From: Nanobdellati archaeon
GTDB lineage: Archaea > B1Sed10-29 > JAGVWA01
Assembly: GCA_018304505.1 (NCBI GenBank)
Contig: JAGVWA010000004.1
Coordinates: 1 to 56,236, forward strand
Reading direction: 5' to 3'
DNA: 56,236 nucleotides
Under the pieces are notes generated by a model that did not search any database, was not told the origin of the DNA, and was given only the letters and a program-made list of their open reading frames with translations. Shown piece after piece: positions 1 to 56,236 of this stretch. A program made the translations under genes and the position numbers. Position 1 is the first letter of the stretch. The number at the start of each line of letters is the position of its first letter.

Positions 1-1440
1 TAGTTTGCGTTTTTTCAAGCCTGCGATTACTTGTTCTCTTACGAGGTCTGTTGTGGTGCGTTGCCTCAGCAGGCTGATTTTTGGCGTGGGTTTGACTCGC
101 TCGATCGCGGTTATGAGTTGCGTTGCGGTTGCTGCGCCGTATTTCTTGATGTAGCCTTCGAGACGCGCGGTGGTTCTTTGCAGCGATTTCAGTTGTGCTG
201 TGGTTGTAATCAGCGTGGGTGCCGGCAATTCAGTCGCTGCGCCTGCCCGTGAGAGCATTTCTTTTTGCTTGGCTAGTTCTGTTTGTTGGGAGAGGGCGAG
301 CTGTATTCTGCTGTAGCGCTCGGCTGTGATCCTTTGCCTGTTCTGGTTTTTTGATAAAGAATTCATAATCAGTGCTTTCTGTTGCGAAAGGAATTGTCGT
401 CCAAGCTCCTCAGAAGTTACCCTTTGCATTGCATCTTCAATTTCTTTTTCTATTTTGGCTTCCCTTGAACTTCCTTGTTTGTACAGTAATAAATCAGTCT
501 GCTCTTCCGCGGCGTAGTCTCTTACTGCTTTTTCGTGTTCTTTGGGTAAAAATGTTTGTTTGAAGAATTCTTTTCTTTGTTTCTCGTCGAGTTCTGTGAA
601 GTGTTGTATTAGTGTTGTGGCTTGTGATTCTAGGCTTTCTTTTGTTTCGGGTTTGGTGGTTTGGAATGGTGCTAGTACTGTTTGAAGTTTTCTGGCGATT
701 GCTTCTCGTTCGGTGAGTTTTTTAAAAGCATTGAGGAATCTGTGTTGTCTTGCTTCTTGGGGTAATTTTTCTATGGATTTTTTGAATTCACTTGCGATAA
801 CGTGTCCAAATTGTAGTTTTATTGTTTCAATAGTTTTCTTTTCTTTCTTGCTCATCTCGATTATTGGTGTTGCTTTGCCTAAGTATAATATGGGTAAGTT
901 CTTCTTTTTTGCGAAAGCTTCTAGTTCTGGTTGTAGGGGGAATCGTGCTAATTCTTTTCTGTTCATCTTGACAAATTCATTAAACGATACGCTCTCGCTT
1001 ACTGTTAAAATCTTAAATTGTTGGAATCTTGTTTGTGCATCTTTCATTTCTTCATTTGCTTCTGCTATCGAATTATCTTCTACCTTTTTTCTTTTGTGGA
1101 GTAATATTGCTCCTGCAATTGCCACTGCGGGTGCCGCTGGTGCTAGAATTGGGGCCATTGCTGACATAAGTAGGATATCTGCGGCGATGACTTTTGCGCC
1201 AAGCGCTGTGGCAATACCTGATGCGGCCCCTATTTTGAGTTTTCTTTGGCGTTTTACATGAATGGGGCCATGGGTATTTTCATATACTTCTCTGAATACA
1301 ATCCTATCTTCTATTGAAGTTAGTAATCGACTTGCCTCTCTGTTTTGAGGGTTTTGTTTTAGTTCGTTCTCTACTTCAGTCTTATTTTTTTCAAGATTGG
1401 CAAATCGATTGATATCTTTTTGAATCTCTTCAGTATTCAT
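1..1440 (-). CDS. Large Lys/Arg/Gln-rich coiled-coil protein with internal hydrophobic segment; partial, runs off the left edge
   Basis: Manual translation from the CAT at 1438-1440 (MNTEEIQKDINRFANLEKNKTEVENELKQNPQNREASRLL...) stays open to base 1; absent from the ORF track because no stop is in the window. Its last ~110 aa match the N-terminal part of the 1658-2761 protein. Confidence 0.8.
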   Translation of the reverse strand, partial: MNTEEIQKDINRFANLEKNKTEVENELKQNPQNREASRLLTSIEDRIVFREVYENTHGPIHVKRQRKLKIGAASGIATALGAKVIAADILLMSAMAPILAPAAPAVAIAGAILLHKRKKVEDNSIAEANEEMKDAQTRFQQFKILTVSESVSFNEFVKMNRKELARFPLQPELEAFAKKKNLPILYLGKATPIIEMSKKEKKTIETIKLQFGHVIASEFKKSIEKLPQEARQHRFLNAFKKLTEREAIARKLQTVLAPFQTTKPETKESLESQATTLIQHFTELDEKQRKEFFKQTFLPKEHEKAVRDYAAEEQTDLLLYKQGSSREAKIEKEIEDAMQRVTSEELGRQFLSQQKALIMNSLSKNQNRQRITAERYSRIQLALSQQTELAKQKEMLSRAGAATELPAPTLITTTAQLKSLQRTTARLEGYIKKYGAATATQLITAIERVKPTPKISLLRQRTTTDLVREQVIAGLKKRKL

Positions 1441-1484
1441 TAATTATTTGAAGGGATTTTGTTTTTTTAATACTTCCGCTAAAA

Positions 1485-1691
1485 TTAGATGCATTCTAGG
1501 TCTGCTTCGAGACGAGCTTTGCTAGCTTCTAATGAGGCCTCTTTTCCATCAAGGAAAGCGCGCATTAATGGACTCATCTCTGCCTCCAAGCGTTCTTCTT
1601 CTTGTTTTTGGGCTAGTCGTTCTGCTCGGCGGCGAGCTGCTATCCTATCTGTAATGCTTACGTATTCGTTTGTTTCTGTTGTTTGCCACAT
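1485..1691 (-). CDS. Small Met-Trp-initiated protein (MWQTTETNEYVSITDRIAAR...)
   Basis: ORF track; ATGTGG start preceded by AATGATGATTAT; overlaps the 3' end of the 367-aa ORF in another frame. Confidence 0.55.
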   Translation of the reverse strand: MWQTTETNEYVSITDRIAARRRAERLAQKQEEERLEAEMSPLMRAFLDGKEASLEASKARLEADLECI

Positions 1692-2761
1692 ATAATCATC
1701 ATTCCGTTATTTTTGGCTTTCGCTGTTATTGTTGTACCTAGTATACTTTGCGTAGCGCAGGTACTTAAAACTGTCGGTTGAAGTTCGGTGATTGTCGAAA
1801 AGAAAATCATCTCGTTTCCTGGCTCCGCGTAGCCGATGAAGCGTGCTTGTTTCAGTACTTTGCCTTGTCCTTGTTGTCTTTCTCTTTCGCGTGCGTATTC
1901 TTGTGGTGTTGGTGGCCTCATCGGCGTGGGTCTTGCAGGGGTTTGTGGGGTTGCGATTGTTCCTCTTTGGTGCCGTGCCGCGAGTTGGCGTGCTTGTCGT
2001 GACGCGTTTTCGTGCATTCTTAATGGGGGCGTGGGGACTGGTCGTAGTCCGAGTGTGATTTGTCTGGCGCCGAGTGTGATTTGTCTGGCGTGTTCGCGTG
2101 CGAGTTGTGCTGGTGTTGGTGTGGGTGGTGTGTATGTTGGTGGTTTTTGGGTGGGTGGTGCTTGTCGTTGGGGAACAGCCGATGGCCGTCTTTGGGGGGT
2201 AAGTGCGGGGGTTTGGGTTGGTCGTGCTTGTTGCGTGGCTCGTTTTTGTTGCTTTAGTGCTCGTCGCTCCTCTTTGATTTTTCGTCTGGCGTTAAGTTGT
2301 TTCAGGTTTTCCAGTGCTTCTTCCGCGTTGTTTTTTTGTCTTAGCACTTCGTTGACTTGTCCTAAGTATGTGGCGCGTTGCGTTTCAAGTTTCCTTTTTT
2401 TCAAGCCCGCAATTACTTGTTCTCTTACGAGGTCTGTTGTGGTGCGTTGCCTCAGTATGCTGATTTTTGGCGTGGGTTTGACTCGTTCGATTGCGGTTAT
2501 GAGTTGTGTTGCGGTTGCTGCGCCGTATTTCTTGATGTATTTTTCTAGTCGTGTGGTGGTTCTTTGTAGTGATTTGAGTTGTGTTGTGGTAGTGATGAGT
2601 GTTGGTTTTGTTGGTTGTGGTGTTGCGCCTGCTCGTGTGAGTATTTGGCTTTGTTTGGTTAGTTCTGTTTGTTGGGAGAGGGCGAGTTGGGTTTGGTCAT
2701 GTCTTTGGCGTGTTATTTGTGGAGTTGATTCCCGTTTCTTTATAAAGGTGTCTGCTAGCAA
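1658..2761 (-). CDS. Thr/Pro/Arg/Gln-rich coiled-coil protein, paralog of the left-edge ORF
   Basis: 367-aa ORF; region around 2395-2700 is highly similar at nucleotide level to 1-300. Confidence 0.7.
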   Translation of the reverse strand: MLADTFIKKRESTPQITRQRHDQTQLALSQQTELTKQSQILTRAGATPQPTKPTLITTTTQLKSLQRTTTRLEKYIKKYGAATATQLITAIERVKPTPKISILRQRTTTDLVREQVIAGLKKRKLETQRATYLGQVNEVLRQKNNAEEALENLKQLNARRKIKEERRALKQQKRATQQARPTQTPALTPQRRPSAVPQRQAPPTQKPPTYTPPTPTPAQLAREHARQITLGARQITLGLRPVPTPPLRMHENASRQARQLAARHQRGTIATPQTPARPTPMRPPTPQEYARERERQQGQGKVLKQARFIGYAEPGNEMIFFSTITELQPTVLSTCATQSILGTTITAKAKNNGMMIICGKQQKQTNT

Positions 2762-2951
2762 TAGGAACTTTTGCCTTTAAGTGCCTAATGGCACTAGGAA
2801 CCTTTTTAAATGCGGTTATAGGTTTAAACGCTAGTATACCTCCAAGTAGTATACTTGAAAGTATACTAACTGGGATTTAGCTGGGAAGTGTGTGGTACGT
2901 TAATGGTATTTAAATAGTACGTGTTTCATAATAGGTACCCGAGTTGATTAA

Positions 2952-3569
2952 ATGGAAGCGGTAAAGGACATGCCAAAGTTAGAATCGCCATTCGTGCGCG
3001 CCGAGAATGATAAGGGGGAGTATGTAGTAACCCCACAGGTTGCTGAGGGCATGGACTGGGTTTTTACTGATGATGGTGTCTTGGCTACGGAGAAATTGCA
3101 TGGCACGAACGTTTCGATTGTTATCGAAAATGGAATGATTGCGAGCGTTTGGAACAGGACCGAGAGGCTGCCTTTTTTTAACAAGGGCAAGCAGCACATT
3201 ATCCAGGGTGTGATAGAAGCTTACAGCAGGGGGTATTGTGATTTGCCTGATGGCCAGTGGTTTGGGGAATTAATCGGCGAAAAAGTTAATGGTAATCCGT
3301 ATGGCATTACAGGGCACTTATGGTTGCCTTTTGACAAGTACTGCAAGACGCATTTGGCTTACAAGTCATGGGGTAAGTACCCGAAGGACTTTGGCGCGAT
3401 TAGCGATTGGTTCAAGGGATTGCAGCCCTTGTATTGCTGGAAACTCAGGGGGCAGAGCGAGCAGCCGCAGTTTGTCGAGGGTGTAGTGTTCCATCATCCT
3501 GACGGCAGAATGGCTAAACTCAGGAAGGACATGTTTTCGTGGTATGATGGAAAAAGGCACAACACCTGA
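2952..3569 (+). CDS. RNA ligase-like protein (Rnl2-type nucleotidyltransferase)
   Basis: KxxG motif (ATEKLHGTNVSIVI), FGELIGEKV, EGVVFHHPDGRMAKLRKDMF (motif IV/V-like). Confidence 0.75.
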   Translation: MEAVKDMPKLESPFVRAENDKGEYVVTPQVAEGMDWVFTDDGVLATEKLHGTNVSIVIENGMIASVWNRTERLPFFNKGKQHIIQGVIEAYSRGYCDLPDGQWFGELIGEKVNGNPYGITGHLWLPFDKYCKTHLAYKSWGKYPKDFGAISDWFKGLQPLYCWKLRGQSEQPQFVEGVVFHHPDGRMAKLRKDMFSWYDGKRHNT

Positions 3570-3755
3570 GCTGTTTGTCTAGTGGCATTGTTTGCTAACG
3601 CGAGCCAGTTCTGCGTTAACTGTACTTAACACAGAATCGATTCTAGGTTAAGCACGCATGGCACGGCGCAAAAATCAAGGGGCGCACACCAACGCAATTT
3701 GACTGTGCAGCTTATAAAGTATTAAATAGTCGCGAGGGCATAATAGCAGCTAGTT

Positions 3756-5075
3756 ATGGATAATAGTTATGTTGTTCAGGATACACGCAATGGAGGATAC
3801 CCATATATTAGCCACCAGTTTATTGTGGTTAAAGAGCCGGGTGGAGGTATCATCTATTCAAAGGAGTTTGGAAGATCCATTGCTGAAATAAACGATGCTA
3901 GTTTTGAACTGCTTTCTCACTGCACCGGAAATAACATCCTGCAGGACATAATAACCAAATACAGATGCACAGAAGCAAGCACAGTCATAGATGAATGCAT
4001 CAGCAAAGGAGTCCTATCATTTTCAGGCTTTCCAGCCTTGAAAAGCCCGGTTAACATAATCAATAAGCGCGAGTACAACCCGCACACGGTCCACATAGAA
4101 TTAACAAAAAAATGCAACTTGAGGTGTGTGTATTGTTACAATGCCTCAGGTGAGCCTCTAGAGGATGAATTATCTACCAAAGACTTTTTGCGGGTTTTGG
4201 AGATTCTCAAAAAACAAGGTGTTTTAGCAGTAACATTTACTGGCGGCGAACCATTTACAAAAAAAGACGTCATGATTATCCTGGAAGAGGCTCTAAAACA
4301 CTTCGACGTATCTATAATGACTAATGGGCAATTGCTTGGAAACGACGAGTGGTTTAACTCACTAACAGAACATGAAAAAAGCCTATTAAAAAAAGTCATT
4401 TTTTACCAGATATCGCTTGACAGCCTAAACAAAGAAAAAAATGACGCATATCGGGGCAAAGGAACCTATGACAACGTTGAAAGGGCAGTCAAACGCTTAC
4501 GGAACATGGGTCCTAGAATAACAATATCCGCAACCATAACACAGGAAACCCTTAAGGATTTACCAGAGATGGAACAACAACTAAAGAAATGGGGCGTAAA
4601 ACTAACAATGGGCGCCTTAGAATACCGAGGAAGGGCCAAACATAATAACATGAAAAATCAAATAATTCCCATAGATATTCTAAACGAATTCTCAAGTGAT
4701 GAACCTAACATACACACGGAAAAATACGTGTACTGCAACGCAATTCGTGGAACATTCACGATTAGGTCAAATGGCTTCATTAAACCATGCACCATCTCCT
4801 CAGAGGTATTCAAGGTGTTTAACAAGAACCTATGTGAATCATTGCATATATTTGAATTGGAAGATAAAGAACTTCCCCAGACCGGCTTCTTCAAACTACT
4901 GCGCACACTCTATTACTTTATTCCATCTAAAGAGGAATGCGGGAACTGTGAAAACTATTCATCCTACTGCAAGAATTGCGGTCTGGCTCCACATTACATG
5001 AAGCAGCAAGGATTGTGTAAAAAACTAGGAGGTAACATAAATGAAGTCGCCCAAAATAGATTGGTTAATCATTGA
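3756..5075 (+). CDS. Radical SAM/SPASM peptide-modifying enzyme with N-terminal PqqD-like region
   Basis: CNLRCVYC (CxxxCxxC), TFTGGEPF, C-terminal Cys cluster CGNCENYSSYCKNCGLAPHYMKQQGLC. Confidence 0.85.
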   Translation: MDNSYVVQDTRNGGYPYISHQFIVVKEPGGGIIYSKEFGRSIAEINDASFELLSHCTGNNILQDIITKYRCTEASTVIDECISKGVLSFSGFPALKSPVNIINKREYNPHTVHIELTKKCNLRCVYCYNASGEPLEDELSTKDFLRVLEILKKQGVLAVTFTGGEPFTKKDVMIILEEALKHFDVSIMTNGQLLGNDEWFNSLTEHEKSLLKKVIFYQISLDSLNKEKNDAYRGKGTYDNVERAVKRLRNMGPRITISATITQETLKDLPEMEQQLKKWGVKLTMGALEYRGRAKHNNMKNQIIPIDILNEFSSDEPNIHTEKYVYCNAIRGTFTIRSNGFIKPCTISSEVFKVFNKNLCESLHIFELEDKELPQTGFFKLLRTLYYFIPSKEECGNCENYSSYCKNCGLAPHYMKQQGLCKKLGGNINEVAQNRLVNH

Positions 5076-5187
5076 GGATGCCTATCGGAATCTAGAGTTG
5101 AATGGAAAATGTAGCGCAAAACCATGCAACGGCGGTTGCTCTGCAAAGCTCGCCAACTCAAAATTCCTGAAAAATATACTAGGTTAA
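5041..5187 (+). CDS. Candidate RiPP precursor peptide (48 aa, Cys-rich core)
   Basis: MKSPKIDWLIIEDAYRNLELNGKCSAKPCNGGCSAKLANSKFLKNILG; strong SD GGAGGT upstream; overlaps rSAM 3' end; below ORF-track size cutoff. Confidence 0.6.
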   Translation: MKSPKIDWLIIEDAYRNLELNGKCSAKPCNGGCSAKLANSKFLKNILG

Positions 5188-5190
5188 ACA

Positions 5191-6240
5191 ATGATCATTA
5201 AAGGAACACCGGCAAGCCCGGGCATATTTACTGGAAAGGCTTACACTGCAAAGTATGAACCAGAAGACATCGACAACATTACTGATGAAACAGTGTTAGT
5301 AGGAAAAAGTTTCTGGATAGACGATGATTTACTGTTGTACAAGGCCCGGGCTGTGGTGACAGAAACCGGGGGCATGCTCTGCCACGCCGCAATAGTTGCC
5401 AGGGAACTTGGCAAGCCGTGCGTTGTAGGAATCAACGACCTGCTGTCCATCGTCAGTGCTGGCGACACTATAATTGTAGACGGGACTAACGGACAGATCA
5501 CAATAGAAAAAAACAACCTGCAGAGGGGCATGCTAGAAAACCCCGGCTACATAGACTTCATAGACAATATGAAACCCGAACCATACAAGAACATCACGGT
5601 GTACACTGAAAAATACAACGGCAAGCTCTACTTGTACTTTCCGAAAACAGACCAGAAAACAAAAGACGCGGCACTACAACACTTCAAAAAGCAGTACTCT
5701 GTCATGCAAGTGCTCGAGGCAGAGCCAAAACCGCCTGCGGTAGTGATAGAAAAGTACTCGTATTTCAAGATACATTTGGAAAACATGCAAAATAATGAGT
5801 ATGCACAGGACTACAACGAATCTATAAATATAGCAGAGAAAATGGACACAAGGAAAATAGAATCGTTTGCAAACACCGTGTACCAGAAGGCCTTTAAGCA
5901 CCTCGAAAAGTGCCTTGAACATGACGACAACAGAAACAAAAAGCAAGCACATGAACACATGAATCTATTCACAGGATACTTTGAACAGATCTCGAAAGTC
6001 AACCTGGCAAGGAAAACATTTGAACAGCTCAAGAAACAGTTCGCGGATGCTCATGAACTTGAGAACTTTCTCGTGAAGGCAGATCACGGAAAACCAGTTC
6101 CTGGGAAGCAGCACGAGCTAGAAGTTTATGCCTTGGTAAAGAAACTGCTCAATAAGAAGAGGGACGAGATAATTTTCAACAACAAGTCGCTCAAGCAACT
6201 GCAAGACCATGCATGGAAAAGGGAGATCTACTTCGGTTGA
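5191..6240 (+). CDS. PEP-utilizer phosphohistidine swivel domain fused to helical C-terminal region
   Basis: TETGGMLCHAAIVARELGKPCVVGI (catalytic His motif of PEP-utilizing mobile domain). Confidence 0.8.
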   Translation: MIIKGTPASPGIFTGKAYTAKYEPEDIDNITDETVLVGKSFWIDDDLLLYKARAVVTETGGMLCHAAIVARELGKPCVVGINDLLSIVSAGDTIIVDGTNGQITIEKNNLQRGMLENPGYIDFIDNMKPEPYKNITVYTEKYNGKLYLYFPKTDQKTKDAALQHFKKQYSVMQVLEAEPKPPAVVIEKYSYFKIHLENMQNNEYAQDYNESINIAEKMDTRKIESFANTVYQKAFKHLEKCLEHDDNRNKKQAHEHMNLFTGYFEQISKVNLARKTFEQLKKQFADAHELENFLVKADHGKPVPGKQHELEVYALVKKLLNKKRDEIIFNNKSLKQLQDHAWKREIYFG

Positions 6241-6332
6241 TCAGGCCTGCTCCAAATCAATTCGTGTAAATTAAGTTTTCAGTAGACGATTTTATGGGTT
6301 GGCCGGCTTTGTCGGGCCCGGCGTTTTATTCT

Positions 6333-7286
6333 TTATGTTTTGGTTGTCTGCATTGTGATTTCCATTTTGTTGTGGGGCAAGTGTTTAAATTTAAAGTCTT
6401 TAAAGTCTTTTTTTAGCAGCTCTTTTACTGTGTCGATGTAATGAAAAACATTTCGCGATGGGCACTTAATAGTCATGACGCATGGTGCTTTTGGTTTAAT
6501 GAATTTGCTCAGCACTAGCATTATTCCCGCAGACTCGCGCGGGTGTAGGTTCATGTCGTTTACCAGCATGTCGAATTTTTCTTTTGGGGCGAAATCTTCT
6601 GCCCGTATCTGAAGGTATTGAATGTTCTTGTCATTGGCCAGAGTCGGATCAAGTTTTCCGGGGTCGATAGCTGTAACCTTGATTCCACGTTTGCTGAGTT
6701 CGTTACTGAATCCGCCAGGGGCTGCGCCGATGTCTAATGCAGTTTTTACATTTTGTAAGTCAAGGTTGAAATAATTAATGGCCTCTCTGAGCTTCAATTG
6801 CGATCGGTTTATTATCTCCTCATTGTCGTTGGCATTGGTGTCCGTGTTGCTTGGGTTTTTTGTTGGTTTGGATTTTGTAATGAATGCGGTGTTCTGGGCT
6901 AGCGTGAGCAATATTACAGCCGTGGGGTTTTTTCTGTCAACTATAAATCCGTCTTGTTCTAATTTGGTTCCAACTTGCACTTCTATGTCGCGGCTGTTTT
7001 TTTCTATGGTTGTTATTGTAAAGTCTTTGTTTCCGTGAATGCGGCATTTGATGGCAAATCCTTCTGTTTTATCGAGCAGGTTTTTTATTGACTGCACAAT
7101 TTGGTCTACGTCGATTGGTTCTATGGCGTCAACTTTGTAGATGCCGTGCGATAGGATTAGTTCCGGGGTCGTTGGGGATTCTAAAAGCAGTAGCCCCCGG
7201 GCAAGCGTTTCGAATTTGTTTGGCTCTATTTCCTTTGCAATCTCACTAATGAAGAGGGGTTGATACGTCACTAGGTATTTGTTCAT
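6333..7286 (-). CDS. FtsJ/RrmJ-like SAM-dependent RNA methyltransferase
   Basis: ALDIGAAPGGFSNELSKRG, VTAIDPGKLD, DMLVNDMN. Confidence 0.75.
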   Translation of the reverse strand: MNKYLVTYQPLFISEIAKEIEPNKFETLARGLLLLESPTTPELILSHGIYKVDAIEPIDVDQIVQSIKNLLDKTEGFAIKCRIHGNKDFTITTIEKNSRDIEVQVGTKLEQDGFIVDRKNPTAVILLTLAQNTAFITKSKPTKNPSNTDTNANDNEEIINRSQLKLREAINYFNLDLQNVKTALDIGAAPGGFSNELSKRGIKVTAIDPGKLDPTLANDKNIQYLQIRAEDFAPKEKFDMLVNDMNLHPRESAGIMLVLSKFIKPKAPCVMTIKCPSRNVFHYIDTVKELLKKDFKDFKFKHLPHNKMEITMQTTKT

Positions 7287-7500
7287 TTTCCAAAACTTCC
7301 ATTTCTTTGAGATCCTCTATAAACATGCTCAGTTCTTGTTTGTTTATGCTAGTTGGTATTATAGAGTCTGTTCCATTTTTTAATTGGTTTAGGATGTTTA
7401 AGTATTTATTATCAAGTTTAAAGTACTGCAAAGTATCTACGCGGCATAGTAGGGTATAGTCCCCCTCTTTCCTAAAGCGAGTGTGTTTTGTTAGTTTCAT
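7246..7500 (-). CDS. Stand-alone PqqD-like RiPP recognition element protein
   Basis: 84 aa, TRFRKEGDYTLLCRVDTLQYFKLDNKYLNILNQLKNGTDS...FIEDLKEMEVLE, PqqD-like pattern; next to rSAM/SPASM gene. Confidence 0.6.
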   Translation of the reverse strand: MKLTKHTRFRKEGDYTLLCRVDTLQYFKLDNKYLNILNQLKNGTDSIIPTSINKQELSMFIEDLKEMEVLENEQIPSDVSTPLH

Positions 7501-7524
7501 TGAGCATCCTTGTATTTGGGGTGA

Positions 7525-8673
7525 TTAGTTGGTCCGGTTGTTTAGTATCCTTAAGCCTGTTTGTTGGCTTATTAAGGGGGTTGTGTTCTTCTTTAATCCA
7601 AGTTTTTCATTCATTGAATTACATATCAGCGGCGCTTGTGTTGGCTCGCCATAGTATTGGAAGATTTGGGCGACGCAGCGATTGCAGCTTTCCGAGTTTC
7701 TACAACCAGAGCAACCCATTGTTTGATAAGATCTGAATTCGTTGAATTCAGGGCCATTCCAGATCTCTTTTAGGCTGCTGTTTTTGATGTTTGGAAAATT
7801 CATGTATTTTTCGTGCATTGTTATTCGTGTTAATGTGCAGGGGGAGACTGTGCCGTCAGCATGGATTTCGCAGTGGGCAGTAGCAGCGCCGCAGTCAAAC
7901 GAAAAATCACTAAGTTCTGATTCTTCAAGGACGAGGTCGACTGCTTTTACTAATATGCCTTGTTGTTCGAGTTCTTTGACGATTTGTTTGATTTCGGTAG
8001 AGTACTCGCTCATGGGCTCGAACAAATATTGGTTATCATTAGCTCTGCCGTTTTCAGTTATCGGAGAGAGATACCATGCTGCTGGTTTTAGTGTAAGTAT
8101 CACGTTTTTCATCTTGTCTAGATTTTCGAGGATATCTTTGTGTAGCGATGTGGCGATTGTCAAGGGATATCCTCTTTCTGCAAAGAATTTTATGGCGTGA
8201 AAGGTTTGGTTAAACACAGCTTCTTTTCGAAGTGCTGTTGGGCCTTTTCTGATAACCCCATGGGACTCAGCGTCATATCCATCGAGGCTTATCTTGACGC
8301 CAATTAGGTATTCCCCCTTTGAATGGATATATTCTAGTAAAGAGTTGTTCATTAGGCCGTTTGTTGTGAGCATATAATGTACCTGGTGTTGGTCTAGGTA
8401 TTCTAGAATATCTTTGAAATAGGGGGATTGAGTTGGCTCTCCACCGCAAAGGTTTACATAGAAAATGTTTAAGTCAGCGATTTCCCGTATTACCCGCTTA
8501 AAATCATCTCTGCTTAGTTCGTTTTCTTTTTCTTCGCCAAAAAACCCATAGCAATGTGTACATCGCAGATTGCATTTTTCAGTTAAGTTTAAATAAAGAA
8601 AACTAGGAACTGAAAGCTTTTCAGTAGTTTCTGCCATTTGCTTACAGCCTCTATTAATACTGGTTTTGATCAC
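7525..8673 (-). CDS. Radical SAM/SPASM protein
   Basis: CNLRCTHC, LCGGEP, SPASM-like Cys pattern CEIHADGTVSPC...CSGCRNSESCNRC. Confidence 0.85.
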   Translation of the reverse strand: MIKTSINRGCKQMAETTEKLSVPSFLYLNLTEKCNLRCTHCYGFFGEEKENELSRDDFKRVIREIADLNIFYVNLCGGEPTQSPYFKDILEYLDQHQVHYMLTTNGLMNNSLLEYIHSKGEYLIGVKISLDGYDAESHGVIRKGPTALRKEAVFNQTFHAIKFFAERGYPLTIATSLHKDILENLDKMKNVILTLKPAAWYLSPITENGRANDNQYLFEPMSEYSTEIKQIVKELEQQGILVKAVDLVLEESELSDFSFDCGAATAHCEIHADGTVSPCTLTRITMHEKYMNFPNIKNSSLKEIWNGPEFNEFRSYQTMGCSGCRNSESCNRCVAQIFQYYGEPTQAPLICNSMNEKLGLKKNTTPLISQQTGLRILNNRTN

Positions 8674-8788
8674 ATTGGTTGATGGTTGTGTTTTGGATGA
8701 GTTTTAAAGTTGGTATTTTTGCTTTCTTGGTTGCCATTGTTGTTGCCAATCCAAGGGTATTTGCTTTTAAGGAAGTTTGTGTTACCAT
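8654..8788 (-). CDS. Candidate RiPP precursor peptide (44 aa)
   Basis: Manual translation MVTQTSLKANTLGLATTMATKKAKIPTLKLIQNTTINQCDQNQY immediately upstream of and overlapping the rSAM gene. Confidence 0.45.
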   Translation of the reverse strand: MVTQTSLKANTLGLATTMATKKAKIPTLKLIQNTTINQCDQNQY

Positions 8789-8959
8789 AGCTTTATTCTA
8801 TTTTTTAGATTAATAATTGTTTCCACGCTAATTGCCGAATTCGTGAGCTAGACAAGGATACCTGTGCCCGTAGAGGGGTATAACTGTTTGGCTTGATTGC
8901 CGTTGCATTAGTATCCTGCTTACTGAAGCATGTTTTTAAACTTGTGGCGTTTATTTGGC

Positions 8960-9766
8960 ATGATGGAAAAGGGAATCACTGAAGTCATTGGAATCGTGTT
9001 GTTAGTGGCAGTAGCGGTGATACTTGTAGTCATCGTGTCACTGTTCTTTATTGGTTTTACCAGAACCCAATCAGCAGACGTGCAGAAGAGTGCTCCGCAA
9101 ATCCAGGTGATGTCAGCGAGTTTCTGCAAGCCCTCACTTGGCTTGGTACGGGTTGCCAATGAATTGCAGCAGGATATCCCTTTCAATACGCTGGCAGAAA
9201 TCAGGCAGGGCGCGCGCCACTACGCCTTTGCCAGAACCATTGGTTCATCGATACCTGCTGAATCAAGTGCTGAAATCGGTTTTGAGTACAACTCCGGCGA
9301 TAATCCGCCGTTTTCGTTCGCGCCTAACAATGGCTACACTGTAACGTTCACGAGCGGGCCTGCGAAAGGCCAGAGCGTGAGCTTCTTTTGTTCTCCTGAA
9401 CCAGAATCCCTGGAATTGTCGATAGATGCTGCGCGCGACATCTTGTTAATCAAGGCGCCCCTGGACCTGAAGGGCAACGAGACACAGGTAAGTTGCAACA
9501 CCACATCAACAACAGGCGCAGACCTTTTTGAAGTGTACGCCGCGTTTACAAAACAAGGCACGGGCTCAGATAAGTTCTGCATTAACAAGGATTTGGCATC
9601 TAATAAGAAGGACTTCCAGGAAGTGAGTTTGCTGAAGTGCAACGGCACGACTTGTGAAACCTTCCCGTTTGAGCCGGGCGCGGTTTACACGATAGTTTTA
9701 AATGAATCGATACAAGGAAACGCCAATGATTTGGAAGGGCGAGCTTTCAGGATAAGTGGCGCTTGA
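8960..9766 (+). CDS. Archaeal type IV pilin-like protein
   Basis: N-terminus MMEKGITEVIGIVLLVAVAVILVVIVSLFF, class III signal peptide type; the track start at 8930 is probably too early. Confidence 0.75.
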   Translation: MMEKGITEVIGIVLLVAVAVILVVIVSLFFIGFTRTQSADVQKSAPQIQVMSASFCKPSLGLVRVANELQQDIPFNTLAEIRQGARHYAFARTIGSSIPAESSAEIGFEYNSGDNPPFSFAPNNGYTVTFTSGPAKGQSVSFFCSPEPESLELSIDAARDILLIKAPLDLKGNETQVSCNTTSTTGADLFEVYAAFTKQGTGSDKFCINKDLASNKKDFQEVSLLKCNGTTCETFPFEPGAVYTIVLNESIQGNANDLEGRAFRISGA

Positions 9767-9777
9767 TTTTCAAAAGA

Positions 9778-9981
9778 CTAATCTTTGTATGCATTCCGCC
9801 TGTGTCTTATTGTGAGAACGTGGACCTCGCGCTCAGGATTCTTGAGGCTGACTATTATCCTGTAATGTCCCACCCTCACCTTGTATTCGTCTCGTGATTT
9901 TATCTTTTCGAGGTGCTCGTAAGGCGCTCCCGCCACTTGTTGCATTTTTCTAGCGGCCCTTAGCGTGATTTCTTTGCCAGA
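9778..9981 (-). pseudogene. RelE-like toxin remnant lacking N-terminus
   Basis: In-frame SGKEITLRAARKMQQVAGAPYEHLEKIKSRDEYKVRVGHYRIIVSLKNPEREVHVLTIRHRRNAYKD with no good start codon, directly after the antitoxin stop. Confidence 0.5.
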
Positions 9982-10239
9982 TTATACGTCATTTGTGATT
10001 CCCAGGTTTTTTAGCAGTTGTTCTGTTGTTATCCCCTTTCCTTGCCTGATCTCCTTTTTTGCTTCGTTTATATCACGCAGGACATCCCCGCGGAGTTCTT
10101 TGTCCTCAGAGATAATGTCAAATATATCAATTAGTTTTTGGATTACCTCATTGTAGGTCTGCCTTTTGTAGCTCTTTATTTCGTCAAGCTCTGCTTTTAC
10201 AGTTTCAGTTACTTGTATTGTAGTAGCCATTATAATCAC
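9982..10239 (-). CDS. Antitoxin-like protein paired with the RelE remnant
   Basis: 85 aa, MATTIQVTETVKAELDEIKSYKRQTYNEVIQKLIDIF..., archaeal RelB/VapB-like. Confidence 0.55.
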   Translation of the reverse strand: MIIMATTIQVTETVKAELDEIKSYKRQTYNEVIQKLIDIFDIISEDKELRGDVLRDINEAKKEIRQGKGITTEQLLKNLGITNDV

Positions 10240-10329
10240 TTATAATTTGGTATATTGTGCCATAAATAGGTTTTGCTGGTTTTAGAGAAAGAAGGACCGA
10301 GGGGGCGAGCAGAGAAATGGCTGAATCTG

Positions 10330-10803
10330 TTATGCCCGCCCTTGAACCTCAAACACGATGGTTCTTCCAACTCGTGTTTTCCTCAACACGTTCCTCCCAC
10401 AGAGCGCGTTGAGGCGTGCGGATGCCGCGTTTCTTCCTTTGTATTTTAACTTTTTTCTGACTTGTTCTGCGTTCACGTGTCCTTGTTCGGCCACGAACTC
10501 AAGGATCTTCATGTCTTGCGGAGGCAAGAGCATCTTGCTTTCCTTTGGAGGCAAAAGCACCTCTGCGGGTGCTTCTGCCAGGGATGATGTGGGGCTCAGT
10601 GTGGACTGGTTGGTTTTTTGGGTGATTTGGTTGAGCATGTCATTTATGTGCGCTAGCATTCGGTTTGTTTGTTCTCTTTCTTTCGCTAGCCTGTACAGTA
10701 GGAGGCCTATGGTTTCTGGTTCCTTGAATTGCTCCTTGTCGTATTTTACGTCGAACAGTAGGGCCTCGAATTCCTTTTCTATTGGGTCTTTGAAGTTCCC
10801 CAT
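10330..10803 (-). CDS. Winged-helix DNA-binding protein
   Basis: C-terminal ILEFVAEQGHVNAEQVRKKLKYKGRNAASARLNALCGRNVLRKTRVGRTIVFEV. Confidence 0.5.
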   Translation of the reverse strand: MGNFKDPIEKEFEALLFDVKYDKEQFKEPETIGLLLYRLAKEREQTNRMLAHINDMLNQITQKTNQSTLSPTSSLAEAPAEVLLPPKESKMLLPPQDMKILEFVAEQGHVNAEQVRKKLKYKGRNAASARLNALCGRNVLRKTRVGRTIVFEVQGRA

Positions 10804-10896
10804 GTTAATATCATGACACTATCGTGATATTTAAAGCTTTCGTCCTGACTGGGTCGTGACAAAAACATTTAAAGCCAGGCATGATTAATTAGCTCA

Positions 10897-11502
10897 ATGA
10901 AAACAGCTATTTTGAGTATAGAGTCTGCAATGCCTGGTAATTTTGAAGCCATCATGGCCACGCATGACTTATTGCGAAACGTAGGCATTTCAAAATACGC
11001 TTACTTAGTGCGGCCAGGGATTGCGTTTCTCGATAACTTACGGTATGTTGATTTTTTGAAAAACTCAGGCCAAGAGCTGGTGCTGCAGGCTCCAAAGGAA
11101 TCTTCGCGCTTCCCGTTTTTGATTGACATAGGATACAGGGACGCCATGCATGAACTTGGTCACGAGGCGGGCTTGTTCCACTTGCTCTTCGATAAGCACC
11201 CACGGGGGTTTATCCCAAACTCGTGGATTCACAACGCGCGGACTGAAAAGGCCCTTGAGGATCTTGATTTTTCATTTACTGTAACACGTGATGCTTTGAT
11301 TGATTTGCGGAATCACAAGCGGATCCCGTGTTCATTTTCTAGGTTGCCTGGAATAGCGATGGAAAACCAAAATGCTGCGCTGCTGCACTTAGTAGTTGAT
11401 GTGGGGGCAGTGCTAAACCAAAGGATTGCTCTGCAGAAAGAATTAGGGGAACTGGGGCAACATTGCGATTTCGTCACATATTCAGAATTGTTAAGCCTTT
11501 AA
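10897..11502 (+). CDS. Possible polysaccharide-deacetylase-like protein
   Basis: 201-aa ORF; only a general fold-level impression. Confidence 0.3.
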   Translation: MKTAILSIESAMPGNFEAIMATHDLLRNVGISKYAYLVRPGIAFLDNLRYVDFLKNSGQELVLQAPKESSRFPFLIDIGYRDAMHELGHEAGLFHLLFDKHPRGFIPNSWIHNARTEKALEDLDFSFTVTRDALIDLRNHKRIPCSFSRLPGIAMENQNAALLHLVVDVGAVLNQRIALQKELGELGQHCDFVTYSELLSL

Positions 11503-12102
11503 AGGCTCGGAAGCCTTTAAAGCCTCGGCATCGACTTCCCTTATCGCTTTTGCTATTTCGCGTGGCAGTTTGTCGAGTTTTTCAGTAACATCCGAAAAGC
11601 CATTATCAATTTTGTCTCCGAGTTGTTGGAATCCGGCGTCCATTTTGTTTCCTAGTTTTTCGAATCCGTTTTGTGTGTTTTGGTCTAGGGTGTCCATTTT
11701 GTTTCCTAGTTGTTGGAATCCGATGTCCATTTTGTTTCCTAGTTTTTCGAATCCGTTGTCGGTTTTTTGTGATAGTTTGCCGAGGAACACGACGCTTTTT
11801 CCGAATTGTTCCATCTGTAAGGCCTGGGATGATCTCATGACGTCGGGCACGTGCAGGCTTGTTTCATATTCCGTTACTGTCATAGTGGGGTTCTTGGCTA
11901 ATTCGGGGTGCTCTTCCTTTAGTTCTTTGATGAATTGTTCTATTTCGTCCCGGTCGCCTTCCAGAAGTACCTTGACGCGGCCGTCTGGCATGTTGATTGC
12001 AGTGCCCCCTGTTAGGGTTGAGTTCAGGATTTTCTGCATTATAAATAGCCTGTAGCCCACGTCCTGCACGCCGTTCTTGATGAAGAATTGACATTTCGCC
12101 AT
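11491..12102 (-). CDS. Acylphosphatase-like domain with C-terminal repeat helix
   Basis: FIKNGVQDVGYRLFIMQ (acylphosphatase motif); repeats GFEKLGNKMDIGFQQLGNKMDTLDQNTQNGFEKLGNKMDAGFQQLGDKIDNGF. Confidence 0.65.
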   Translation of the reverse strand: MAKCQFFIKNGVQDVGYRLFIMQKILNSTLTGGTAINMPDGRVKVLLEGDRDEIEQFIKELKEEHPELAKNPTMTVTEYETSLHVPDVMRSSQALQMEQFGKSVVFLGKLSQKTDNGFEKLGNKMDIGFQQLGNKMDTLDQNTQNGFEKLGNKMDAGFQQLGDKIDNGFSDVTEKLDKLPREIAKAIREVDAEALKASEPLKA

Positions 12103-12176
12103 GTGCTTTCATTTATGTCCGACTTAGTATTTATAGATTTTGCAACATTAACTGGTTTAAACCAGCAGCAGTTAAC

Positions 12177-12410
12177 TTAGAGGCGTTTCAGTATGTCCAA
12201 GTTCTTGAGTCGGTTGTCAACATAGGCTGCGATCTTTACAGCCTCTGCGTCTACTGATTCCTTGTTTGAGTATTCAGAAATCTTTTTCGCGCCGTCGATG
12301 ATGTTGCTGCACAGCTCATGCATTATCTCGGACAGGGCATCAATGGCGTCCCCATCTAGTTTCGCATTCAGCTTCCCCATTTCTTCAATTACGAGCTCTT
12401 TTGCCTTCAT
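12177..12410 (-). CDS. Histone-fold-like small protein
   Basis: LDGDAIDALSEIMHELCSNIIDGAKKISEYSNKESVDAEAVKIAAYVDNRL aligns by eye with the archaeal histone fold pattern. Confidence 0.5.
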   Translation of the reverse strand: MKAKELVIEEMGKLNAKLDGDAIDALSEIMHELCSNIIDGAKKISEYSNKESVDAEAVKIAAYVDNRLKNLDILKRL

Positions 12411-12414
12411 TAAA

Positions 12415-12678
12415 TCACCTCTGCACAATCACGATCTGGCCCGCGCTCACCACCTTCGAGTAGGGTATGCTTTTTTTCGCAAAGTGTTGGATGGTCTCCT
12501 GTCTAATGGTTTCCGTGCTGAGCCTGAGCACGTTGCCTTCTTCTACGTTAAGGATAATGTCCTTTACGTTGCCCCAGAATTTGCCACCTTGGTCATATAT
12601 CTCAGAGCCGTAAAGGTCACTAATACGCATCATACACTCGCAATAAGGTGGCAGATGTATAAAAAACCACACCCTCAT
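12415..12678 (-). CDS. PRC-barrel domain protein
   Basis: MRISDLYGSEIYDQGGKFWGNVKDIILNVEEGNVLRLS. Confidence 0.6.
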   Translation of the reverse strand: MRVWFFIHLPPYCECMMRISDLYGSEIYDQGGKFWGNVKDIILNVEEGNVLRLSTETIRQETIQHFAKKSIPYSKVVSAGQIVIVQR

Positions 12679-13103
12679 AAGTATATTAGGTCAATACCGA
12701 TAGCAGTGAACAATGCCATGAATAAGGAGGCAACGCCGATGCCAAGTTCGCCGCCGATGTTCTCAATTCCCAGGAGGTCCTTGTAGGCCATGTGGGCAAA
12801 CCAGATGCCTGAAAAGATGGCGAGCATGCCGGTTATTATGGCCCCGGTTGTTACTATGTCAAAGCTCGATGAACCGAGGTACAGGCCCAAGATGAGGCCT
12901 GCAAGCATGCCGCCGCGGCCGAAGAAGAGAAAGGAAGCTGAGAAGGCGAAGATCGTCACAAATGTGGAGTAGACACTGAGATTCAGCCAAACTGGTTTGT
13001 AGACAAAGCCCAGGAGCATTCCCAGTACCAGGGAGAAAATGCTGGCCGCCAGCATAGTGATTATGCGCCTGTAAGGCATCAGCATTTCAGCGAACGCCGT
13101 CAT
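12675..13103 (-). CDS. Small multi-pass membrane protein
   Basis: Several hydrophobic stretches; the 262-aa track ORF is shortened to MTAFAEMLMPYRR start. Confidence 0.6.
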   Translation of the reverse strand: MTAFAEMLMPYRRIITMLAASIFSLVLGMLLGFVYKPVWLNLSVYSTFVTIFAFSASFLFFGRGGMLAGLILGLYLGSSSFDIVTTGAIITGMLAIFSGIWFAHMAYKDLLGIENIGGELGIGVASLFMALFTAIGIDLIYL

Positions 13104-13154
13104 AATGCTGTAAGGACAAGAAACTTTATAAACACACTTCCTCAAAGTAATATA

Positions 13155-13427
13155 ATGAAGATCACAGATGAAGTGCCCAAGACGTACAACATGCTGAAGC
13201 AGGCTGATTTTGAAATTGTTGATGTGGTTTTTGAGGGCGCGATGACGATAAAGGGCAAGCACATCCTTACAGAGATTGAGGACTTGGCAAGTGAAAACAA
13301 GGCCACAGGCACCATAAGGATGGTGTATGAAACAGGAGACAATGAGGCAAGGGCTATCGAAATCCCCGTAGGCCCGACATTTGAGGAATTTCAAAAGGCC
13401 TCCCAGGAAGAGGAATACAAGCCGTGA
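13155..13427 (+). CDS. Conserved hypothetical small protein
   Basis: 90-aa ORF, upstream TATA-like ACTTTATAAAC at ~13121. Confidence 0.5.
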   Translation: MKITDEVPKTYNMLKQADFEIVDVVFEGAMTIKGKHILTEIEDLASENKATGTIRMVYETGDNEARAIEIPVGPTFEEFQKASQEEEYKP

Positions 13428-13452
13428 TCTAACAGAGGTCTGGGCAACATTA

Positions 13453-14064
13453 ATGAGTGGCATGGGAAGGGCGTTTTACAAGCACTATGGACTGCGATTT
13501 CCAGACGGGGTATATGAACCGTTAGATGACTCCTTCTTGCTCGCAGATCAGGTTAAGGTTGAAGCGGGCAGCACGGTTCTTGACCTCGGTTGCGGCGCAG
13601 GCCTTGTTTCATTAATCGCAGCCCATCAGGGTGCCAATGTAACCGCGGCAGACATCAACAAAAAAGCGCTACAAGCAGCCACAGAAAACTGCAGGGCTTA
13701 TGGGCATCAAATTGAGACTGTAGAGACAGACATGTTTTTAAACATCAGCGGAAAATATGATTACGTCTTCTTCAACCCTCCGTATTTGCCGCACGAGGAC
13801 ATGGATGACCAGCTGGCGAAGAAACACCCTGAACTGGCCAAATCGTGGGACGGCGGCGCACACGGCCGGCGATACATTGACACATTCTTAACGCAGTATA
13901 AAGGCCACCTGAACCCGGGAGGCAAGGCGTACCTCTTAAACTCGAGTCTGAATGACATTACAAAGACGCAGGAAAAACTGGACAAGCAGGGCGTAAAATA
14001 CGCAATAGTGGCCCGCACAGAGCTGTTTTTCGAAAAGCTCTACGTGTTTGAAATCACGGGCTGA
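13453..14064 (+). CDS. HemK/PrmC-like N5-glutamine methyltransferase
   Basis: VLDLGCGAGLVSLIAA, FFNPPYLP motif. Confidence 0.75.
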   Translation: MSGMGRAFYKHYGLRFPDGVYEPLDDSFLLADQVKVEAGSTVLDLGCGAGLVSLIAAHQGANVTAADINKKALQAATENCRAYGHQIETVETDMFLNISGKYDYVFFNPPYLPHEDMDDQLAKKHPELAKSWDGGAHGRRYIDTFLTQYKGHLNPGGKAYLLNSSLNDITKTQEKLDKQGVKYAIVARTELFFEKLYVFEITG

Positions 14065-14212
14065 CTGCACATTTGCTGCCGTACGATTGACGTGAAAAAC
14101 CGATTTTTCAGTATCAGGAAGGCAAAAACTGACGGAAAGGTTTATAAAGGAAAAAGGTATTATCAAGATAAGGCAAGCAAATTGCCTAAAAACCAAGCGG
14201 AGGTAAGCTATT

Positions 14213-14617
14213 ATGGCACAACAACGATACTTTGCTCTTAGGACAACTCAGGTAGGACGGGAATCTGCAGTCTTCACAGGCAGTGCTCCAAGACAGGCAG
14301 CACTAAAAGCAGCTAGCAGAGGACATGGCGATATTTTCCTAAGGGAAAGAGGCAGCAAAAAACTGCATCACTTTAGAGGCTCAAGGAAAAAGGTAAGGGC
14401 TCCAGCAAACAAGCCTGACTGGATGGCGGACACAGTATGGAAACCAAATGTCAAGAAAGTCGGTCTAATAAGAATGGAAGCTCCAAAGAAAAAGGTTGCT
14501 AAGAAGAGAGTTGCACGAAGAGCTGCAAAGAGAACTGCACGAAAACCAGCACGCAGAGCAGTAAAGAGAGCAGCTAAGAAAAGACCAGCAGCAAGAAAAG
14601 CAAAACGAAGACGCTAA
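14213..14617 (+). CDS. MC1-type chromosomal protein with H1-like basic tail
   Basis: RYFALRTTQVGRESAVFTGSAPRQAALKAASRGHGDIFLRERGSKKLHHFRG...PDWM (MC1 signature), then KKVAKKRVARRAAKRTARKPARRAVKRAAKKRPAARKAKRRR. Confidence 0.85.
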   Translation: MAQQRYFALRTTQVGRESAVFTGSAPRQAALKAASRGHGDIFLRERGSKKLHHFRGSRKKVRAPANKPDWMADTVWKPNVKKVGLIRMEAPKKKVAKKRVARRAAKRTARKPARRAVKRAAKKRPAARKAKRRR

Positions 14618-14804
14618 AACCCCACATCATATCACCCTGAAAAGGGCCCGCGACTATTTCTAACACCAAGGGCCTTTTTCACCCAATCTTTTTTTGTTTC
14701 GAGAAAAAGCTAAGCTAGCTATTGGTTTGACTAAGTGAAAAATGTTGTTCCTGTGTTTAAGTTTTATAAGCACAAAGTGTACTATTGGTATTGAAGGTAA
14801 TTGC

Positions 14805-15380
14805 ATGCTGGAAGAAAACAAGTCAACTAAGAAGAGGGGGCTAAAAGAGGGGTTGAAGCACCGTGCAGCGGTGGATGAAGATGCACGGTATATAGCAAGG
14901 TATGCAATTGAAGTTGGGGGTCAGAGAGCACTACAGAAACGTGCTGATTTGGAGTCAAAGTTTCCGGCAATGGATCAGCCCCGCCTCGATAGGATATCAA
15001 TTAGGGAGTATTGGAGGTTGGTTAAAAAAGGGCAAAAAATGCAACTAACCCCCCACCAGCCAAAAAGGTCCATCGTGCATTCGATAATAGATCGTCAAGC
15101 ACAACGAAAAGTGCGGGTTCAGGCGACTAAACAGCAGGGCACGGATATTGCTATGGTAGTTAGGTCTATGAATAAGGAGCAAGCAAAGGAGCACATCACT
15201 CGGAGGCTACAGGGAATTCAAGATGAGAAACAGCGTCGAGTAGTGGCCCATGAGATCTCAAGGCAATTATTATCAGATCAGCGGAACACGATCAGGGAAA
15301 CCCGTCAGGCCATACGTGGCGCCCTTGGAGGTTCTGTGCTATCAAGGCTTAGGTCGCGGTTGAGACGTGCGAGGCTTTAG
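14805..15380 (+). CDS. Basic helical protein of unknown function
   Basis: ORF with Arg/Gln-rich composition; TATA-like GTTTTATAAG near 14760. Confidence 0.5.
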   Translation: MLEENKSTKKRGLKEGLKHRAAVDEDARYIARYAIEVGGQRALQKRADLESKFPAMDQPRLDRISIREYWRLVKKGQKMQLTPHQPKRSIVHSIIDRQAQRKVRVQATKQQGTDIAMVVRSMNKEQAKEHITRRLQGIQDEKQRRVVAHEISRQLLSDQRNTIRETRQAIRGALGGSVLSRLRSRLRRARL

Positions 15381-15448
15381 AAAGCCTACGTTGAGTAGTA
15401 ACAAAAAGTATTTATATAACTTTATTGCTAAATTATGTGGTGACTAGT

Positions 15449-15721
15449 GTGTGGGATGTTAAAACAGTTAGCCGGGATGAATTTGATAATAATGGGTTTT
15501 CTAGAAGAGACATTTTTCTTGAACTAAGGGATCGGGATAAAGATTTCGCTCCTAGGGATGCTGGTTTTGCCTTAACTGGTGAGCATGCGAAAGCATACAA
15601 GCAAATACAAAGAAGAAGTTTGGAAAGGCATTTGCAACTGGAGGCGGGAATCTTTGAAGCTGGTTGGGGGGCCCCAGAGGTTAAAGAATTCTTGGAAGGC
15701 CAAAGGGCATTTAGATACTAG
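15449..15721 (+). CDS. Small (Met)Trp-initiated protein, GTG start
   Basis: GTGTGGGATGTT preceded by GGTGACTA; TATA TATTTATATAAC at ~15410. Confidence 0.55.
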   Translation: MWDVKTVSRDEFDNNGFSRRDIFLELRDRDKDFAPRDAGFALTGEHAKAYKQIQRRSLERHLQLEAGIFEAGWGAPEVKEFLEGQRAFRY

Positions 15722-15780
15722 TTGTATTCAATTGCGAGCTAGCTGCTCATGTTTTTTTGTTTCGAGAAAAACCGCAAGGG

Positions 15781-16617
15781 TCAGCGCTCGGCATGCAGTT
15801 CTATAACATCCTTGTCCTGCAGGATGTACAGCTTTTCGACCCGCTGCCCCGGAAACTTGCTTGAGCCCCAGACCTTGGCGAACTTGAATTTCTTTGCAAA
15901 ATCCTTGTGGATCTCCCTGGCCGCGTCAAGAAGCGTGCTCCCGTAACGCATTACAATTGGCTTGTCCATTATCGGGTCATCGCCAGGCTCTTTTGTGTAA
16001 ACCCTGATGAGGCCAAAGAAGTTGAAGATGTCCTGTTTCCTAACTTCTTGGCCTTTCAGTATAACCATTAGGCGCTGAGGTACGCCGAATTCCTTCAGCT
16101 CATTCTTTAGCGTCGTCTCTTGGTCTTCATTTTCAGCTATCATGATGATGCCGTCAGAGTTCAGCACAATGCTCATCAATTCAGCTTGTTTGTCTGCCGC
16201 ACCTTCGACTAGTGCCGGGACTTCAACAAGCTGCAACTGGGCGCCATCGTAATCAAGCATTCCTACTTCTGGTTTTTGCGTAGTGAATGGATAAGCAGCA
16301 ATAGCAGGGTCAGCGTTCGTCATTTTCTTCAAAAACGTCGACTTGCCGGAATTTGGGAAGCCAATTAATACTATTTGGAAACCCATTTTTTTTACAGCAA
16401 TTGAATAGCCTCCCTTGCGCCGTTTTTTCTCAGCAGCGATCAGGGCCTTGAACTTGCTAATGCGCTCTTTGATGTTGACCTTCATCACTTCCGCGCCCTT
16501 GTGCGACGGTGCAGCGCTAAGCATTTCCTGCAAGGTCTTCAGCTTTTCCTCGTTAGTAGTGGCTTCATAGTAATGCTTTTCAGCGTCAATGTACCTCTGG
16601 TCAACATTTGATGGCAT
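15781..16617 (-). CDS. DRG/OBG-type GTPase with C-terminal TGS-like domain
   Basis: IGFPNSGKSTFLKKMTNADPAIAAYPFTT Walker A/G1 of this family. Confidence 0.85.
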   Translation of the reverse strand: MPSNVDQRYIDAEKHYYEATTNEEKLKTLQEMLSAAPSHKGAEVMKVNIKERISKFKALIAAEKKRRKGGYSIAVKKMGFQIVLIGFPNSGKSTFLKKMTNADPAIAAYPFTTQKPEVGMLDYDGAQLQLVEVPALVEGAADKQAELMSIVLNSDGIIMIAENEDQETTLKNELKEFGVPQRLMVILKGQEVRKQDIFNFFGLIRVYTKEPGDDPIMDKPIVMRYGSTLLDAAREIHKDFAKKFKFAKVWGSSKFPGQRVEKLYILQDKDVIELHAER

Positions 16618-16668
16618 AGTTGATTTTTAGATTAAAGCTTTATATATGCTTAAGCGTTAAGGTAATAA

Positions 16669-17616
16669 ATGGCCTTATTTGGGAGTTCACTGGAGCGTGA
16701 AAACGCAAGGCGCAAGCGGCAAATGCTTAAAGGGGTCGTCCGGGTACTGGCGGAACATTACAGAATCAACAATCCAGAGAAGTACCAGCGCCTGCGGAGG
16801 CTGTTCAGGTCTCCCGTGCGCATCAGGACGCAACCGGGTGTAATTGAACGTGGGAAGAGGACAGTGACGCATGGCAGGACTACAAAGGAGTATGCTCCGG
16901 GCATGCCGATTCCGAGGTTTGTTGACATAGCGCTTTCTGAGGACGAGATTTTTGTAAAGGGTAAAGACGGTAGGCTCTATTTGAGAACGGCAGATGGCAG
17001 GGCATTAGTTGACATAAAGGAAATCAGGCAAGGTAACCTGCCAGTTGCGGTGTCTCTTGGGTCGCATGAATTGGCGCACGCACTAGAGCCAAGTCAAATA
17101 AGGACTCAACGGGATCGGATCCAGAGCGAAATCGCGGCAGACGCAAGCGCAGTAATCGATGCAATGGAAATGGGCGCAAAACCAGAAGTGGTAAAAGAAG
17201 CGCTGGCAGGCCGCGTCACTAGGCCAGCGGTAGTGAAGTACGTCAAGGCCTACTTGAACATGGTTCCAAAGGCCCGTGAGGCGGCAAGGGCTGCGCAGAT
17301 AAGGAGGGCTGCAATCGCTATAAGGGCCCGCAGGGTAAAGGAAGCTGAAGCAGTATTGAGGGGGAGCGTAGGGCCAAGGCGCTTGAGTGAAATGAGTGAA
17401 TTTGAGAAAGTGAGGGAAGCGAATGTCATTGCAAGGCGTTTGTTGGCAGCGCAAAGAGCACCCCTTAAAGGCCCAGTGGCAAAAGAAGCCGCAATTCGCG
17501 AACGTGAGGCGGCGCGCAAGGTAGCTCGAGCAAGACTGGCTGCAGGTAGAGCACGCGTACAGGCGCGTGAGCGGGCAATGTTAAAGCGCAAGGCTGAAGC
17601 CACGCACCGGCACTGA
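16669..17616 (+). CDS. Arg-rich protein with HExxH metallopeptidase motif
   Basis: GSHELAHALEPSQIRTQRDRIQSEIAADASAV. Confidence 0.5.
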   Translation: MALFGSSLERENARRKRQMLKGVVRVLAEHYRINNPEKYQRLRRLFRSPVRIRTQPGVIERGKRTVTHGRTTKEYAPGMPIPRFVDIALSEDEIFVKGKDGRLYLRTADGRALVDIKEIRQGNLPVAVSLGSHELAHALEPSQIRTQRDRIQSEIAADASAVIDAMEMGAKPEVVKEALAGRVTRPAVVKYVKAYLNMVPKAREAARAAQIRRAAIAIRARRVKEAEAVLRGSVGPRRLSEMSEFEKVREANVIARRLLAAQRAPLKGPVAKEAAIREREAARKVARARLAAGRARVQARERAMLKRKAEATHRH

Positions 17617-17691
17617 GCGTCCAGTAAGTATGCTTTAAATATAACTTTTGGTATAAAATACCTGCAATACTTTTTGCAGGAGGAATATTAC

Positions 17692-17988
17692 ATGTGGCAA
17701 GACATTGAACAAATTCAGGGAACACAAGCAGGGCCATCCAACGCGGCAAATGAAATAACGGAACTGCCAATGTGCACAAGGGACATAATCCGGCTCGGCC
17801 TAGAAATTCGGGAAGCGCAACGCAGAGGTGACGTAACAGCAGAGCAGGCGTTTCAAGCGCACGTGCACGCGGGCATTGCACAGAGCGCAAGAAGCGGTGT
17901 GCTTGAGGCCCTGACAGACGCGCAACTCGAAGTCGCGGGGGTGTTCGAAAACGTGGATACATTCCCTATCGATGCGGGTGATGAATAA
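17692..17988 (+). CDS. Small Met-Trp-initiated protein
   Basis: MWQDIEQIQGTQAGPSN; SD GGAGGAAT. Confidence 0.65.
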   Translation: MWQDIEQIQGTQAGPSNAANEITELPMCTRDIIRLGLEIREAQRRGDVTAEQAFQAHVHAGIAQSARSGVLEALTDAQLEVAGVFENVDTFPIDAGDE

Positions 17989-18300
17989 ATGTGGGGTGAA
18001 ATACCTGTCCGCGGGGCTATATTTGATGCGGCACGACGCGCAGCAATGGCGCAATATAATGATTATCTTCTGTTGGCAGACGGCAATGTGCTGCATGAAA
18101 AAGGTGGGGTAAGTGGCACGGTTTACACCCGTGGCCACGCTGCATCTGCGCGCAACTTTCTATGGGAGAAATCGCAAGGCGTTGTTGACAAACTTGCCCC
18201 CTCTGAAGGGGCTCTTGATTACAAGCAGCGGGAGATGTTGGATTCGGCAAGAGAAATGCTCTTGCAGCTGGCGAAAAATGACTTAATGGAGGTGATTTGA
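17989..18300 (+). CDS. Small Met-Trp-initiated protein
   Basis: MWGEIPVRGAIFDAARR; SD GGGTGATGAATAA overlaps upstream stop. Confidence 0.65.
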   Translation: MWGEIPVRGAIFDAARRAAMAQYNDYLLLADGNVLHEKGGVSGTVYTRGHAASARNFLWEKSQGVVDKLAPSEGALDYKQREMLDSAREMLLQLAKNDLMEVI

Positions 18301-18302
18301 AA

Positions 18303-18545
18303 ATGTGGGGAAGCTTAGACGCATCTTTAAAGCTTGGGGAAATCAAACCAAATAAAGTCAAGGACGCGCTTGATGATGGGATGGCAAGAGCAAGAGCGGC
18401 TATTAGGGGAGAGCTTAATGTACAAGGCAGAAATCAGACAGCGGCGTTTCACATAATGGCCGGCGAAGCCATTACAGAATTGGAACGAACCGCGCAGACG
18501 CTGTTGGACACAATTCAAGCCGCGAAACGCGAGCTCGAGAAATAG
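18303..18545 (+). CDS. Small Met-Trp-initiated protein
   Basis: MWGSLDASLKLGEIKPNKV; SD GGAGGTGATT. Confidence 0.65.
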   Translation: MWGSLDASLKLGEIKPNKVKDALDDGMARARAAIRGELNVQGRNQTAAFHIMAGEAITELERTAQTLLDTIQAAKRELEK

Positions 18546-18596
18546 TTTTATAATGCATGGCAAAGCGCATTATTCTTGCAAATCGGGCACAGAAAC

Positions 18597-18606
18597 CTTT
18601 ATATAC
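18597..18606 (+). promoter_or_regulatory. Putative rRNA operon TATA box
   Basis: CCTTTATATACTC ~300 nt upstream of 16S. Confidence 0.6.
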
Positions 18607-18813
18607 TCTAAAACAGCCAATAGTTATGCCTCTTCGGAGGCACTATTCTTGTACGACAACAAACACAAAAAACGCAACCACTAAGGCCAAATTATTTGTA
18701 TACACCCAACATCAAACACCAACGAGAAATCACTGCACCCAGAAACTTCTTTCGACAACAGATTTCAATGACATATCATGAGGACTTGATCACTTCATAG
18801 TTAAGTCTGATGT

Positions 18814-18842
18814 GAGCTTGCCAGAAAGGAAAAAAACCGCAA
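18814..18842 (+). promoter_or_regulatory. 5' strand of pre-16S processing stem with BHB motif
   Basis: GAGCTTGCCAGA-AAGG-AAA-AAAACCGCAA pairs with 22182-22210 TTGCGGTTTT-CCTT-TAA-TCTGGCAAGTTC: 4-bp central helix, two 3-nt bulges. Confidence 0.85.
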
Positions 18843-19724
18843 GGAGTGGTAGCACTCTTGCGCGATTCCTTTAAAAAAAAGCGACCAAAAAATTCATTCA
18901 GTAATGGATTAACTCCAGTTGATCCTGCTGGAGGACACTGCTTTTGGAGTTCGAATAAATCATGCAAGTCAGAGAGCAATCTCGGCGAACGGCTTAGTAA
19001 CACGTGGTCAACCTGCCCTAAGGCGGGGGATAACCTTGGGAAACTGAGGATAATACCCCATAGGGAACAGACACTGGAACGTTCTGTTCTTGAAAGGCTT
19101 GCCACCTTAGGATGGGACTGCGGCAGATTAGCTAGTTGGTGAGGTAACGGCCCACCAAGGCTTTGATCTGTAGGGGCAATGGAAGTTGTGGCCCCAAGAA
19201 GGGTACTGAGACAAGGACCCTAGCCCTACGGGGTGCAGCAGAGACGAAACCTATGCAATGCGCGAAAGCGTGACATGGGGACTCCAAGTGCTCATGCGAA
19301 AGTATGAGCTTTTGTCAAGCGTAAATAACTTGGCGAATAAGGACCGGGCAATACCCGTGCCAGCCGCCACGGTAATACGGGAGGTTCAAGTGGTGTCCGC
19401 GAATACTGGGCTTAAAGCGTCCGTAGCCGGCCTGGTAAGTCCTTAGTGAAAGCTCATCGCTCAACGGTGAGAAGTGCTATGGATACTGCTGGGCTTGGAG
19501 GCGGGAGAGGTAAGAGGTACGTTAGGGGTAGCGGTTAAATGTGTTGATCCTTAACGGACCACCAGTAGCGAAGGCGTCTTACCAGAACGCGCTCGACGGT
19601 CAGGGACGAAGGCTAGGGGAGCGACCCGGATTAGATACCCGGTTAGTCCTAGCAGTAAATTATGCAGACTATGTGTCGTGCCATCTACATGGTGGTGCGG
19701 TGCCGCAGGGAAACCGTTAAGTCT

Positions 19725-19756
<32 letters not shown>

Positions 19757-19801
19757 ACACCTCGACTAGCGTCTCGGATTATGCTGGTCGAGTGTCAGCA
19801 T

Positions 19802-19832
<31 letters not shown>

Positions 19833-20007
19833 TGGGTGGATAAGTCAAAAAGTGATTATGTCGCTTTTGGCTACACAGGCTGCGGTTTAATTGGATACAA
19901 CGCCGGACATCTTACCAGAGGTGACAGCAGAATGATGGACAGTCCGAAGGGCTTTCCTAACACGCTGAGAGGTGGTGCATGGCCATCGTCAGCTCGTGCT
20001 GTGAAGT

Positions 20008-20040
<33 letters not shown>

Positions 20041-20295
20041 ACCATTAGTTACCAGGATTCTCATTACGAGGGTCGGCACACTAATGGGACTGCCTCAGTT
20101 AATGAGGAGGAAGGAGTGGGCGACTATAGGTCCGTATGCCCCGAATCTTCTGGGCCACACGTGGCATACATTGGTAGGTACAATGGGATGCTACTCCGAA
20201 AGGAGACGCTAATCTCTTAAAGCCTACCCAAGTTTGGATCGTGGGCTGTAACTCGCCCACGTGAAAATGGAATCCATAGTAATCGCGTGTCATTA

Positions 20296-21123
20296 AATCG
20301 AGTAAGTTAGGCACACCACCATTTTGCGGAAGGATTAAATAGATCATCGTTCATAAACATAACGGTGATTATTTGTCTTTTGAAGAACTGCATCGTCTTG
20401 TTGGCTCTAAACCACTACAAATGGTTATAGCGCAGCATCCTGAGGTGATAGCATTATATAGGCTATCTTTAGGAAAAAGCCAGCGAGATTTTGCGCGTTT
20501 TCTGAATATGTCTCAAGCAAAAGTTAGTGAATTAGAAAGAGGCATTGGGAGAGTAAACAAGGAAAAGGCAGAAGAGTGGGCTAAGTTATTAAGCTCAGTC
20601 CGTCTTCTGTCAGTTCTTGAACTTGAAAATAATAGATCCCAGATACATAAACGTGGAAGGTTCTTCGGAGAATATGCTAAAAAGATGGCATTAAAGAGTG
20701 CGGAAAATGCTGCAATAATAAGTGCAACAAAAAAGAAGCCAACGCCACAAGAGCAAAGGCTTAAGTTGCTATTTGAAAATGCAGGCATAGAACACCAGCC
20801 ACAGGGGGTGTTTCCTGCACAAAATCAAAAATTTGTTGTAGATTTTGTTTTTCCGACCATCGATAATCCAAAAGTGATAGTAGAAGCCAAAGAGCTAAAC
20901 ACTTCATATAGAAAGAGGCTTTCTGTTATTGATTTAGCATATCGGGCAATTAAAATGAAACAAGCCAATCCAAAAATCAAGATGATAGCAATCATAGATA
21001 CAAATGGTTTGTTGCGGAGTTCCCGTAAAAGACTATCTCTAGATTATGATTATGTTCTAATAAATCCTTCCGATAATTTGGTGGTACAAACATTAAGAGA
21101 AGTCCTAGCTTCTTGATGTGGAT
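20296..21123 (+). mobile_element. 16S rRNA archaeal BHB-type intron
   Basis: GCGTG-TCAT-TAA-ATCGAG ... CTTGAT-GTGG-ATT-CACGC forms canonical BHB; ligated loop TCATTAT fits archaeal TCATCAT-like loop. Confidence 0.85.
20373..21116 (+). CDS. Intron-encoded HTH plus PD-(D/E)XK-like nuclease
   Basis: N-terminal HTH (LSLGKSQRDFARFLNMSQAKVSELERGIGRVNKEKAEEWAKLL); C-terminal VVDFVFPTIDNPKVIVEAKELN (D...ExK). Confidence 0.75.
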   Translation: MSFEELHRLVGSKPLQMVIAQHPEVIALYRLSLGKSQRDFARFLNMSQAKVSELERGIGRVNKEKAEEWAKLLSSVRLLSVLELENNRSQIHKRGRFFGEYAKKMALKSAENAAIISATKKKPTPQEQRLKLLFENAGIEHQPQGVFPAQNQKFVVDFVFPTIDNPKVIVEAKELNTSYRKRLSVIDLAYRAIKMKQANPKIKMIAIIDTNGLLRSSRKRLSLDYDYVLINPSDNLVVQTLREVLAS

Positions 21124-21248
21124 TCACGCGGTGAATGCGTCCCTGCTCCTTGCACACACCGCCTGTCAAACCACTCAAGCGGGGCTTTGGTGAGGCCGCA
21201 TCTCCTTGGTGCGGTCGAATCTAGGCTTTGTGAGATGGGTTAAGTCAT

Positions 21249-22002
21249 AAATTTGTTGTGACCTTTACCAGTAATGGTAAAGACAAACCTGGCTATATGC
21301 TGGAAACTCCGAGTATCTCAAACTACCAGAGTCTTATCAACTCCTGCCATCAAATCGATAGCAGAAATGGTGAAAATGTTTGGGTGCGGACAATCAGCAG
21401 GGAAGTCGTGATTGACCCCTCAGAGACTACACGCCGGGCTCCTATCAGAGTTGAATTAAATGAGCAAAGCATACCTCAAAGGAGCACTCCATGACGCAAC
21501 TGAGCGAAAATACACTTTCAGACTTTGTCAAAAACAACAAGCATATGTTGAATTCATTGCTAACCTCGTTAGAAAACTTGGATTCAATGCATGGACATAC
21601 AAAGAAGGCAAAACAAGAAACGTGTACATTGTAGAGTTCAGTAAAAAGATCCTTGATAGTTTCGAAATACAAACGAGACAAGACAAAATCGATTATATTC
21701 GAGGATACTTTGATGCGGAAGGGAGTGTACCGAGAAAGAAATTGGGATTTCAATATATATACATCGCGCAAAAAAGCAATCAAGAATTGTTGGAACTGGT
21801 TTCTTATCTAAATGAGTTAGGCATTGCTTGTGGAAAAATCCACGTGCCATCAACCAAAAAACCAGATTACTGGCGCTTTTACGCGTCAGCTAAATCAAGG
21901 AAAAAGTTCATAGAAACAATTGGTTCATGGCATCCCGAAAAAAGTCAACTGCTGGGGAAGATGATATAGTCCGCGCGCTATGGCGACATAGTGTACTAAG
22001 CG
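21249..22002 (+). mobile_element. 16S rRNA group I intron
   Basis: 5' exon GUCAU pairs with internal guide GUGAC (U-G at splice site); conserved core AAACCTGGCTAT...CTCAGAGACTACACGC...GATATAGTCCG; terminal G. Confidence 0.8.
21460..21969 (+). CDS. LAGLIDADG homing endonuclease in 16S group I intron
   Basis: YLKGALHDATE and YIRGYFDAEGSV motifs. Confidence 0.85.
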   Translation: MSKAYLKGALHDATERKYTFRLCQKQQAYVEFIANLVRKLGFNAWTYKEGKTRNVYIVEFSKKILDSFEIQTRQDKIDYIRGYFDAEGSVPRKKLGFQYIYIAQKSNQELLELVSYLNELGIACGKIHVPSTKKPDYWRFYASAKSRKKFIETIGSWHPEKSQLLGKMI

Positions 22003-22181
22003 AACAAGGTAGCCGTAGGGGAACCTGCGGCTAGATCACCTCCTTCCATAAGCCCACCCCAAAACTTTTAGGGGTGGGCAAACTGGGCAAAACACCAGAG
22101 CCCCTCCGGGGGCTCAACGGTGTTTTTGGAAAACACTTGAAAAATGTGCAAAGAATCGCAACACAGGAGCGCTATCGCGAA

Positions 22182-22210
22182 TTGCGGTTTTCCTTTAATC
22201 TGGCAAGTTC
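22182..22210 (+). promoter_or_regulatory. 3' strand of pre-16S processing stem
   Basis: Complement of 18814-18842 with BHB. Confidence 0.85.
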
Positions 22211-22229
22211 ATTAAAAACACGATGCCTC

Positions 22230-22301
22230 GGGCTCGTAGATCAGTGGAAGATCGCCTGCTTTGCAAGCAGGAGGCCGGGGGTTCAAATCCCTCCGAGTCC
22301 A
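22230..22301 (+). tRNA. tRNA-Ala(UGC)
   Basis: GGGCTCG...TTTGCAA loop...GTTCAAATC...CGAGTCC-A; G3-U70 wobble; between 16S and 23S. Confidence 0.95.
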
Positions 22302-22369
22302 TTCAGGGGCTTGGAAGCATGAGAACCTCCGCTTGGTTTTTACTGATTTCGGGCCCCTGGAACACAGCA

Positions 22370-22615
22370 AGAAACAGACGAGACAAAGTAATAAAAAACA
22401 AACAAGGGAAAACAAAACAACGGAAAACAAAAAAATCAAAACAAACAAAAATCACGATCACAACAATGCATAACAAAACCACAGCAAAACACAGCAATAA
22501 AGGACCACAACAACACAACAGCAAAGAACCACAATAAAGCACCACAACAAGGCACCACAGCAAAGAACCACAACAAGGCACAACAAAAAAATCACAGCAT
22601 GAAAATACCAAAGTA
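22370..22615 (+). repeat. A/C-rich, U-poor low-complexity 16S-23S spacer
   Basis: Runs such as ACCACAACAAGGCACCACAGCAAAGAACCACAACAAGGCACAAC. Confidence 0.8.
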
Positions 22616-22697
22616 AGCAATTGGTATTGGATCGCAAAGAGTAATGCTCAACCATTACGATGAAGTTGCGCTGCAGCAAACAATGATTACTGAAGGG

Positions 22698-25600
22698 TCT
22701 AAATAAGCTATTTGGTGGATGACTCGGCTTGAAGTCTGACGACGGGCGTAGCAAGTTGCGATAAGCTTGGGGGAGATGCAGGCAATCCTTGATCCCAAGA
22801 TTCCCCAATCATTCCGAGAGGAAGAATCACGCGGTGAATTGAAACATCTCAGTAACCGCAGGAAAAGAAAGCAAGAGCGATTCCGTTAGTAGTGGCGAAC
22901 CAAAGCGGAACAGGGCAAACCGAATCCACCGTGGTGACGTGGTGGAAATGTGGTGTTCGGACCGTCTTCAACTTTCAAAGAGATCTCAAAGTCCCCTGGA
23001 ACGGGGCGGCGTAGAAGGTGATACCCCTGTAGAGAGGTCTGCGAAAGTCGTTATGGCGAGTTCCAGAGTAGCGTTACGTGAAAGTAGCGTGAACCCGGGG
23101 GTACCAACCCCTAACTCTAAATATGGCTCAAGACCGATAGAGGACTAGTACCGTGAGGGAATGTTGAAAAGTATCCTGAGAAGGAGCTGAAAAGATCTGA
23201 ACCCAAATAGCGATATGCGTTACTGCCTGGAAGCTAAAACCCCCGAACATTAGGAGGGGGTGTTATGCAGGGTGGTAACTTCAGTCATGAAGCACTGGGC
23301 AGGGAGTTTATTTATGTGGCGAGGCTAACCTGAAAAAGGGTAACCGAAGGGAAACCGAAAACCCGCAGCATGCGAGGGGTGGTGTCTTAAACTGGCACTA
23401 TAGTCACATGGGTAAGACCTGAAGCCTGGCGATCTACACGTGAGCAGGATGAAACCGGCGCTCAAGCCGGTGGAGGTCCGCAACTAGTGCACAATTCAAC
23501 TGGCTTAGGTGACTTGCGTGTAGGGGTGAAATTCCAATCGAGCCAGGCGATAGCAGGTTCCTATCGATACACGCCGTAGTGTGGCCTCGGTCGAGACAGA
23601 TGGCATGGTAGAGCACTAATTTGGAAGTTATGGAGAGAAATCTTCGGCTTCCTTGTTAAACTCCAAACGTGTCATCGTCGTAGAAGCCGGGAGTCGGGGC
23701 GTCGGGGTAAGCTTGACGTCCGGAAGGGGAACAACCCAGCCCATGGTTAAGGTCCCTAATAGGCAGCTAAGTGTAAATACAAACGATGTCACAACCCTAA
23801 AACAGCTGGGAGGTAGGCTCAGAAGCAGCCATCCTTTAAAGAGTGCGTCATAGCTCACCAGTCTAGGGGGGTGGCGCGGAAAATTGACGGGGCTAAAGTT
23901 GCCAACCGATACCATGGATACCAACAGTAGTTGGTAGCGTAGATAGGCGATGTGCGAGAGCAGAAGCTAGGCCGTAAGGTCTTGTGGATCTCGTTCATTT
24001 GAAAATCCTGCTGAAAGTAACAGCCACAGAACAGTGAGAACCTGTTCCGCCGAAAGGGCCAGGGTTTCTCAGCCATGCTTGTCAGCTGAGAGTAAGTCGA
24101 TCCTAAGTGCATTCCTAACCGACGTGCACAAAAGGGAATCAGGTTAATATTCCTGAACCTAACGGATACGCGCGGCGACGCATGTCCATCGCGTGACGCT
24201 TTGGGGTAGGTGAAGCACAACCGTCGTTGTGTCTAAAAGGAATAAGGTTGTGGAGTATCGTAATGATGAGAAACAACCTAAATCCTTGAATGGCCCACAT
24301 TTGTGGGTTTTGCCAAGCCCTGGAGTCCATGAAAAGCGTGATGGAAAGGATTCCGTTAGATCGTACCAAGAACTGACACAGGTGCCCCTAGCTGAAAAAG
24401 CTTAGGCGTGGCGGGCCAGCCGTCTTAAGGGAACTCGGCAAATTAGTCTTGTACCTTCGGAAGAAGAGATGCCTACCCTCCTTCGGGAATGGTAGGTCGC
24501 AGTGACAAGGGGGGAGCGACTGTTTACCAAAAACACAAGTCCTCGCTAGCCCGTGAGGGTTTGTACGGGGGCTGACATCTGCTCACTGCCAGTACGTGAA
24601 TACCTGGTACAACGGGAGTAAGCGCTGGTGAAGAGCGGGCCTAACTCTGAGGCTCAACACAAAAAGGAGTTAGGAAACAGCAACCACAACAAGCAACAAC
24701 AACCACAAAAAAAATTTGGTTAAGCAGTTAGTATACATGTATTACGCAGCCTGAAAAGGGCCTCGTAAAACCTGGCTATGTGCGGGAAACTCCGAAGTAT
24801 CCGACACTACCCGAGTCTTATCAACTCCTGCTATCAAATCGATAGCAGAAAAGGGTAAAAACGTGATCGGTGCGGACAATCCGCAGGGAAGTCGTGATTG
24901 ACCCCTCAGAGACTACACGCCAAGGGCTCTCGATTTATCGAGAGGCATGATATAGTCCGATCCTAATAGCGATATTAGGCACACCAATAATACAAAGGAA
25001 AACACAGATGCTTAAGGTAGCGTAATACCTCGTCGCTTGATTGGCGACTTGCATGAATGGTGTAACGTCTCCGCCACTGTCCCTAAGACGGACCCGGTGA
25101 AATTGTTTGCTGGTGAAGATACCAGTAATTCCTAGTGGGGCGCAAAGACCCCGTGGAGCTTTACCGCAGCCTGTTGTTATGGCTTGTTTTTGCATACATA
25201 GAGTAGTTGGGAGACTTCGAAGCAGAGTCTTCGGGTTTTGTGGAGTCGACGATGTAACACCAACTATACAAAAACAAGTTGTTTACTTCGAGAGAGGGAC
25301 AGCAGTAGGTGGGCGGTTTGACTGGGGCGGTACGCCCTTGAAACGATATCAAGGGTGCCCAATGGTCACCTCATCCGTGTTAGAAACACGGAGTAGAGAG
25401 TCAAGGACAAATGGTGGCCTGACAGTGTTCCGTACAGAGAGGAACGCTGACACGAAAGTGCGGCCTAGTGATCACCAATACTCTTTTGGTGGGAGTTTGG
25501 TCTGTCAGAAAAGTTACCCCGGGCGTAACGGGATCGTCGCGGGCGAGAGTCCATATCGACCCCGCGGTTTGTCACCTCGCTTTTGGCACGTGTCATCCTG

Positions 25601-25985
25601 GCAGTGCATAAGCTGCCAAGGGTAGGGTTGTTCATCCATTAAAGACGCACGCGAGCTGAGTTCAGTCCGTCGCGAGACAGGACGGCGGCACCTACTAGGA
25701 ATGTTGATTATCTGAGGGGAAGGCACTTCAAGTACGAGAGGAACGTGGTGTCGGCGCCTCTGGTGTACCGGTTGTCCGACAGGGCAGCGCCGGGCAGCTA
25801 CGCGCCAGCTTATAAGAGCTGAAAGCATCTAAGCTCGAAGGAGCCCCTAAAAAGAGATAGTCACTCTCAAGTACTTGTATTTGAGACGACGGCTCCCATA
25901 GAAGATGGGTTTGATAGGCACGACGTGTAAGTGTTTAGGCTTCGGCCGAGGCATTCAGCGTGCGTGTACTAAACGCCGGAGGGAC
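22698..25985 (+). rRNA. 23S rRNA interrupted by one intron (ends approximate)
   Basis: GGTGGATGACTCGGCTTGAAGTCTGACGA; CTTAAGGTAGCG; AGTACGAGAGGAAC sarcin-ricin loop; 28-nt flanking inverted repeats. Confidence 0.93.
24655..25010 (+). mobile_element. 23S rRNA group I intron, ORF-less
   Basis: Exon GAGGCU pairs with internal guide GGCCUC; core AAACCTGGCTATGTGC...CTCAGAGACTACACGCC...GATATAGTCCG nearly matches the 16S group I intron; exons join as CTAACTCTGAGGCT|CTTAAGGTAGCG. Confidence 0.85.
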
Positions 25986-26043
25986 TCTTCATTACAAACT
26001 CATTGTTTGTCGCAGCGCAACTTCATCTATCAACCACGCAACA

Positions 26044-26114
26044 GTTTCGGCTGTTGTATTTAGTTATGCGTAAGCCCCTTCTTTGGAAGGGGCTGAGCAG
26101 ACTTTTTTTATTTT
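26044..26114 (+). terminator. Hairpin plus T-run downstream of rRNA operon
   Basis: AAGCCCCTTCTTTGGAAGGGGCT followed by ACTTTTTTTATTTTTTG. Confidence 0.45.
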
Positions 26115-26258
26115 TTGATTAAGCATAAAAATTAGTTACGCCAAGGCAATTTTTGGAACTTACATAAATCCACGGGTACAAGGGGCTTGTTATGTCTGTT
26201 TTGTTGGAATTATTGCTCTGCTCCCAAGTTAGCCAAATCGTTTAGGTTTTTTGCCGAT

Positions 26259-26759
26259 TTATCCTATCTTCCGTAGTTTTTCAAAGTAGGTTTCTGTTTC
26301 TTTTTTGAACGCCGTATCTAAGAACTGTTTTGGGCTCAGTAGCTCGATTTGTTTCTTAAATTTATTGAAGTCGCGCACGTTCCTTGTCACAATTAAGTCG
26401 CATGATTTTTTGGCGCACGTCAACTGGTAGGCATCTTCATAATGTGTACTCTTGTTTTCCAGGCAGCTCATGAATTCATTGATGCTAAGGCTTATGGGGT
26501 TCCAACTGCCACTGAAAATGTGCCTCAGGGCATTTCGAGTTTTGTCATCTGAGTCACTTATTCCTGCACGTTCGAGTTTAAAATTCAGATAATTGCCCAC
26601 GGAAAAAGGCGTCGCGTCGCTTATGTAAGCATTGAATTTTTTGTCATTTACAAGTAAAACAATTGCAGCTGAGTGCTTGTAGTGGTCAAAACTCTCTGCA
26701 AAGTACACAAGCCGGATGTAATCCATCAGGACGTTTTTGTCAATAAAAGCGCTCTTCAA
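26259..26759 (-). CDS. PIN-domain (VapC-like) toxin
   Basis: FIDKNVLMDYI, HYEDAYQLTCAKKSCDLIVTRNVRDF. Confidence 0.7.
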   Translation of the reverse strand: MKSAFIDKNVLMDYIRLVYFAESFDHYKHSAAIVLLVNDKKFNAYISDATPFSVGNYLNFKLERAGISDSDDKTRNALRHIFSGSWNPISLSINEFMSCLENKSTHYEDAYQLTCAKKSCDLIVTRNVRDFNKFKKQIELLSPKQFLDTAFKKETETYFEKLRKIG

Positions 26760-26983
26760 ATCAAACCCTTTTTTTCAAGGTATTGAATTTGTTTTTTAGC
26801 AGCACTGTCCTCTTTTTCGACAAACCAGGCTTGAAACCCGCGTCGCTCGTTTTCTTGTTCAGTCATTAATTCGCGTATGGCTTCTCTTATCACTTCACCT
26901 TTGCTTTTGTACAAGCCGGTTCCAACCTGCGAATCTATCCAATGTTCCATGTGCTCTGTTACGTCTGCACTTACCGTGACCAT
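26756..26983 (-). CDS. CopG/ParD-like antitoxin
   Basis: MVTVSADVTEHMEHWIDSQVGTGLYKSKGEVIREAIRELM; 4-nt overlap with PIN gene. Confidence 0.7.
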   Translation of the reverse strand: MVTVSADVTEHMEHWIDSQVGTGLYKSKGEVIREAIRELMTEQENERRGFQAWFVEKEDSAAKKQIQYLEKKGLI

Positions 26984-27218
26984 GAATCCACCTTCTGACT
27001 TTTATATTGTATTCTATAGCCGGCTAAATATTTAAGGGTTTCTATTTCTCTGGCATCACATTTATGGTTTCCTAAGTTATTTTAGGTTTTCCTAAATATT
27101 CGGGTTTCGGTGTCGCAGCGCAACTTCATCTATCAACCACTTTTTTTCTTTTTCTAACTATGCGTTCAGCGAGAGCTTTATATAGCAGGTTGGGCAATAA
27201 TTGTGCAGGTGATTAATA

Positions 27219-27599
27219 ATGTGGCGCACGCGAGTTTATGAAATAAACGAGATTCCAGACGACACAAAGCGGTGGATGGCGGAAAGGCAGCGAATCAATG
27301 ATGGGCGTGGCAATGTTTATGCGGATACCACGCGTATAATTAGGGAGTGGGTGCCATGTGGTGAGATTGAGGTGTACACTGACGATAAAGAAGGAAATGA
27401 CTTTACGATTGTGCGCCAGAACACACTGGAGAGGGCAATTGATTGCCGCAGCGATGCTGAACGGTTGAACTTCCTAGGGCTAAAAGACGAGGCAGCAAAG
27501 CGCTTAAGAGATGCGGGGGCGTGCGATAGAATTCTTGAATTATCTGGTGGAACCCCTGAAAGGCGCGAGTCCCACCTCGACCCGAGAATTTTTATGTGA
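27219..27599 (+). CDS. Small Met-Trp-initiated protein
   Basis: MWRTRVYEINEIPDDT...EIEVYTDDKEGNDFTIVRQNTLERA...ACDRILELSGGTPERR; paralog of 30604-31005. Confidence 0.75.
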   Translation: MWRTRVYEINEIPDDTKRWMAERQRINDGRGNVYADTTRIIREWVPCGEIEVYTDDKEGNDFTIVRQNTLERAIDCRSDAERLNFLGLKDEAAKRLRDAGACDRILELSGGTPERRESHLDPRIFM

Positions 27600-27639
27600 G
27601 CGTAGTGTACTGTGCAGTTGGTGTAGTGTAATCCAGTTT

Positions 27640-28062
27640 TTATAAGTGCATGCTTTGCGCTTTGAAAAACAGTTCTTCTGCAAAGTCCATATAACTTTCT
27701 AGTTCTTTTGTCTCGAATGTCTTGCCGTACATGTATCCTGCGGAGTGTAGTTCGTTTTCGATTTCTAGGTATTTGTCAAAGAGTTTCTTGTCAATTGTTT
27801 TCTTGTTAAGCAGGTGGTCCCTGATGAGGAACTGCAAGGCAAGGCGGCCTTTATATGGCCGTTCCTTTCCCGGGTATCTGATTTCTTTTACACCCTGCAT
27901 ATAGAGCATTGATTCAAAAGTAGTTTCTGTAGCTCTGAAGATTTCTTCTGCAGCTGGATAGAGCCTGTCTTCGTTAAGGTTTGCTCTAGCGGATTCCAGG
28001 TATTGCTCTGCTTTTCGTAAGCCCCAGTTAGCCAAATCGTTTTGGTTTTTTGCCATGTAACA
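27640..28062 (-). CDS. HEPN-domain protein
   Basis: AKNQNDLANWGLRKAEQYLESARANLNEDRLYPAAEEIFRATE; overlaps nucleotidyltransferase gene. Confidence 0.7.
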   Translation of the reverse strand, partial: CYMAKNQNDLANWGLRKAEQYLESARANLNEDRLYPAAEEIFRATETTFESMLYMQGVKEIRYPGKERPYKGRLALQFLIRDHLLNKKTIDKKLFDKYLEIENELHSAGYMYGKTFETKELESYMDFAEELFFKAQSMHL

Positions 28063-28618
28063 CAACCCCATGGGCATGGGCTTTTATTATGAAGGGGTCC
28101 TTTTTTAGTCTTGTTAGGTAGTCTTTTTCCGAGAGCACGATTGGTATTATTGGTAGCCCGCGCGCATGTTTTTGATTGATCTCGGAAATGATTTCCTTTT
28201 TGTTTTGCGCGATTTCGTTATTTGGGAGAACAATGAGTAAATCGATGTCGCTTTGCACTGTAGCTTGCTTTTCAGCAACACTGCCGATTAAGATAATTGA
28301 GGTTATATTGTGTTTTCTCACCAGTGACGCTGCTGTCCTCTTTGCCTCGGTTTCGTAGGTGTTGGTGAGGCCTTTGAATAAGTGTTTGAGGGTCTTTACT
28401 AGAAAGTGTTCTTTGTTTATGGAGTACTGTTTTGTTTTTCCGATTCTGTGCATCTTGATAAGGCCAAGCTGGGTTAGCTCTTCGCCTTGTCTGCTTATCT
28501 CTGGCAGGGATGCGTGCGCTTCTTCTGCTAGTGCCGAAGTTGAATAAGTTTTTCCATTAACAAGGACAGAGAGCAGTCTTATCTTGACTTTGCTTCCTAG
28601 CACGTTATCTATGTACAT
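28028..28618 (-). CDS. HTH-nucleotidyltransferase (MNT-like)
   Basis: N-terminal ArsR-like HTH; IILIGSVAEKQATVQSDIDLLIVL (GSx10DxD). Confidence 0.8.
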   Translation of the reverse strand: MYIDNVLGSKVKIRLLSVLVNGKTYSTSALAEEAHASLPEISRQGEELTQLGLIKMHRIGKTKQYSINKEHFLVKTLKHLFKGLTNTYETEAKRTAASLVRKHNITSIILIGSVAEKQATVQSDIDLLIVLPNNEIAQNKKEIISEINQKHARGLPIIPIVLSEKDYLTRLKKDPFIIKAHAHGVVLHGKKPKRFG

Positions 28619-28676
28619 TTTATCACATTTAGGATTTCCTAAGTTATTTTAGGTTTTCCTAAATATAAGGGTTTCG

Positions 28677-29012
28677 GTGTCGCAGCGCGACATGGCTGTA
28701 AAAGTAGGTCTCTTGCAAACTGAGGTAATCCATTACCCAAATTTGAAGACAATATTAGAGGTAGAGGAAGTGCTGAAAAACGCTGATGGGCTAATGAATA
28801 AAGCGCAAATAAAAAAGGCATTGCCTAAGGACATCATGCACCAAACCCTCAACGTAATCTTGGGTTATCTGGAACAAAGTGGCAAAATTCTGGTGCCAGA
28901 GAAGGGGGTTCTATGGACATACAACCCGAGCAAGAAACTAAGAATGGGCCCGATGTGCCGGAAGTCCTCGGTTCGAATCCGAGCAGCCCCATACTGTATA
29001 GCCAGTCGTTGA
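28677..29012 (+). CDS. Small wHTH-like protein, C-terminus running into tRNA-like sequence
   Basis: KTILEVEEVLKNADGLMNKAQIKKALPKDIMHQTLNVILGYLEQSGKILVPEKGVLWTYNPSKKL. Confidence 0.5.
   Translation: MSQRDMAVKVGLLQTEVIHYPNLKTILEVEEVLKNADGLMNKAQIKKALPKDIMHQTLNVILGYLEQSGKILVPEKGVLWTYNPSKKLRMGPMCRKSSVRIRAAPYCIASR
28967..28991 (+). other. tRNA 3'-end fragment (T-arm plus acceptor 3' strand)
   Basis: CTCGG-TTCGAAT-CCGAG-CAGCCCC-A with no matching 5' acceptor GGGGCTG upstream. Confidence 0.6.
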
Positions 29013-29058
29013 TTGTCGAACGAAACTTTTTATATATACGCGTGGCTAAAAAAATAAT

Positions 29059-29379
29059 ATGTGGGACAGGAAATCCTGGGAAACTGGGGAAAAGCTGCCA
29101 AAGGAAGTTGAAGACGCAATGCTAATGAGGCCAATGATTGTTTACAAAGGCGTGCGTTATTACCCTGGGAAGGGGGACATGGTTTTTGATGACGACAATG
29201 CGGTGCACAAGGTGTTTGACGGTTTCTTAGGTTATGACCTGACGAAACTCAGAAAGGAAATCGCGAGGCAGGAAAACGACTGGCGCCAGGGCATGGAAAT
29301 TTTCCCAGGCATGGCGCAGGAATTCAAGGAATTGGCAGACGCAGCAGCAGTGATTGCCAGCCCAGCAGGCAAGATTTAG
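29059..29379 (+). CDS. Small Met-Trp-initiated protein
   Basis: MWDRKSWETGEKLPKEVEDAM; TATA CTTTTTATATATAC. Confidence 0.65.
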   Translation: MWDRKSWETGEKLPKEVEDAMLMRPMIVYKGVRYYPGKGDMVFDDDNAVHKVFDGFLGYDLTKLRKEIARQENDWRQGMEIFPGMAQEFKELADAAAVIASPAGKI

Positions 29380-29403
29380 GTTTTCCTAAATATGAATCTT
29401 ATG

Positions 29404-29682
29404 CTAATAGATTTTGTCGTGGTGGCCAAAATCATAGAATTTAACATGGTCTTTTGATTTTTCATACTTGAAGATCATGACAAAACTCTTCATTATGTGC
29501 ACACGCTTAAGGGCTTGCAGTGGATTGCGTAAGTTTTTGTATCTCTCTATGTCTTCACTTGTCACGATTTCTTCAATTTTCTTCATTGTTGCGTCGTAGG
29601 TCTTTCTATCTTTCTTGTATAATTTCTTAAGTTTTTCCTTCATGGCTTGTTCTATTGAAAAGTCACGCGGTTTCAATCTCAT
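29404..29682 (-). CDS. RelE-like toxin
   Basis: ALKRVHIMKSFVMIFKYEKSKDHVKFYDFGHHDKIY; pairs with upstream antitoxin. Confidence 0.65.
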   Translation of the reverse strand: MRLKPRDFSIEQAMKEKLKKLYKKDRKTYDATMKKIEEIVTSEDIERYKNLRNPLQALKRVHIMKSFVMIFKYEKSKDHVKFYDFGHHDKIY

Positions 29683-29908
29683 CCCTCAAAGAGTTTACAG
29701 AGCGGTATTTATTGAACTTGCCTTTCTTTTCCAAGTTAAGGATTTTCTTTACAAACTCCGGACGTAGTTCGCGTTCTATGATTTCTTCTCCTGTTTCCAT
29801 TATGATGAATTGGATGGCCTTGTCTTTTGAGGAAAAGCCATAGGCGCTTTTTATAATTCCAACCACTTTGTCGGCATTCCTTTCTAACGTTACAGTTACT
29901 TGGCTCAC
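29663..29908 (-). CDS. RelB-like antitoxin
   Basis: MSQVTVTLERNADKVVGIIKSAYGFSSKDKAIQFIIMETGEEI. Confidence 0.6.
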   Translation of the reverse strand: MSQVTVTLERNADKVVGIIKSAYGFSSKDKAIQFIIMETGEEIIERELRPEFVKKILNLEKKGKFNKYRSVNSLRDEIETA

Positions 29909-30033
29909 AAGATCACCTTTATAGCATTTTATAGTAAATTAATGTATTTTGTAGTATATAATGCTTTTTGTGCACCACATAGGTTTAAGTATAAGAATAA
30001 TGCATATTGTGTGTAAGTTACGAGGGATGACTA

Positions 30034-30447
30034 ATGTGGGATTGTGAAGTTTGGGCCAAGGGACTATATGTGGAGGATCCTAAGGAGGTGCCAGAAAGTG
30101 TATGGGAAGCAATGAGGCAAAGGAACGGGGTAAAGATAGAAGATTACGATAACCTCCGGCGTGAATACACTGCCAGTACATATTACAATGGCGATACAGA
30201 TCTGATCAAGCATTACGATAGCTGGATATATAGGGGTTTTGGGGCAGCACCAACTTTCTTTAGGTGTGTTTCTAGGTATACGGATGGGCCCAATGGCGAT
30301 CACTTAACAAAGGAGAGACGAAAACTGGCAGACCTCGCACGTAAAAAGAATAACGAAGCAAATTCAATTCTTGAATTAGCCGACTGCCCGACAGAGTTCG
30401 TAGAGGTTTTCACACCAGAACGCCTAGCGAGGGTTCTGGGTAGATGA
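30034..30447 (+). CDS. Small Met-Trp-initiated protein
   Basis: MWDCEVWAKGLYVEDPKEVPESVWEAM; SD GAGGGATGACTA. Confidence 0.65.
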   Translation: MWDCEVWAKGLYVEDPKEVPESVWEAMRQRNGVKIEDYDNLRREYTASTYYNGDTDLIKHYDSWIYRGFGAAPTFFRCVSRYTDGPNGDHLTKERRKLADLARKKNNEANSILELADCPTEFVEVFTPERLARVLGR

Positions 30448-30603
30448 TCTGCTTAATTACACTGGTGCATATTGGGACTGGCAACTGCAGCGCAACTTCA
30501 TTTATCAACCACTTTTTTTCTTTTTCCAACTAACGTTTAGTGAAAGCCTTAAATAAATCATGATGCAAATAGAATACTACAAACTTATTAGGGGCGATGA
30601 TTA

Positions 30604-31005
30604 ATGTGGAGCATTAAAGAGTATGATTATAACGAAATTCCAAGACAGCTTTGGGAAGAAATGGAAACAGCAGAATCAGTACTCATATCAGAGGGTGTGG
30701 CGGCACGGTGTACGAGCGTTTTTCCAAACAAGGAGCGCATAATGCTAGCATGGCGGCCAATAGGCCCTGTTGAAATACACACTGATGATGAAAACGGGAA
30801 CCACTTCACCCTTCTGAGACAAGATGTTCTAGAAAGAGCCGAGGAATTCAGATTAAAAAGAAGAGAACAAAGGTCAGCAGGGCTATGGCATGAAGCAGAC
30901 ATATCAGAAGAAAACGCGAAAGCATGCGACAGAAGTTTAGAACTATCTGGGGGGACGCCGGAAAGGCGAGTGCAGCTCGATGATGGCCAGGGCGTTCTCT
31001 ACTAG
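30604..31005 (+). CDS. Small Met-Trp-initiated protein
   Basis: MWSIKEYDYNEIPRQLWEEM...VEIHTDDENGNHFTLLRQDVLERA...ACDRSLELSGGTPERR. Confidence 0.75.
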   Translation: MWSIKEYDYNEIPRQLWEEMETAESVLISEGVAARCTSVFPNKERIMLAWRPIGPVEIHTDDENGNHFTLLRQDVLERAEEFRLKRREQRSAGLWHEADISEENAKACDRSLELSGGTPERRVQLDDGQGVLY

Positions 31006-31036
31006 CTTTTTATGCTATCAAGTCTTTTTCTAAATA

Positions 31037-32680
31037 ATGAAGCCAATAGAAAAAGAAATCTTTGAATTCTGGAAGCAAATCAATCCCGACATAACCTTCA
31101 AGATGGGCCTGAATGATTATGCCGCAACCATGTTCATTCCGTTTACAGAAAACGTTGCAGCGGCAAACAAGCATGTCCAGACCCTAAAAAAACGCACCAA
31201 GGACCCCCGCATTAAAAAATTTCTCGTCGCTATGGAATACTCTTACAAGTACCCGGAGCCAATGGATGGCCCGAACATAATCTTCGGAGTCATTGAAGAC
31301 CACTTAATGAAAGAAGGCATTGACGCAAAACATTTAGAGCTCTTGATAGAACAGTCATACGGCGCACTGGACGCGTACACAGAAGAGTGCTGTCACCTGC
31401 AATGGCCAATAGAAATCCGGATCCTGACGACAAATGCGTGTAATAACTTAATTTCTTTATTGAAAACTATTGAGAAAAACGCGCGCAGTAAACACCTACA
31501 GCAGGACCTGGAAAAACTCATAAACAAAGTCCGGAAGTTCAGGGACGATTACAAGGTAAAAGAAATCAAGCGCGGAGACTTCGGGGAAGTTTACCCAATA
31601 CTGAAGCGGCGCAGCAAGTACATCAACAGAAAAGGGCACTATGCACGCATACTCAAGCACGCGTACGATTACTCTGAAACCCCTGAGCAAATCGAAAACA
31701 AGGCCATGAAATGGCTTGAAGAAGACTTAAAGGCACTTAAGCTGATCAAGAAAAACATTTCCCATATGTACAACTGCAAGAACACAACCAAAGACATTGA
31801 AAAGGAAATCAAGAAACGCACAGGCTTGCCTAGAGCGGATCTCATAGACACTGCGAAGAAGCTCAACAAGCTCCTCAGGCCCATAATGGAAAAGAACTTC
31901 ATCGAAATCAGCAAAACACACAAATCCGAGATAATAGAGACCCCAAGTTACCTGACAACAGTCCTGCCGACAGCCGCATTGACGACCTTCAACAACCTCG
32001 GCAAGGAATTCAAGAACGTGATTTACATTACCACTGACGAGAAAGCAGCGCCAGCAGACTCGATGCCGAGCCTATTGAACACGTTCATTCATGAGGAATA
32101 CGGCCACGGGGTCAACATGAGCAACACAGTTAATGCATACCACAAGAAGAAAATCAGCGTGCTCAGCGTCATTTCAGACTTAGACATTCCAATAACAGAA
32201 GGCATTTCATTCAACAGGGAATATGAAACAATGGCGTACTTCAAGGACCTGCTGATAAAAGAGCTGACAAAGGAAGAGCGGGCTCTGATTCATTTCCTTG
32301 AAAAATTTGGAGGGCTCGAGGAAATAGTCGACTTCATGGAATACGAATTGTACAAGTGGCGTGTCATTAGGTTCCTGAGGGCTATATGTGATGTGCGGGT
32401 CAACACCAACAAGCAGGGCTATTATCGCTTTGTAGAGTGGGCATATCGATTTACGGGCTTAAAGAGGAAGGACGTGTATGACCAAACCTTCTTTTTTATT
32501 GAAACTCCAGGGTATCCTCCAGCATACTCCCTGGCCGGCATGTTCTTGATGGATCTACAACGTAACTCCAATGCACCGTTGAAGAAGATCAATACGTACG
32601 CAGCATCTGTTGGTTTCCCCGGCAAGAGCATCTGGGAAAAGCAGCTTACACAGGAGTTCCCAGCACAGGTTTACAAATAG
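31037..32680 (+). CDS. Putative zinc metallopeptidase
   Basis: TFIHEEYGHGVNMS motif with C-terminal TPGYPPAYSLAG, resembling DUF885-type peptidases. Confidence 0.5.
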   Translation: MKPIEKEIFEFWKQINPDITFKMGLNDYAATMFIPFTENVAAANKHVQTLKKRTKDPRIKKFLVAMEYSYKYPEPMDGPNIIFGVIEDHLMKEGIDAKHLELLIEQSYGALDAYTEECCHLQWPIEIRILTTNACNNLISLLKTIEKNARSKHLQQDLEKLINKVRKFRDDYKVKEIKRGDFGEVYPILKRRSKYINRKGHYARILKHAYDYSETPEQIENKAMKWLEEDLKALKLIKKNISHMYNCKNTTKDIEKEIKKRTGLPRADLIDTAKKLNKLLRPIMEKNFIEISKTHKSEIIETPSYLTTVLPTAALTTFNNLGKEFKNVIYITTDEKAAPADSMPSLLNTFIHEEYGHGVNMSNTVNAYHKKKISVLSVISDLDIPITEGISFNREYETMAYFKDLLIKELTKEERALIHFLEKFGGLEEIVDFMEYELYKWRVIRFLRAICDVRVNTNKQGYYRFVEWAYRFTGLKRKDVYDQTFFFIETPGYPPAYSLAGMFLMDLQRNSNAPLKKINTYAASVGFPGKSIWEKQLTQEFPAQVYK

Positions 32681-32944
32681 TGCCGCTGAAAAAAGCCTCA
32701 GCAGCGCCGTTTTCTGGGCCCATGTGGTCGTAAAATATCTCCCGGATCACTTCATCTAGGGCCTGCTCAATTTCTGGTGTCGCGTGTATTGATTTCAGCA
32801 AGTCAGCCCTCAATGCCGTAATGGCCTCTTTTGAATTATCGCTATCTTTTCGCCAGTTCCTCTTATGTGAGTCAGGGGGCTGTACAACATACTTCCAGCA
32901 GATACATTTATATTGCAGTGTGCTCAGAATCCTCATTGAGTAAC

Positions 32945-33193
32945 ATGTGGCAAACACGAGCGCAGCTGTATAAATCAATCAGGGATGTAGTTACTGAGCC
33001 TGACGGCGACAAGCGGGTAGATGCCCTCTTACGCATGGATCAGACGCTGCGCAGCGAAGCCGATGAATTTAATGAACTCGCAAATTCCCGCGTTTTGGAT
33101 GATGCGGAGTGTGACGACTTGATACGGCTTGTCAGGCAGCAGGAAGTGATTGACGGGTTGCTTAGCATGGAAATTCGCACTACGGGGAAATGA
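32945..33193 (+). CDS. Small Met-Trp-initiated protein
   Basis: MWQTRAQLYKSIRDVVTEPDGDKRV; TATA ACATTTATATT. Confidence 0.65.
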   Translation: MWQTRAQLYKSIRDVVTEPDGDKRVDALLRMDQTLRSEADEFNELANSRVLDDAECDDLIRLVRQQEVIDGLLSMEIRTTGK

Positions 33194-33195
33194 AC

Positions 33196-33498
33196 ATGTG
33201 GGCTACCATAATAAACTATGAGAAATACTGCCACACCTATGGTGGCGAATCAGAGGGGGGGCCACGGCCGCCTGATTTTCTCGCTATTGACGGTACAACA
33301 GAGGGGGACATACTGGTCTTTGAACCGCATGAGAGCACTGTTGTGCGTCAATTCTTAGATGGCGATGATGGCAGGGTAAGAGAGAATTTCTATAGGCACA
33401 TGACAAAGATAAGGGACACACCGCGGGGGTCAAGAACAGCATACGAGATGGGAAGTTTTCTTAGGAGAGAAGCGCGTAAATGCGGGGCACTGATGTAA
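33196..33498 (+). CDS. Small Met-Trp-initiated protein
   Basis: MWATIINYEKYCHTYGGESEGG. Confidence 0.6.
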   Translation: MWATIINYEKYCHTYGGESEGGPRPPDFLAIDGTTEGDILVFEPHESTVVRQFLDGDDGRVRENFYRHMTKIRDTPRGSRTAYEMGSFLRREARKCGALM

Positions 33499-33499
33499 A

Positions 33500-33751
33500 A
33501 TGTGGGCTGACGAAGTATCCATGAAAGAGTATTTTAGTGGGCGGAGCGCTGGAAAATACGTGCGCTTTTTTCCAGTATTTGACGGCTCGAAAAACAGGGG
33601 GGTGGCGCTGACGCCCGCTGATGATGAGCGTTACCAGCAGTTGTCGGGCGAGCAAAAAAAGCAGTTGGGCTTGTCGCTTAACAGAAACGAAGTGGATTTT
33701 ATGCCTCCTGCTAAGTGGGTTAATGATTTCCTTAAAATGCACGGCAAGTGA
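33500..33751 (+). CDS. Small Met-Trp-initiated protein
   Basis: MWADEVSMKEYFSGRSAGKYVRFFP. Confidence 0.6.
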   Translation: MWADEVSMKEYFSGRSAGKYVRFFPVFDGSKNRGVALTPADDERYQQLSGEQKKQLGLSLNRNEVDFMPPAKWVNDFLKMHGK

Positions 33752-33796
33752 GGAATGTAGTTGAAACTTGAGGGGAGATAAGTGTGCGCGAAGAAA

Positions 33797-34015
33797 ATGG
33801 ACTGGCTGGAGCAGCTGAAAAAACACGATCAATACCCGGGTGTGTTTCCGATGCACGCGGGCAACGTCATGGGTTTGACTGAAAAGGAAATCGAAACAGT
33901 ATTGCGATTGTCTAATGAAGACCTCAATAAATTAGAAGAAGAAGTTCTGGCAGGTTTAATGACGCAGGAACAGCTCACCGTGTTTCTAGAAACCAAAATC
34001 ACGCACCGAGAATGA
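33797..34015 (+). CDS. Small acidic hypothetical protein
   Basis: MDWLEQLKKHDQYPGVFPMHAGNVMG; alternative GTG start at 33782. Confidence 0.45.
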   Translation: MDWLEQLKKHDQYPGVFPMHAGNVMGLTEKEIETVLRLSNEDLNKLEEEVLAGLMTQEQLTVFLETKITHRE

Positions 34016-34083
34016 AATTAACCCATGCGAGTTGTATGAATGTTTAAATACAAGTTATGCGCTAATAGTAAGTGGGGTGTACA

Positions 34084-34215
34084 TGGCGCCCGGAGAGGGA
34101 TTTCCGCTATGCGGAAAGCTCAACGAACTGCGTTCGTTGCAGATTTGAACCCTCGTTGCGGCAATGCCGCGCTCGTTTGTAAAACGAGTCCTCTACCCGG
34201 CTAAGGTATCCGGGC
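34084..34215 (-). tRNA. tRNA-Val(UAC)-like gene with insertions in variable loop and T-loop
   Basis: GCCCGGA...TCCGGGC-G-CCA; anticodon arm CTCGT-TTTACAA-ACGAG; T-stem GAGGG...CCCTC split by ~43 nt; TATA-like GCTTATATTG upstream. Confidence 0.65.
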
Positions 34216-34326
34216 GTCATGCATATCTACTATCTTTTGTTCAATATAAGCTTTCCGTAAACCGATTTTAGTGAATTTGAGTTAATTTTGGTTTATTGAT
34301 TCTATTGATCTTACTTGATTTTATTT

Positions 34327-35055
34327 TCAAAACAAGACCAGGCCATCTGCAATGAACTTCAAGCTGACAAGGGCTATGGCCGCCAGGACAAGCCTCTTGA
34401 ACCTTGCTTGAGGGATCCGGTCAACGATTTTTCTGCCGATAAATGACCCAGAAATCGCGAGCAAGAACAATATTGGGATGAAATAGTAAAACTCCTGCGG
34501 AAGAAAGCCCCCGCTGATGTATATTGGAATTCTCGTCAGGTCTACAGCAAGCGCAATGGCGGCGGACGTGGCAATGTAAACTTCTTTTTTCAGGTTAAAC
34601 GCTGTCAGGAACGCCCCCCTGAGCGCGCCGCCTGTGCCAATGAGGCCCGCGAGAAAACCAGAGATAGAGCCGCCAATGACGCTGTTCTTCTTTGTGGCTG
34701 GAAACGATACGCTCGGCTTGAATAGCATTGTTATCGAGTAAAGCAGCAGGAAGATGCCAAGAATGAACTTCAACGTAACCTGGGGGATGCTGTTTACCAG
34801 CAATGCCCCGACGATGGTGAAAACAACAGCGGGTAGGCCAAAGATCATCATTAAGCGCTTGTCAAAGCCGTGCCTGAAAAACGTTATCCTGCCGAGGTTT
34901 CCGAAGACGTGGAAAATCGCGACAAGCACAAGGGCTGTCTGGAAGTCCAGGAAAAAAAGCGAGATCGGCAGGAACAGTGTGGACGAGCCAAAACCGGCTA
35001 TGGTGCCGGCTATTTCAGATGCCAGTGCGCCGAGCCAGAAAAGAGAGCTCACCAT
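34327..35055 (-). CDS. TauE/SafE-family membrane protein
   Basis: Multi-TM, GTIAGFGSSTLFLPI and GLIGTGGALRG motifs. Confidence 0.8.
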   Translation of the reverse strand: MVSSLFWLGALASEIAGTIAGFGSSTLFLPISLFFLDFQTALVLVAIFHVFGNLGRITFFRHGFDKRLMMIFGLPAVVFTIVGALLVNSIPQVTLKFILGIFLLLYSITMLFKPSVSFPATKKNSVIGGSISGFLAGLIGTGGALRGAFLTAFNLKKEVYIATSAAIALAVDLTRIPIYISGGFLPQEFYYFIPILFLLAISGSFIGRKIVDRIPQARFKRLVLAAIALVSLKFIADGLVLF

Positions 35056-35118
35056 AAATGGTGTGACTCATGCAGGGTATAAAAGTTTGTATGGTTGCCT
35101 TACTGGCGTAGCAGGCGT

Positions 35119-35328
35119 TCACTCTTCTTCATCAGAAGGGGGAGTGAAGCCCATTTCTGCAATGCGGCCCTCCGCTTCACGTGCAGCCGCCAATGCATTA
35201 TACACCAATTCCGCGCTTTCTTGATTTGGGGTGTGTCCCATCAGGTATGACGTAACAGTTCGTTCTAATATTGGTGGCCAACCCTGGGCCAGCTGGCCCT
35301 TGCCAGTAGGTTTACTGTTTTCCCACAT
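35119..35328 (-). CDS. Small Met-Trp-initiated protein
   Basis: MWENSKPTGKGQLAQGWPPILE; SD GGGAGATGATTA; TATA ACTTTATAAAC. Confidence 0.6.
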   Translation of the reverse strand: MWENSKPTGKGQLAQGWPPILERTVTSYLMGHTPNQESAELVYNALAAAREAEGRIAEMGFTPPSDEEE

Positions 35329-35434
35329 GTATTAATCATCTCCCACTTTTTGGTATTTAGTGTATTATTAAAGGCGCATTAGTTTATAAAGTTTTCTATC
35401 AAAATTCACTAACTTTTTAATGGTTTTTGTGCTA

Positions 35435-37738
35435 TTAATTACTAATTTTCTTCATGGCCTCTTCGGTTTTCTTTTTGCGCCTCTGCTGCTCATGCAGTCG
35501 CGCCATGATCACTGCTGGTCCCGCGGCTCCAAGGGTGCCGCTTTCGATCAGGCGTTTTATGCGCTCGTCCATTTGTTTTCTTTCATCCACTTTTCGGTTG
35601 TACTCCTGCTTTAGTTCTGAGAGCCGTTTCCTTGACTTGGCCTGTCGCTCACGTTTTGCCTCTTCCAGTTTCGCCATTGCACGTTTTTTTAATCTCAATT
35701 GGTAAAATCGCCTCAGGGCTAGTGCTCTTTCTTCAGCACTTGCTAGATGGCCTTTGGTTTTCAACGGCGAAATATTGTAGTGCTCCAGCCATTTTCTGTA
35801 GTTTTCCCAGTACTCATTTTCCTTTGCCCAGCCTTTTCGGTGGAGTTCCTTGGCCCGTTTTTGTTTTCTTGCTGATGTTGAATACGCAACTTTTCTTTCC
35901 AGCCTTTGTTTTTGGGCTTGTTTTTTTTGTTCTTTGAGGATTTTTTGTTCTTTGAGGATTTTTTGTTCTTCGAGGATTTTTTGTTCTTCGAGGATTTTGC
36001 GACGCTCTATGGCTATTCGGTATGTTTCGCTTGTAATCATTGCGCGCGCTTCGTCACTTCCTTTTAGTCCGAGTAAGCCTGTTAGCCGTGCCAGGAAGTC
36101 GTGGGCCTTTGCCCCGATTCGTGCCTCTAATTCTCGCTTGTCCTTTCCGCTTTCTTTGTGCGCTTCCCGGAATGCTGTGTCGATGGTCTGTTCTATTTCG
36201 GGTTTTAGCGCGGCTACTAATGCTGTTCGCTCTTCGGGCTTAGTTAGGGTTGCTAGTTGCTCGTTGAGGGCCTTCTTTCCGTGGTCTGTTACGGCGTGCG
36301 CCTTTAGTTGCCTGCGCACTTCTGTTATTATCCCTCTTCTTTGTTTTTCAAGTGCTGCCCCTGCTTCTTTTTGCCTTTGTTGTTCTTCTGCACGCAGGTG
36401 CGCCTCGATTTCTGCCTTCTGCTTTTCTTCTTTCATGTGTTCCGCTTGTTCCGTAACTCGTAATAATATCTCAGAGTTTAGGATTTGCCTTGCATTACTT
36501 GGGAGTCGCAGATGCATTGTGAGGGCTGCGAGTCTTGTGTTTTTTTGTTCATTAGCCATCGTTTCGAGCGCATTAAGTAGGTTGTCGGTAATTGACTGCG
36601 AGATGGTAACCAGTTTTTTCCTGCCTTTTAGCTGCTGCTCTACTTCGCTGTCAAGCAGGTTTTTTATGGATTCAAGCGACAGCAGTTCAGTTATCTCCCC
36701 ACCAGGGACGCTGTAGCCTTCTGTGAAAAGCCTTAGTTCATACACCACCTTATCGAAGTAGGCCTTTTCCCGAGCGTTCGGCATTATAACGCTGCGGTAG
36801 GGGTTTTTGACCATTGCTAGCATGACTTTGTTGGCATAGGCTTGCGGGCTTATCACGGGTTGGACAAGCGCCTTGAGCGAGGTTGCTTTAGCCAGTGGAA
36901 TGCCTATCCTGCTCAATGTTTGGCCGTATTCATGAGAGCGAATGTTTTCAAGCACCCTGGCTTCTTGTTCTGGCGTCAGCTGGTCTATCGTGACGATCTG
37001 CACGTTTTGTTGCGCCCAATGTTCCCTTAGTTTATCATCGACTTTAAAGCCCGGCGTGGTTATCATCAATATGCCGCCGTTTATAAGCCTCCCGCGTTTC
37101 GTTTTCCCAAGGTATTTCGCTATTGTTCTATTTATGAGCGATTCTGCGCGTTCTTGTGTTCCTGGGTTCCTGAATTTTACCTCTAAGAACTTTAGCATAC
37201 TCTCATCAGATGGGGGTTGGATGCCCGGTACACTAACCCACTTTCTTGTTGTTACTAGGGCATCTGGCGTTAGTGGTAGCATGTCATAAGGCTTATCAAG
37301 CTTATATGGCTGTGATTTTTCAGGGCCGCCTAGTGGATCTAGTGTAACGTCATGTGAGAGTAATGTTTGGAATATCGATTCTCCAACAACTTCTCCGATA
37401 ACGCCCCGCGCGTCAATAAAGTGCCAGAAAGCGTCAGCAAATGTGTCAGCAAGTTCCTTGTCGCCTGTTAAATCCAGAATTTTGTAGCGCACCCCTTCGG
37501 TTTGCACGTTCAAGTTTTTTTCAAATTTGGCTGCAGCTAGGGAGAACCATGTTGCGAACATTTCGTTAAAGTTGTGCCGTGTCACGGATGTGTCTTGATT
37601 CGTAGTTTGTTTTATGAATGCACTGTAAAGGTTGCTGCAGTCCTTTTTGGTCATGTCAGGGTTTATGGACTTGCGATTCTTGAGAATGAACTTGTACGCT
37701 GCAGCCCTCACGCCTTGAGTGCTTTCATTGATTGCCAT
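35435..37738 (-). CDS. Large charged coiled-coil protein with tandem KILEEQ/KILKEQ repeats
   Basis: ORF from MAINESTQGVRAAAYKFILKNRKS; repeats ILEEQKILEEQKILKEQKILKEQKK. Confidence 0.7.
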   Translation of the reverse strand: MAINESTQGVRAAAYKFILKNRKSINPDMTKKDCSNLYSAFIKQTTNQDTSVTRHNFNEMFATWFSLAAAKFEKNLNVQTEGVRYKILDLTGDKELADTFADAFWHFIDARGVIGEVVGESIFQTLLSHDVTLDPLGGPEKSQPYKLDKPYDMLPLTPDALVTTRKWVSVPGIQPPSDESMLKFLEVKFRNPGTQERAESLINRTIAKYLGKTKRGRLINGGILMITTPGFKVDDKLREHWAQQNVQIVTIDQLTPEQEARVLENIRSHEYGQTLSRIGIPLAKATSLKALVQPVISPQAYANKVMLAMVKNPYRSVIMPNAREKAYFDKVVYELRLFTEGYSVPGGEITELLSLESIKNLLDSEVEQQLKGRKKLVTISQSITDNLLNALETMANEQKNTRLAALTMHLRLPSNARQILNSEILLRVTEQAEHMKEEKQKAEIEAHLRAEEQQRQKEAGAALEKQRRGIITEVRRQLKAHAVTDHGKKALNEQLATLTKPEERTALVAALKPEIEQTIDTAFREAHKESGKDKRELEARIGAKAHDFLARLTGLLGLKGSDEARAMITSETYRIAIERRKILEEQKILEEQKILKEQKILKEQKKQAQKQRLERKVAYSTSARKQKRAKELHRKGWAKENEYWENYRKWLEHYNISPLKTKGHLASAEERALALRRFYQLRLKKRAMAKLEEAKRERQAKSRKRLSELKQEYNRKVDERKQMDERIKRLIESGTLGAAGPAVIMARLHEQQRRKKKTEEAMKKISN

Positions 37739-37815
37739 GTTGCTGATTACGAGCAATAGATTTATAAACACTGCTCAAGAAGGGTATATTACCTATACAG
37801 GTTCCGCCTTGGCGG

Positions 37816-38094
37816 AGAGAAGTGGAACGAGGCTAACGCTCCTTTCTGCAAAGAACGTAGTTCTTTGAGACCTCAACGAAACCCCGGTTTCGTTGCAGGC
37901 GCGGAGTGAGGAAGTTCTCCCCACCCGTCCAACTTGTTTGGATGATTAAAAACACCGGAGACGGTGAGGGCAGGATCAGAAACGCTACCCGGCATTTCGG
38001 TGTTGGGATGAAACGTGCTTGTCCTAGGTGCAAGGCAGTACGCCGCTTAGTAGAATGCCTCATGTACAGAAGGGAGACTATGAGCCACTTCTCA
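37816..38094 (+). ncRNA. rnpB: RNase P RNA
   Basis: P1 GAGAAGTGG/CCACTTCTC; GAGGAAGTTCTCCCC (CR-I), GGGATGAAACG...AGGTGCAAGGCAGTACGCCGCTTAGTAGAATGCC, TACAGAAGGGAGACTATGAGCC (CR-V). Confidence 0.8.
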
Positions 38095-38367
38095 CCCTTT
38101 ATCTTGATCTATCAATCCGGTAATGCCTTTCCATACGTGCCCTACAACGCCGTCATTGGTGTATGGCCTTATCGCATCGCAGACCCCTGTTCGTAGGTCT
38201 CGCAGTTCTTCTGGCGTAAAATCAGTTTTTTCAAGCGCGGCTATTCCCGGTATAGCTAAGTCGGGACGTAAGCGTTTTAGTTCCTCGAAAACAATCATTC
38301 GCTTGTTTGCCCCGTAGCGGTTCATGCCAGGCAGGTGTGAAATGTCGTCTAACAGTGGTTGCCACAT
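38092..38367 (-). CDS. Small Met-Trp-initiated protein
   Basis: MWQPLLDDISHLPGMNRYGANK; TATA GATTTATAAAT. Confidence 0.6.
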   Translation of the reverse strand: MWQPLLDDISHLPGMNRYGANKRMIVFEELKRLRPDLAIPGIAALEKTDFTPEELRDLRTGVCDAIRPYTNDGVVGHVWKGITGLIDQDKG

Positions 38368-38414
38368 GCTTTGGATTGTAAAAGTTGTGATTTATAAATC
38401 TTCTTGCACTATTA

Positions 38415-38939
38415 CTATTCATAAACATTGGTCTGTGGCTCGTTTTTTATCGCGTCTTGCATTATCTCAAAATAGCTCCGCTGCTCTACCTTCGCAAGCT
38501 CTAAGCCAAGCAGTTTCTTCACATACGGAATGTTCTCTGCCACCGCGCTTTCAATTTCGACGTACGTGCCGACTTTTGTTATTGTGTCAAGAGTCACCTC
38601 GGCATTTTCTAAAAAGAACGCCTTGCGGTGCTTCTTGTACCGCAGCACTTCCTTGTAGCCGAGCGCCTCTATCAGTTTTATGGAATTTTCAGTGTCTGCT
38701 GTGCTTATTTCGATTTCTTCGCGCTGTTTAATGTTTGACTTCGTGTCATGTTTTCCTTTGTAGGTAATGATTGCCTTGTCCTCGAAAAAGCGAATGCGCA
38801 AGTCGAAAACATCTTCGCCCGGGCGCGCATAGTAGATGTTCTCTTCTTCCCGATCATAGATCTCGCGGGCGTTGTTTTCCTTGAGTTTCTCCTCGACAAA
38901 CTCGAGGTTGTCAACGATCAGCTTGGTTTCGATTTCCAT
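38415..38939 (-). CDS. CYTH-domain protein (CyaB/ThTPase family)
   Basis: MEIETKLIVDN, LRIRFFEDKAIITYKG, EVTLDTITKVGTYVEIE. Confidence 0.8.
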   Translation of the reverse strand: MEIETKLIVDNLEFVEEKLKENNAREIYDREEENIYYARPGEDVFDLRIRFFEDKAIITYKGKHDTKSNIKQREEIEISTADTENSIKLIEALGYKEVLRYKKHRKAFFLENAEVTLDTITKVGTYVEIESAVAENIPYVKKLLGLELAKVEQRSYFEIMQDAIKNEPQTNVYE

Positions 38940-39049
38940 TGCAGCTCTAAGGAAGGCGTTTAATAAGAAGCTTTACATTAGTAGTAAAGTTGGCTTAATA
39001 TAAGAATTCTTAAATAGTACATTAGCTATAATGATAATAGGTTATTTGA

Positions 39050-39190
39050 ATGAAAGCATTTAATGTAAGTCTGAATAATTTGCCAATTACGGCAGCATAT
39101 CCTGAAAGTGGAAAATGGATTGACACCTATGGAGATACTGGGGGCCAATATGTGCAAACATCTTACTCTGAACATTACACTGAAAACTAG
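39050..39190 (+). CDS. Candidate RiPP precursor peptide with repeated aromatic-X-acidic/amide motifs
   Basis: MKAFNVSLNNLPITAAYPESGKWIDTYGDTGGQYVQTSYSEHYTEN directly upstream of rSAM/SPASM; below ORF-track cutoff. Confidence 0.65.
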   Translation: MKAFNVSLNNLPITAAYPESGKWIDTYGDTGGQYVQTSYSEHYTEN

Positions 39191-39208
39191 TTCAGAAAAT
39201 TAACTTCT

Positions 39209-40549
39209 TTGGTGGGGGTGTTATCCGTGTTCGAGGATTTGTTACTTTGGGAAGGATTGGAGGATAATGTTAATTTTGTCTTTAATAGATGCACAGGGCG
39301 ATGGTTAATTGTTGACGACGAAGCCAAGAACGCAATCATTAATTATGATAAGTTATCAGAGAGAAGAGGGATTGACGAATTATTAGAAAAATATAAATTT
39401 CTGGAAAAACTTGAGAAAAAACGAACAAGTGGAAGCCTACTTGTAGTGTTTCACATGACTCAAAATTGCAACTACAAATGTGTTTATTGCTACGCTGGTG
39501 CTGGTAAGGGTGCAAGTTTAGATATTAAAAATGCACTACAAATGGTGGATGTACTGGGAACGCAAACCAAATTCAAGAAGAGTGAAATAGAATTTCACGG
39601 GGGAGAACCATTGCTCGAGTTTGAGAAGATAAAACAGGTTATAGAATATGCAAAGAAATATGATAACATAAAGTTCAGCATGCAAACAAATGGTTCTCTG
39701 TTAGATATGGAAAAACTTGAATACTTAACGCAAAATAAAGTTGGTATTGGGGTAAGTATTGATGGTCCAGCAATGATACATGATAAGCAAAGAGTAGCAC
39801 ATGATGGGGCAGGAACCTTTGAGAAAACAAACAATGTCCTAAATAGTTTTGAAGATAAGAAAAGAAAAGTTGGTATTATAACAGTTTGTACTACAAATAC
39901 GATAGAGCATAAGGAGGATTATTTTAATTTTCTAGTTGGTAATGGAATTAAAAGTTTCAGTATAAATCCAATGTTTCCAATGAGGCGAGGATCAGAGAAT
40001 AATCAGCTGGTACCAATAAATGAGCAATTACTCGAAATGACAAAATTCATGATAGAAAAAGTAAAATCAAACAACAAAACAGTAAAGCATAAGATACGAT
40101 TCCGAAATATTGATGAGATAATATCAAAGATAGTTAATCCCGATTATTATTACAGGTGTTTGGAATCTCCATGTGGGGCGGGCAGAGATATGGTTGGACT
40201 AGGAGAAGACGGAAATGTCTATATGTGTGAGGAGCTAGTAGGGATAGAGAAATTTAAAATAAGAAATAACAATTACGATTTAGATAAAATATTAGAGAAC
40301 GGAACTAAAAGAGCTGCGGATTGTGCATCGCGAAATATAAAAAAATGCCAGGAGTGCGCATTCATAAACTACTGTCCCGGAACTTGTTTAGGTAAACGTT
40401 ATGCACAAACAGGTTCAGAAAAAGAAGCATCAACGCTTTGCGAATTCTACAAACAACTAATCAAAATATGTCTCTTGGGAATATATAAAGAGGGGTGGAC
40501 TAATGGTTACTTAGTTGATGAAAGTGATGGACAAATGGCAGGTAATTGA
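39209..40549 (+). CDS. Radical SAM/SPASM peptide-modifying enzyme
   Basis: CNYKCVYC, FHGGEPL, SPASM-like CASRNIKKCQECAFINYCPGTC...C. Confidence 0.85.
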   Translation: MVGVLSVFEDLLLWEGLEDNVNFVFNRCTGRWLIVDDEAKNAIINYDKLSERRGIDELLEKYKFLEKLEKKRTSGSLLVVFHMTQNCNYKCVYCYAGAGKGASLDIKNALQMVDVLGTQTKFKKSEIEFHGGEPLLEFEKIKQVIEYAKKYDNIKFSMQTNGSLLDMEKLEYLTQNKVGIGVSIDGPAMIHDKQRVAHDGAGTFEKTNNVLNSFEDKKRKVGIITVCTTNTIEHKEDYFNFLVGNGIKSFSINPMFPMRRGSENNQLVPINEQLLEMTKFMIEKVKSNNKTVKHKIRFRNIDEIISKIVNPDYYYRCLESPCGAGRDMVGLGEDGNVYMCEELVGIEKFKIRNNNYDLDKILENGTKRAADCASRNIKKCQECAFINYCPGTCLGKRYAQTGSEKEASTLCEFYKQLIKICLLGIYKEGWTNGYLVDESDGQMAGN

Positions 40550-40913
40550 ATTAGCGTGGTGCTCAATGGTTGAAATTAAAGACGAGGTCGTGCTGAAGGG
40601 GTCGGGAATAACGCCACACCGCGTAGAAGGTGTAGCTAGGGTTATACGGTCTAGCAAAGATTTGGAACAAGTCACTTCTGAAGACATAGTAGTATTGGTA
40701 AATTCAACGCCATTGATGGTTCCATATTTAATAAAAGCCAAGGGCTTCATTGGAGAAGCTGGGGGGCTACTATGCCATTTAGCAATAATCAGCAGAGAAT
40801 TTGATAAGCCATGTATTATTGGAATAGAAAATGTTACTAAAATAATTGCTTCTGGTGATGCTGTGAAAATAAGTGGTCTTAGTGGAAGAGTAACGGTGAA
40901 AAAAAATGGCTAA
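40515..40913 (+). CDS. Stand-alone PEP-utilizer phosphohistidine swivel domain
   Basis: EAGGLLCHLAIISREFDKPCIIGIENVT; overlaps rSAM 3' end. Confidence 0.8.
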   Translation: MMKVMDKWQVIELAWCSMVEIKDEVVLKGSGITPHRVEGVARVIRSSKDLEQVTSEDIVVLVNSTPLMVPYLIKAKGFIGEAGGLLCHLAIISREFDKPCIIGIENVTKIIASGDAVKISGLSGRVTVKKNG

Positions 40914-41691
40914 GGGTACTGTTCAACTAAGGGTCGATAAGTCAATAACCGGAAATGTTAATGAGGCTAAGGGAATTCCAAAATCAATAATACTTACGGA
41001 CAAGGGCATGGAACGTGTAATCCCTGTGTTCATAGGGAAGGAGGTAGAAGTTACTAGTGTCCCTATAGGCATTGAATTAGAACAAGACGACCTAGAAGAA
41101 ATAAGAAAAGCACTTCGGACAATAACAAAAAGTTACGCTGAAACAAAAAAAGTAGTAAACATAATGAAACAAAAAATGCAAAGCATGGATAACTATATTG
41201 CAGAGAGGGAAGAACTAAAATTGGAAGAGGCGCAGGACTTTTTTGGATACTTCTTTTGGATAGCGCCATACTTCAGCAACAATGTTCCTCAACACTTTAA
41301 GAACGTCTTATCCGAAAAACTTGACTCTGATGAAGAGACGAAACAGAAGTACTGGATGCGATTAATGGTGCCAGATGCAGACCTTTATTCAATAGAGATA
41401 GCGAAAGACTGGCAAAACATGTCAATAGAAGAACTAAGAAAAAAACATCCATTCTTGACAAAACTTGGAAGCACCGATCAGATTGAAAAACCATTGAACT
41501 TTGTTGTAAAAACAAAAAGGAATGACAAGCACGAAGCACTCAGTGAGCTAGAAGAAAAACTCAGTAAGCGTGACTATCAGCAAATAAAGCAATATAGTGA
41601 TTTGATAGCTGAAATACAAATGATATTAGAAATTAAAAACTATTATTGGCCACAGATGATGAACTTACTGCATAAAAAAGGGCTGATATGA
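40906..41691 (+). CDS. Helical protein of unknown function in rSAM/swivel operon
   Basis: 8-nt overlap with swivel ORF; C-terminal EIQMILEIKNYYWPQMMNLLHKKGLI reminiscent of helical linker of PEP-utilizing enzymes. Confidence 0.6.
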   Translation: MAKGTVQLRVDKSITGNVNEAKGIPKSIILTDKGMERVIPVFIGKEVEVTSVPIGIELEQDDLEEIRKALRTITKSYAETKKVVNIMKQKMQSMDNYIAEREELKLEEAQDFFGYFFWIAPYFSNNVPQHFKNVLSEKLDSDEETKQKYWMRLMVPDADLYSIEIAKDWQNMSIEELRKKHPFLTKLGSTDQIEKPLNFVVKTKRNDKHEALSELEEKLSKRDYQQIKQYSDLIAEIQMILEIKNYYWPQMMNLLHKKGLI

Positions 41692-42308
41692 ATATTCTAA
41701 TTGATGTTGTCGGTACACTATTTGGAAAAGACAAACTAAATAGCTTATATGGTGAATTATACAAAAGCGGCTTAACTCGTAGGCTTCAAAGACGACTGAG
41801 GACAAATTGGGTTACTGGGCAACAAGTTTCTGATGAAAAAGTACTCGACCAAGCACTAGAAACACGAAAGGGGCGTAGATTTTTCAGAGAGTGGTTATCA
41901 AGAAATGTAGAAGATTTTGCGGAGCTACAAAAAGCGATTACTGATTTTAGAAGGAAAACAAAAAGCAGAGTTTTGATTAATACATCATACTCTCCAAGAA
42001 TATCAACATTTATAAGCAAACAACTAAGGGCAGATGGCGTAACTCCCCAAAAGAGAATGCAAGACGGGTATATTGTTGATGATCTGTTTAAGAGGCATTA
42101 TCGGCTAAATAAAATCGCACATGGGCACGCATATGCAATACCATCTACCGGAAATCCAAGATCACGGCAAGCAAGATTGGAAGAATTTGGAGTCAAAATA
42201 CAACCAAAAAACGTGGCAGATCTTGTGAGAATCCTTCATGAAAAAAATGTATTAAATAGGATACAAGAGCAAAAAAAGAAGAAAACAGAACAAAGGCGCC
42301 TTTGGTAG
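41688..42308 (+). CDS. Putative HAD-like protein in rSAM operon
   Basis: ILIDVVGTLFGK resembles a degenerate HAD motif I; VLINTSYSP motif II-like; overlaps previous stop. Confidence 0.4.
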   Translation: MNILIDVVGTLFGKDKLNSLYGELYKSGLTRRLQRRLRTNWVTGQQVSDEKVLDQALETRKGRRFFREWLSRNVEDFAELQKAITDFRRKTKSRVLINTSYSPRISTFISKQLRADGVTPQKRMQDGYIVDDLFKRHYRLNKIAHGHAYAIPSTGNPRSRQARLEEFGVKIQPKNVADLVRILHEKNVLNRIQEQKKKKTEQRRLW

Positions 42309-42365
42309 GTTTAGGAGAAAATAATTAAGGGCTGCATTTAATAAGAACATTTCCCTTTTTCATGC

Positions 42366-42950
42366 ATGAAAAATTCCTGGAACCGATTCGTTTTTCAATT
42401 GTGGGTGCCGTTCTACGACGCGTCTTTTGCACTGTACAGGAAAAACAAGGAATGGAGACTACGAGCCTTTGAGGAACTTGGCCTGAAAGAGAACACAAAA
42501 CTCCTTGATGTGGGCTGCGGCACGGGATTAAATGTTCCAATCGTGCCGAAGACAGTCGATTATACAGGCCTCGACATCTCGGAAGCAATGTTGAACAAGG
42601 CCTCGCAAAAGTTCCCTGACAAGAAATTCGTTATCGGTGATGCATGTGCGCTTCCATTTAAGGATGGGGAATTTGATTTCTTAATTAACACGTACAGCGT
42701 GAACGTCCTGCCTGATGTTGCGCAAGCGCTGCGGGAAATGAAACGCGTTTCCAAAAAGACGGTGCTGTACGACCACTTTAGGTCAGGCAATCCTATAGTC
42801 GCGTTTCTGCAGTTGCTCTCAAAGCCATTCGGTTTTTTGTTAGGCATTGACACTTTTGTAAGTATTGAGAAAGAGTTGAAAAAAGCAGGCATCGAGGCGC
42901 GCATTGAAAAGCTCGATTTCCTTGGCGCGTACAAGCTCGCAGTGTTCTGA
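42366..42950 (+). CDS. Class I SAM methyltransferase
   Basis: KLLDVGCGTGLNVPIVPK, YTGLDISEAML. Confidence 0.8.
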   Translation: MKNSWNRFVFQLWVPFYDASFALYRKNKEWRLRAFEELGLKENTKLLDVGCGTGLNVPIVPKTVDYTGLDISEAMLNKASQKFPDKKFVIGDACALPFKDGEFDFLINTYSVNVLPDVAQALREMKRVSKKTVLYDHFRSGNPIVAFLQLLSKPFGFLLGIDTFVSIEKELKKAGIEARIEKLDFLGAYKLAVF

Positions 42951-42954
42951 CTCA

Positions 42955-43233
42955 TCACTTGAAGTTGAGGCGTGGATTCGAGTGAGTCTTCAGCCTCATC
43001 CTCGTCATCGCAAATTTTGCGTCATCATCAGTGAATCTTGAAAGGAATTTTTTCCCGAGAATCCCATTGGTTTCGCGGATGTAGATCTCAGGCCCAACGC
43101 CGAAGCCGTCAAAAGTCACTTTGCCGGCACTCGATTCTCTTACCTGTGTCCACAGTGGGTGCTTGTACTGCAGGAGCTTGTCGAATGTGTTGTAGTCAGC
43201 CTGCCCCTCAGTAGAATGAGTTACTTCCCACAT
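42955..43233 (-). CDS. Small Met-Trp-initiated protein
   Basis: MWEVTHSTEGQADYNTFDKLLQ; TATA GTTTTTATATCC. Confidence 0.6.
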   Translation of the reverse strand: MWEVTHSTEGQADYNTFDKLLQYKHPLWTQVRESSAGKVTFDGFGVGPEIYIRETNGILGKKFLSRFTDDDAKFAMTRMRLKTHSNPRLNFK

Positions 43234-43319
43234 GTAAATCAGTGAAGTATTTCTGCCGGTTGGGATATAAAAACATTCACAGTAATCTTTATATATGCCA
43301 TTGTGCAAATATGTTAAAT

Positions 43320-43724
43320 ATGTGGGAAGTTAAATCTGGAACAATCGAATGGGACATGGACAAGCGTGATGGTGTTGTAACCAGCGGCGACACAGACTCC
43401 ATAATCCAAGAAATGGATGCCCTCGGGAATGCACACCCGCTCGAGTTTTTTGTGATTGACGAGAGAATAGAAGTCGGCATCTACCCCGGGGATCAGGTAT
43501 CGCCAACTGCGCGCGACAAAGCCACACGAGCCCTGTTTTTCAGTTATGACGAAATACTCGACGACTGCGGTGGGGATGTCAAGGGAAGAGGCCATTACAA
43601 AAAGTGGGATGGCCAAGACCTCAGGGACGGCGTGGCTGAGGTAAGGCGATTTCTTGATGAGTCTGGCGAAGATGCGAGCCAAATAATCGCTGAACTGGAC
43701 AGCACGTTTCCTGACTTGGCATAA
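43320..43724 (+). CDS. Small Met-Trp-initiated protein
   Basis: MWEVKSGTIEWDMDKRDG; TATA CTTTATATAT; paralog of next gene. Confidence 0.65.
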   Translation: MWEVKSGTIEWDMDKRDGVVTSGDTDSIIQEMDALGNAHPLEFFVIDERIEVGIYPGDQVSPTARDKATRALFFSYDEILDDCGGDVKGRGHYKKWDGQDLRDGVAEVRRFLDESGEDASQIIAELDSTFPDLA

Positions 43725-43802
43725 ATCGACATTAGCTTTTTATAAATCAAACTGCACATACGTCCCTACGTGTGTTTAAACACGTATTTAATGTGTGATT
43801 GC

Positions 43803-44264
43803 ATGTGGGACACGAAAGAAGGCACAGTAGAATTTAGGAATGGATTTAGAACGCCAACCGACACAGCCGCCATTGCCGAGGAAATTAACGCAGATTGGCG
43901 CAGATTAAGTCTGAATCCGAGGTCTAAAATGCAGACATCCCAATACCCGGGGTTGACGTATTCTGTCTATCTTGGAGACAGAAATGATTATGAAGATGGA
44001 ACACAAGACCCAAATGCTAGGATTTTATTTGAGGCAAGGCATGTGTATGCTGGCCCAGGGCATATCGTTAATGTTCTGAAGAGGTATGACGGGGAAGACT
44101 TCGAAAAAGGGATAAACCAAATTTCGATGACCCTGCGGGGCGCTGCTGACAGGATTAGAGAAGGGGCAAATGACAGTGATCGGGCGATAATAGGCGGCCT
44201 AAAAGTCGCAAGTGCAATGGAACACAGCTCGGCAAATTTGGATAAGTTGCTACGTCCAAATTAA
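43803..44264 (+). CDS. Small Met-Trp-initiated protein
   Basis: MWDTKEGTVEFRNGFRTPTDTAAI; YDGEDFEKGINQISMTLRGAADRI matches WDGQDLRDGVAEVRRFLDE of previous. Confidence 0.65.
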   Translation: MWDTKEGTVEFRNGFRTPTDTAAIAEEINADWRRLSLNPRSKMQTSQYPGLTYSVYLGDRNDYEDGTQDPNARILFEARHVYAGPGHIVNVLKRYDGEDFEKGINQISMTLRGAADRIREGANDSDRAIIGGLKVASAMEHSSANLDKLLRPN

Positions 44265-44520
44265 TGAGCAAACCAGAGTTTAAACTAGCCTTGGATTAAC
44301 TAGACCTCAATGCGCCCACACGACGCCGCGAATCATTTTTTCACGTTGGGGTCCAAGTTTTAGCAGAAGCAGATCATTGGTTTAGCCGCAACTACCCTTG
44401 TAAGCAGGAGATATTTCCATATTGCCTTCGAGAGTTCAGCTAACATTTTATCTGTATATACTACGCGGTTTTCATATATAAGTATTTCTTAATCCGTGTG
44501 GGTTAATTTATTATTGCGCG

Positions 44521-45048
44521 CTATTGCTCGTGGTTCTTGTGGTACTTTCCAGAGTAGCCTTTCTCGACTTCTTTGATGCGCGCAAACACGATTTGGTGGA
44601 AGCGGCAGTTTTCCTTTAGGAGAATGCCCTCTGGGTTCACTACCTGCAGCAGGAACTCGAGCCTGCCGGAAAAACCAGCGTCAACAATGCCAGAGTTGAT
44701 GAAAGCACCATTCCGTAACAAAGTGGATCTTGTTTGTCCAAAGGCTATGAGGTTCTTGGGCATGTTGAAAATCTCGTTTGTCTTCACCTTGTACGCGCCA
44801 GGATCTAGGCCCCACCAGCCGTACTTGTCCTCAGGCTTCCGCTTTTTCGGTTCTAGTAGGCGTGTGTCTGAAATTACTCGCTCATTGTTGGAAAAATCGA
44901 TAGCCCCCTTCGTCGCGAATGTTTCAACGCTCAACAAAGTCACGTCGAAGCCGTTCTCTGTTACTTGCTTGTCGCGGTTTATGTAATTATCGACAAGTTT
45001 GTTTTCTTCAATCTGTTTTTTGATTTCTTCGTCATTCAGTACGCTCAT
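44521..45048 (-). CDS. dCTP deaminase/dUTPase family protein
   Basis: FGQTRSTLLRNGAFINSGIVDAGFSGRLEFLLQVVNPEGILLKENCRFHQIVF. Confidence 0.75.
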   Translation of the reverse strand: MSVLNDEEIKKQIEENKLVDNYINRDKQVTENGFDVTLLSVETFATKGAIDFSNNERVISDTRLLEPKKRKPEDKYGWWGLDPGAYKVKTNEIFNMPKNLIAFGQTRSTLLRNGAFINSGIVDAGFSGRLEFLLQVVNPEGILLKENCRFHQIVFARIKEVEKGYSGKYHKNHEQ

Positions 45049-45075
45049 TTCTCATCAACCTTGTTTTTTTTGGAA

Positions 45076-45184
45076 CGGGCCCGAGGGGATTCGAACCCCT
45101 GATCTACAGCTTAGAAGGCATACGACTTCATTACAACGGATTGTAAAAGAAGATGTCGCCCTATCCAGACTAGGCTACGAGCCC
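45076..45184 (-). tRNA. tRNA-Arg(UCU) with non-canonical 34-nt intron
   Basis: GGGCTCG...CGGGCCC-G; removing 45120-45153 gives ACAGC-CTTCTAA-GCTGT anticodon arm, AGGGG-TTCGAAT-CCCCT T-arm. Confidence 0.85.
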
Positions 45185-45219
45185 TTCTCATTAAGTATTG
45201 TGATTTTTGGTTTAAAAAA

Positions 45220-46941
45220 CTACATCCTATCTAAGGCATTGATCCCCAATAACATAAGACCAATAGCTATGGTTGTCTTTGTAGCCGTTACAACCCCGAG
45301 CCGCGTCACCTTGGCGTTTTCTGTTTCTGCTTTTATTACAGGGCAATTCTCGTAGAACACGTTGAACTTGTGAGTCAAGTCAAGCAAGTACTGCGCTATC
45401 AAATATGAGTCGTATGACTCGCATGCCTTTTCTATCAAGCCCGGAAATTCAGCTAGAGCTGAAATCATGGCGACCTCTTCTGGTTTTGTCACGGCAATGT
45501 CTTCGTTTCCTATGTTTGATTTCCCCGCCTTTTCGAGAATCTGGTTGCAGCGCGCATGTGCGTACTGCAAATATGGGCCTGTGTCGCCTTCAAAGCTCAC
45601 TGCCTTTTTTATGTCGAAAACAATGTCCCTTGTCCGGTTCTGGCTTAAGTCGTTGAAAATCACTGCGCCAATACCAACAGTGTCAGCGATTTTTTCCTTC
45701 TCGTCCTGCGGTAATTTGGGGTTCTTTTCCTCAACAACCTTTTTTGCCTGTTCAATAGCCGCATCAAGCACGTCATCCAATCTGATGATGTTGCCTTTGC
45801 GCGTAGCGAAAGTGCCCTCTGGTGAGCGCATGAAGCCGAACTTCACGTGCACGCATCTGTTGAACCACTCAAGCCCTGTGAGCTCCAGGATTTTGAACAG
45901 CTGTCTAAAATGAAGTTCCTGCTGGTTCGCTACTACATAGATGTTCTTGTCAAACTTGTATTCATTGTAGCGGTCTATGGCAGCAGCGATGTCCCTGGCC
46001 AAGTATATTGAGGTGTCATCGGGCCTGATCAAGCGCGCGTTTGGCATTCCGAAGTCCTCAAGCTTCACAATCACCGTGCTGTCTTGCTCTTCTGTTGCAA
46101 CGCCCTTGCCCAGCAGGTCCTGCGCAGCTCGCTTGTCAAGGCCGTTCATGACGTAGTATGCCTCGCCTTTGAAGGAGTCGAAGTGCACATTGAGCCGTTC
46201 GTATGTTCTTTTCACGTAAGCCAAACTTAGGCTCCTGAATTTTTCCCATATGCCAAGCGCCTCAGCGTCCTGTTCTTGGAGTTTCTTATTCCACTTTCGG
46301 GCCTTGTCTTCCAGCGCCTCGTCGGTTTCCTTGCTTTCGTTGAATTTAAGGTACAGATCAAGCAAGTGATCAATTGGCTTTTCCTCTAGCGCTTTTGCAT
46401 TGCCCCACTCAATGAAGGCCGTGATGAGCTTTCCAAAAATGTCACCAATGTCTCCGAGATGATTTATCCCAATCGTGTTGTATCCTGCATACTTGTGTAA
46501 GTTGTAGATGCTGTTGCCGATTATTGTTGAACGCAAATGGTGTATTCCAAGTGGCTTACCGATGTTGATGCTCGAGAACTCTACAATCGCGGTCTTTCCC
46601 TGTCCGATGCTTGACTTTCCATACCCTGGCGAGGTTGCTTCTTTCAAAACCCGCACTGCAAACCGGTCTTTGTTGTAGAAAAAGTTGATGTGCGGGCCGG
46701 TTGCCTTCACCTCCGAAATCAAGTCGCTTAGTTCGATTTTCCCGACAATCTCTTTTGCAACGTCCACTGGGATCTTCCCTTCTTTCTTGGCTATTTGAAA
46801 AGCGACGCTGCAGCTCAGGTTTCCGAATTCTTGCTTTGTTGGAACTGAGAGACTGTTCTCTTCAATCGATGCGCTGATAGCTGTTTCCAAGGCTGACGTT
46901 ACCTGTTTTTTGAATTCCTGGAATGCATACACAAATATCAC
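45220..46941 (-). CDS. argS: Arginyl-tRNA synthetase
   Basis: VEFSSINIGKPLGIHHLRSTIIGNSIYNLHKYAGYNTIGINHLGDIGDIFGKLI; C-terminal anticodon-binding region. Confidence 0.9.
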   Translation of the reverse strand: MIFVYAFQEFKKQVTSALETAISASIEENSLSVPTKQEFGNLSCSVAFQIAKKEGKIPVDVAKEIVGKIELSDLISEVKATGPHINFFYNKDRFAVRVLKEATSPGYGKSSIGQGKTAIVEFSSINIGKPLGIHHLRSTIIGNSIYNLHKYAGYNTIGINHLGDIGDIFGKLITAFIEWGNAKALEEKPIDHLLDLYLKFNESKETDEALEDKARKWNKKLQEQDAEALGIWEKFRSLSLAYVKRTYERLNVHFDSFKGEAYYVMNGLDKRAAQDLLGKGVATEEQDSTVIVKLEDFGMPNARLIRPDDTSIYLARDIAAAIDRYNEYKFDKNIYVVANQQELHFRQLFKILELTGLEWFNRCVHVKFGFMRSPEGTFATRKGNIIRLDDVLDAAIEQAKKVVEEKNPKLPQDEKEKIADTVGIGAVIFNDLSQNRTRDIVFDIKKAVSFEGDTGPYLQYAHARCNQILEKAGKSNIGNEDIAVTKPEEVAMISALAEFPGLIEKACESYDSYLIAQYLLDLTHKFNVFYENCPVIKAETENAKVTRLGVVTATKTTIAIGLMLLGINALDRM

Positions 46942-47311
46942 TTTCTGAATTTTATGTCAATGTCCCCTTCGTCATCTGGTTTCCAGTCTGCAGGGGGCCA
47001 AACCGGGGGCGCCCTTTTGACTTGGTGCACTGGCGGCCCAAAGTGGATGTGGAGTGTATTCATTTTCTTCAATTTGTTTTTCAGCACGAAGGGAACTATA
47101 GTGCCCAAGATCAGCGATACTAAGACTATGAACACCAGAATGCCGCCGAGGAACGTGAAGAGCATCGCTATCACATACTCCAGGAAGCCTGACGGCGTTA
47201 TTATGTAAGTCCACATGTACGCCAGTAGGGCAATGGTTGATGCGAAAGCCACGAGGATGCCAAGGGGCAGCCAAAAACCAAAACTCGCGAATCTCAGTAT
47301 TCGATTCAACA
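46938..47311 (-). CDS. Small membrane protein
   Basis: Two or more hydrophobic segments. Confidence 0.5.
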
Positions 47312-47354
47312 TGCTTTTCTTAGGCATGAATCTATTTAAATACCTTAACACATA

Positions 47355-49676
47355 ATGAGTACTATGCCTGATTTTGTGGGAAACTCACGAGAAGGTCTCA
47401 GCGTGCTGGGCAATGAATCAGAGGCCTATATCGGTAGAAGCAAAAGCATTCATCAGAGTTACGAGAAGGAGGGTGTGCTTTTGATGGGCAAGAGCGTCGA
47501 GCAGGAAAATTTTGGCAAGTTCACGTTCTTAGACGCAATAGCGCCGCACGTTGTCTTCGTGTGTGGGTCCCGTGGTTCGGGAAAATCTTACTCGCTAGGA
47601 ATCATGGCAGAAGAACTAACCCTGAAAAACCCAAACGTGGCTTGCGTTATCATTGACCCAATAGGCGTTTTCTGGAGCATGAAATACGCTAACAAGGACG
47701 AGAATGAGCTCAATGACTTAGTACAGTGGGGCTTAGAGCCAAAGGGCATTGAAAAGACCCAGATATTCATGCCGCAAGGCATCAAGGAAAAACTGCCAAA
47801 GGACACATTTGACAAGCGCTTTTCTATAAGGCCTAGCGAATTGACAGTAGACGAGTGGTGCCTCACCTTTAACCTTGATAGGTTCTCGCCAGGCGGATTG
47901 TTGCTTGACAAGGCAATAGAAAAAACCCGTGAGAAACACAGCAATGAATTCTCCCTCGATGATTTAATAAGCCTAATAGAAAAAGACAAAGACCTGACGA
48001 GCAAAGACAGAGGGTACAAAACCGATACGCGCAGATCTCTAATTTCAAGATTCGAAGCTGCAAAAACATGGGGTGTGTTCAGCAAAGACGGAACGCCATT
48101 GGCTGACATTTGCAAAGAAGGCTACGTCTCGGTCATCGACATATCATTCCTCGAGGAAAACGTTGCAAGTCTCGTCATCGGTATCTTGGCCAGAAAGATT
48201 CTGGCAGCGCGCAAACTAGTAACCAGAAAGGCCGCAATGTCAAGTTACACAGTTGATGAAACTATGGGTATGGATGAGCTATTGAATTCAGAAATCCCAC
48301 CGACATGGCTGTTCATTGATGAGGCCCACACGCTGATCCCAAGTGGAACTGGAAAAACAGCAGCAACAGACTCGCTCATAGAATACGTAAAACAGGGTAG
48401 GCGGCCAGGCTGTTCCTTAGTGTTTGCTACCCAGCAGCCAAGCGCCATCGACACCAGGGTCCTGTCGCAACTCGATATATTGCTCTGCCATAAGCTGGTT
48501 TTTGATGAAGACCTGAAGGCTGTAATGAAGAGGATGCCGACACTGTTGCCAAAGGAGTACGAACGCTCGCGTTTTATCAAAACATTGCCGGTTGGCATCG
48601 CGCTTGTCGGGGACCGGTCAGAAAGCACAAGCCGGGCGTTCTGCGTCAAGATCAGGCCGAGGTTTTCACAGCATGAAGGCAGGGAAACTCGGACAATTGA
48701 ACTTGATGAAAAAATCAGCGCTGCACAGCTTCAAGAAATTGTCATCGCGATGATAATGAAGAAGCTCGGAGAGCAGGGAAAACTGAGGCTTGCCCGTGTT
48801 GATTCAATAATCGATACCATGAAACGCCGATATAATGTTGAACTTGACCCTGATAAGATCATATCAACAGTAAAACAAAATGACGTGGAAGTGCTTGATG
48901 GCAGCCTAGTAATGGCGTCGCAATTACAAGAACAGGAACAGGAAGCCCAAGAAGAGGTACGGCAAATAGAAAAAGCGCAGGTGTTTACCCTGAACTTGAC
49001 GCAGGAAAGGGCAAACAAGATAGCTGAGAAGCAGAGAAAGAAAAAATCCCTCGGCGTGTTTGGAAAAGAGGAAAAGCTCCAAAGCCTTGAGCTGGTCTAT
49101 GAGCCAGTATACAAAATCGATTTTGAATTAAACACTGGCGACGGTTTCGTTAGGGAGCTGTCGATGTTCGTTGACTCAAACTATGAAATCATCACAAGGA
49201 CATCAAATGGGATTAAGCGAACAACTGACATGGAAAAAATAATAAACCTGAATGATAAGAAAACCAAAATACTGACAAGCCTCGAAAAGGCGCAGAAAAC
49301 CAAGGGCCAGCTGGCCAAGGACACAAAGCTGTCGTCACAGGTAATCTCAAGATACCTGAATGAGCTTGTTGAGCTAGAATTGATAAAGGCATCGGGTGAA
49401 AAAGGAAAGGAAAAATACGCGCTAACAAAGAAGCTTGACATTCCAAAAGCGGCAGACGCAAAGGAAATAATAAGCGTAAAAGACCTCGTGTCAGAGCAGG
49501 AGCCTAAGGCAATCAAGATTGAAAAAGCAGTCGTTGATGAAAAAACGCTGTCAAGGATCCCGGAACTCTTCGGCAGGGCAAAGGTAAAACAGGTAGAGCG
49601 GGCACTGCTTCCTGTGTACAAGGCCGCGTATTCAGACGGCGAAAAGACGCGAGTTTACAAATTTGATGGTGAATAA
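47355..49676 (+). CDS. HerA/VirB4-like (DUF87) ATPase with C-terminal wHTH
   Basis: VVFVCGSRGSGKSYSLGIMAEEL Walker A; TWLFIDEAHTLIP Walker B; LVFATQQPSAID. Confidence 0.8.
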   Translation: MSTMPDFVGNSREGLSVLGNESEAYIGRSKSIHQSYEKEGVLLMGKSVEQENFGKFTFLDAIAPHVVFVCGSRGSGKSYSLGIMAEELTLKNPNVACVIIDPIGVFWSMKYANKDENELNDLVQWGLEPKGIEKTQIFMPQGIKEKLPKDTFDKRFSIRPSELTVDEWCLTFNLDRFSPGGLLLDKAIEKTREKHSNEFSLDDLISLIEKDKDLTSKDRGYKTDTRRSLISRFEAAKTWGVFSKDGTPLADICKEGYVSVIDISFLEENVASLVIGILARKILAARKLVTRKAAMSSYTVDETMGMDELLNSEIPPTWLFIDEAHTLIPSGTGKTAATDSLIEYVKQGRRPGCSLVFATQQPSAIDTRVLSQLDILLCHKLVFDEDLKAVMKRMPTLLPKEYERSRFIKTLPVGIALVGDRSESTSRAFCVKIRPRFSQHEGRETRTIELDEKISAAQLQEIVIAMIMKKLGEQGKLRLARVDSIIDTMKRRYNVELDPDKIISTVKQNDVEVLDGSLVMASQLQEQEQEAQEEVRQIEKAQVFTLNLTQERANKIAEKQRKKKSLGVFGKEEKLQSLELVYEPVYKIDFELNTGDGFVRELSMFVDSNYEIITRTSNGIKRTTDMEKIINLNDKKTKILTSLEKAQKTKGQLAKDTKLSSQVISRYLNELVELELIKASGEKGKEKYALTKKLDIPKAADAKEIISVKDLVSEQEPKAIKIEKAVVDEKTLSRIPELFGRAKVKQVERALLPVYKAAYSDGEKTRVYKFDGE

Positions 49677-49681
49677 AACAA

Positions 49682-52600
49682 ATGAAGAAGGAACTGCTTG
49701 CCCTATTGCTCCTTGTAGTAATCGGGTATGCTACAGTAACAGGAGTTACGGTTACTGGTTTGCAAGTCAGCTATCCGGTATCCGGCACGGTTAATTACAA
49801 TGTCACAGTTTCAAGCGATGCGACAGAGAACGTTTCATGTTTTACCAACATCACAGACTCAAATAGCAACACCATAAATACGATTTCAAATTACACCATA
49901 GAAACCACGCCAGGGCCCACGGTCTCGCAGCAGACTTACTCAATTTCAGGATCCCAGAAGGCGGGGATATACACTGTAACGGCAGTGTGTCAAATCCAAA
50001 ACGGACAAGAAACCTTCAACGTGTCACAAAACCACCAGGCTCCAGCCCAGGCAACAAACACCACGTCTGTTGTGCAGGACAAGGGCACCACGGCCTATGT
50101 CAACATCTCTGTGACGAACAACGCCAACTTTGATCAAACAATTGACTTGTCGAATGACTGTTCATTGTACACGGCCAACTTTACATGTGCCCTTGGCGCA
50201 AGCTCATTGGCAACAGCAGCCGGAGCAACAAATTCCACGACGCTGACAATTACAATCCCGACAAGCGCAACTGCGGGGTCAACAACGCTTAATTTGAACG
50301 CCACCAGCAACGTGAATTCGACGTCAAAAGACACGGATACAATAACAATAACAATAAACCCAAACAACACGTTCGACTTGGCGAATTATTCAAACCTAAA
50401 GACCGCAACCCCAGACGCGCCCGCGAGCTACAACATCACCATAAATAACACCGGCGAGGTACAGCAGGCATTTACCTTGAGCACTGTCCCGGATTCTGGA
50501 AATTTCCAGTGCGCGGTAGACGCTTCAAAGACAATAAACGCAGGGGCAAAGGACAACGTCACACTCACCGTTACCCCGTACCAGAACACGACCTTGAACG
50601 AGGAAGGCGACTGCATAGTAATAGTCATGAACCCATATTCAAAGCAGCGCAACATTACGTTAAGAATAAAGGTAACGAACTGGTACAACATAACCATTAC
50701 AGCGGTAAACGCGATAAGCAGCACATATTTTGGAAAAGCCAACGATTCAGCGTCATACAACTTCACTGTAAAAAACACGGGGAACTCCCAAGACACGATT
50801 TTAATAAAGGTTACTGCAGGCAGCTGGAACACCACGGTCAACAACGGAACAGCAACACTAATAAATTCAAACTCGACAAACTACACCAAAACGCTCGTCG
50901 CGGGGGCCACTGAAACAATACAAATGACGACCGACATTCCGCTGGGATCCACAACTGCAGAAAGCTCAGCAATAACAGTGTACGCAGAGTCAACAAACAA
51001 CCCGAGCAAGAACACCACAACCGCAGCAACCGTCAAGGTGGCACAGCTGGCCTTCACGCCGGTATTTGTTTTCGACAAGACAACAGAGAAGCTCAACGTC
51101 ACAATGTCTTCAGTTACAAAATCAGGGGTCGTATTAACGTCGGCTCAGGTAAGCTCAATAACTTATGACATGACTTACTCAAATGGCACAATTGCCCAAT
51201 CATCAACACTGACGTTCAACACCACAAAACAGATCGACATGTCTGTTGATGCTACGTGGCCATCTGGCAATTACACATTTAACATAACAGTAATAGACAC
51301 AAACAACGACAACAAGACGCAACTTAGTGGCATCCGCGTTGCGAGATCCGTGTCTGGGGGTATAACCGCAACAGCCATTGGCGGCGCAGTGCCTGGTGGG
51401 AACTACACACCAGTCGTCATAACCAGCAAATACGACTACGGCGAGTTCTTCACGCCAACATTGACGTCTCCTCTTGGTGCGTGTAGTTTGTCATTATTTG
51501 ATGGCTCAACACACACATTCACGTGCTCTGTTGGCAGCGTGTCCAGTGGCGACTACAATGTCACTTTATCATCTGTAAAATCAGATTGCGCAAGGTTCAA
51601 CGCGACATGTACATTCACGCCCACGCTGAGTGTAACAGATTATGCCACGGTGTCAGTACAAGCGACAACAACAAGCACAACACAGCAAACTACGCAGCAG
51701 CAAGCGGCAACAAATACAACTACGGCAGCAGCAACCACTACCACGACAACAGCTGGGGACTCGACAGAAACCACTGAGGAAACCATTGTGTCGAGCAAGG
51801 ACATCAATGTCTCGGAGTTTGTCACCGAGTTCTTTACAGAGGAGAACACAGTCTTCATTTTCACTGTTGAGAACAACGCAGATGCTACGCTGAATGTTTC
51901 CTTGTCTGCTGAGGAAAATTCAGATTACCTCAACTTGGATTTCAGTTGGGACTCGAATAATTCGCTCGAGGCAAACTCATCACAAGAGCTGCAACTTGTG
52001 GTAAAACCAAGGCAATATGCGAAGCCTGGAACGTATAATGCAACGGTGAACATCAACGGCATTGAAAAGAACATCACGTACACTGTAATGAAACCAGCTG
52101 ATGGAAACCAAGTCCATAGGTATGTCGAACTGCCAAAGAACCTGTCAGAGCCGGTAGTGTATTTGAGAATTGAGAACAATGGCACGGTGACGCAGAACAT
52201 CACAATAACTGAGAACATTTCAAAGGACTACGCAAACCACACAGACTTCATTGAATTCATGTCAGATCACCCATACACAATAATTCAAGAGGATCCGGTA
52301 ATCCAGTGGAACGTGCTCTTGGATGTTGGAAACGCGACTGAGATCGCTTACAGGATAAAGAACCTTACACTACAAAATGACACGCTGGAATTCATAGACC
52401 CCGAGCTTTTGTCTGTTGACATCGACACCACCGTGCCTGCCTCTTTCCTGGATGAGTTTTTGGCGCACTGGCAATGGTACATACTGTTCTTTGGAGTTTT
52501 CATTTTGCTGGCTGCCTGGATAATACAAGGGCAGGGGGCTTATGATTTCAAGCCCGCAACTAGGTCATTCACGCGCAAATTCAGCAATGCCGTCGATGGC

Positions 52601-52846
52601 ATGTGGGATAAACTTCGGCCCAAGCCAAGAATCACTAGGGCGCACGACATGGCAAACAAGCCTGTTGTGTTGGCAAGGTTCAAACCAGTCGACAGCAAGC
52701 CGGCATTAGGCCATGGAAAAATCGCTATGATTGAAAGAAAACCAGAGAAGCAAGTGGAACACAGGCCCAAATTGCCACAGCATCATGTTCCGAATTCATC
52801 AACGCCAACCTTAGACAGCCTGATAAAACGGGCAAAGAAAAACTAA
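49682..52846 (+). CDS. Large Thr/Asn-rich surface protein with Ig-like repeats and C-terminal TM
   Basis: Signal-like N-terminus MKKELLALLLLVVIGYATVTG; Thr-rich linker TTTSTTQQTTQQQAATNTTTAAATTTTTT; C-terminal WYILFFGVFILLAAWII. Confidence 0.8.
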   Translation: MKKELLALLLLVVIGYATVTGVTVTGLQVSYPVSGTVNYNVTVSSDATENVSCFTNITDSNSNTINTISNYTIETTPGPTVSQQTYSISGSQKAGIYTVTAVCQIQNGQETFNVSQNHQAPAQATNTTSVVQDKGTTAYVNISVTNNANFDQTIDLSNDCSLYTANFTCALGASSLATAAGATNSTTLTITIPTSATAGSTTLNLNATSNVNSTSKDTDTITITINPNNTFDLANYSNLKTATPDAPASYNITINNTGEVQQAFTLSTVPDSGNFQCAVDASKTINAGAKDNVTLTVTPYQNTTLNEEGDCIVIVMNPYSKQRNITLRIKVTNWYNITITAVNAISSTYFGKANDSASYNFTVKNTGNSQDTILIKVTAGSWNTTVNNGTATLINSNSTNYTKTLVAGATETIQMTTDIPLGSTTAESSAITVYAESTNNPSKNTTTAATVKVAQLAFTPVFVFDKTTEKLNVTMSSVTKSGVVLTSAQVSSITYDMTYSNGTIAQSSTLTFNTTKQIDMSVDATWPSGNYTFNITVIDTNNDNKTQLSGIRVARSVSGGITATAIGGAVPGGNYTPVVITSKYDYGEFFTPTLTSPLGACSLSLFDGSTHTFTCSVGSVSSGDYNVTLSSVKSDCARFNATCTFTPTLSVTDYATVSVQATTTSTTQQTTQQQAATNTTTAAATTTTTTAGDSTETTEETIVSSKDINVSEFVTEFFTEENTVFIFTVENNADATLNVSLSAEENSDYLNLDFSWDSNNSLEANSSQELQLVVKPRQYAKPGTYNATVNINGIEKNITYTVMKPADGNQVHRYVELPKNLSEPVVYLRIENNGTVTQNITITENISKDYANHTDFIEFMSDHPYTIIQEDPVIQWNVLLDVGNATEIAYRIKNLTLQNDTLEFIDPELLSVDIDTTVPASFLDEFLAHWQWYILFFGVFILLAAWIIQGQGAYDFKPATRSFTRKFSNAVDGMWDKLRPKPRITRAHDMANKPVVLARFKPVDSKPALGHGKIAMIERKPEKQVEHRPKLPQHHVPNSSTPTLDSLIKRAKKN

Positions 52847-52848
52847 CG

Positions 52849-53010
52849 TCAAGTGGAGCGTTTTTTTCTGTATTCAAAGACTATGCTGTCGAGTTTCTCG
52901 CCCATGTCTCCGCTGAAATCGTCAAGCAGTTTTCCATGCGCATCAAGAAAGGCGAGGCCCACTGTTGTGCCAGGATCAATGCCAATAATGATCGGTTTTA
53001 TTGTTACCAC
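52849..53010 (-). CDS. Short RNase H-fold-like fragment (DUF460-like N-terminus)
   Basis: Manual translation VVTIKPIIIGIDPGTTVGLAFLDAHGKLLDDFSGDMGEKLDSIVFEYRKKRST, GTG start after TTAGGTG. Confidence 0.45.
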   Translation of the reverse strand: MVTIKPIIIGIDPGTTVGLAFLDAHGKLLDDFSGDMGEKLDSIVFEYRKKRST

Positions 53011-53047
53011 CTAAGTAATTTATAATCAAAAGGATTATTTAAGGCAT

Positions 53048-54790
53048 ATGAAGTTCTCAGAACTAGCTGATGGGCTTGAAAAGCTCGAGTCAACCTCGTC
53101 CCGGCTTGAAATGACGGACTTGCTAGCCGATGTTTTTAAAAAAGCAAAGCCGAATGAGCTGCAGAAGATAATCTACTTAATGCAAGGCAGGATAAGCCCT
53201 AGTTTCTCTAACCTTGAAATCGGCATGGGGGAAAAGATGGTGCAGCAGGCACTGGCGACCGCGTCTGGTTTTGATAAATCAAAAATCGAAAAGTTGTACA
53301 CGGAAAAGGGGGACCTGGGTCTTGTTGCAATGGAAGTAATGGGTGCAAGAAAACAATCCGCGTTGGCAAGGCGCGAATTGAGTGTTGATGATGTTTTTGA
53401 AAACTTTGTTAAAATCGCTACGGCTTCAGGCAGTGGGAGCCAGGAACTCAAAAAATCGCTATTGATCGACTTGTTCAATTCATCGAGCCATACAGAGGCG
53501 AAGTGGATCGCCAGGATTCCGACAGGGTCACTTAGGTTGGGGGTAGGCGAGCCCACAGTAATGGACGCCCTGAGCGTTGCGAAAAAGGGAGACAAGTCAC
53601 TCAGATATCAGTTAGAGGTTGCGTTCAATCAGTCCAGCGACCTCGGCTCATTGGCAAAGGCGTTCATGGAAAAAGGCGCCAAGGGAATTGAAAATTATTC
53701 AGTCAACCCAGGTTTTCCGATAAGGGCTGCGTTGGGTGAAAGAGCAGGAACAATAGAGGAGATAATGACCCGAATGAAAACGCCGCTAGTGGAGCCTAAA
53801 ATGGACGGCTTCAGGCAGCAGATACATAAAAAGGGAAACGAGGTGACGATTTATTCGAGGAAGCAGGAAAACATGACGCACATGTTTCCAGAAGTCGTCG
53901 CGTCAGTGAAAAAATTGAAAGCAAAAAACATCATCCTGGACGCCGAGGCCTTGGGGTACAATCCAAAGACTGGAAGTTACCTGAGCTTTCAGGAAACCAT
54001 TAAACGCAAGCGCAAATACGGCGTGACGGCCAAGGCAGAGGAGATGCCACTGCACGTCATGTGCTTTGACATCATGTACCTTGACGGTAAGGACTTAACA
54101 GGGAAACGGTTTTCAGAACGTAGGAAGATACTTGAAAAGCAAATTCTGAAAAATGATCCTGTATTGACAGTTATAGATCAACAAGAATTTAGGGATGCGA
54201 AGAGCCTCGAGAAATACTTTAAGGGCATTGTGAAAAAGAACATCGAGGGAATCATGGCCAAAAACCCCGAGCTGGAATACAAGGCCGGCAAGCGAGGATT
54301 CCACTGGATGAAGTACAAGCCTAGTTATGATGCCTCAAAAATGCGCGACACTGTTGATGCTGTCATAATCGGGTACTACAAAGGCCGCGGAAAGAGAACT
54401 GGTTTTGGCTTTGGAGGGCTGTTGACGGCGGTGTATGATGAAGATGATGATGAGTTCAAGAGCATTGCACGCGTAGGCAGTGGTTTTACAGAAGAGCAAA
54501 TGAGCGAGTTCAGCAACGCGCTGTCGAAAATAAAGGCCGCGAAGAAACCGGCAAGGGTTGACTCGGACATGGAGCCAGACGTCTGGGTTACCCCGAAGTA
54601 TGTTGTGACACTGATCGCGGATGAGATCTCATTATCGCCAGTGCACACGGCAGGTAGAGCACGGGGCAAGGGATATGCATTGCGTTTTCCGAGGATCGTT
54701 AGTGGGGGCGTGCGCATCGACAAGAATCCTGAACAGGCAACAACAGTCTCAGAGATAATGCGGATGTACAAGCAACAGCACACGAAGTAA
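53048..54790 (+). CDS. lig: ATP-dependent DNA ligase
   Basis: LVEPKMDGFRQQIHKKG (KxDGxR), GIMAKNP, HWMKYKP. Confidence 0.92.
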   Translation: MKFSELADGLEKLESTSSRLEMTDLLADVFKKAKPNELQKIIYLMQGRISPSFSNLEIGMGEKMVQQALATASGFDKSKIEKLYTEKGDLGLVAMEVMGARKQSALARRELSVDDVFENFVKIATASGSGSQELKKSLLIDLFNSSSHTEAKWIARIPTGSLRLGVGEPTVMDALSVAKKGDKSLRYQLEVAFNQSSDLGSLAKAFMEKGAKGIENYSVNPGFPIRAALGERAGTIEEIMTRMKTPLVEPKMDGFRQQIHKKGNEVTIYSRKQENMTHMFPEVVASVKKLKAKNIILDAEALGYNPKTGSYLSFQETIKRKRKYGVTAKAEEMPLHVMCFDIMYLDGKDLTGKRFSERRKILEKQILKNDPVLTVIDQQEFRDAKSLEKYFKGIVKKNIEGIMAKNPELEYKAGKRGFHWMKYKPSYDASKMRDTVDAVIIGYYKGRGKRTGFGFGGLLTAVYDEDDDEFKSIARVGSGFTEEQMSEFSNALSKIKAAKKPARVDSDMEPDVWVTPKYVVTLIADEISLSPVHTAGRARGKGYALRFPRIVSGGVRIDKNPEQATTVSEIMRMYKQQHTK

Positions 54791-54791
54791 T

Positions 54792-55817
54792 TCAGGAGTG
54801 GTATGGCCCGCCAGCATGTTTCTTCTTCAGCGCTTCTGCTTTTTCTGTTTGTATTTTTGATTTCTTTCTTGTAGGTGGAATGAGACGCTGTGTTTCTACG
54901 TCAAATCGCTCCTTGGCTGCCTCTCTTGCTTTCTTTTCAGCATCCAGCTGGCGTTTTGTCAACTGCATCTGGCGTTTATCAAGAATTGTGGCTTGCATGT
55001 ACGCGAGGTCTCCTTCCTTAGTTTTAATTGGAATGAAAACCCCACGGGGGGTCACTATTATTGGTCTAAGGCCAGGGGGGGTTAGGTCAAGGTGCCTTTT
55101 AACGCGCTGACTATGTAACGGGTCTACCTTTGCTGAAGTTCCCAGCTCTGGAGAAAATTCAGTTGGGGAGTTGATGGCTAGAACACTAACATTAGCGCGT
55201 CGATCTTTTAACAAATGATACGGCGCTGCATGGCCACCTAACCGGAGTGTTGAAGTCGCGATTGGCTCGAAAACAAGTTTGCCTTTAACCTTTCTAACTC
55301 TACCGCTTCCATGTGCTGCCCTCTTAGGGTCACCATGCTTTATGGCTTCTTGTAATTGGTCAGCAGTTTCTTGGTCTATGAACAGATCATTTGTAGGTGT
55401 GCGATCCCAGAACCGCCTTGCAGCAAGATTTTCAGTAGTAACGGTGTAGTTCTTTTGTTCGGTTCTTTTCCTAAATCCTTCCGGCATGCTTCTTAAGAGT
55501 TTATTCCGTTCTTCAATGATGAATTTGTATGGCTTGAAATCAGCATTGAATTTTTCATTGTACAAGTGGGTAAATGCATCAATGTAGTAAGTAGATTCGG
55601 CAGAGTTGTACTCTGTAGGGTTTCTAGCGAACTCTTGCGCTTTACGTCGAGCGATTTCAAAAACGCGCATTAGTTCTGGGTCGCCCTCTATTCGTGCAAT
55701 AGCGGCTTTATCTTGGATGAGCCGGTTGCCCGCGTTTATCAAGGCCTTGGCGTTAAGCCTTAATGTTTGTCTAATAAATTCTTGTTTGCGTTTTTTAGCT
55801 TGTGTCCCATTTGTCAT
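54792..55817 (-). CDS. Basic coiled-coil protein of unknown function
   Basis: 341-aa ORF, Lys/Arg-rich; overall similar in style to the 1-2761 proteins. Confidence 0.6.
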   Translation of the reverse strand: MTNGTQAKKRKQEFIRQTLRLNAKALINAGNRLIQDKAAIARIEGDPELMRVFEIARRKAQEFARNPTEYNSAESTYYIDAFTHLYNEKFNADFKPYKFIIEERNKLLRSMPEGFRKRTEQKNYTVTTENLAARRFWDRTPTNDLFIDQETADQLQEAIKHGDPKRAAHGSGRVRKVKGKLVFEPIATSTLRLGGHAAPYHLLKDRRANVSVLAINSPTEFSPELGTSAKVDPLHSQRVKRHLDLTPPGLRPIIVTPRGVFIPIKTKEGDLAYMQATILDKRQMQLTKRQLDAEKKAREAAKERFDVETQRLIPPTRKKSKIQTEKAEALKKKHAGGPYHS

Positions 55818-55900
55818 AAGGACTGTAATGAATCCTGTTTATAAAAAGATTTGCATAACGAAATGAAAAACCAGAAGAGGGGGTTGATGACGCGGCAAAT

Positions 55901-56236
55901 TTACTTGCCCGTCATGTACCTGATCGTGCTGATTGCCAAATTCGGGGTGCAGCCAGGATCATAGGCGAAGTACATTATCTTGCCGCCGAGGGGTGTTCCG
56001 CCTTCCACAATTCCGACTATGTCCTTTGGCGTTCCAGCACCAGTAATGCCTGACAGGAACGCGATGACCTTGCCGTTGCTGTTTGGCAGGGTCTCGATGA
56101 GTTGCAGGTCCCTGTTGCACGTTGGTTTATTCCTGACCTCGCCTAAGTTTAGGACTGGGAAATAACCTTTAGAGATCTGGTGATTGATGTCAGCTATTTG
56201 TATTGCTGGAGGTTGGTCTCCACTGCCTATCCTGAT
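55901..56236 (-). CDS. Unknown protein, C-terminal part; runs off right edge
   Basis: Manual translation IRIGSGDQPPAIQIADINHQISKGYFPVLNLGEVRNKPTCNRDLQLIETLPNSNGKVIAFLSGITGAGTPKDIVGIVEGGTPLGGKIMYFAYDPGCTPNLAISTIRYMTGK*. Confidence 0.65.
   Translation of the reverse strand: MRIGSGDQPPAIQIADINHQISKGYFPVLNLGEVRNKPTCNRDLQLIETLPNSNGKVIAFLSGITGAGTPKDIVGIVEGGTPLGGKIMYFAYDPGCTPNLAISTIRYMTGK

What the first reader, a model, noticed from the sequence alone, without database searches (positions are those of the whole stretch)
1485..44264. A set of 17 small proteins that all start Met-Trp
Seventeen ORFs begin with Met-Trp: 16 ATG-TGG plus one GTG-TGG at 15449. Starts (strand): 1691-, 15449+, 17692+, 17989+, 18303+, 27219+, 29059+, 30034+, 30604+, 32945+, 33196+, 33500+, 35328-, 38367-, 43233-, 43320+, 43803+. 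They are 68-153 aa, acidic or polar, and the third residue is always small or polar (Q,G,R,D,S,A,E). Trp is rare, so about one such start would be expected by chance among the ~75 genes here. Several are paralogous beyond the MW (27219 with 30604; 43320 with 43803) but many share only the MW start. That fits an N-terminal signal (sorting, export, degron or partner-binding tag) shared by a diverse small-protein repertoire better than ordinary common descent. I do not know of a described system with this hallmark.
Basis: partly seen in the sequence, partly recalled or inferred. Interest (0 to 1): 0.92.

Follow-up and report, generated by a model that had tools for sequence, protein, structure and literature searches.

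The report
About a hundred Met-Trp archaeal small proteins
One uncultured archaeon carries roughly a hundred small, acidic, mutually dissimilar proteins found in no sampled relative, and nearly all that most of them share is that they begin Met-Trp, which suggests that this short tip is a selected docking or sorting tag of a kind not described before.

Summary
The window is one contig of a 917-kb DPANN genome (nearest named relatives: Diapherotrites). Genome-wide, 64 of 926 called genes start Met-Trp against 7.6 expected; manual collection gives about 98 (9 with GTG starts). Sampled genomes of the same order and class show no excess (1 small MW protein among about 327 small genes). None of 93 MW proteins has a homologue in the sampled relatives, and several sit between genes that are neighbours there. 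They match no Pfam, NCBIfam or PADLOC family convincingly. They form one compositional class (Lys-poor, Arg/Asp/Glu-rich, pI about 5, soluble) that residues 3 onward alone separate from other small proteins (AUC 0.97). Eight homologous pairs found blind to the first five residues all keep Trp2 although synonymous sites are near saturation. Best reading: an old, lineage-private repertoire in which Met-Trp plus a weak preference to residue 8 is a selected N-terminal docking or sorting tag. Rivals not excluded: fold-core remnant of one over-diverged family, N-degron, RNA-level AUGUGG signal. No partner was found.

The parts
1485..1691 (-). MW protein, 68 aa
   Evidence: ATG-TGG; homologous to the MW protein C17:5761-5943
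15449..15721 (+). MW protein with GTG start, 90 aa
   Evidence: GTG-TGG preceded by GGTGAC; TATA-like and SD-like sequence
17692..17988 (+). MW protein, 98 aa; first of a tandem run of three before the 16S rRNA gene
   Evidence: GGAGG Shine-Dalgarno; no relative in viral contigs
17989..18300 (+). MW protein, 103 aa; tandem run
   Evidence: GGTGATG upstream
18303..18545 (+). MW protein, 80 aa; tandem run
   Evidence: GGAGGTGATT Shine-Dalgarno
27219..27599 (+). MW protein, 126 aa; paralogue of 30604
   Evidence: E = 1e-23 without the first three residues; 43% aa identity, pS 0.81, pN 0.41
29059..29379 (+). MW protein, 106 aa
   Evidence: TATA box (TTTTTATATATA) about 30 nt upstream
30034..30447 (+). 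MW protein, 137 aa; weak relative of 30604
   Evidence: E = 5e-3; alignment A3
30604..31005 (+). MW protein, 133 aa; paralogue of 27219
   Evidence: AlphaFold2 model too poor to use (pLDDT 40)
32945..33193 (+). MW protein, 82 aa, predicted three-helix bundle; run of three
   Evidence: AlphaFold2 pLDDT 86, helices 5-16, 21-47, 53-81; residues 1-4 outside the helices
33196..33498 (+). MW protein, 100 aa; run of three
33500..33751 (+). MW protein, 83 aa; run of three
   Evidence: resembles C8:37428-37718 (E = 2e-4)
35119..35328 (-). MW protein, 69 aa
   Evidence: GGGAGATGATT upstream
38092..38367 (-). MW protein, 91 aa; its end abuts the RNase P RNA gene on the other strand
   Evidence: TATA box (TTTATAAAT) upstream
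42955..43233 (-). MW protein, 92 aa
   Evidence: TATA box (TTTTTATAT) upstream
43320..43724 (+). MW protein, 134 aa; weak paralogue of 43803
   Evidence: TATA box (TTTATATA); E = 0.03 with 43803; no match in phages or viral contigs
43803..44264 (+). MW protein, 153 aa
   Evidence: TATA-like sequence and SD-like sequence upstream

Best explanation
The genome encodes an old, lineage-private repertoire of about 98 small, soluble, acidic, Lys-poor, probably cytosolic proteins gained at dispersed chromosomal sites and multiplied partly by tandem duplication. Their bodies have diverged into many unrelated-looking sequences, while Met1-Trp2 is kept by selection on the protein. The most likely mechanism is that the retained N-terminal Met-Trp (Met is not expected to be removed before Trp), with a polar/beta-branched stretch to about residue 8, is a short linear motif that docks every member onto one shared partner, so the repertoire works as interchangeable adaptors or effectors. 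Shown: the excess, its restriction to this genome among those sampled, normal initiation signals, pN below pS, Trp2 retention, coherent composition. Inferred: the docking function, one common partner, the adaptor or effector role.
For: Genome-wide excess 64 vs 7.6 expected; no excess in samples of G001-G005, G009, G010; pattern survey: 18 non-identical GGTGA..ATGTGG sites against 2 control sites here; no genome of comparable size in about 205 archaeal genomes has this, the only similar count (G120, 16) being mostly copies of one identical sequence. Eight homologous pairs found in six frames without the first five residues all have Trp2, one of them behind a GTG start that the caller had missed. 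pS 0.61-0.84 exceeds pN 0.41-0.51 in all seven pairs tested. Composition of residues 3 onward separates the class (AUC 0.97); 1 of 93 has a TM-like segment vs 85 of 337 other small proteins. Positions 3-8 deviate from an expectation corrected for the A-rich start region. No conserved DNA block upstream; strict conservation begins at the start codon and ends after TGG. GTG starts keep TGG (9 of about 98). One member is confidently all-helical with the MW tip outside the helices.
Against: No partner protein was identified. No orthologues exist in sampled genomes, so Trp2 conservation rests on paralogues. A two-residue invariant is short for a specific signal, and the preferences at residues 3-8 are weak. 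Tandem runs and paralogue pairs leave room for plain common descent. Trp has one codon, so protein-level and RNA-level selection cannot be told apart by synonymous change.
Confidence: 0.45

Rival explanations
1. Common descent with extreme divergence: one ancestral small MW protein was duplicated about a hundred times; Trp2 is kept because it packs in the fold or in a self-assembly interface, not because it is a tag.
For: Ten tandem runs of three, seven of two and one of four; about ten pairs with significant similarity beyond residue 3; uniform size and composition; a recurring TGxD-type motif in some members, at the edge of shuffled controls.
Against: Most of 93 proteins show no similarity above reversed or shuffled controls; a predicted all-helical member has the MW tip outside its helices, while others read as strand-rich by eye; a fold core would normally leave more than one invariant residue.
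Confidence: 0.27
2. Met-hydrophobic N-degron: Met-Trp, possibly acetylated, is read by a degradation pathway and sets a short half-life for the whole class.
For: Met before Trp is retained and Met-Trp is a NatC substrate in eukaryotes (PMC4692089); a proteasome and two M24 peptidases (methionine aminopeptidase family) are encoded; Lys-poor composition is unusual.
Against: No ClpS, the bacterial recogniser of N-degrons; a degron would be expected to tolerate other bulky residues (Leu, Phe, Tyr), and no such near-misses were found among composition-matched ORFs.
Confidence: 0.12
3. RNA-level signal: AUGUGG at the 5' end of the reading frame is recognised by an RNA-binding or initiation factor that co-regulates these mRNAs; Trp is a by-product.
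For: Trp has a single codon, so this cannot be excluded; the strict block is exactly ATGTGG.
Against: First base is free (GTG-TGG in 9), no TTG-TGG excess, no near-miss second codons; both leaderless-type and SD-type starts carry it, so its distance to the 5' end probably varies; preferences at residues 3-8 exceed the start-region base tilt.
Confidence: 0.08
4. Effectors exported to a partner cell, with Met-Trp as export or sorting signal.
For: DPANN lineage, lineage-private, highly diverse small soluble proteins whose composition differs from the rest of the proteome, reminiscent of effector repertoires.
Against: No TM-like or signal-like segment in 92 of 93; no host and no secretion system tied to them; the genes sit among housekeeping genes.
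Confidence: 0.08

Closest known systems
Oomycete RXLR and Plasmodium PEXEL effector repertoires (from general knowledge)
   Same: Large lineage-specific sets of fast-diverging proteins unified by a short N-terminal motif.
   Different: Those carry a secretory signal peptide and an internal motif; here there is no signal peptide and the invariant is residues 1-2.
Met-hydrophobic N-termini: NatC substrates and N-degrons (PMC4692089)
   Same: Met kept before Trp; the N-terminus itself can be the recognised element.
   Different: Those are scattered proteins of the general proteome, not a genome-private class; no ClpS here.
Lineage-specific expansions of small orphan genes in archaea and bacteria
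   Same: Tandem and dispersed small orphans without database matches.
   Different: No such expansion known to me has an invariant N-terminal dipeptide or such a discrete composition.

Membership tests
Any described protein family (Pfam, NCBIfam, PHROGs, PADLOC) | Convincing profile match | tested here: not met
   92 members scanned: none in Pfam; single marginal hits (E 0.003-0.009) in PHROGs, NCBIfam, PADLOC
Single paralogous family by descent | Similarity beyond the first residues above reversed/shuffled controls | tested here: inconclusive
   About 10 pairs clear; the bulk is near control level
Bacterial-type N-degron system | ClpS recogniser in the genome | tested here: not met
   No ClpS in G000, found in 5 of 14 control genomes
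Met-hydrophobic N-degron, archaeal proteasome | Turnover by the proteasome that depends on residue 2 | not testable with these tools
   Two proteasome subunits present; turnover needs experiment
RXLR/PEXEL-like translocated effectors | N-terminal secretory signal peptide | tested here: not met
   No TM-like or signal-like segment in 92 of 93 (hydropathy scan)
Viral cargo | Homologues in virus collections | tested here: not met
   Three representative queries (two single proteins, one three-row alignment) against viral contigs, one of them also against phages: no relative; the other members were not searched this way
RNA-level start signal (AUGUGG) | Signal independent of the encoded residue | not testable with these tools
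   Trp has a single codon; indirect evidence

The most novel reading that the evidence does not exclude
An uncharacterised archaeal N-terminal code: a free Met-Trp tip is a sorting or docking address read by one receptor, and about a tenth of this genome's genes are a private, diversified set of adaptors or effectors carrying that address.
Probability: 0.4. Interest if true: 0.9.

Novelty: categorically new. Interest (0 to 1): 0.76.

Why it matters
If right, a two-residue N-terminal address defines about 10% of the genes of a minimal archaeal genome, a kind of protein organisation not described before. It would give a direct handle (a short MW peptide) for finding a receptor and function for a large block of archaeal dark matter, and it shows that a class of orphan genes can be recognised by one N-terminal feature plus composition when homology is gone.

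Tried and rejected
Chance: rejected. Mis-called starts: rejected, TATA/SD sit upstream of the ATG-TGG and eight blind homologous pairs agree on the start. Non-coding ORFs: rejected, pS exceeds pN in all seven pairs. Positive selection in the 27219/30604 pair, suspected from 87% identical upstream DNA: not supported, synonymous sites are saturated; the upstream block is a separate repeat. Shared regulatory motif upstream (TTGCA, TTTAGG-TTTT-CCTAAA): no useful enrichment; the palindrome occurs only in this cluster. Mobile-cassette boundaries: no common flanking repeat found. A TGxD motif uniting many members: only at the edge of shuffled controls. Foldseek of the helical model against the PDB: only generic helical hairpins, nothing below E = 0.001. 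AlphaFold2 of 30604: pLDDT 40, discarded. Literature searches: no paper joins DPANN with an N-terminal Met-Trp. A ubiquitin E2 search was uninformative, since no control genome rang.

Full report
What was checked. The 17 ORFs are all present as described. The window is the whole contig C15 of a 917,116-base genome in 21 contigs, 93% complete. It holds archaeal 16S and 23S rRNA, one tRNA-Ala and RNase P RNA. The arginyl-tRNA synthetase in the window is closest (50, 46, 44%) to genomes of the same order; named records at 45-49% are 'Candidatus Diapherotrites archaeon B1Sed10_29' and 'archaeon Dive96_bin3.463', so the organism is a Diapherotrites/Iainarchaeota-type DPANN archaeon and the only held member of its family. 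The taxonomic name is inferred from those titles.

Genome-wide test. All contigs were read as stretches and genes called with a simple unsupervised caller (dicodon model, TATA and Shine-Dalgarno; it is home-made and its small-gene list is approximate). 63-64 of about 925 genes start MW where Trp frequency predicts 7.6, and 60 of these are among 362 small genes. Independent of the caller's start choice, ATG ORFs of at least 60 aa outside strong genes have TGG as the commonest second codon (104 of 2156), and 68 of those 104 have a TATA box or Shine-Dalgarno upstream, the highest share among the codons listed. Curating these by eye gave 93 MW proteins; GTG-TGG ORFs add five. The total is about 98, of which 9 start with GTG; TTG-TGG shows no excess.

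Restriction to this genome. Samples of G005, G004, G003 and G002 plus G001 (about 874 kb) contain no small MW protein among 262 small genes; G009 and G010 contain one among 65, in a sample taken around pattern hits. A pattern survey (GGTGA, 1-8 bases, ATGTGG) gives 18 sites versus 2 control sites here; in 60 relatives and 143 further archaeal genomes comparable counts occur only in larger genomes with higher controls, or in G120, where most hits are copies of one identical sequence. BLAST of the 93 proteins against genes called in the relatives finds none, against 130 of 337 other small and 296 of 508 larger genes. The alignment of the 27219, 30604 and 30034 proteins finds only itself in 61 genomes.

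Gained at dispersed sites. In relatives the genes flanking MW runs are often neighbours: 8-9 bp apart in G003 and G010 where this genome has C1:37537-37815 (and one further small gene), 6 bp in G004 where it has the four-gene run C8:22923-24175, 7 bp in G004 at C11:4708-4953. MW genes lie singly (40) or in runs of two to four (18 runs) among housekeeping genes, mostly on contigs C15, C3, C19, C8, C14 and C11; C4, C6, C7, C18 and C21 have none. No shared flanking repeat was found.

What the proteins are. They match no known family convincingly. They form a discrete compositional class: K/(K+R) median 0.36 versus 0.67 for other small proteins, D+E 17.7% versus 12.8%, median pI 5.0 versus 7.9, one TM-like segment in 93 versus 85 in 337. 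Arginine codon choice is native (CGN share 0.49 vs 0.50) and GC3 is not raised, so the composition is not an import of GC bias. A classifier on residues 3 onward separates MW from other small proteins with cross-validated AUC 0.97; composition-matched ORFs lacking MW are few and several look like ribosomal proteins, lipoproteins or zinc-ribbon proteins by eye.

Selection on Trp2. In a six-frame search with the first five residues removed, eight homologous pairs were found, and all carry Trp at position 2; in one, the partner had been called from a wrong start and reads GTG-TGG. In seven pairs pS is 0.61-0.84 and pN 0.41-0.51, so these are protein genes under purifying selection and old duplicates near synonymous saturation. 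At the DNA level, strict conservation begins at the start codon and ends after TGG, with only ordinary promoter and Shine-Dalgarno signal upstream. Residues 3-8 show weak preferences (N/Q/D; T/I/V; Q/T/N/K; E/T; A/S; T/Y) that exceed an expectation tilted for the A-rich start of genes.

Folds. The 82-residue protein at 32945 is predicted as a three-helix bundle at pLDDT 86 with residues 1-4 outside the helices; PDB matches are generic. The model of 30604 (pLDDT 40) is not usable. Reading other members as strand-rich is by eye only. Whether the class has one or several folds is therefore open, though one all-helical member is well predicted.

Mechanism. Met is not expected to be removed before Trp, and Met-Trp is a NatC substrate in eukaryotes (PMC4692089). 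The genome encodes a proteasome and M24 peptidases and no ClpS. A tag read by one common partner explains best why the tip stays while bodies, sizes and probably folds vary. A self-packing Trp in an over-diverged single family is the main rival; an N-degron, an RNA-level signal and export to a partner cell are less favoured. No partner was identified, and that is the principal gap.

Limits. One MAG represents the family; there are no orthologues; homology tests rest on paralogues; only parts of the relatives were sampled; metagenome collections could not be searched.

Noticed in passing
window 24720-24979: Group I intron inside the archaeal 23S rRNA gene (Rfam RF00028, 66 bits).
   Followed up: no
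window 20373-21969: The 16S to tRNA-Ala interval is about 1.9 kb and holds an HTH protein (20373-21116) and a LAGLIDADG-type protein (21460-21969), an unusual rRNA operon layout.
   Followed up: partly
window 26259-28618: Two toxin-antitoxin-like pairs next to MW genes: PIN domain with ParD-like protein (26259-26983) and PaREP1-like protein with nucleotidyltransferase (27640-28618).
   Followed up: partly
window 27055-27124, 28622-28691, 27115-27160, 30487-30532, 29375-29393: Intergenic direct repeats (87-96% identical) with the palindrome TTTAGGTTTTCCTAAA, found only in this cluster in the genome; more conserved than the MW genes next to them.
   Followed up: partly
G000 C3:71579 upstream, C3:125661 upstream and others: Dispersed intergenic repeats of 30-160 bp on many contigs, not tied to MW genes.
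   Followed up: no
G120, e.g. C7:10798, C16:8572: Another archaeal genome has about ten identical copies of GGTGATTAAATTATGTGG, some at contig ends, probably the start of a mobile element.
   Followed up: no
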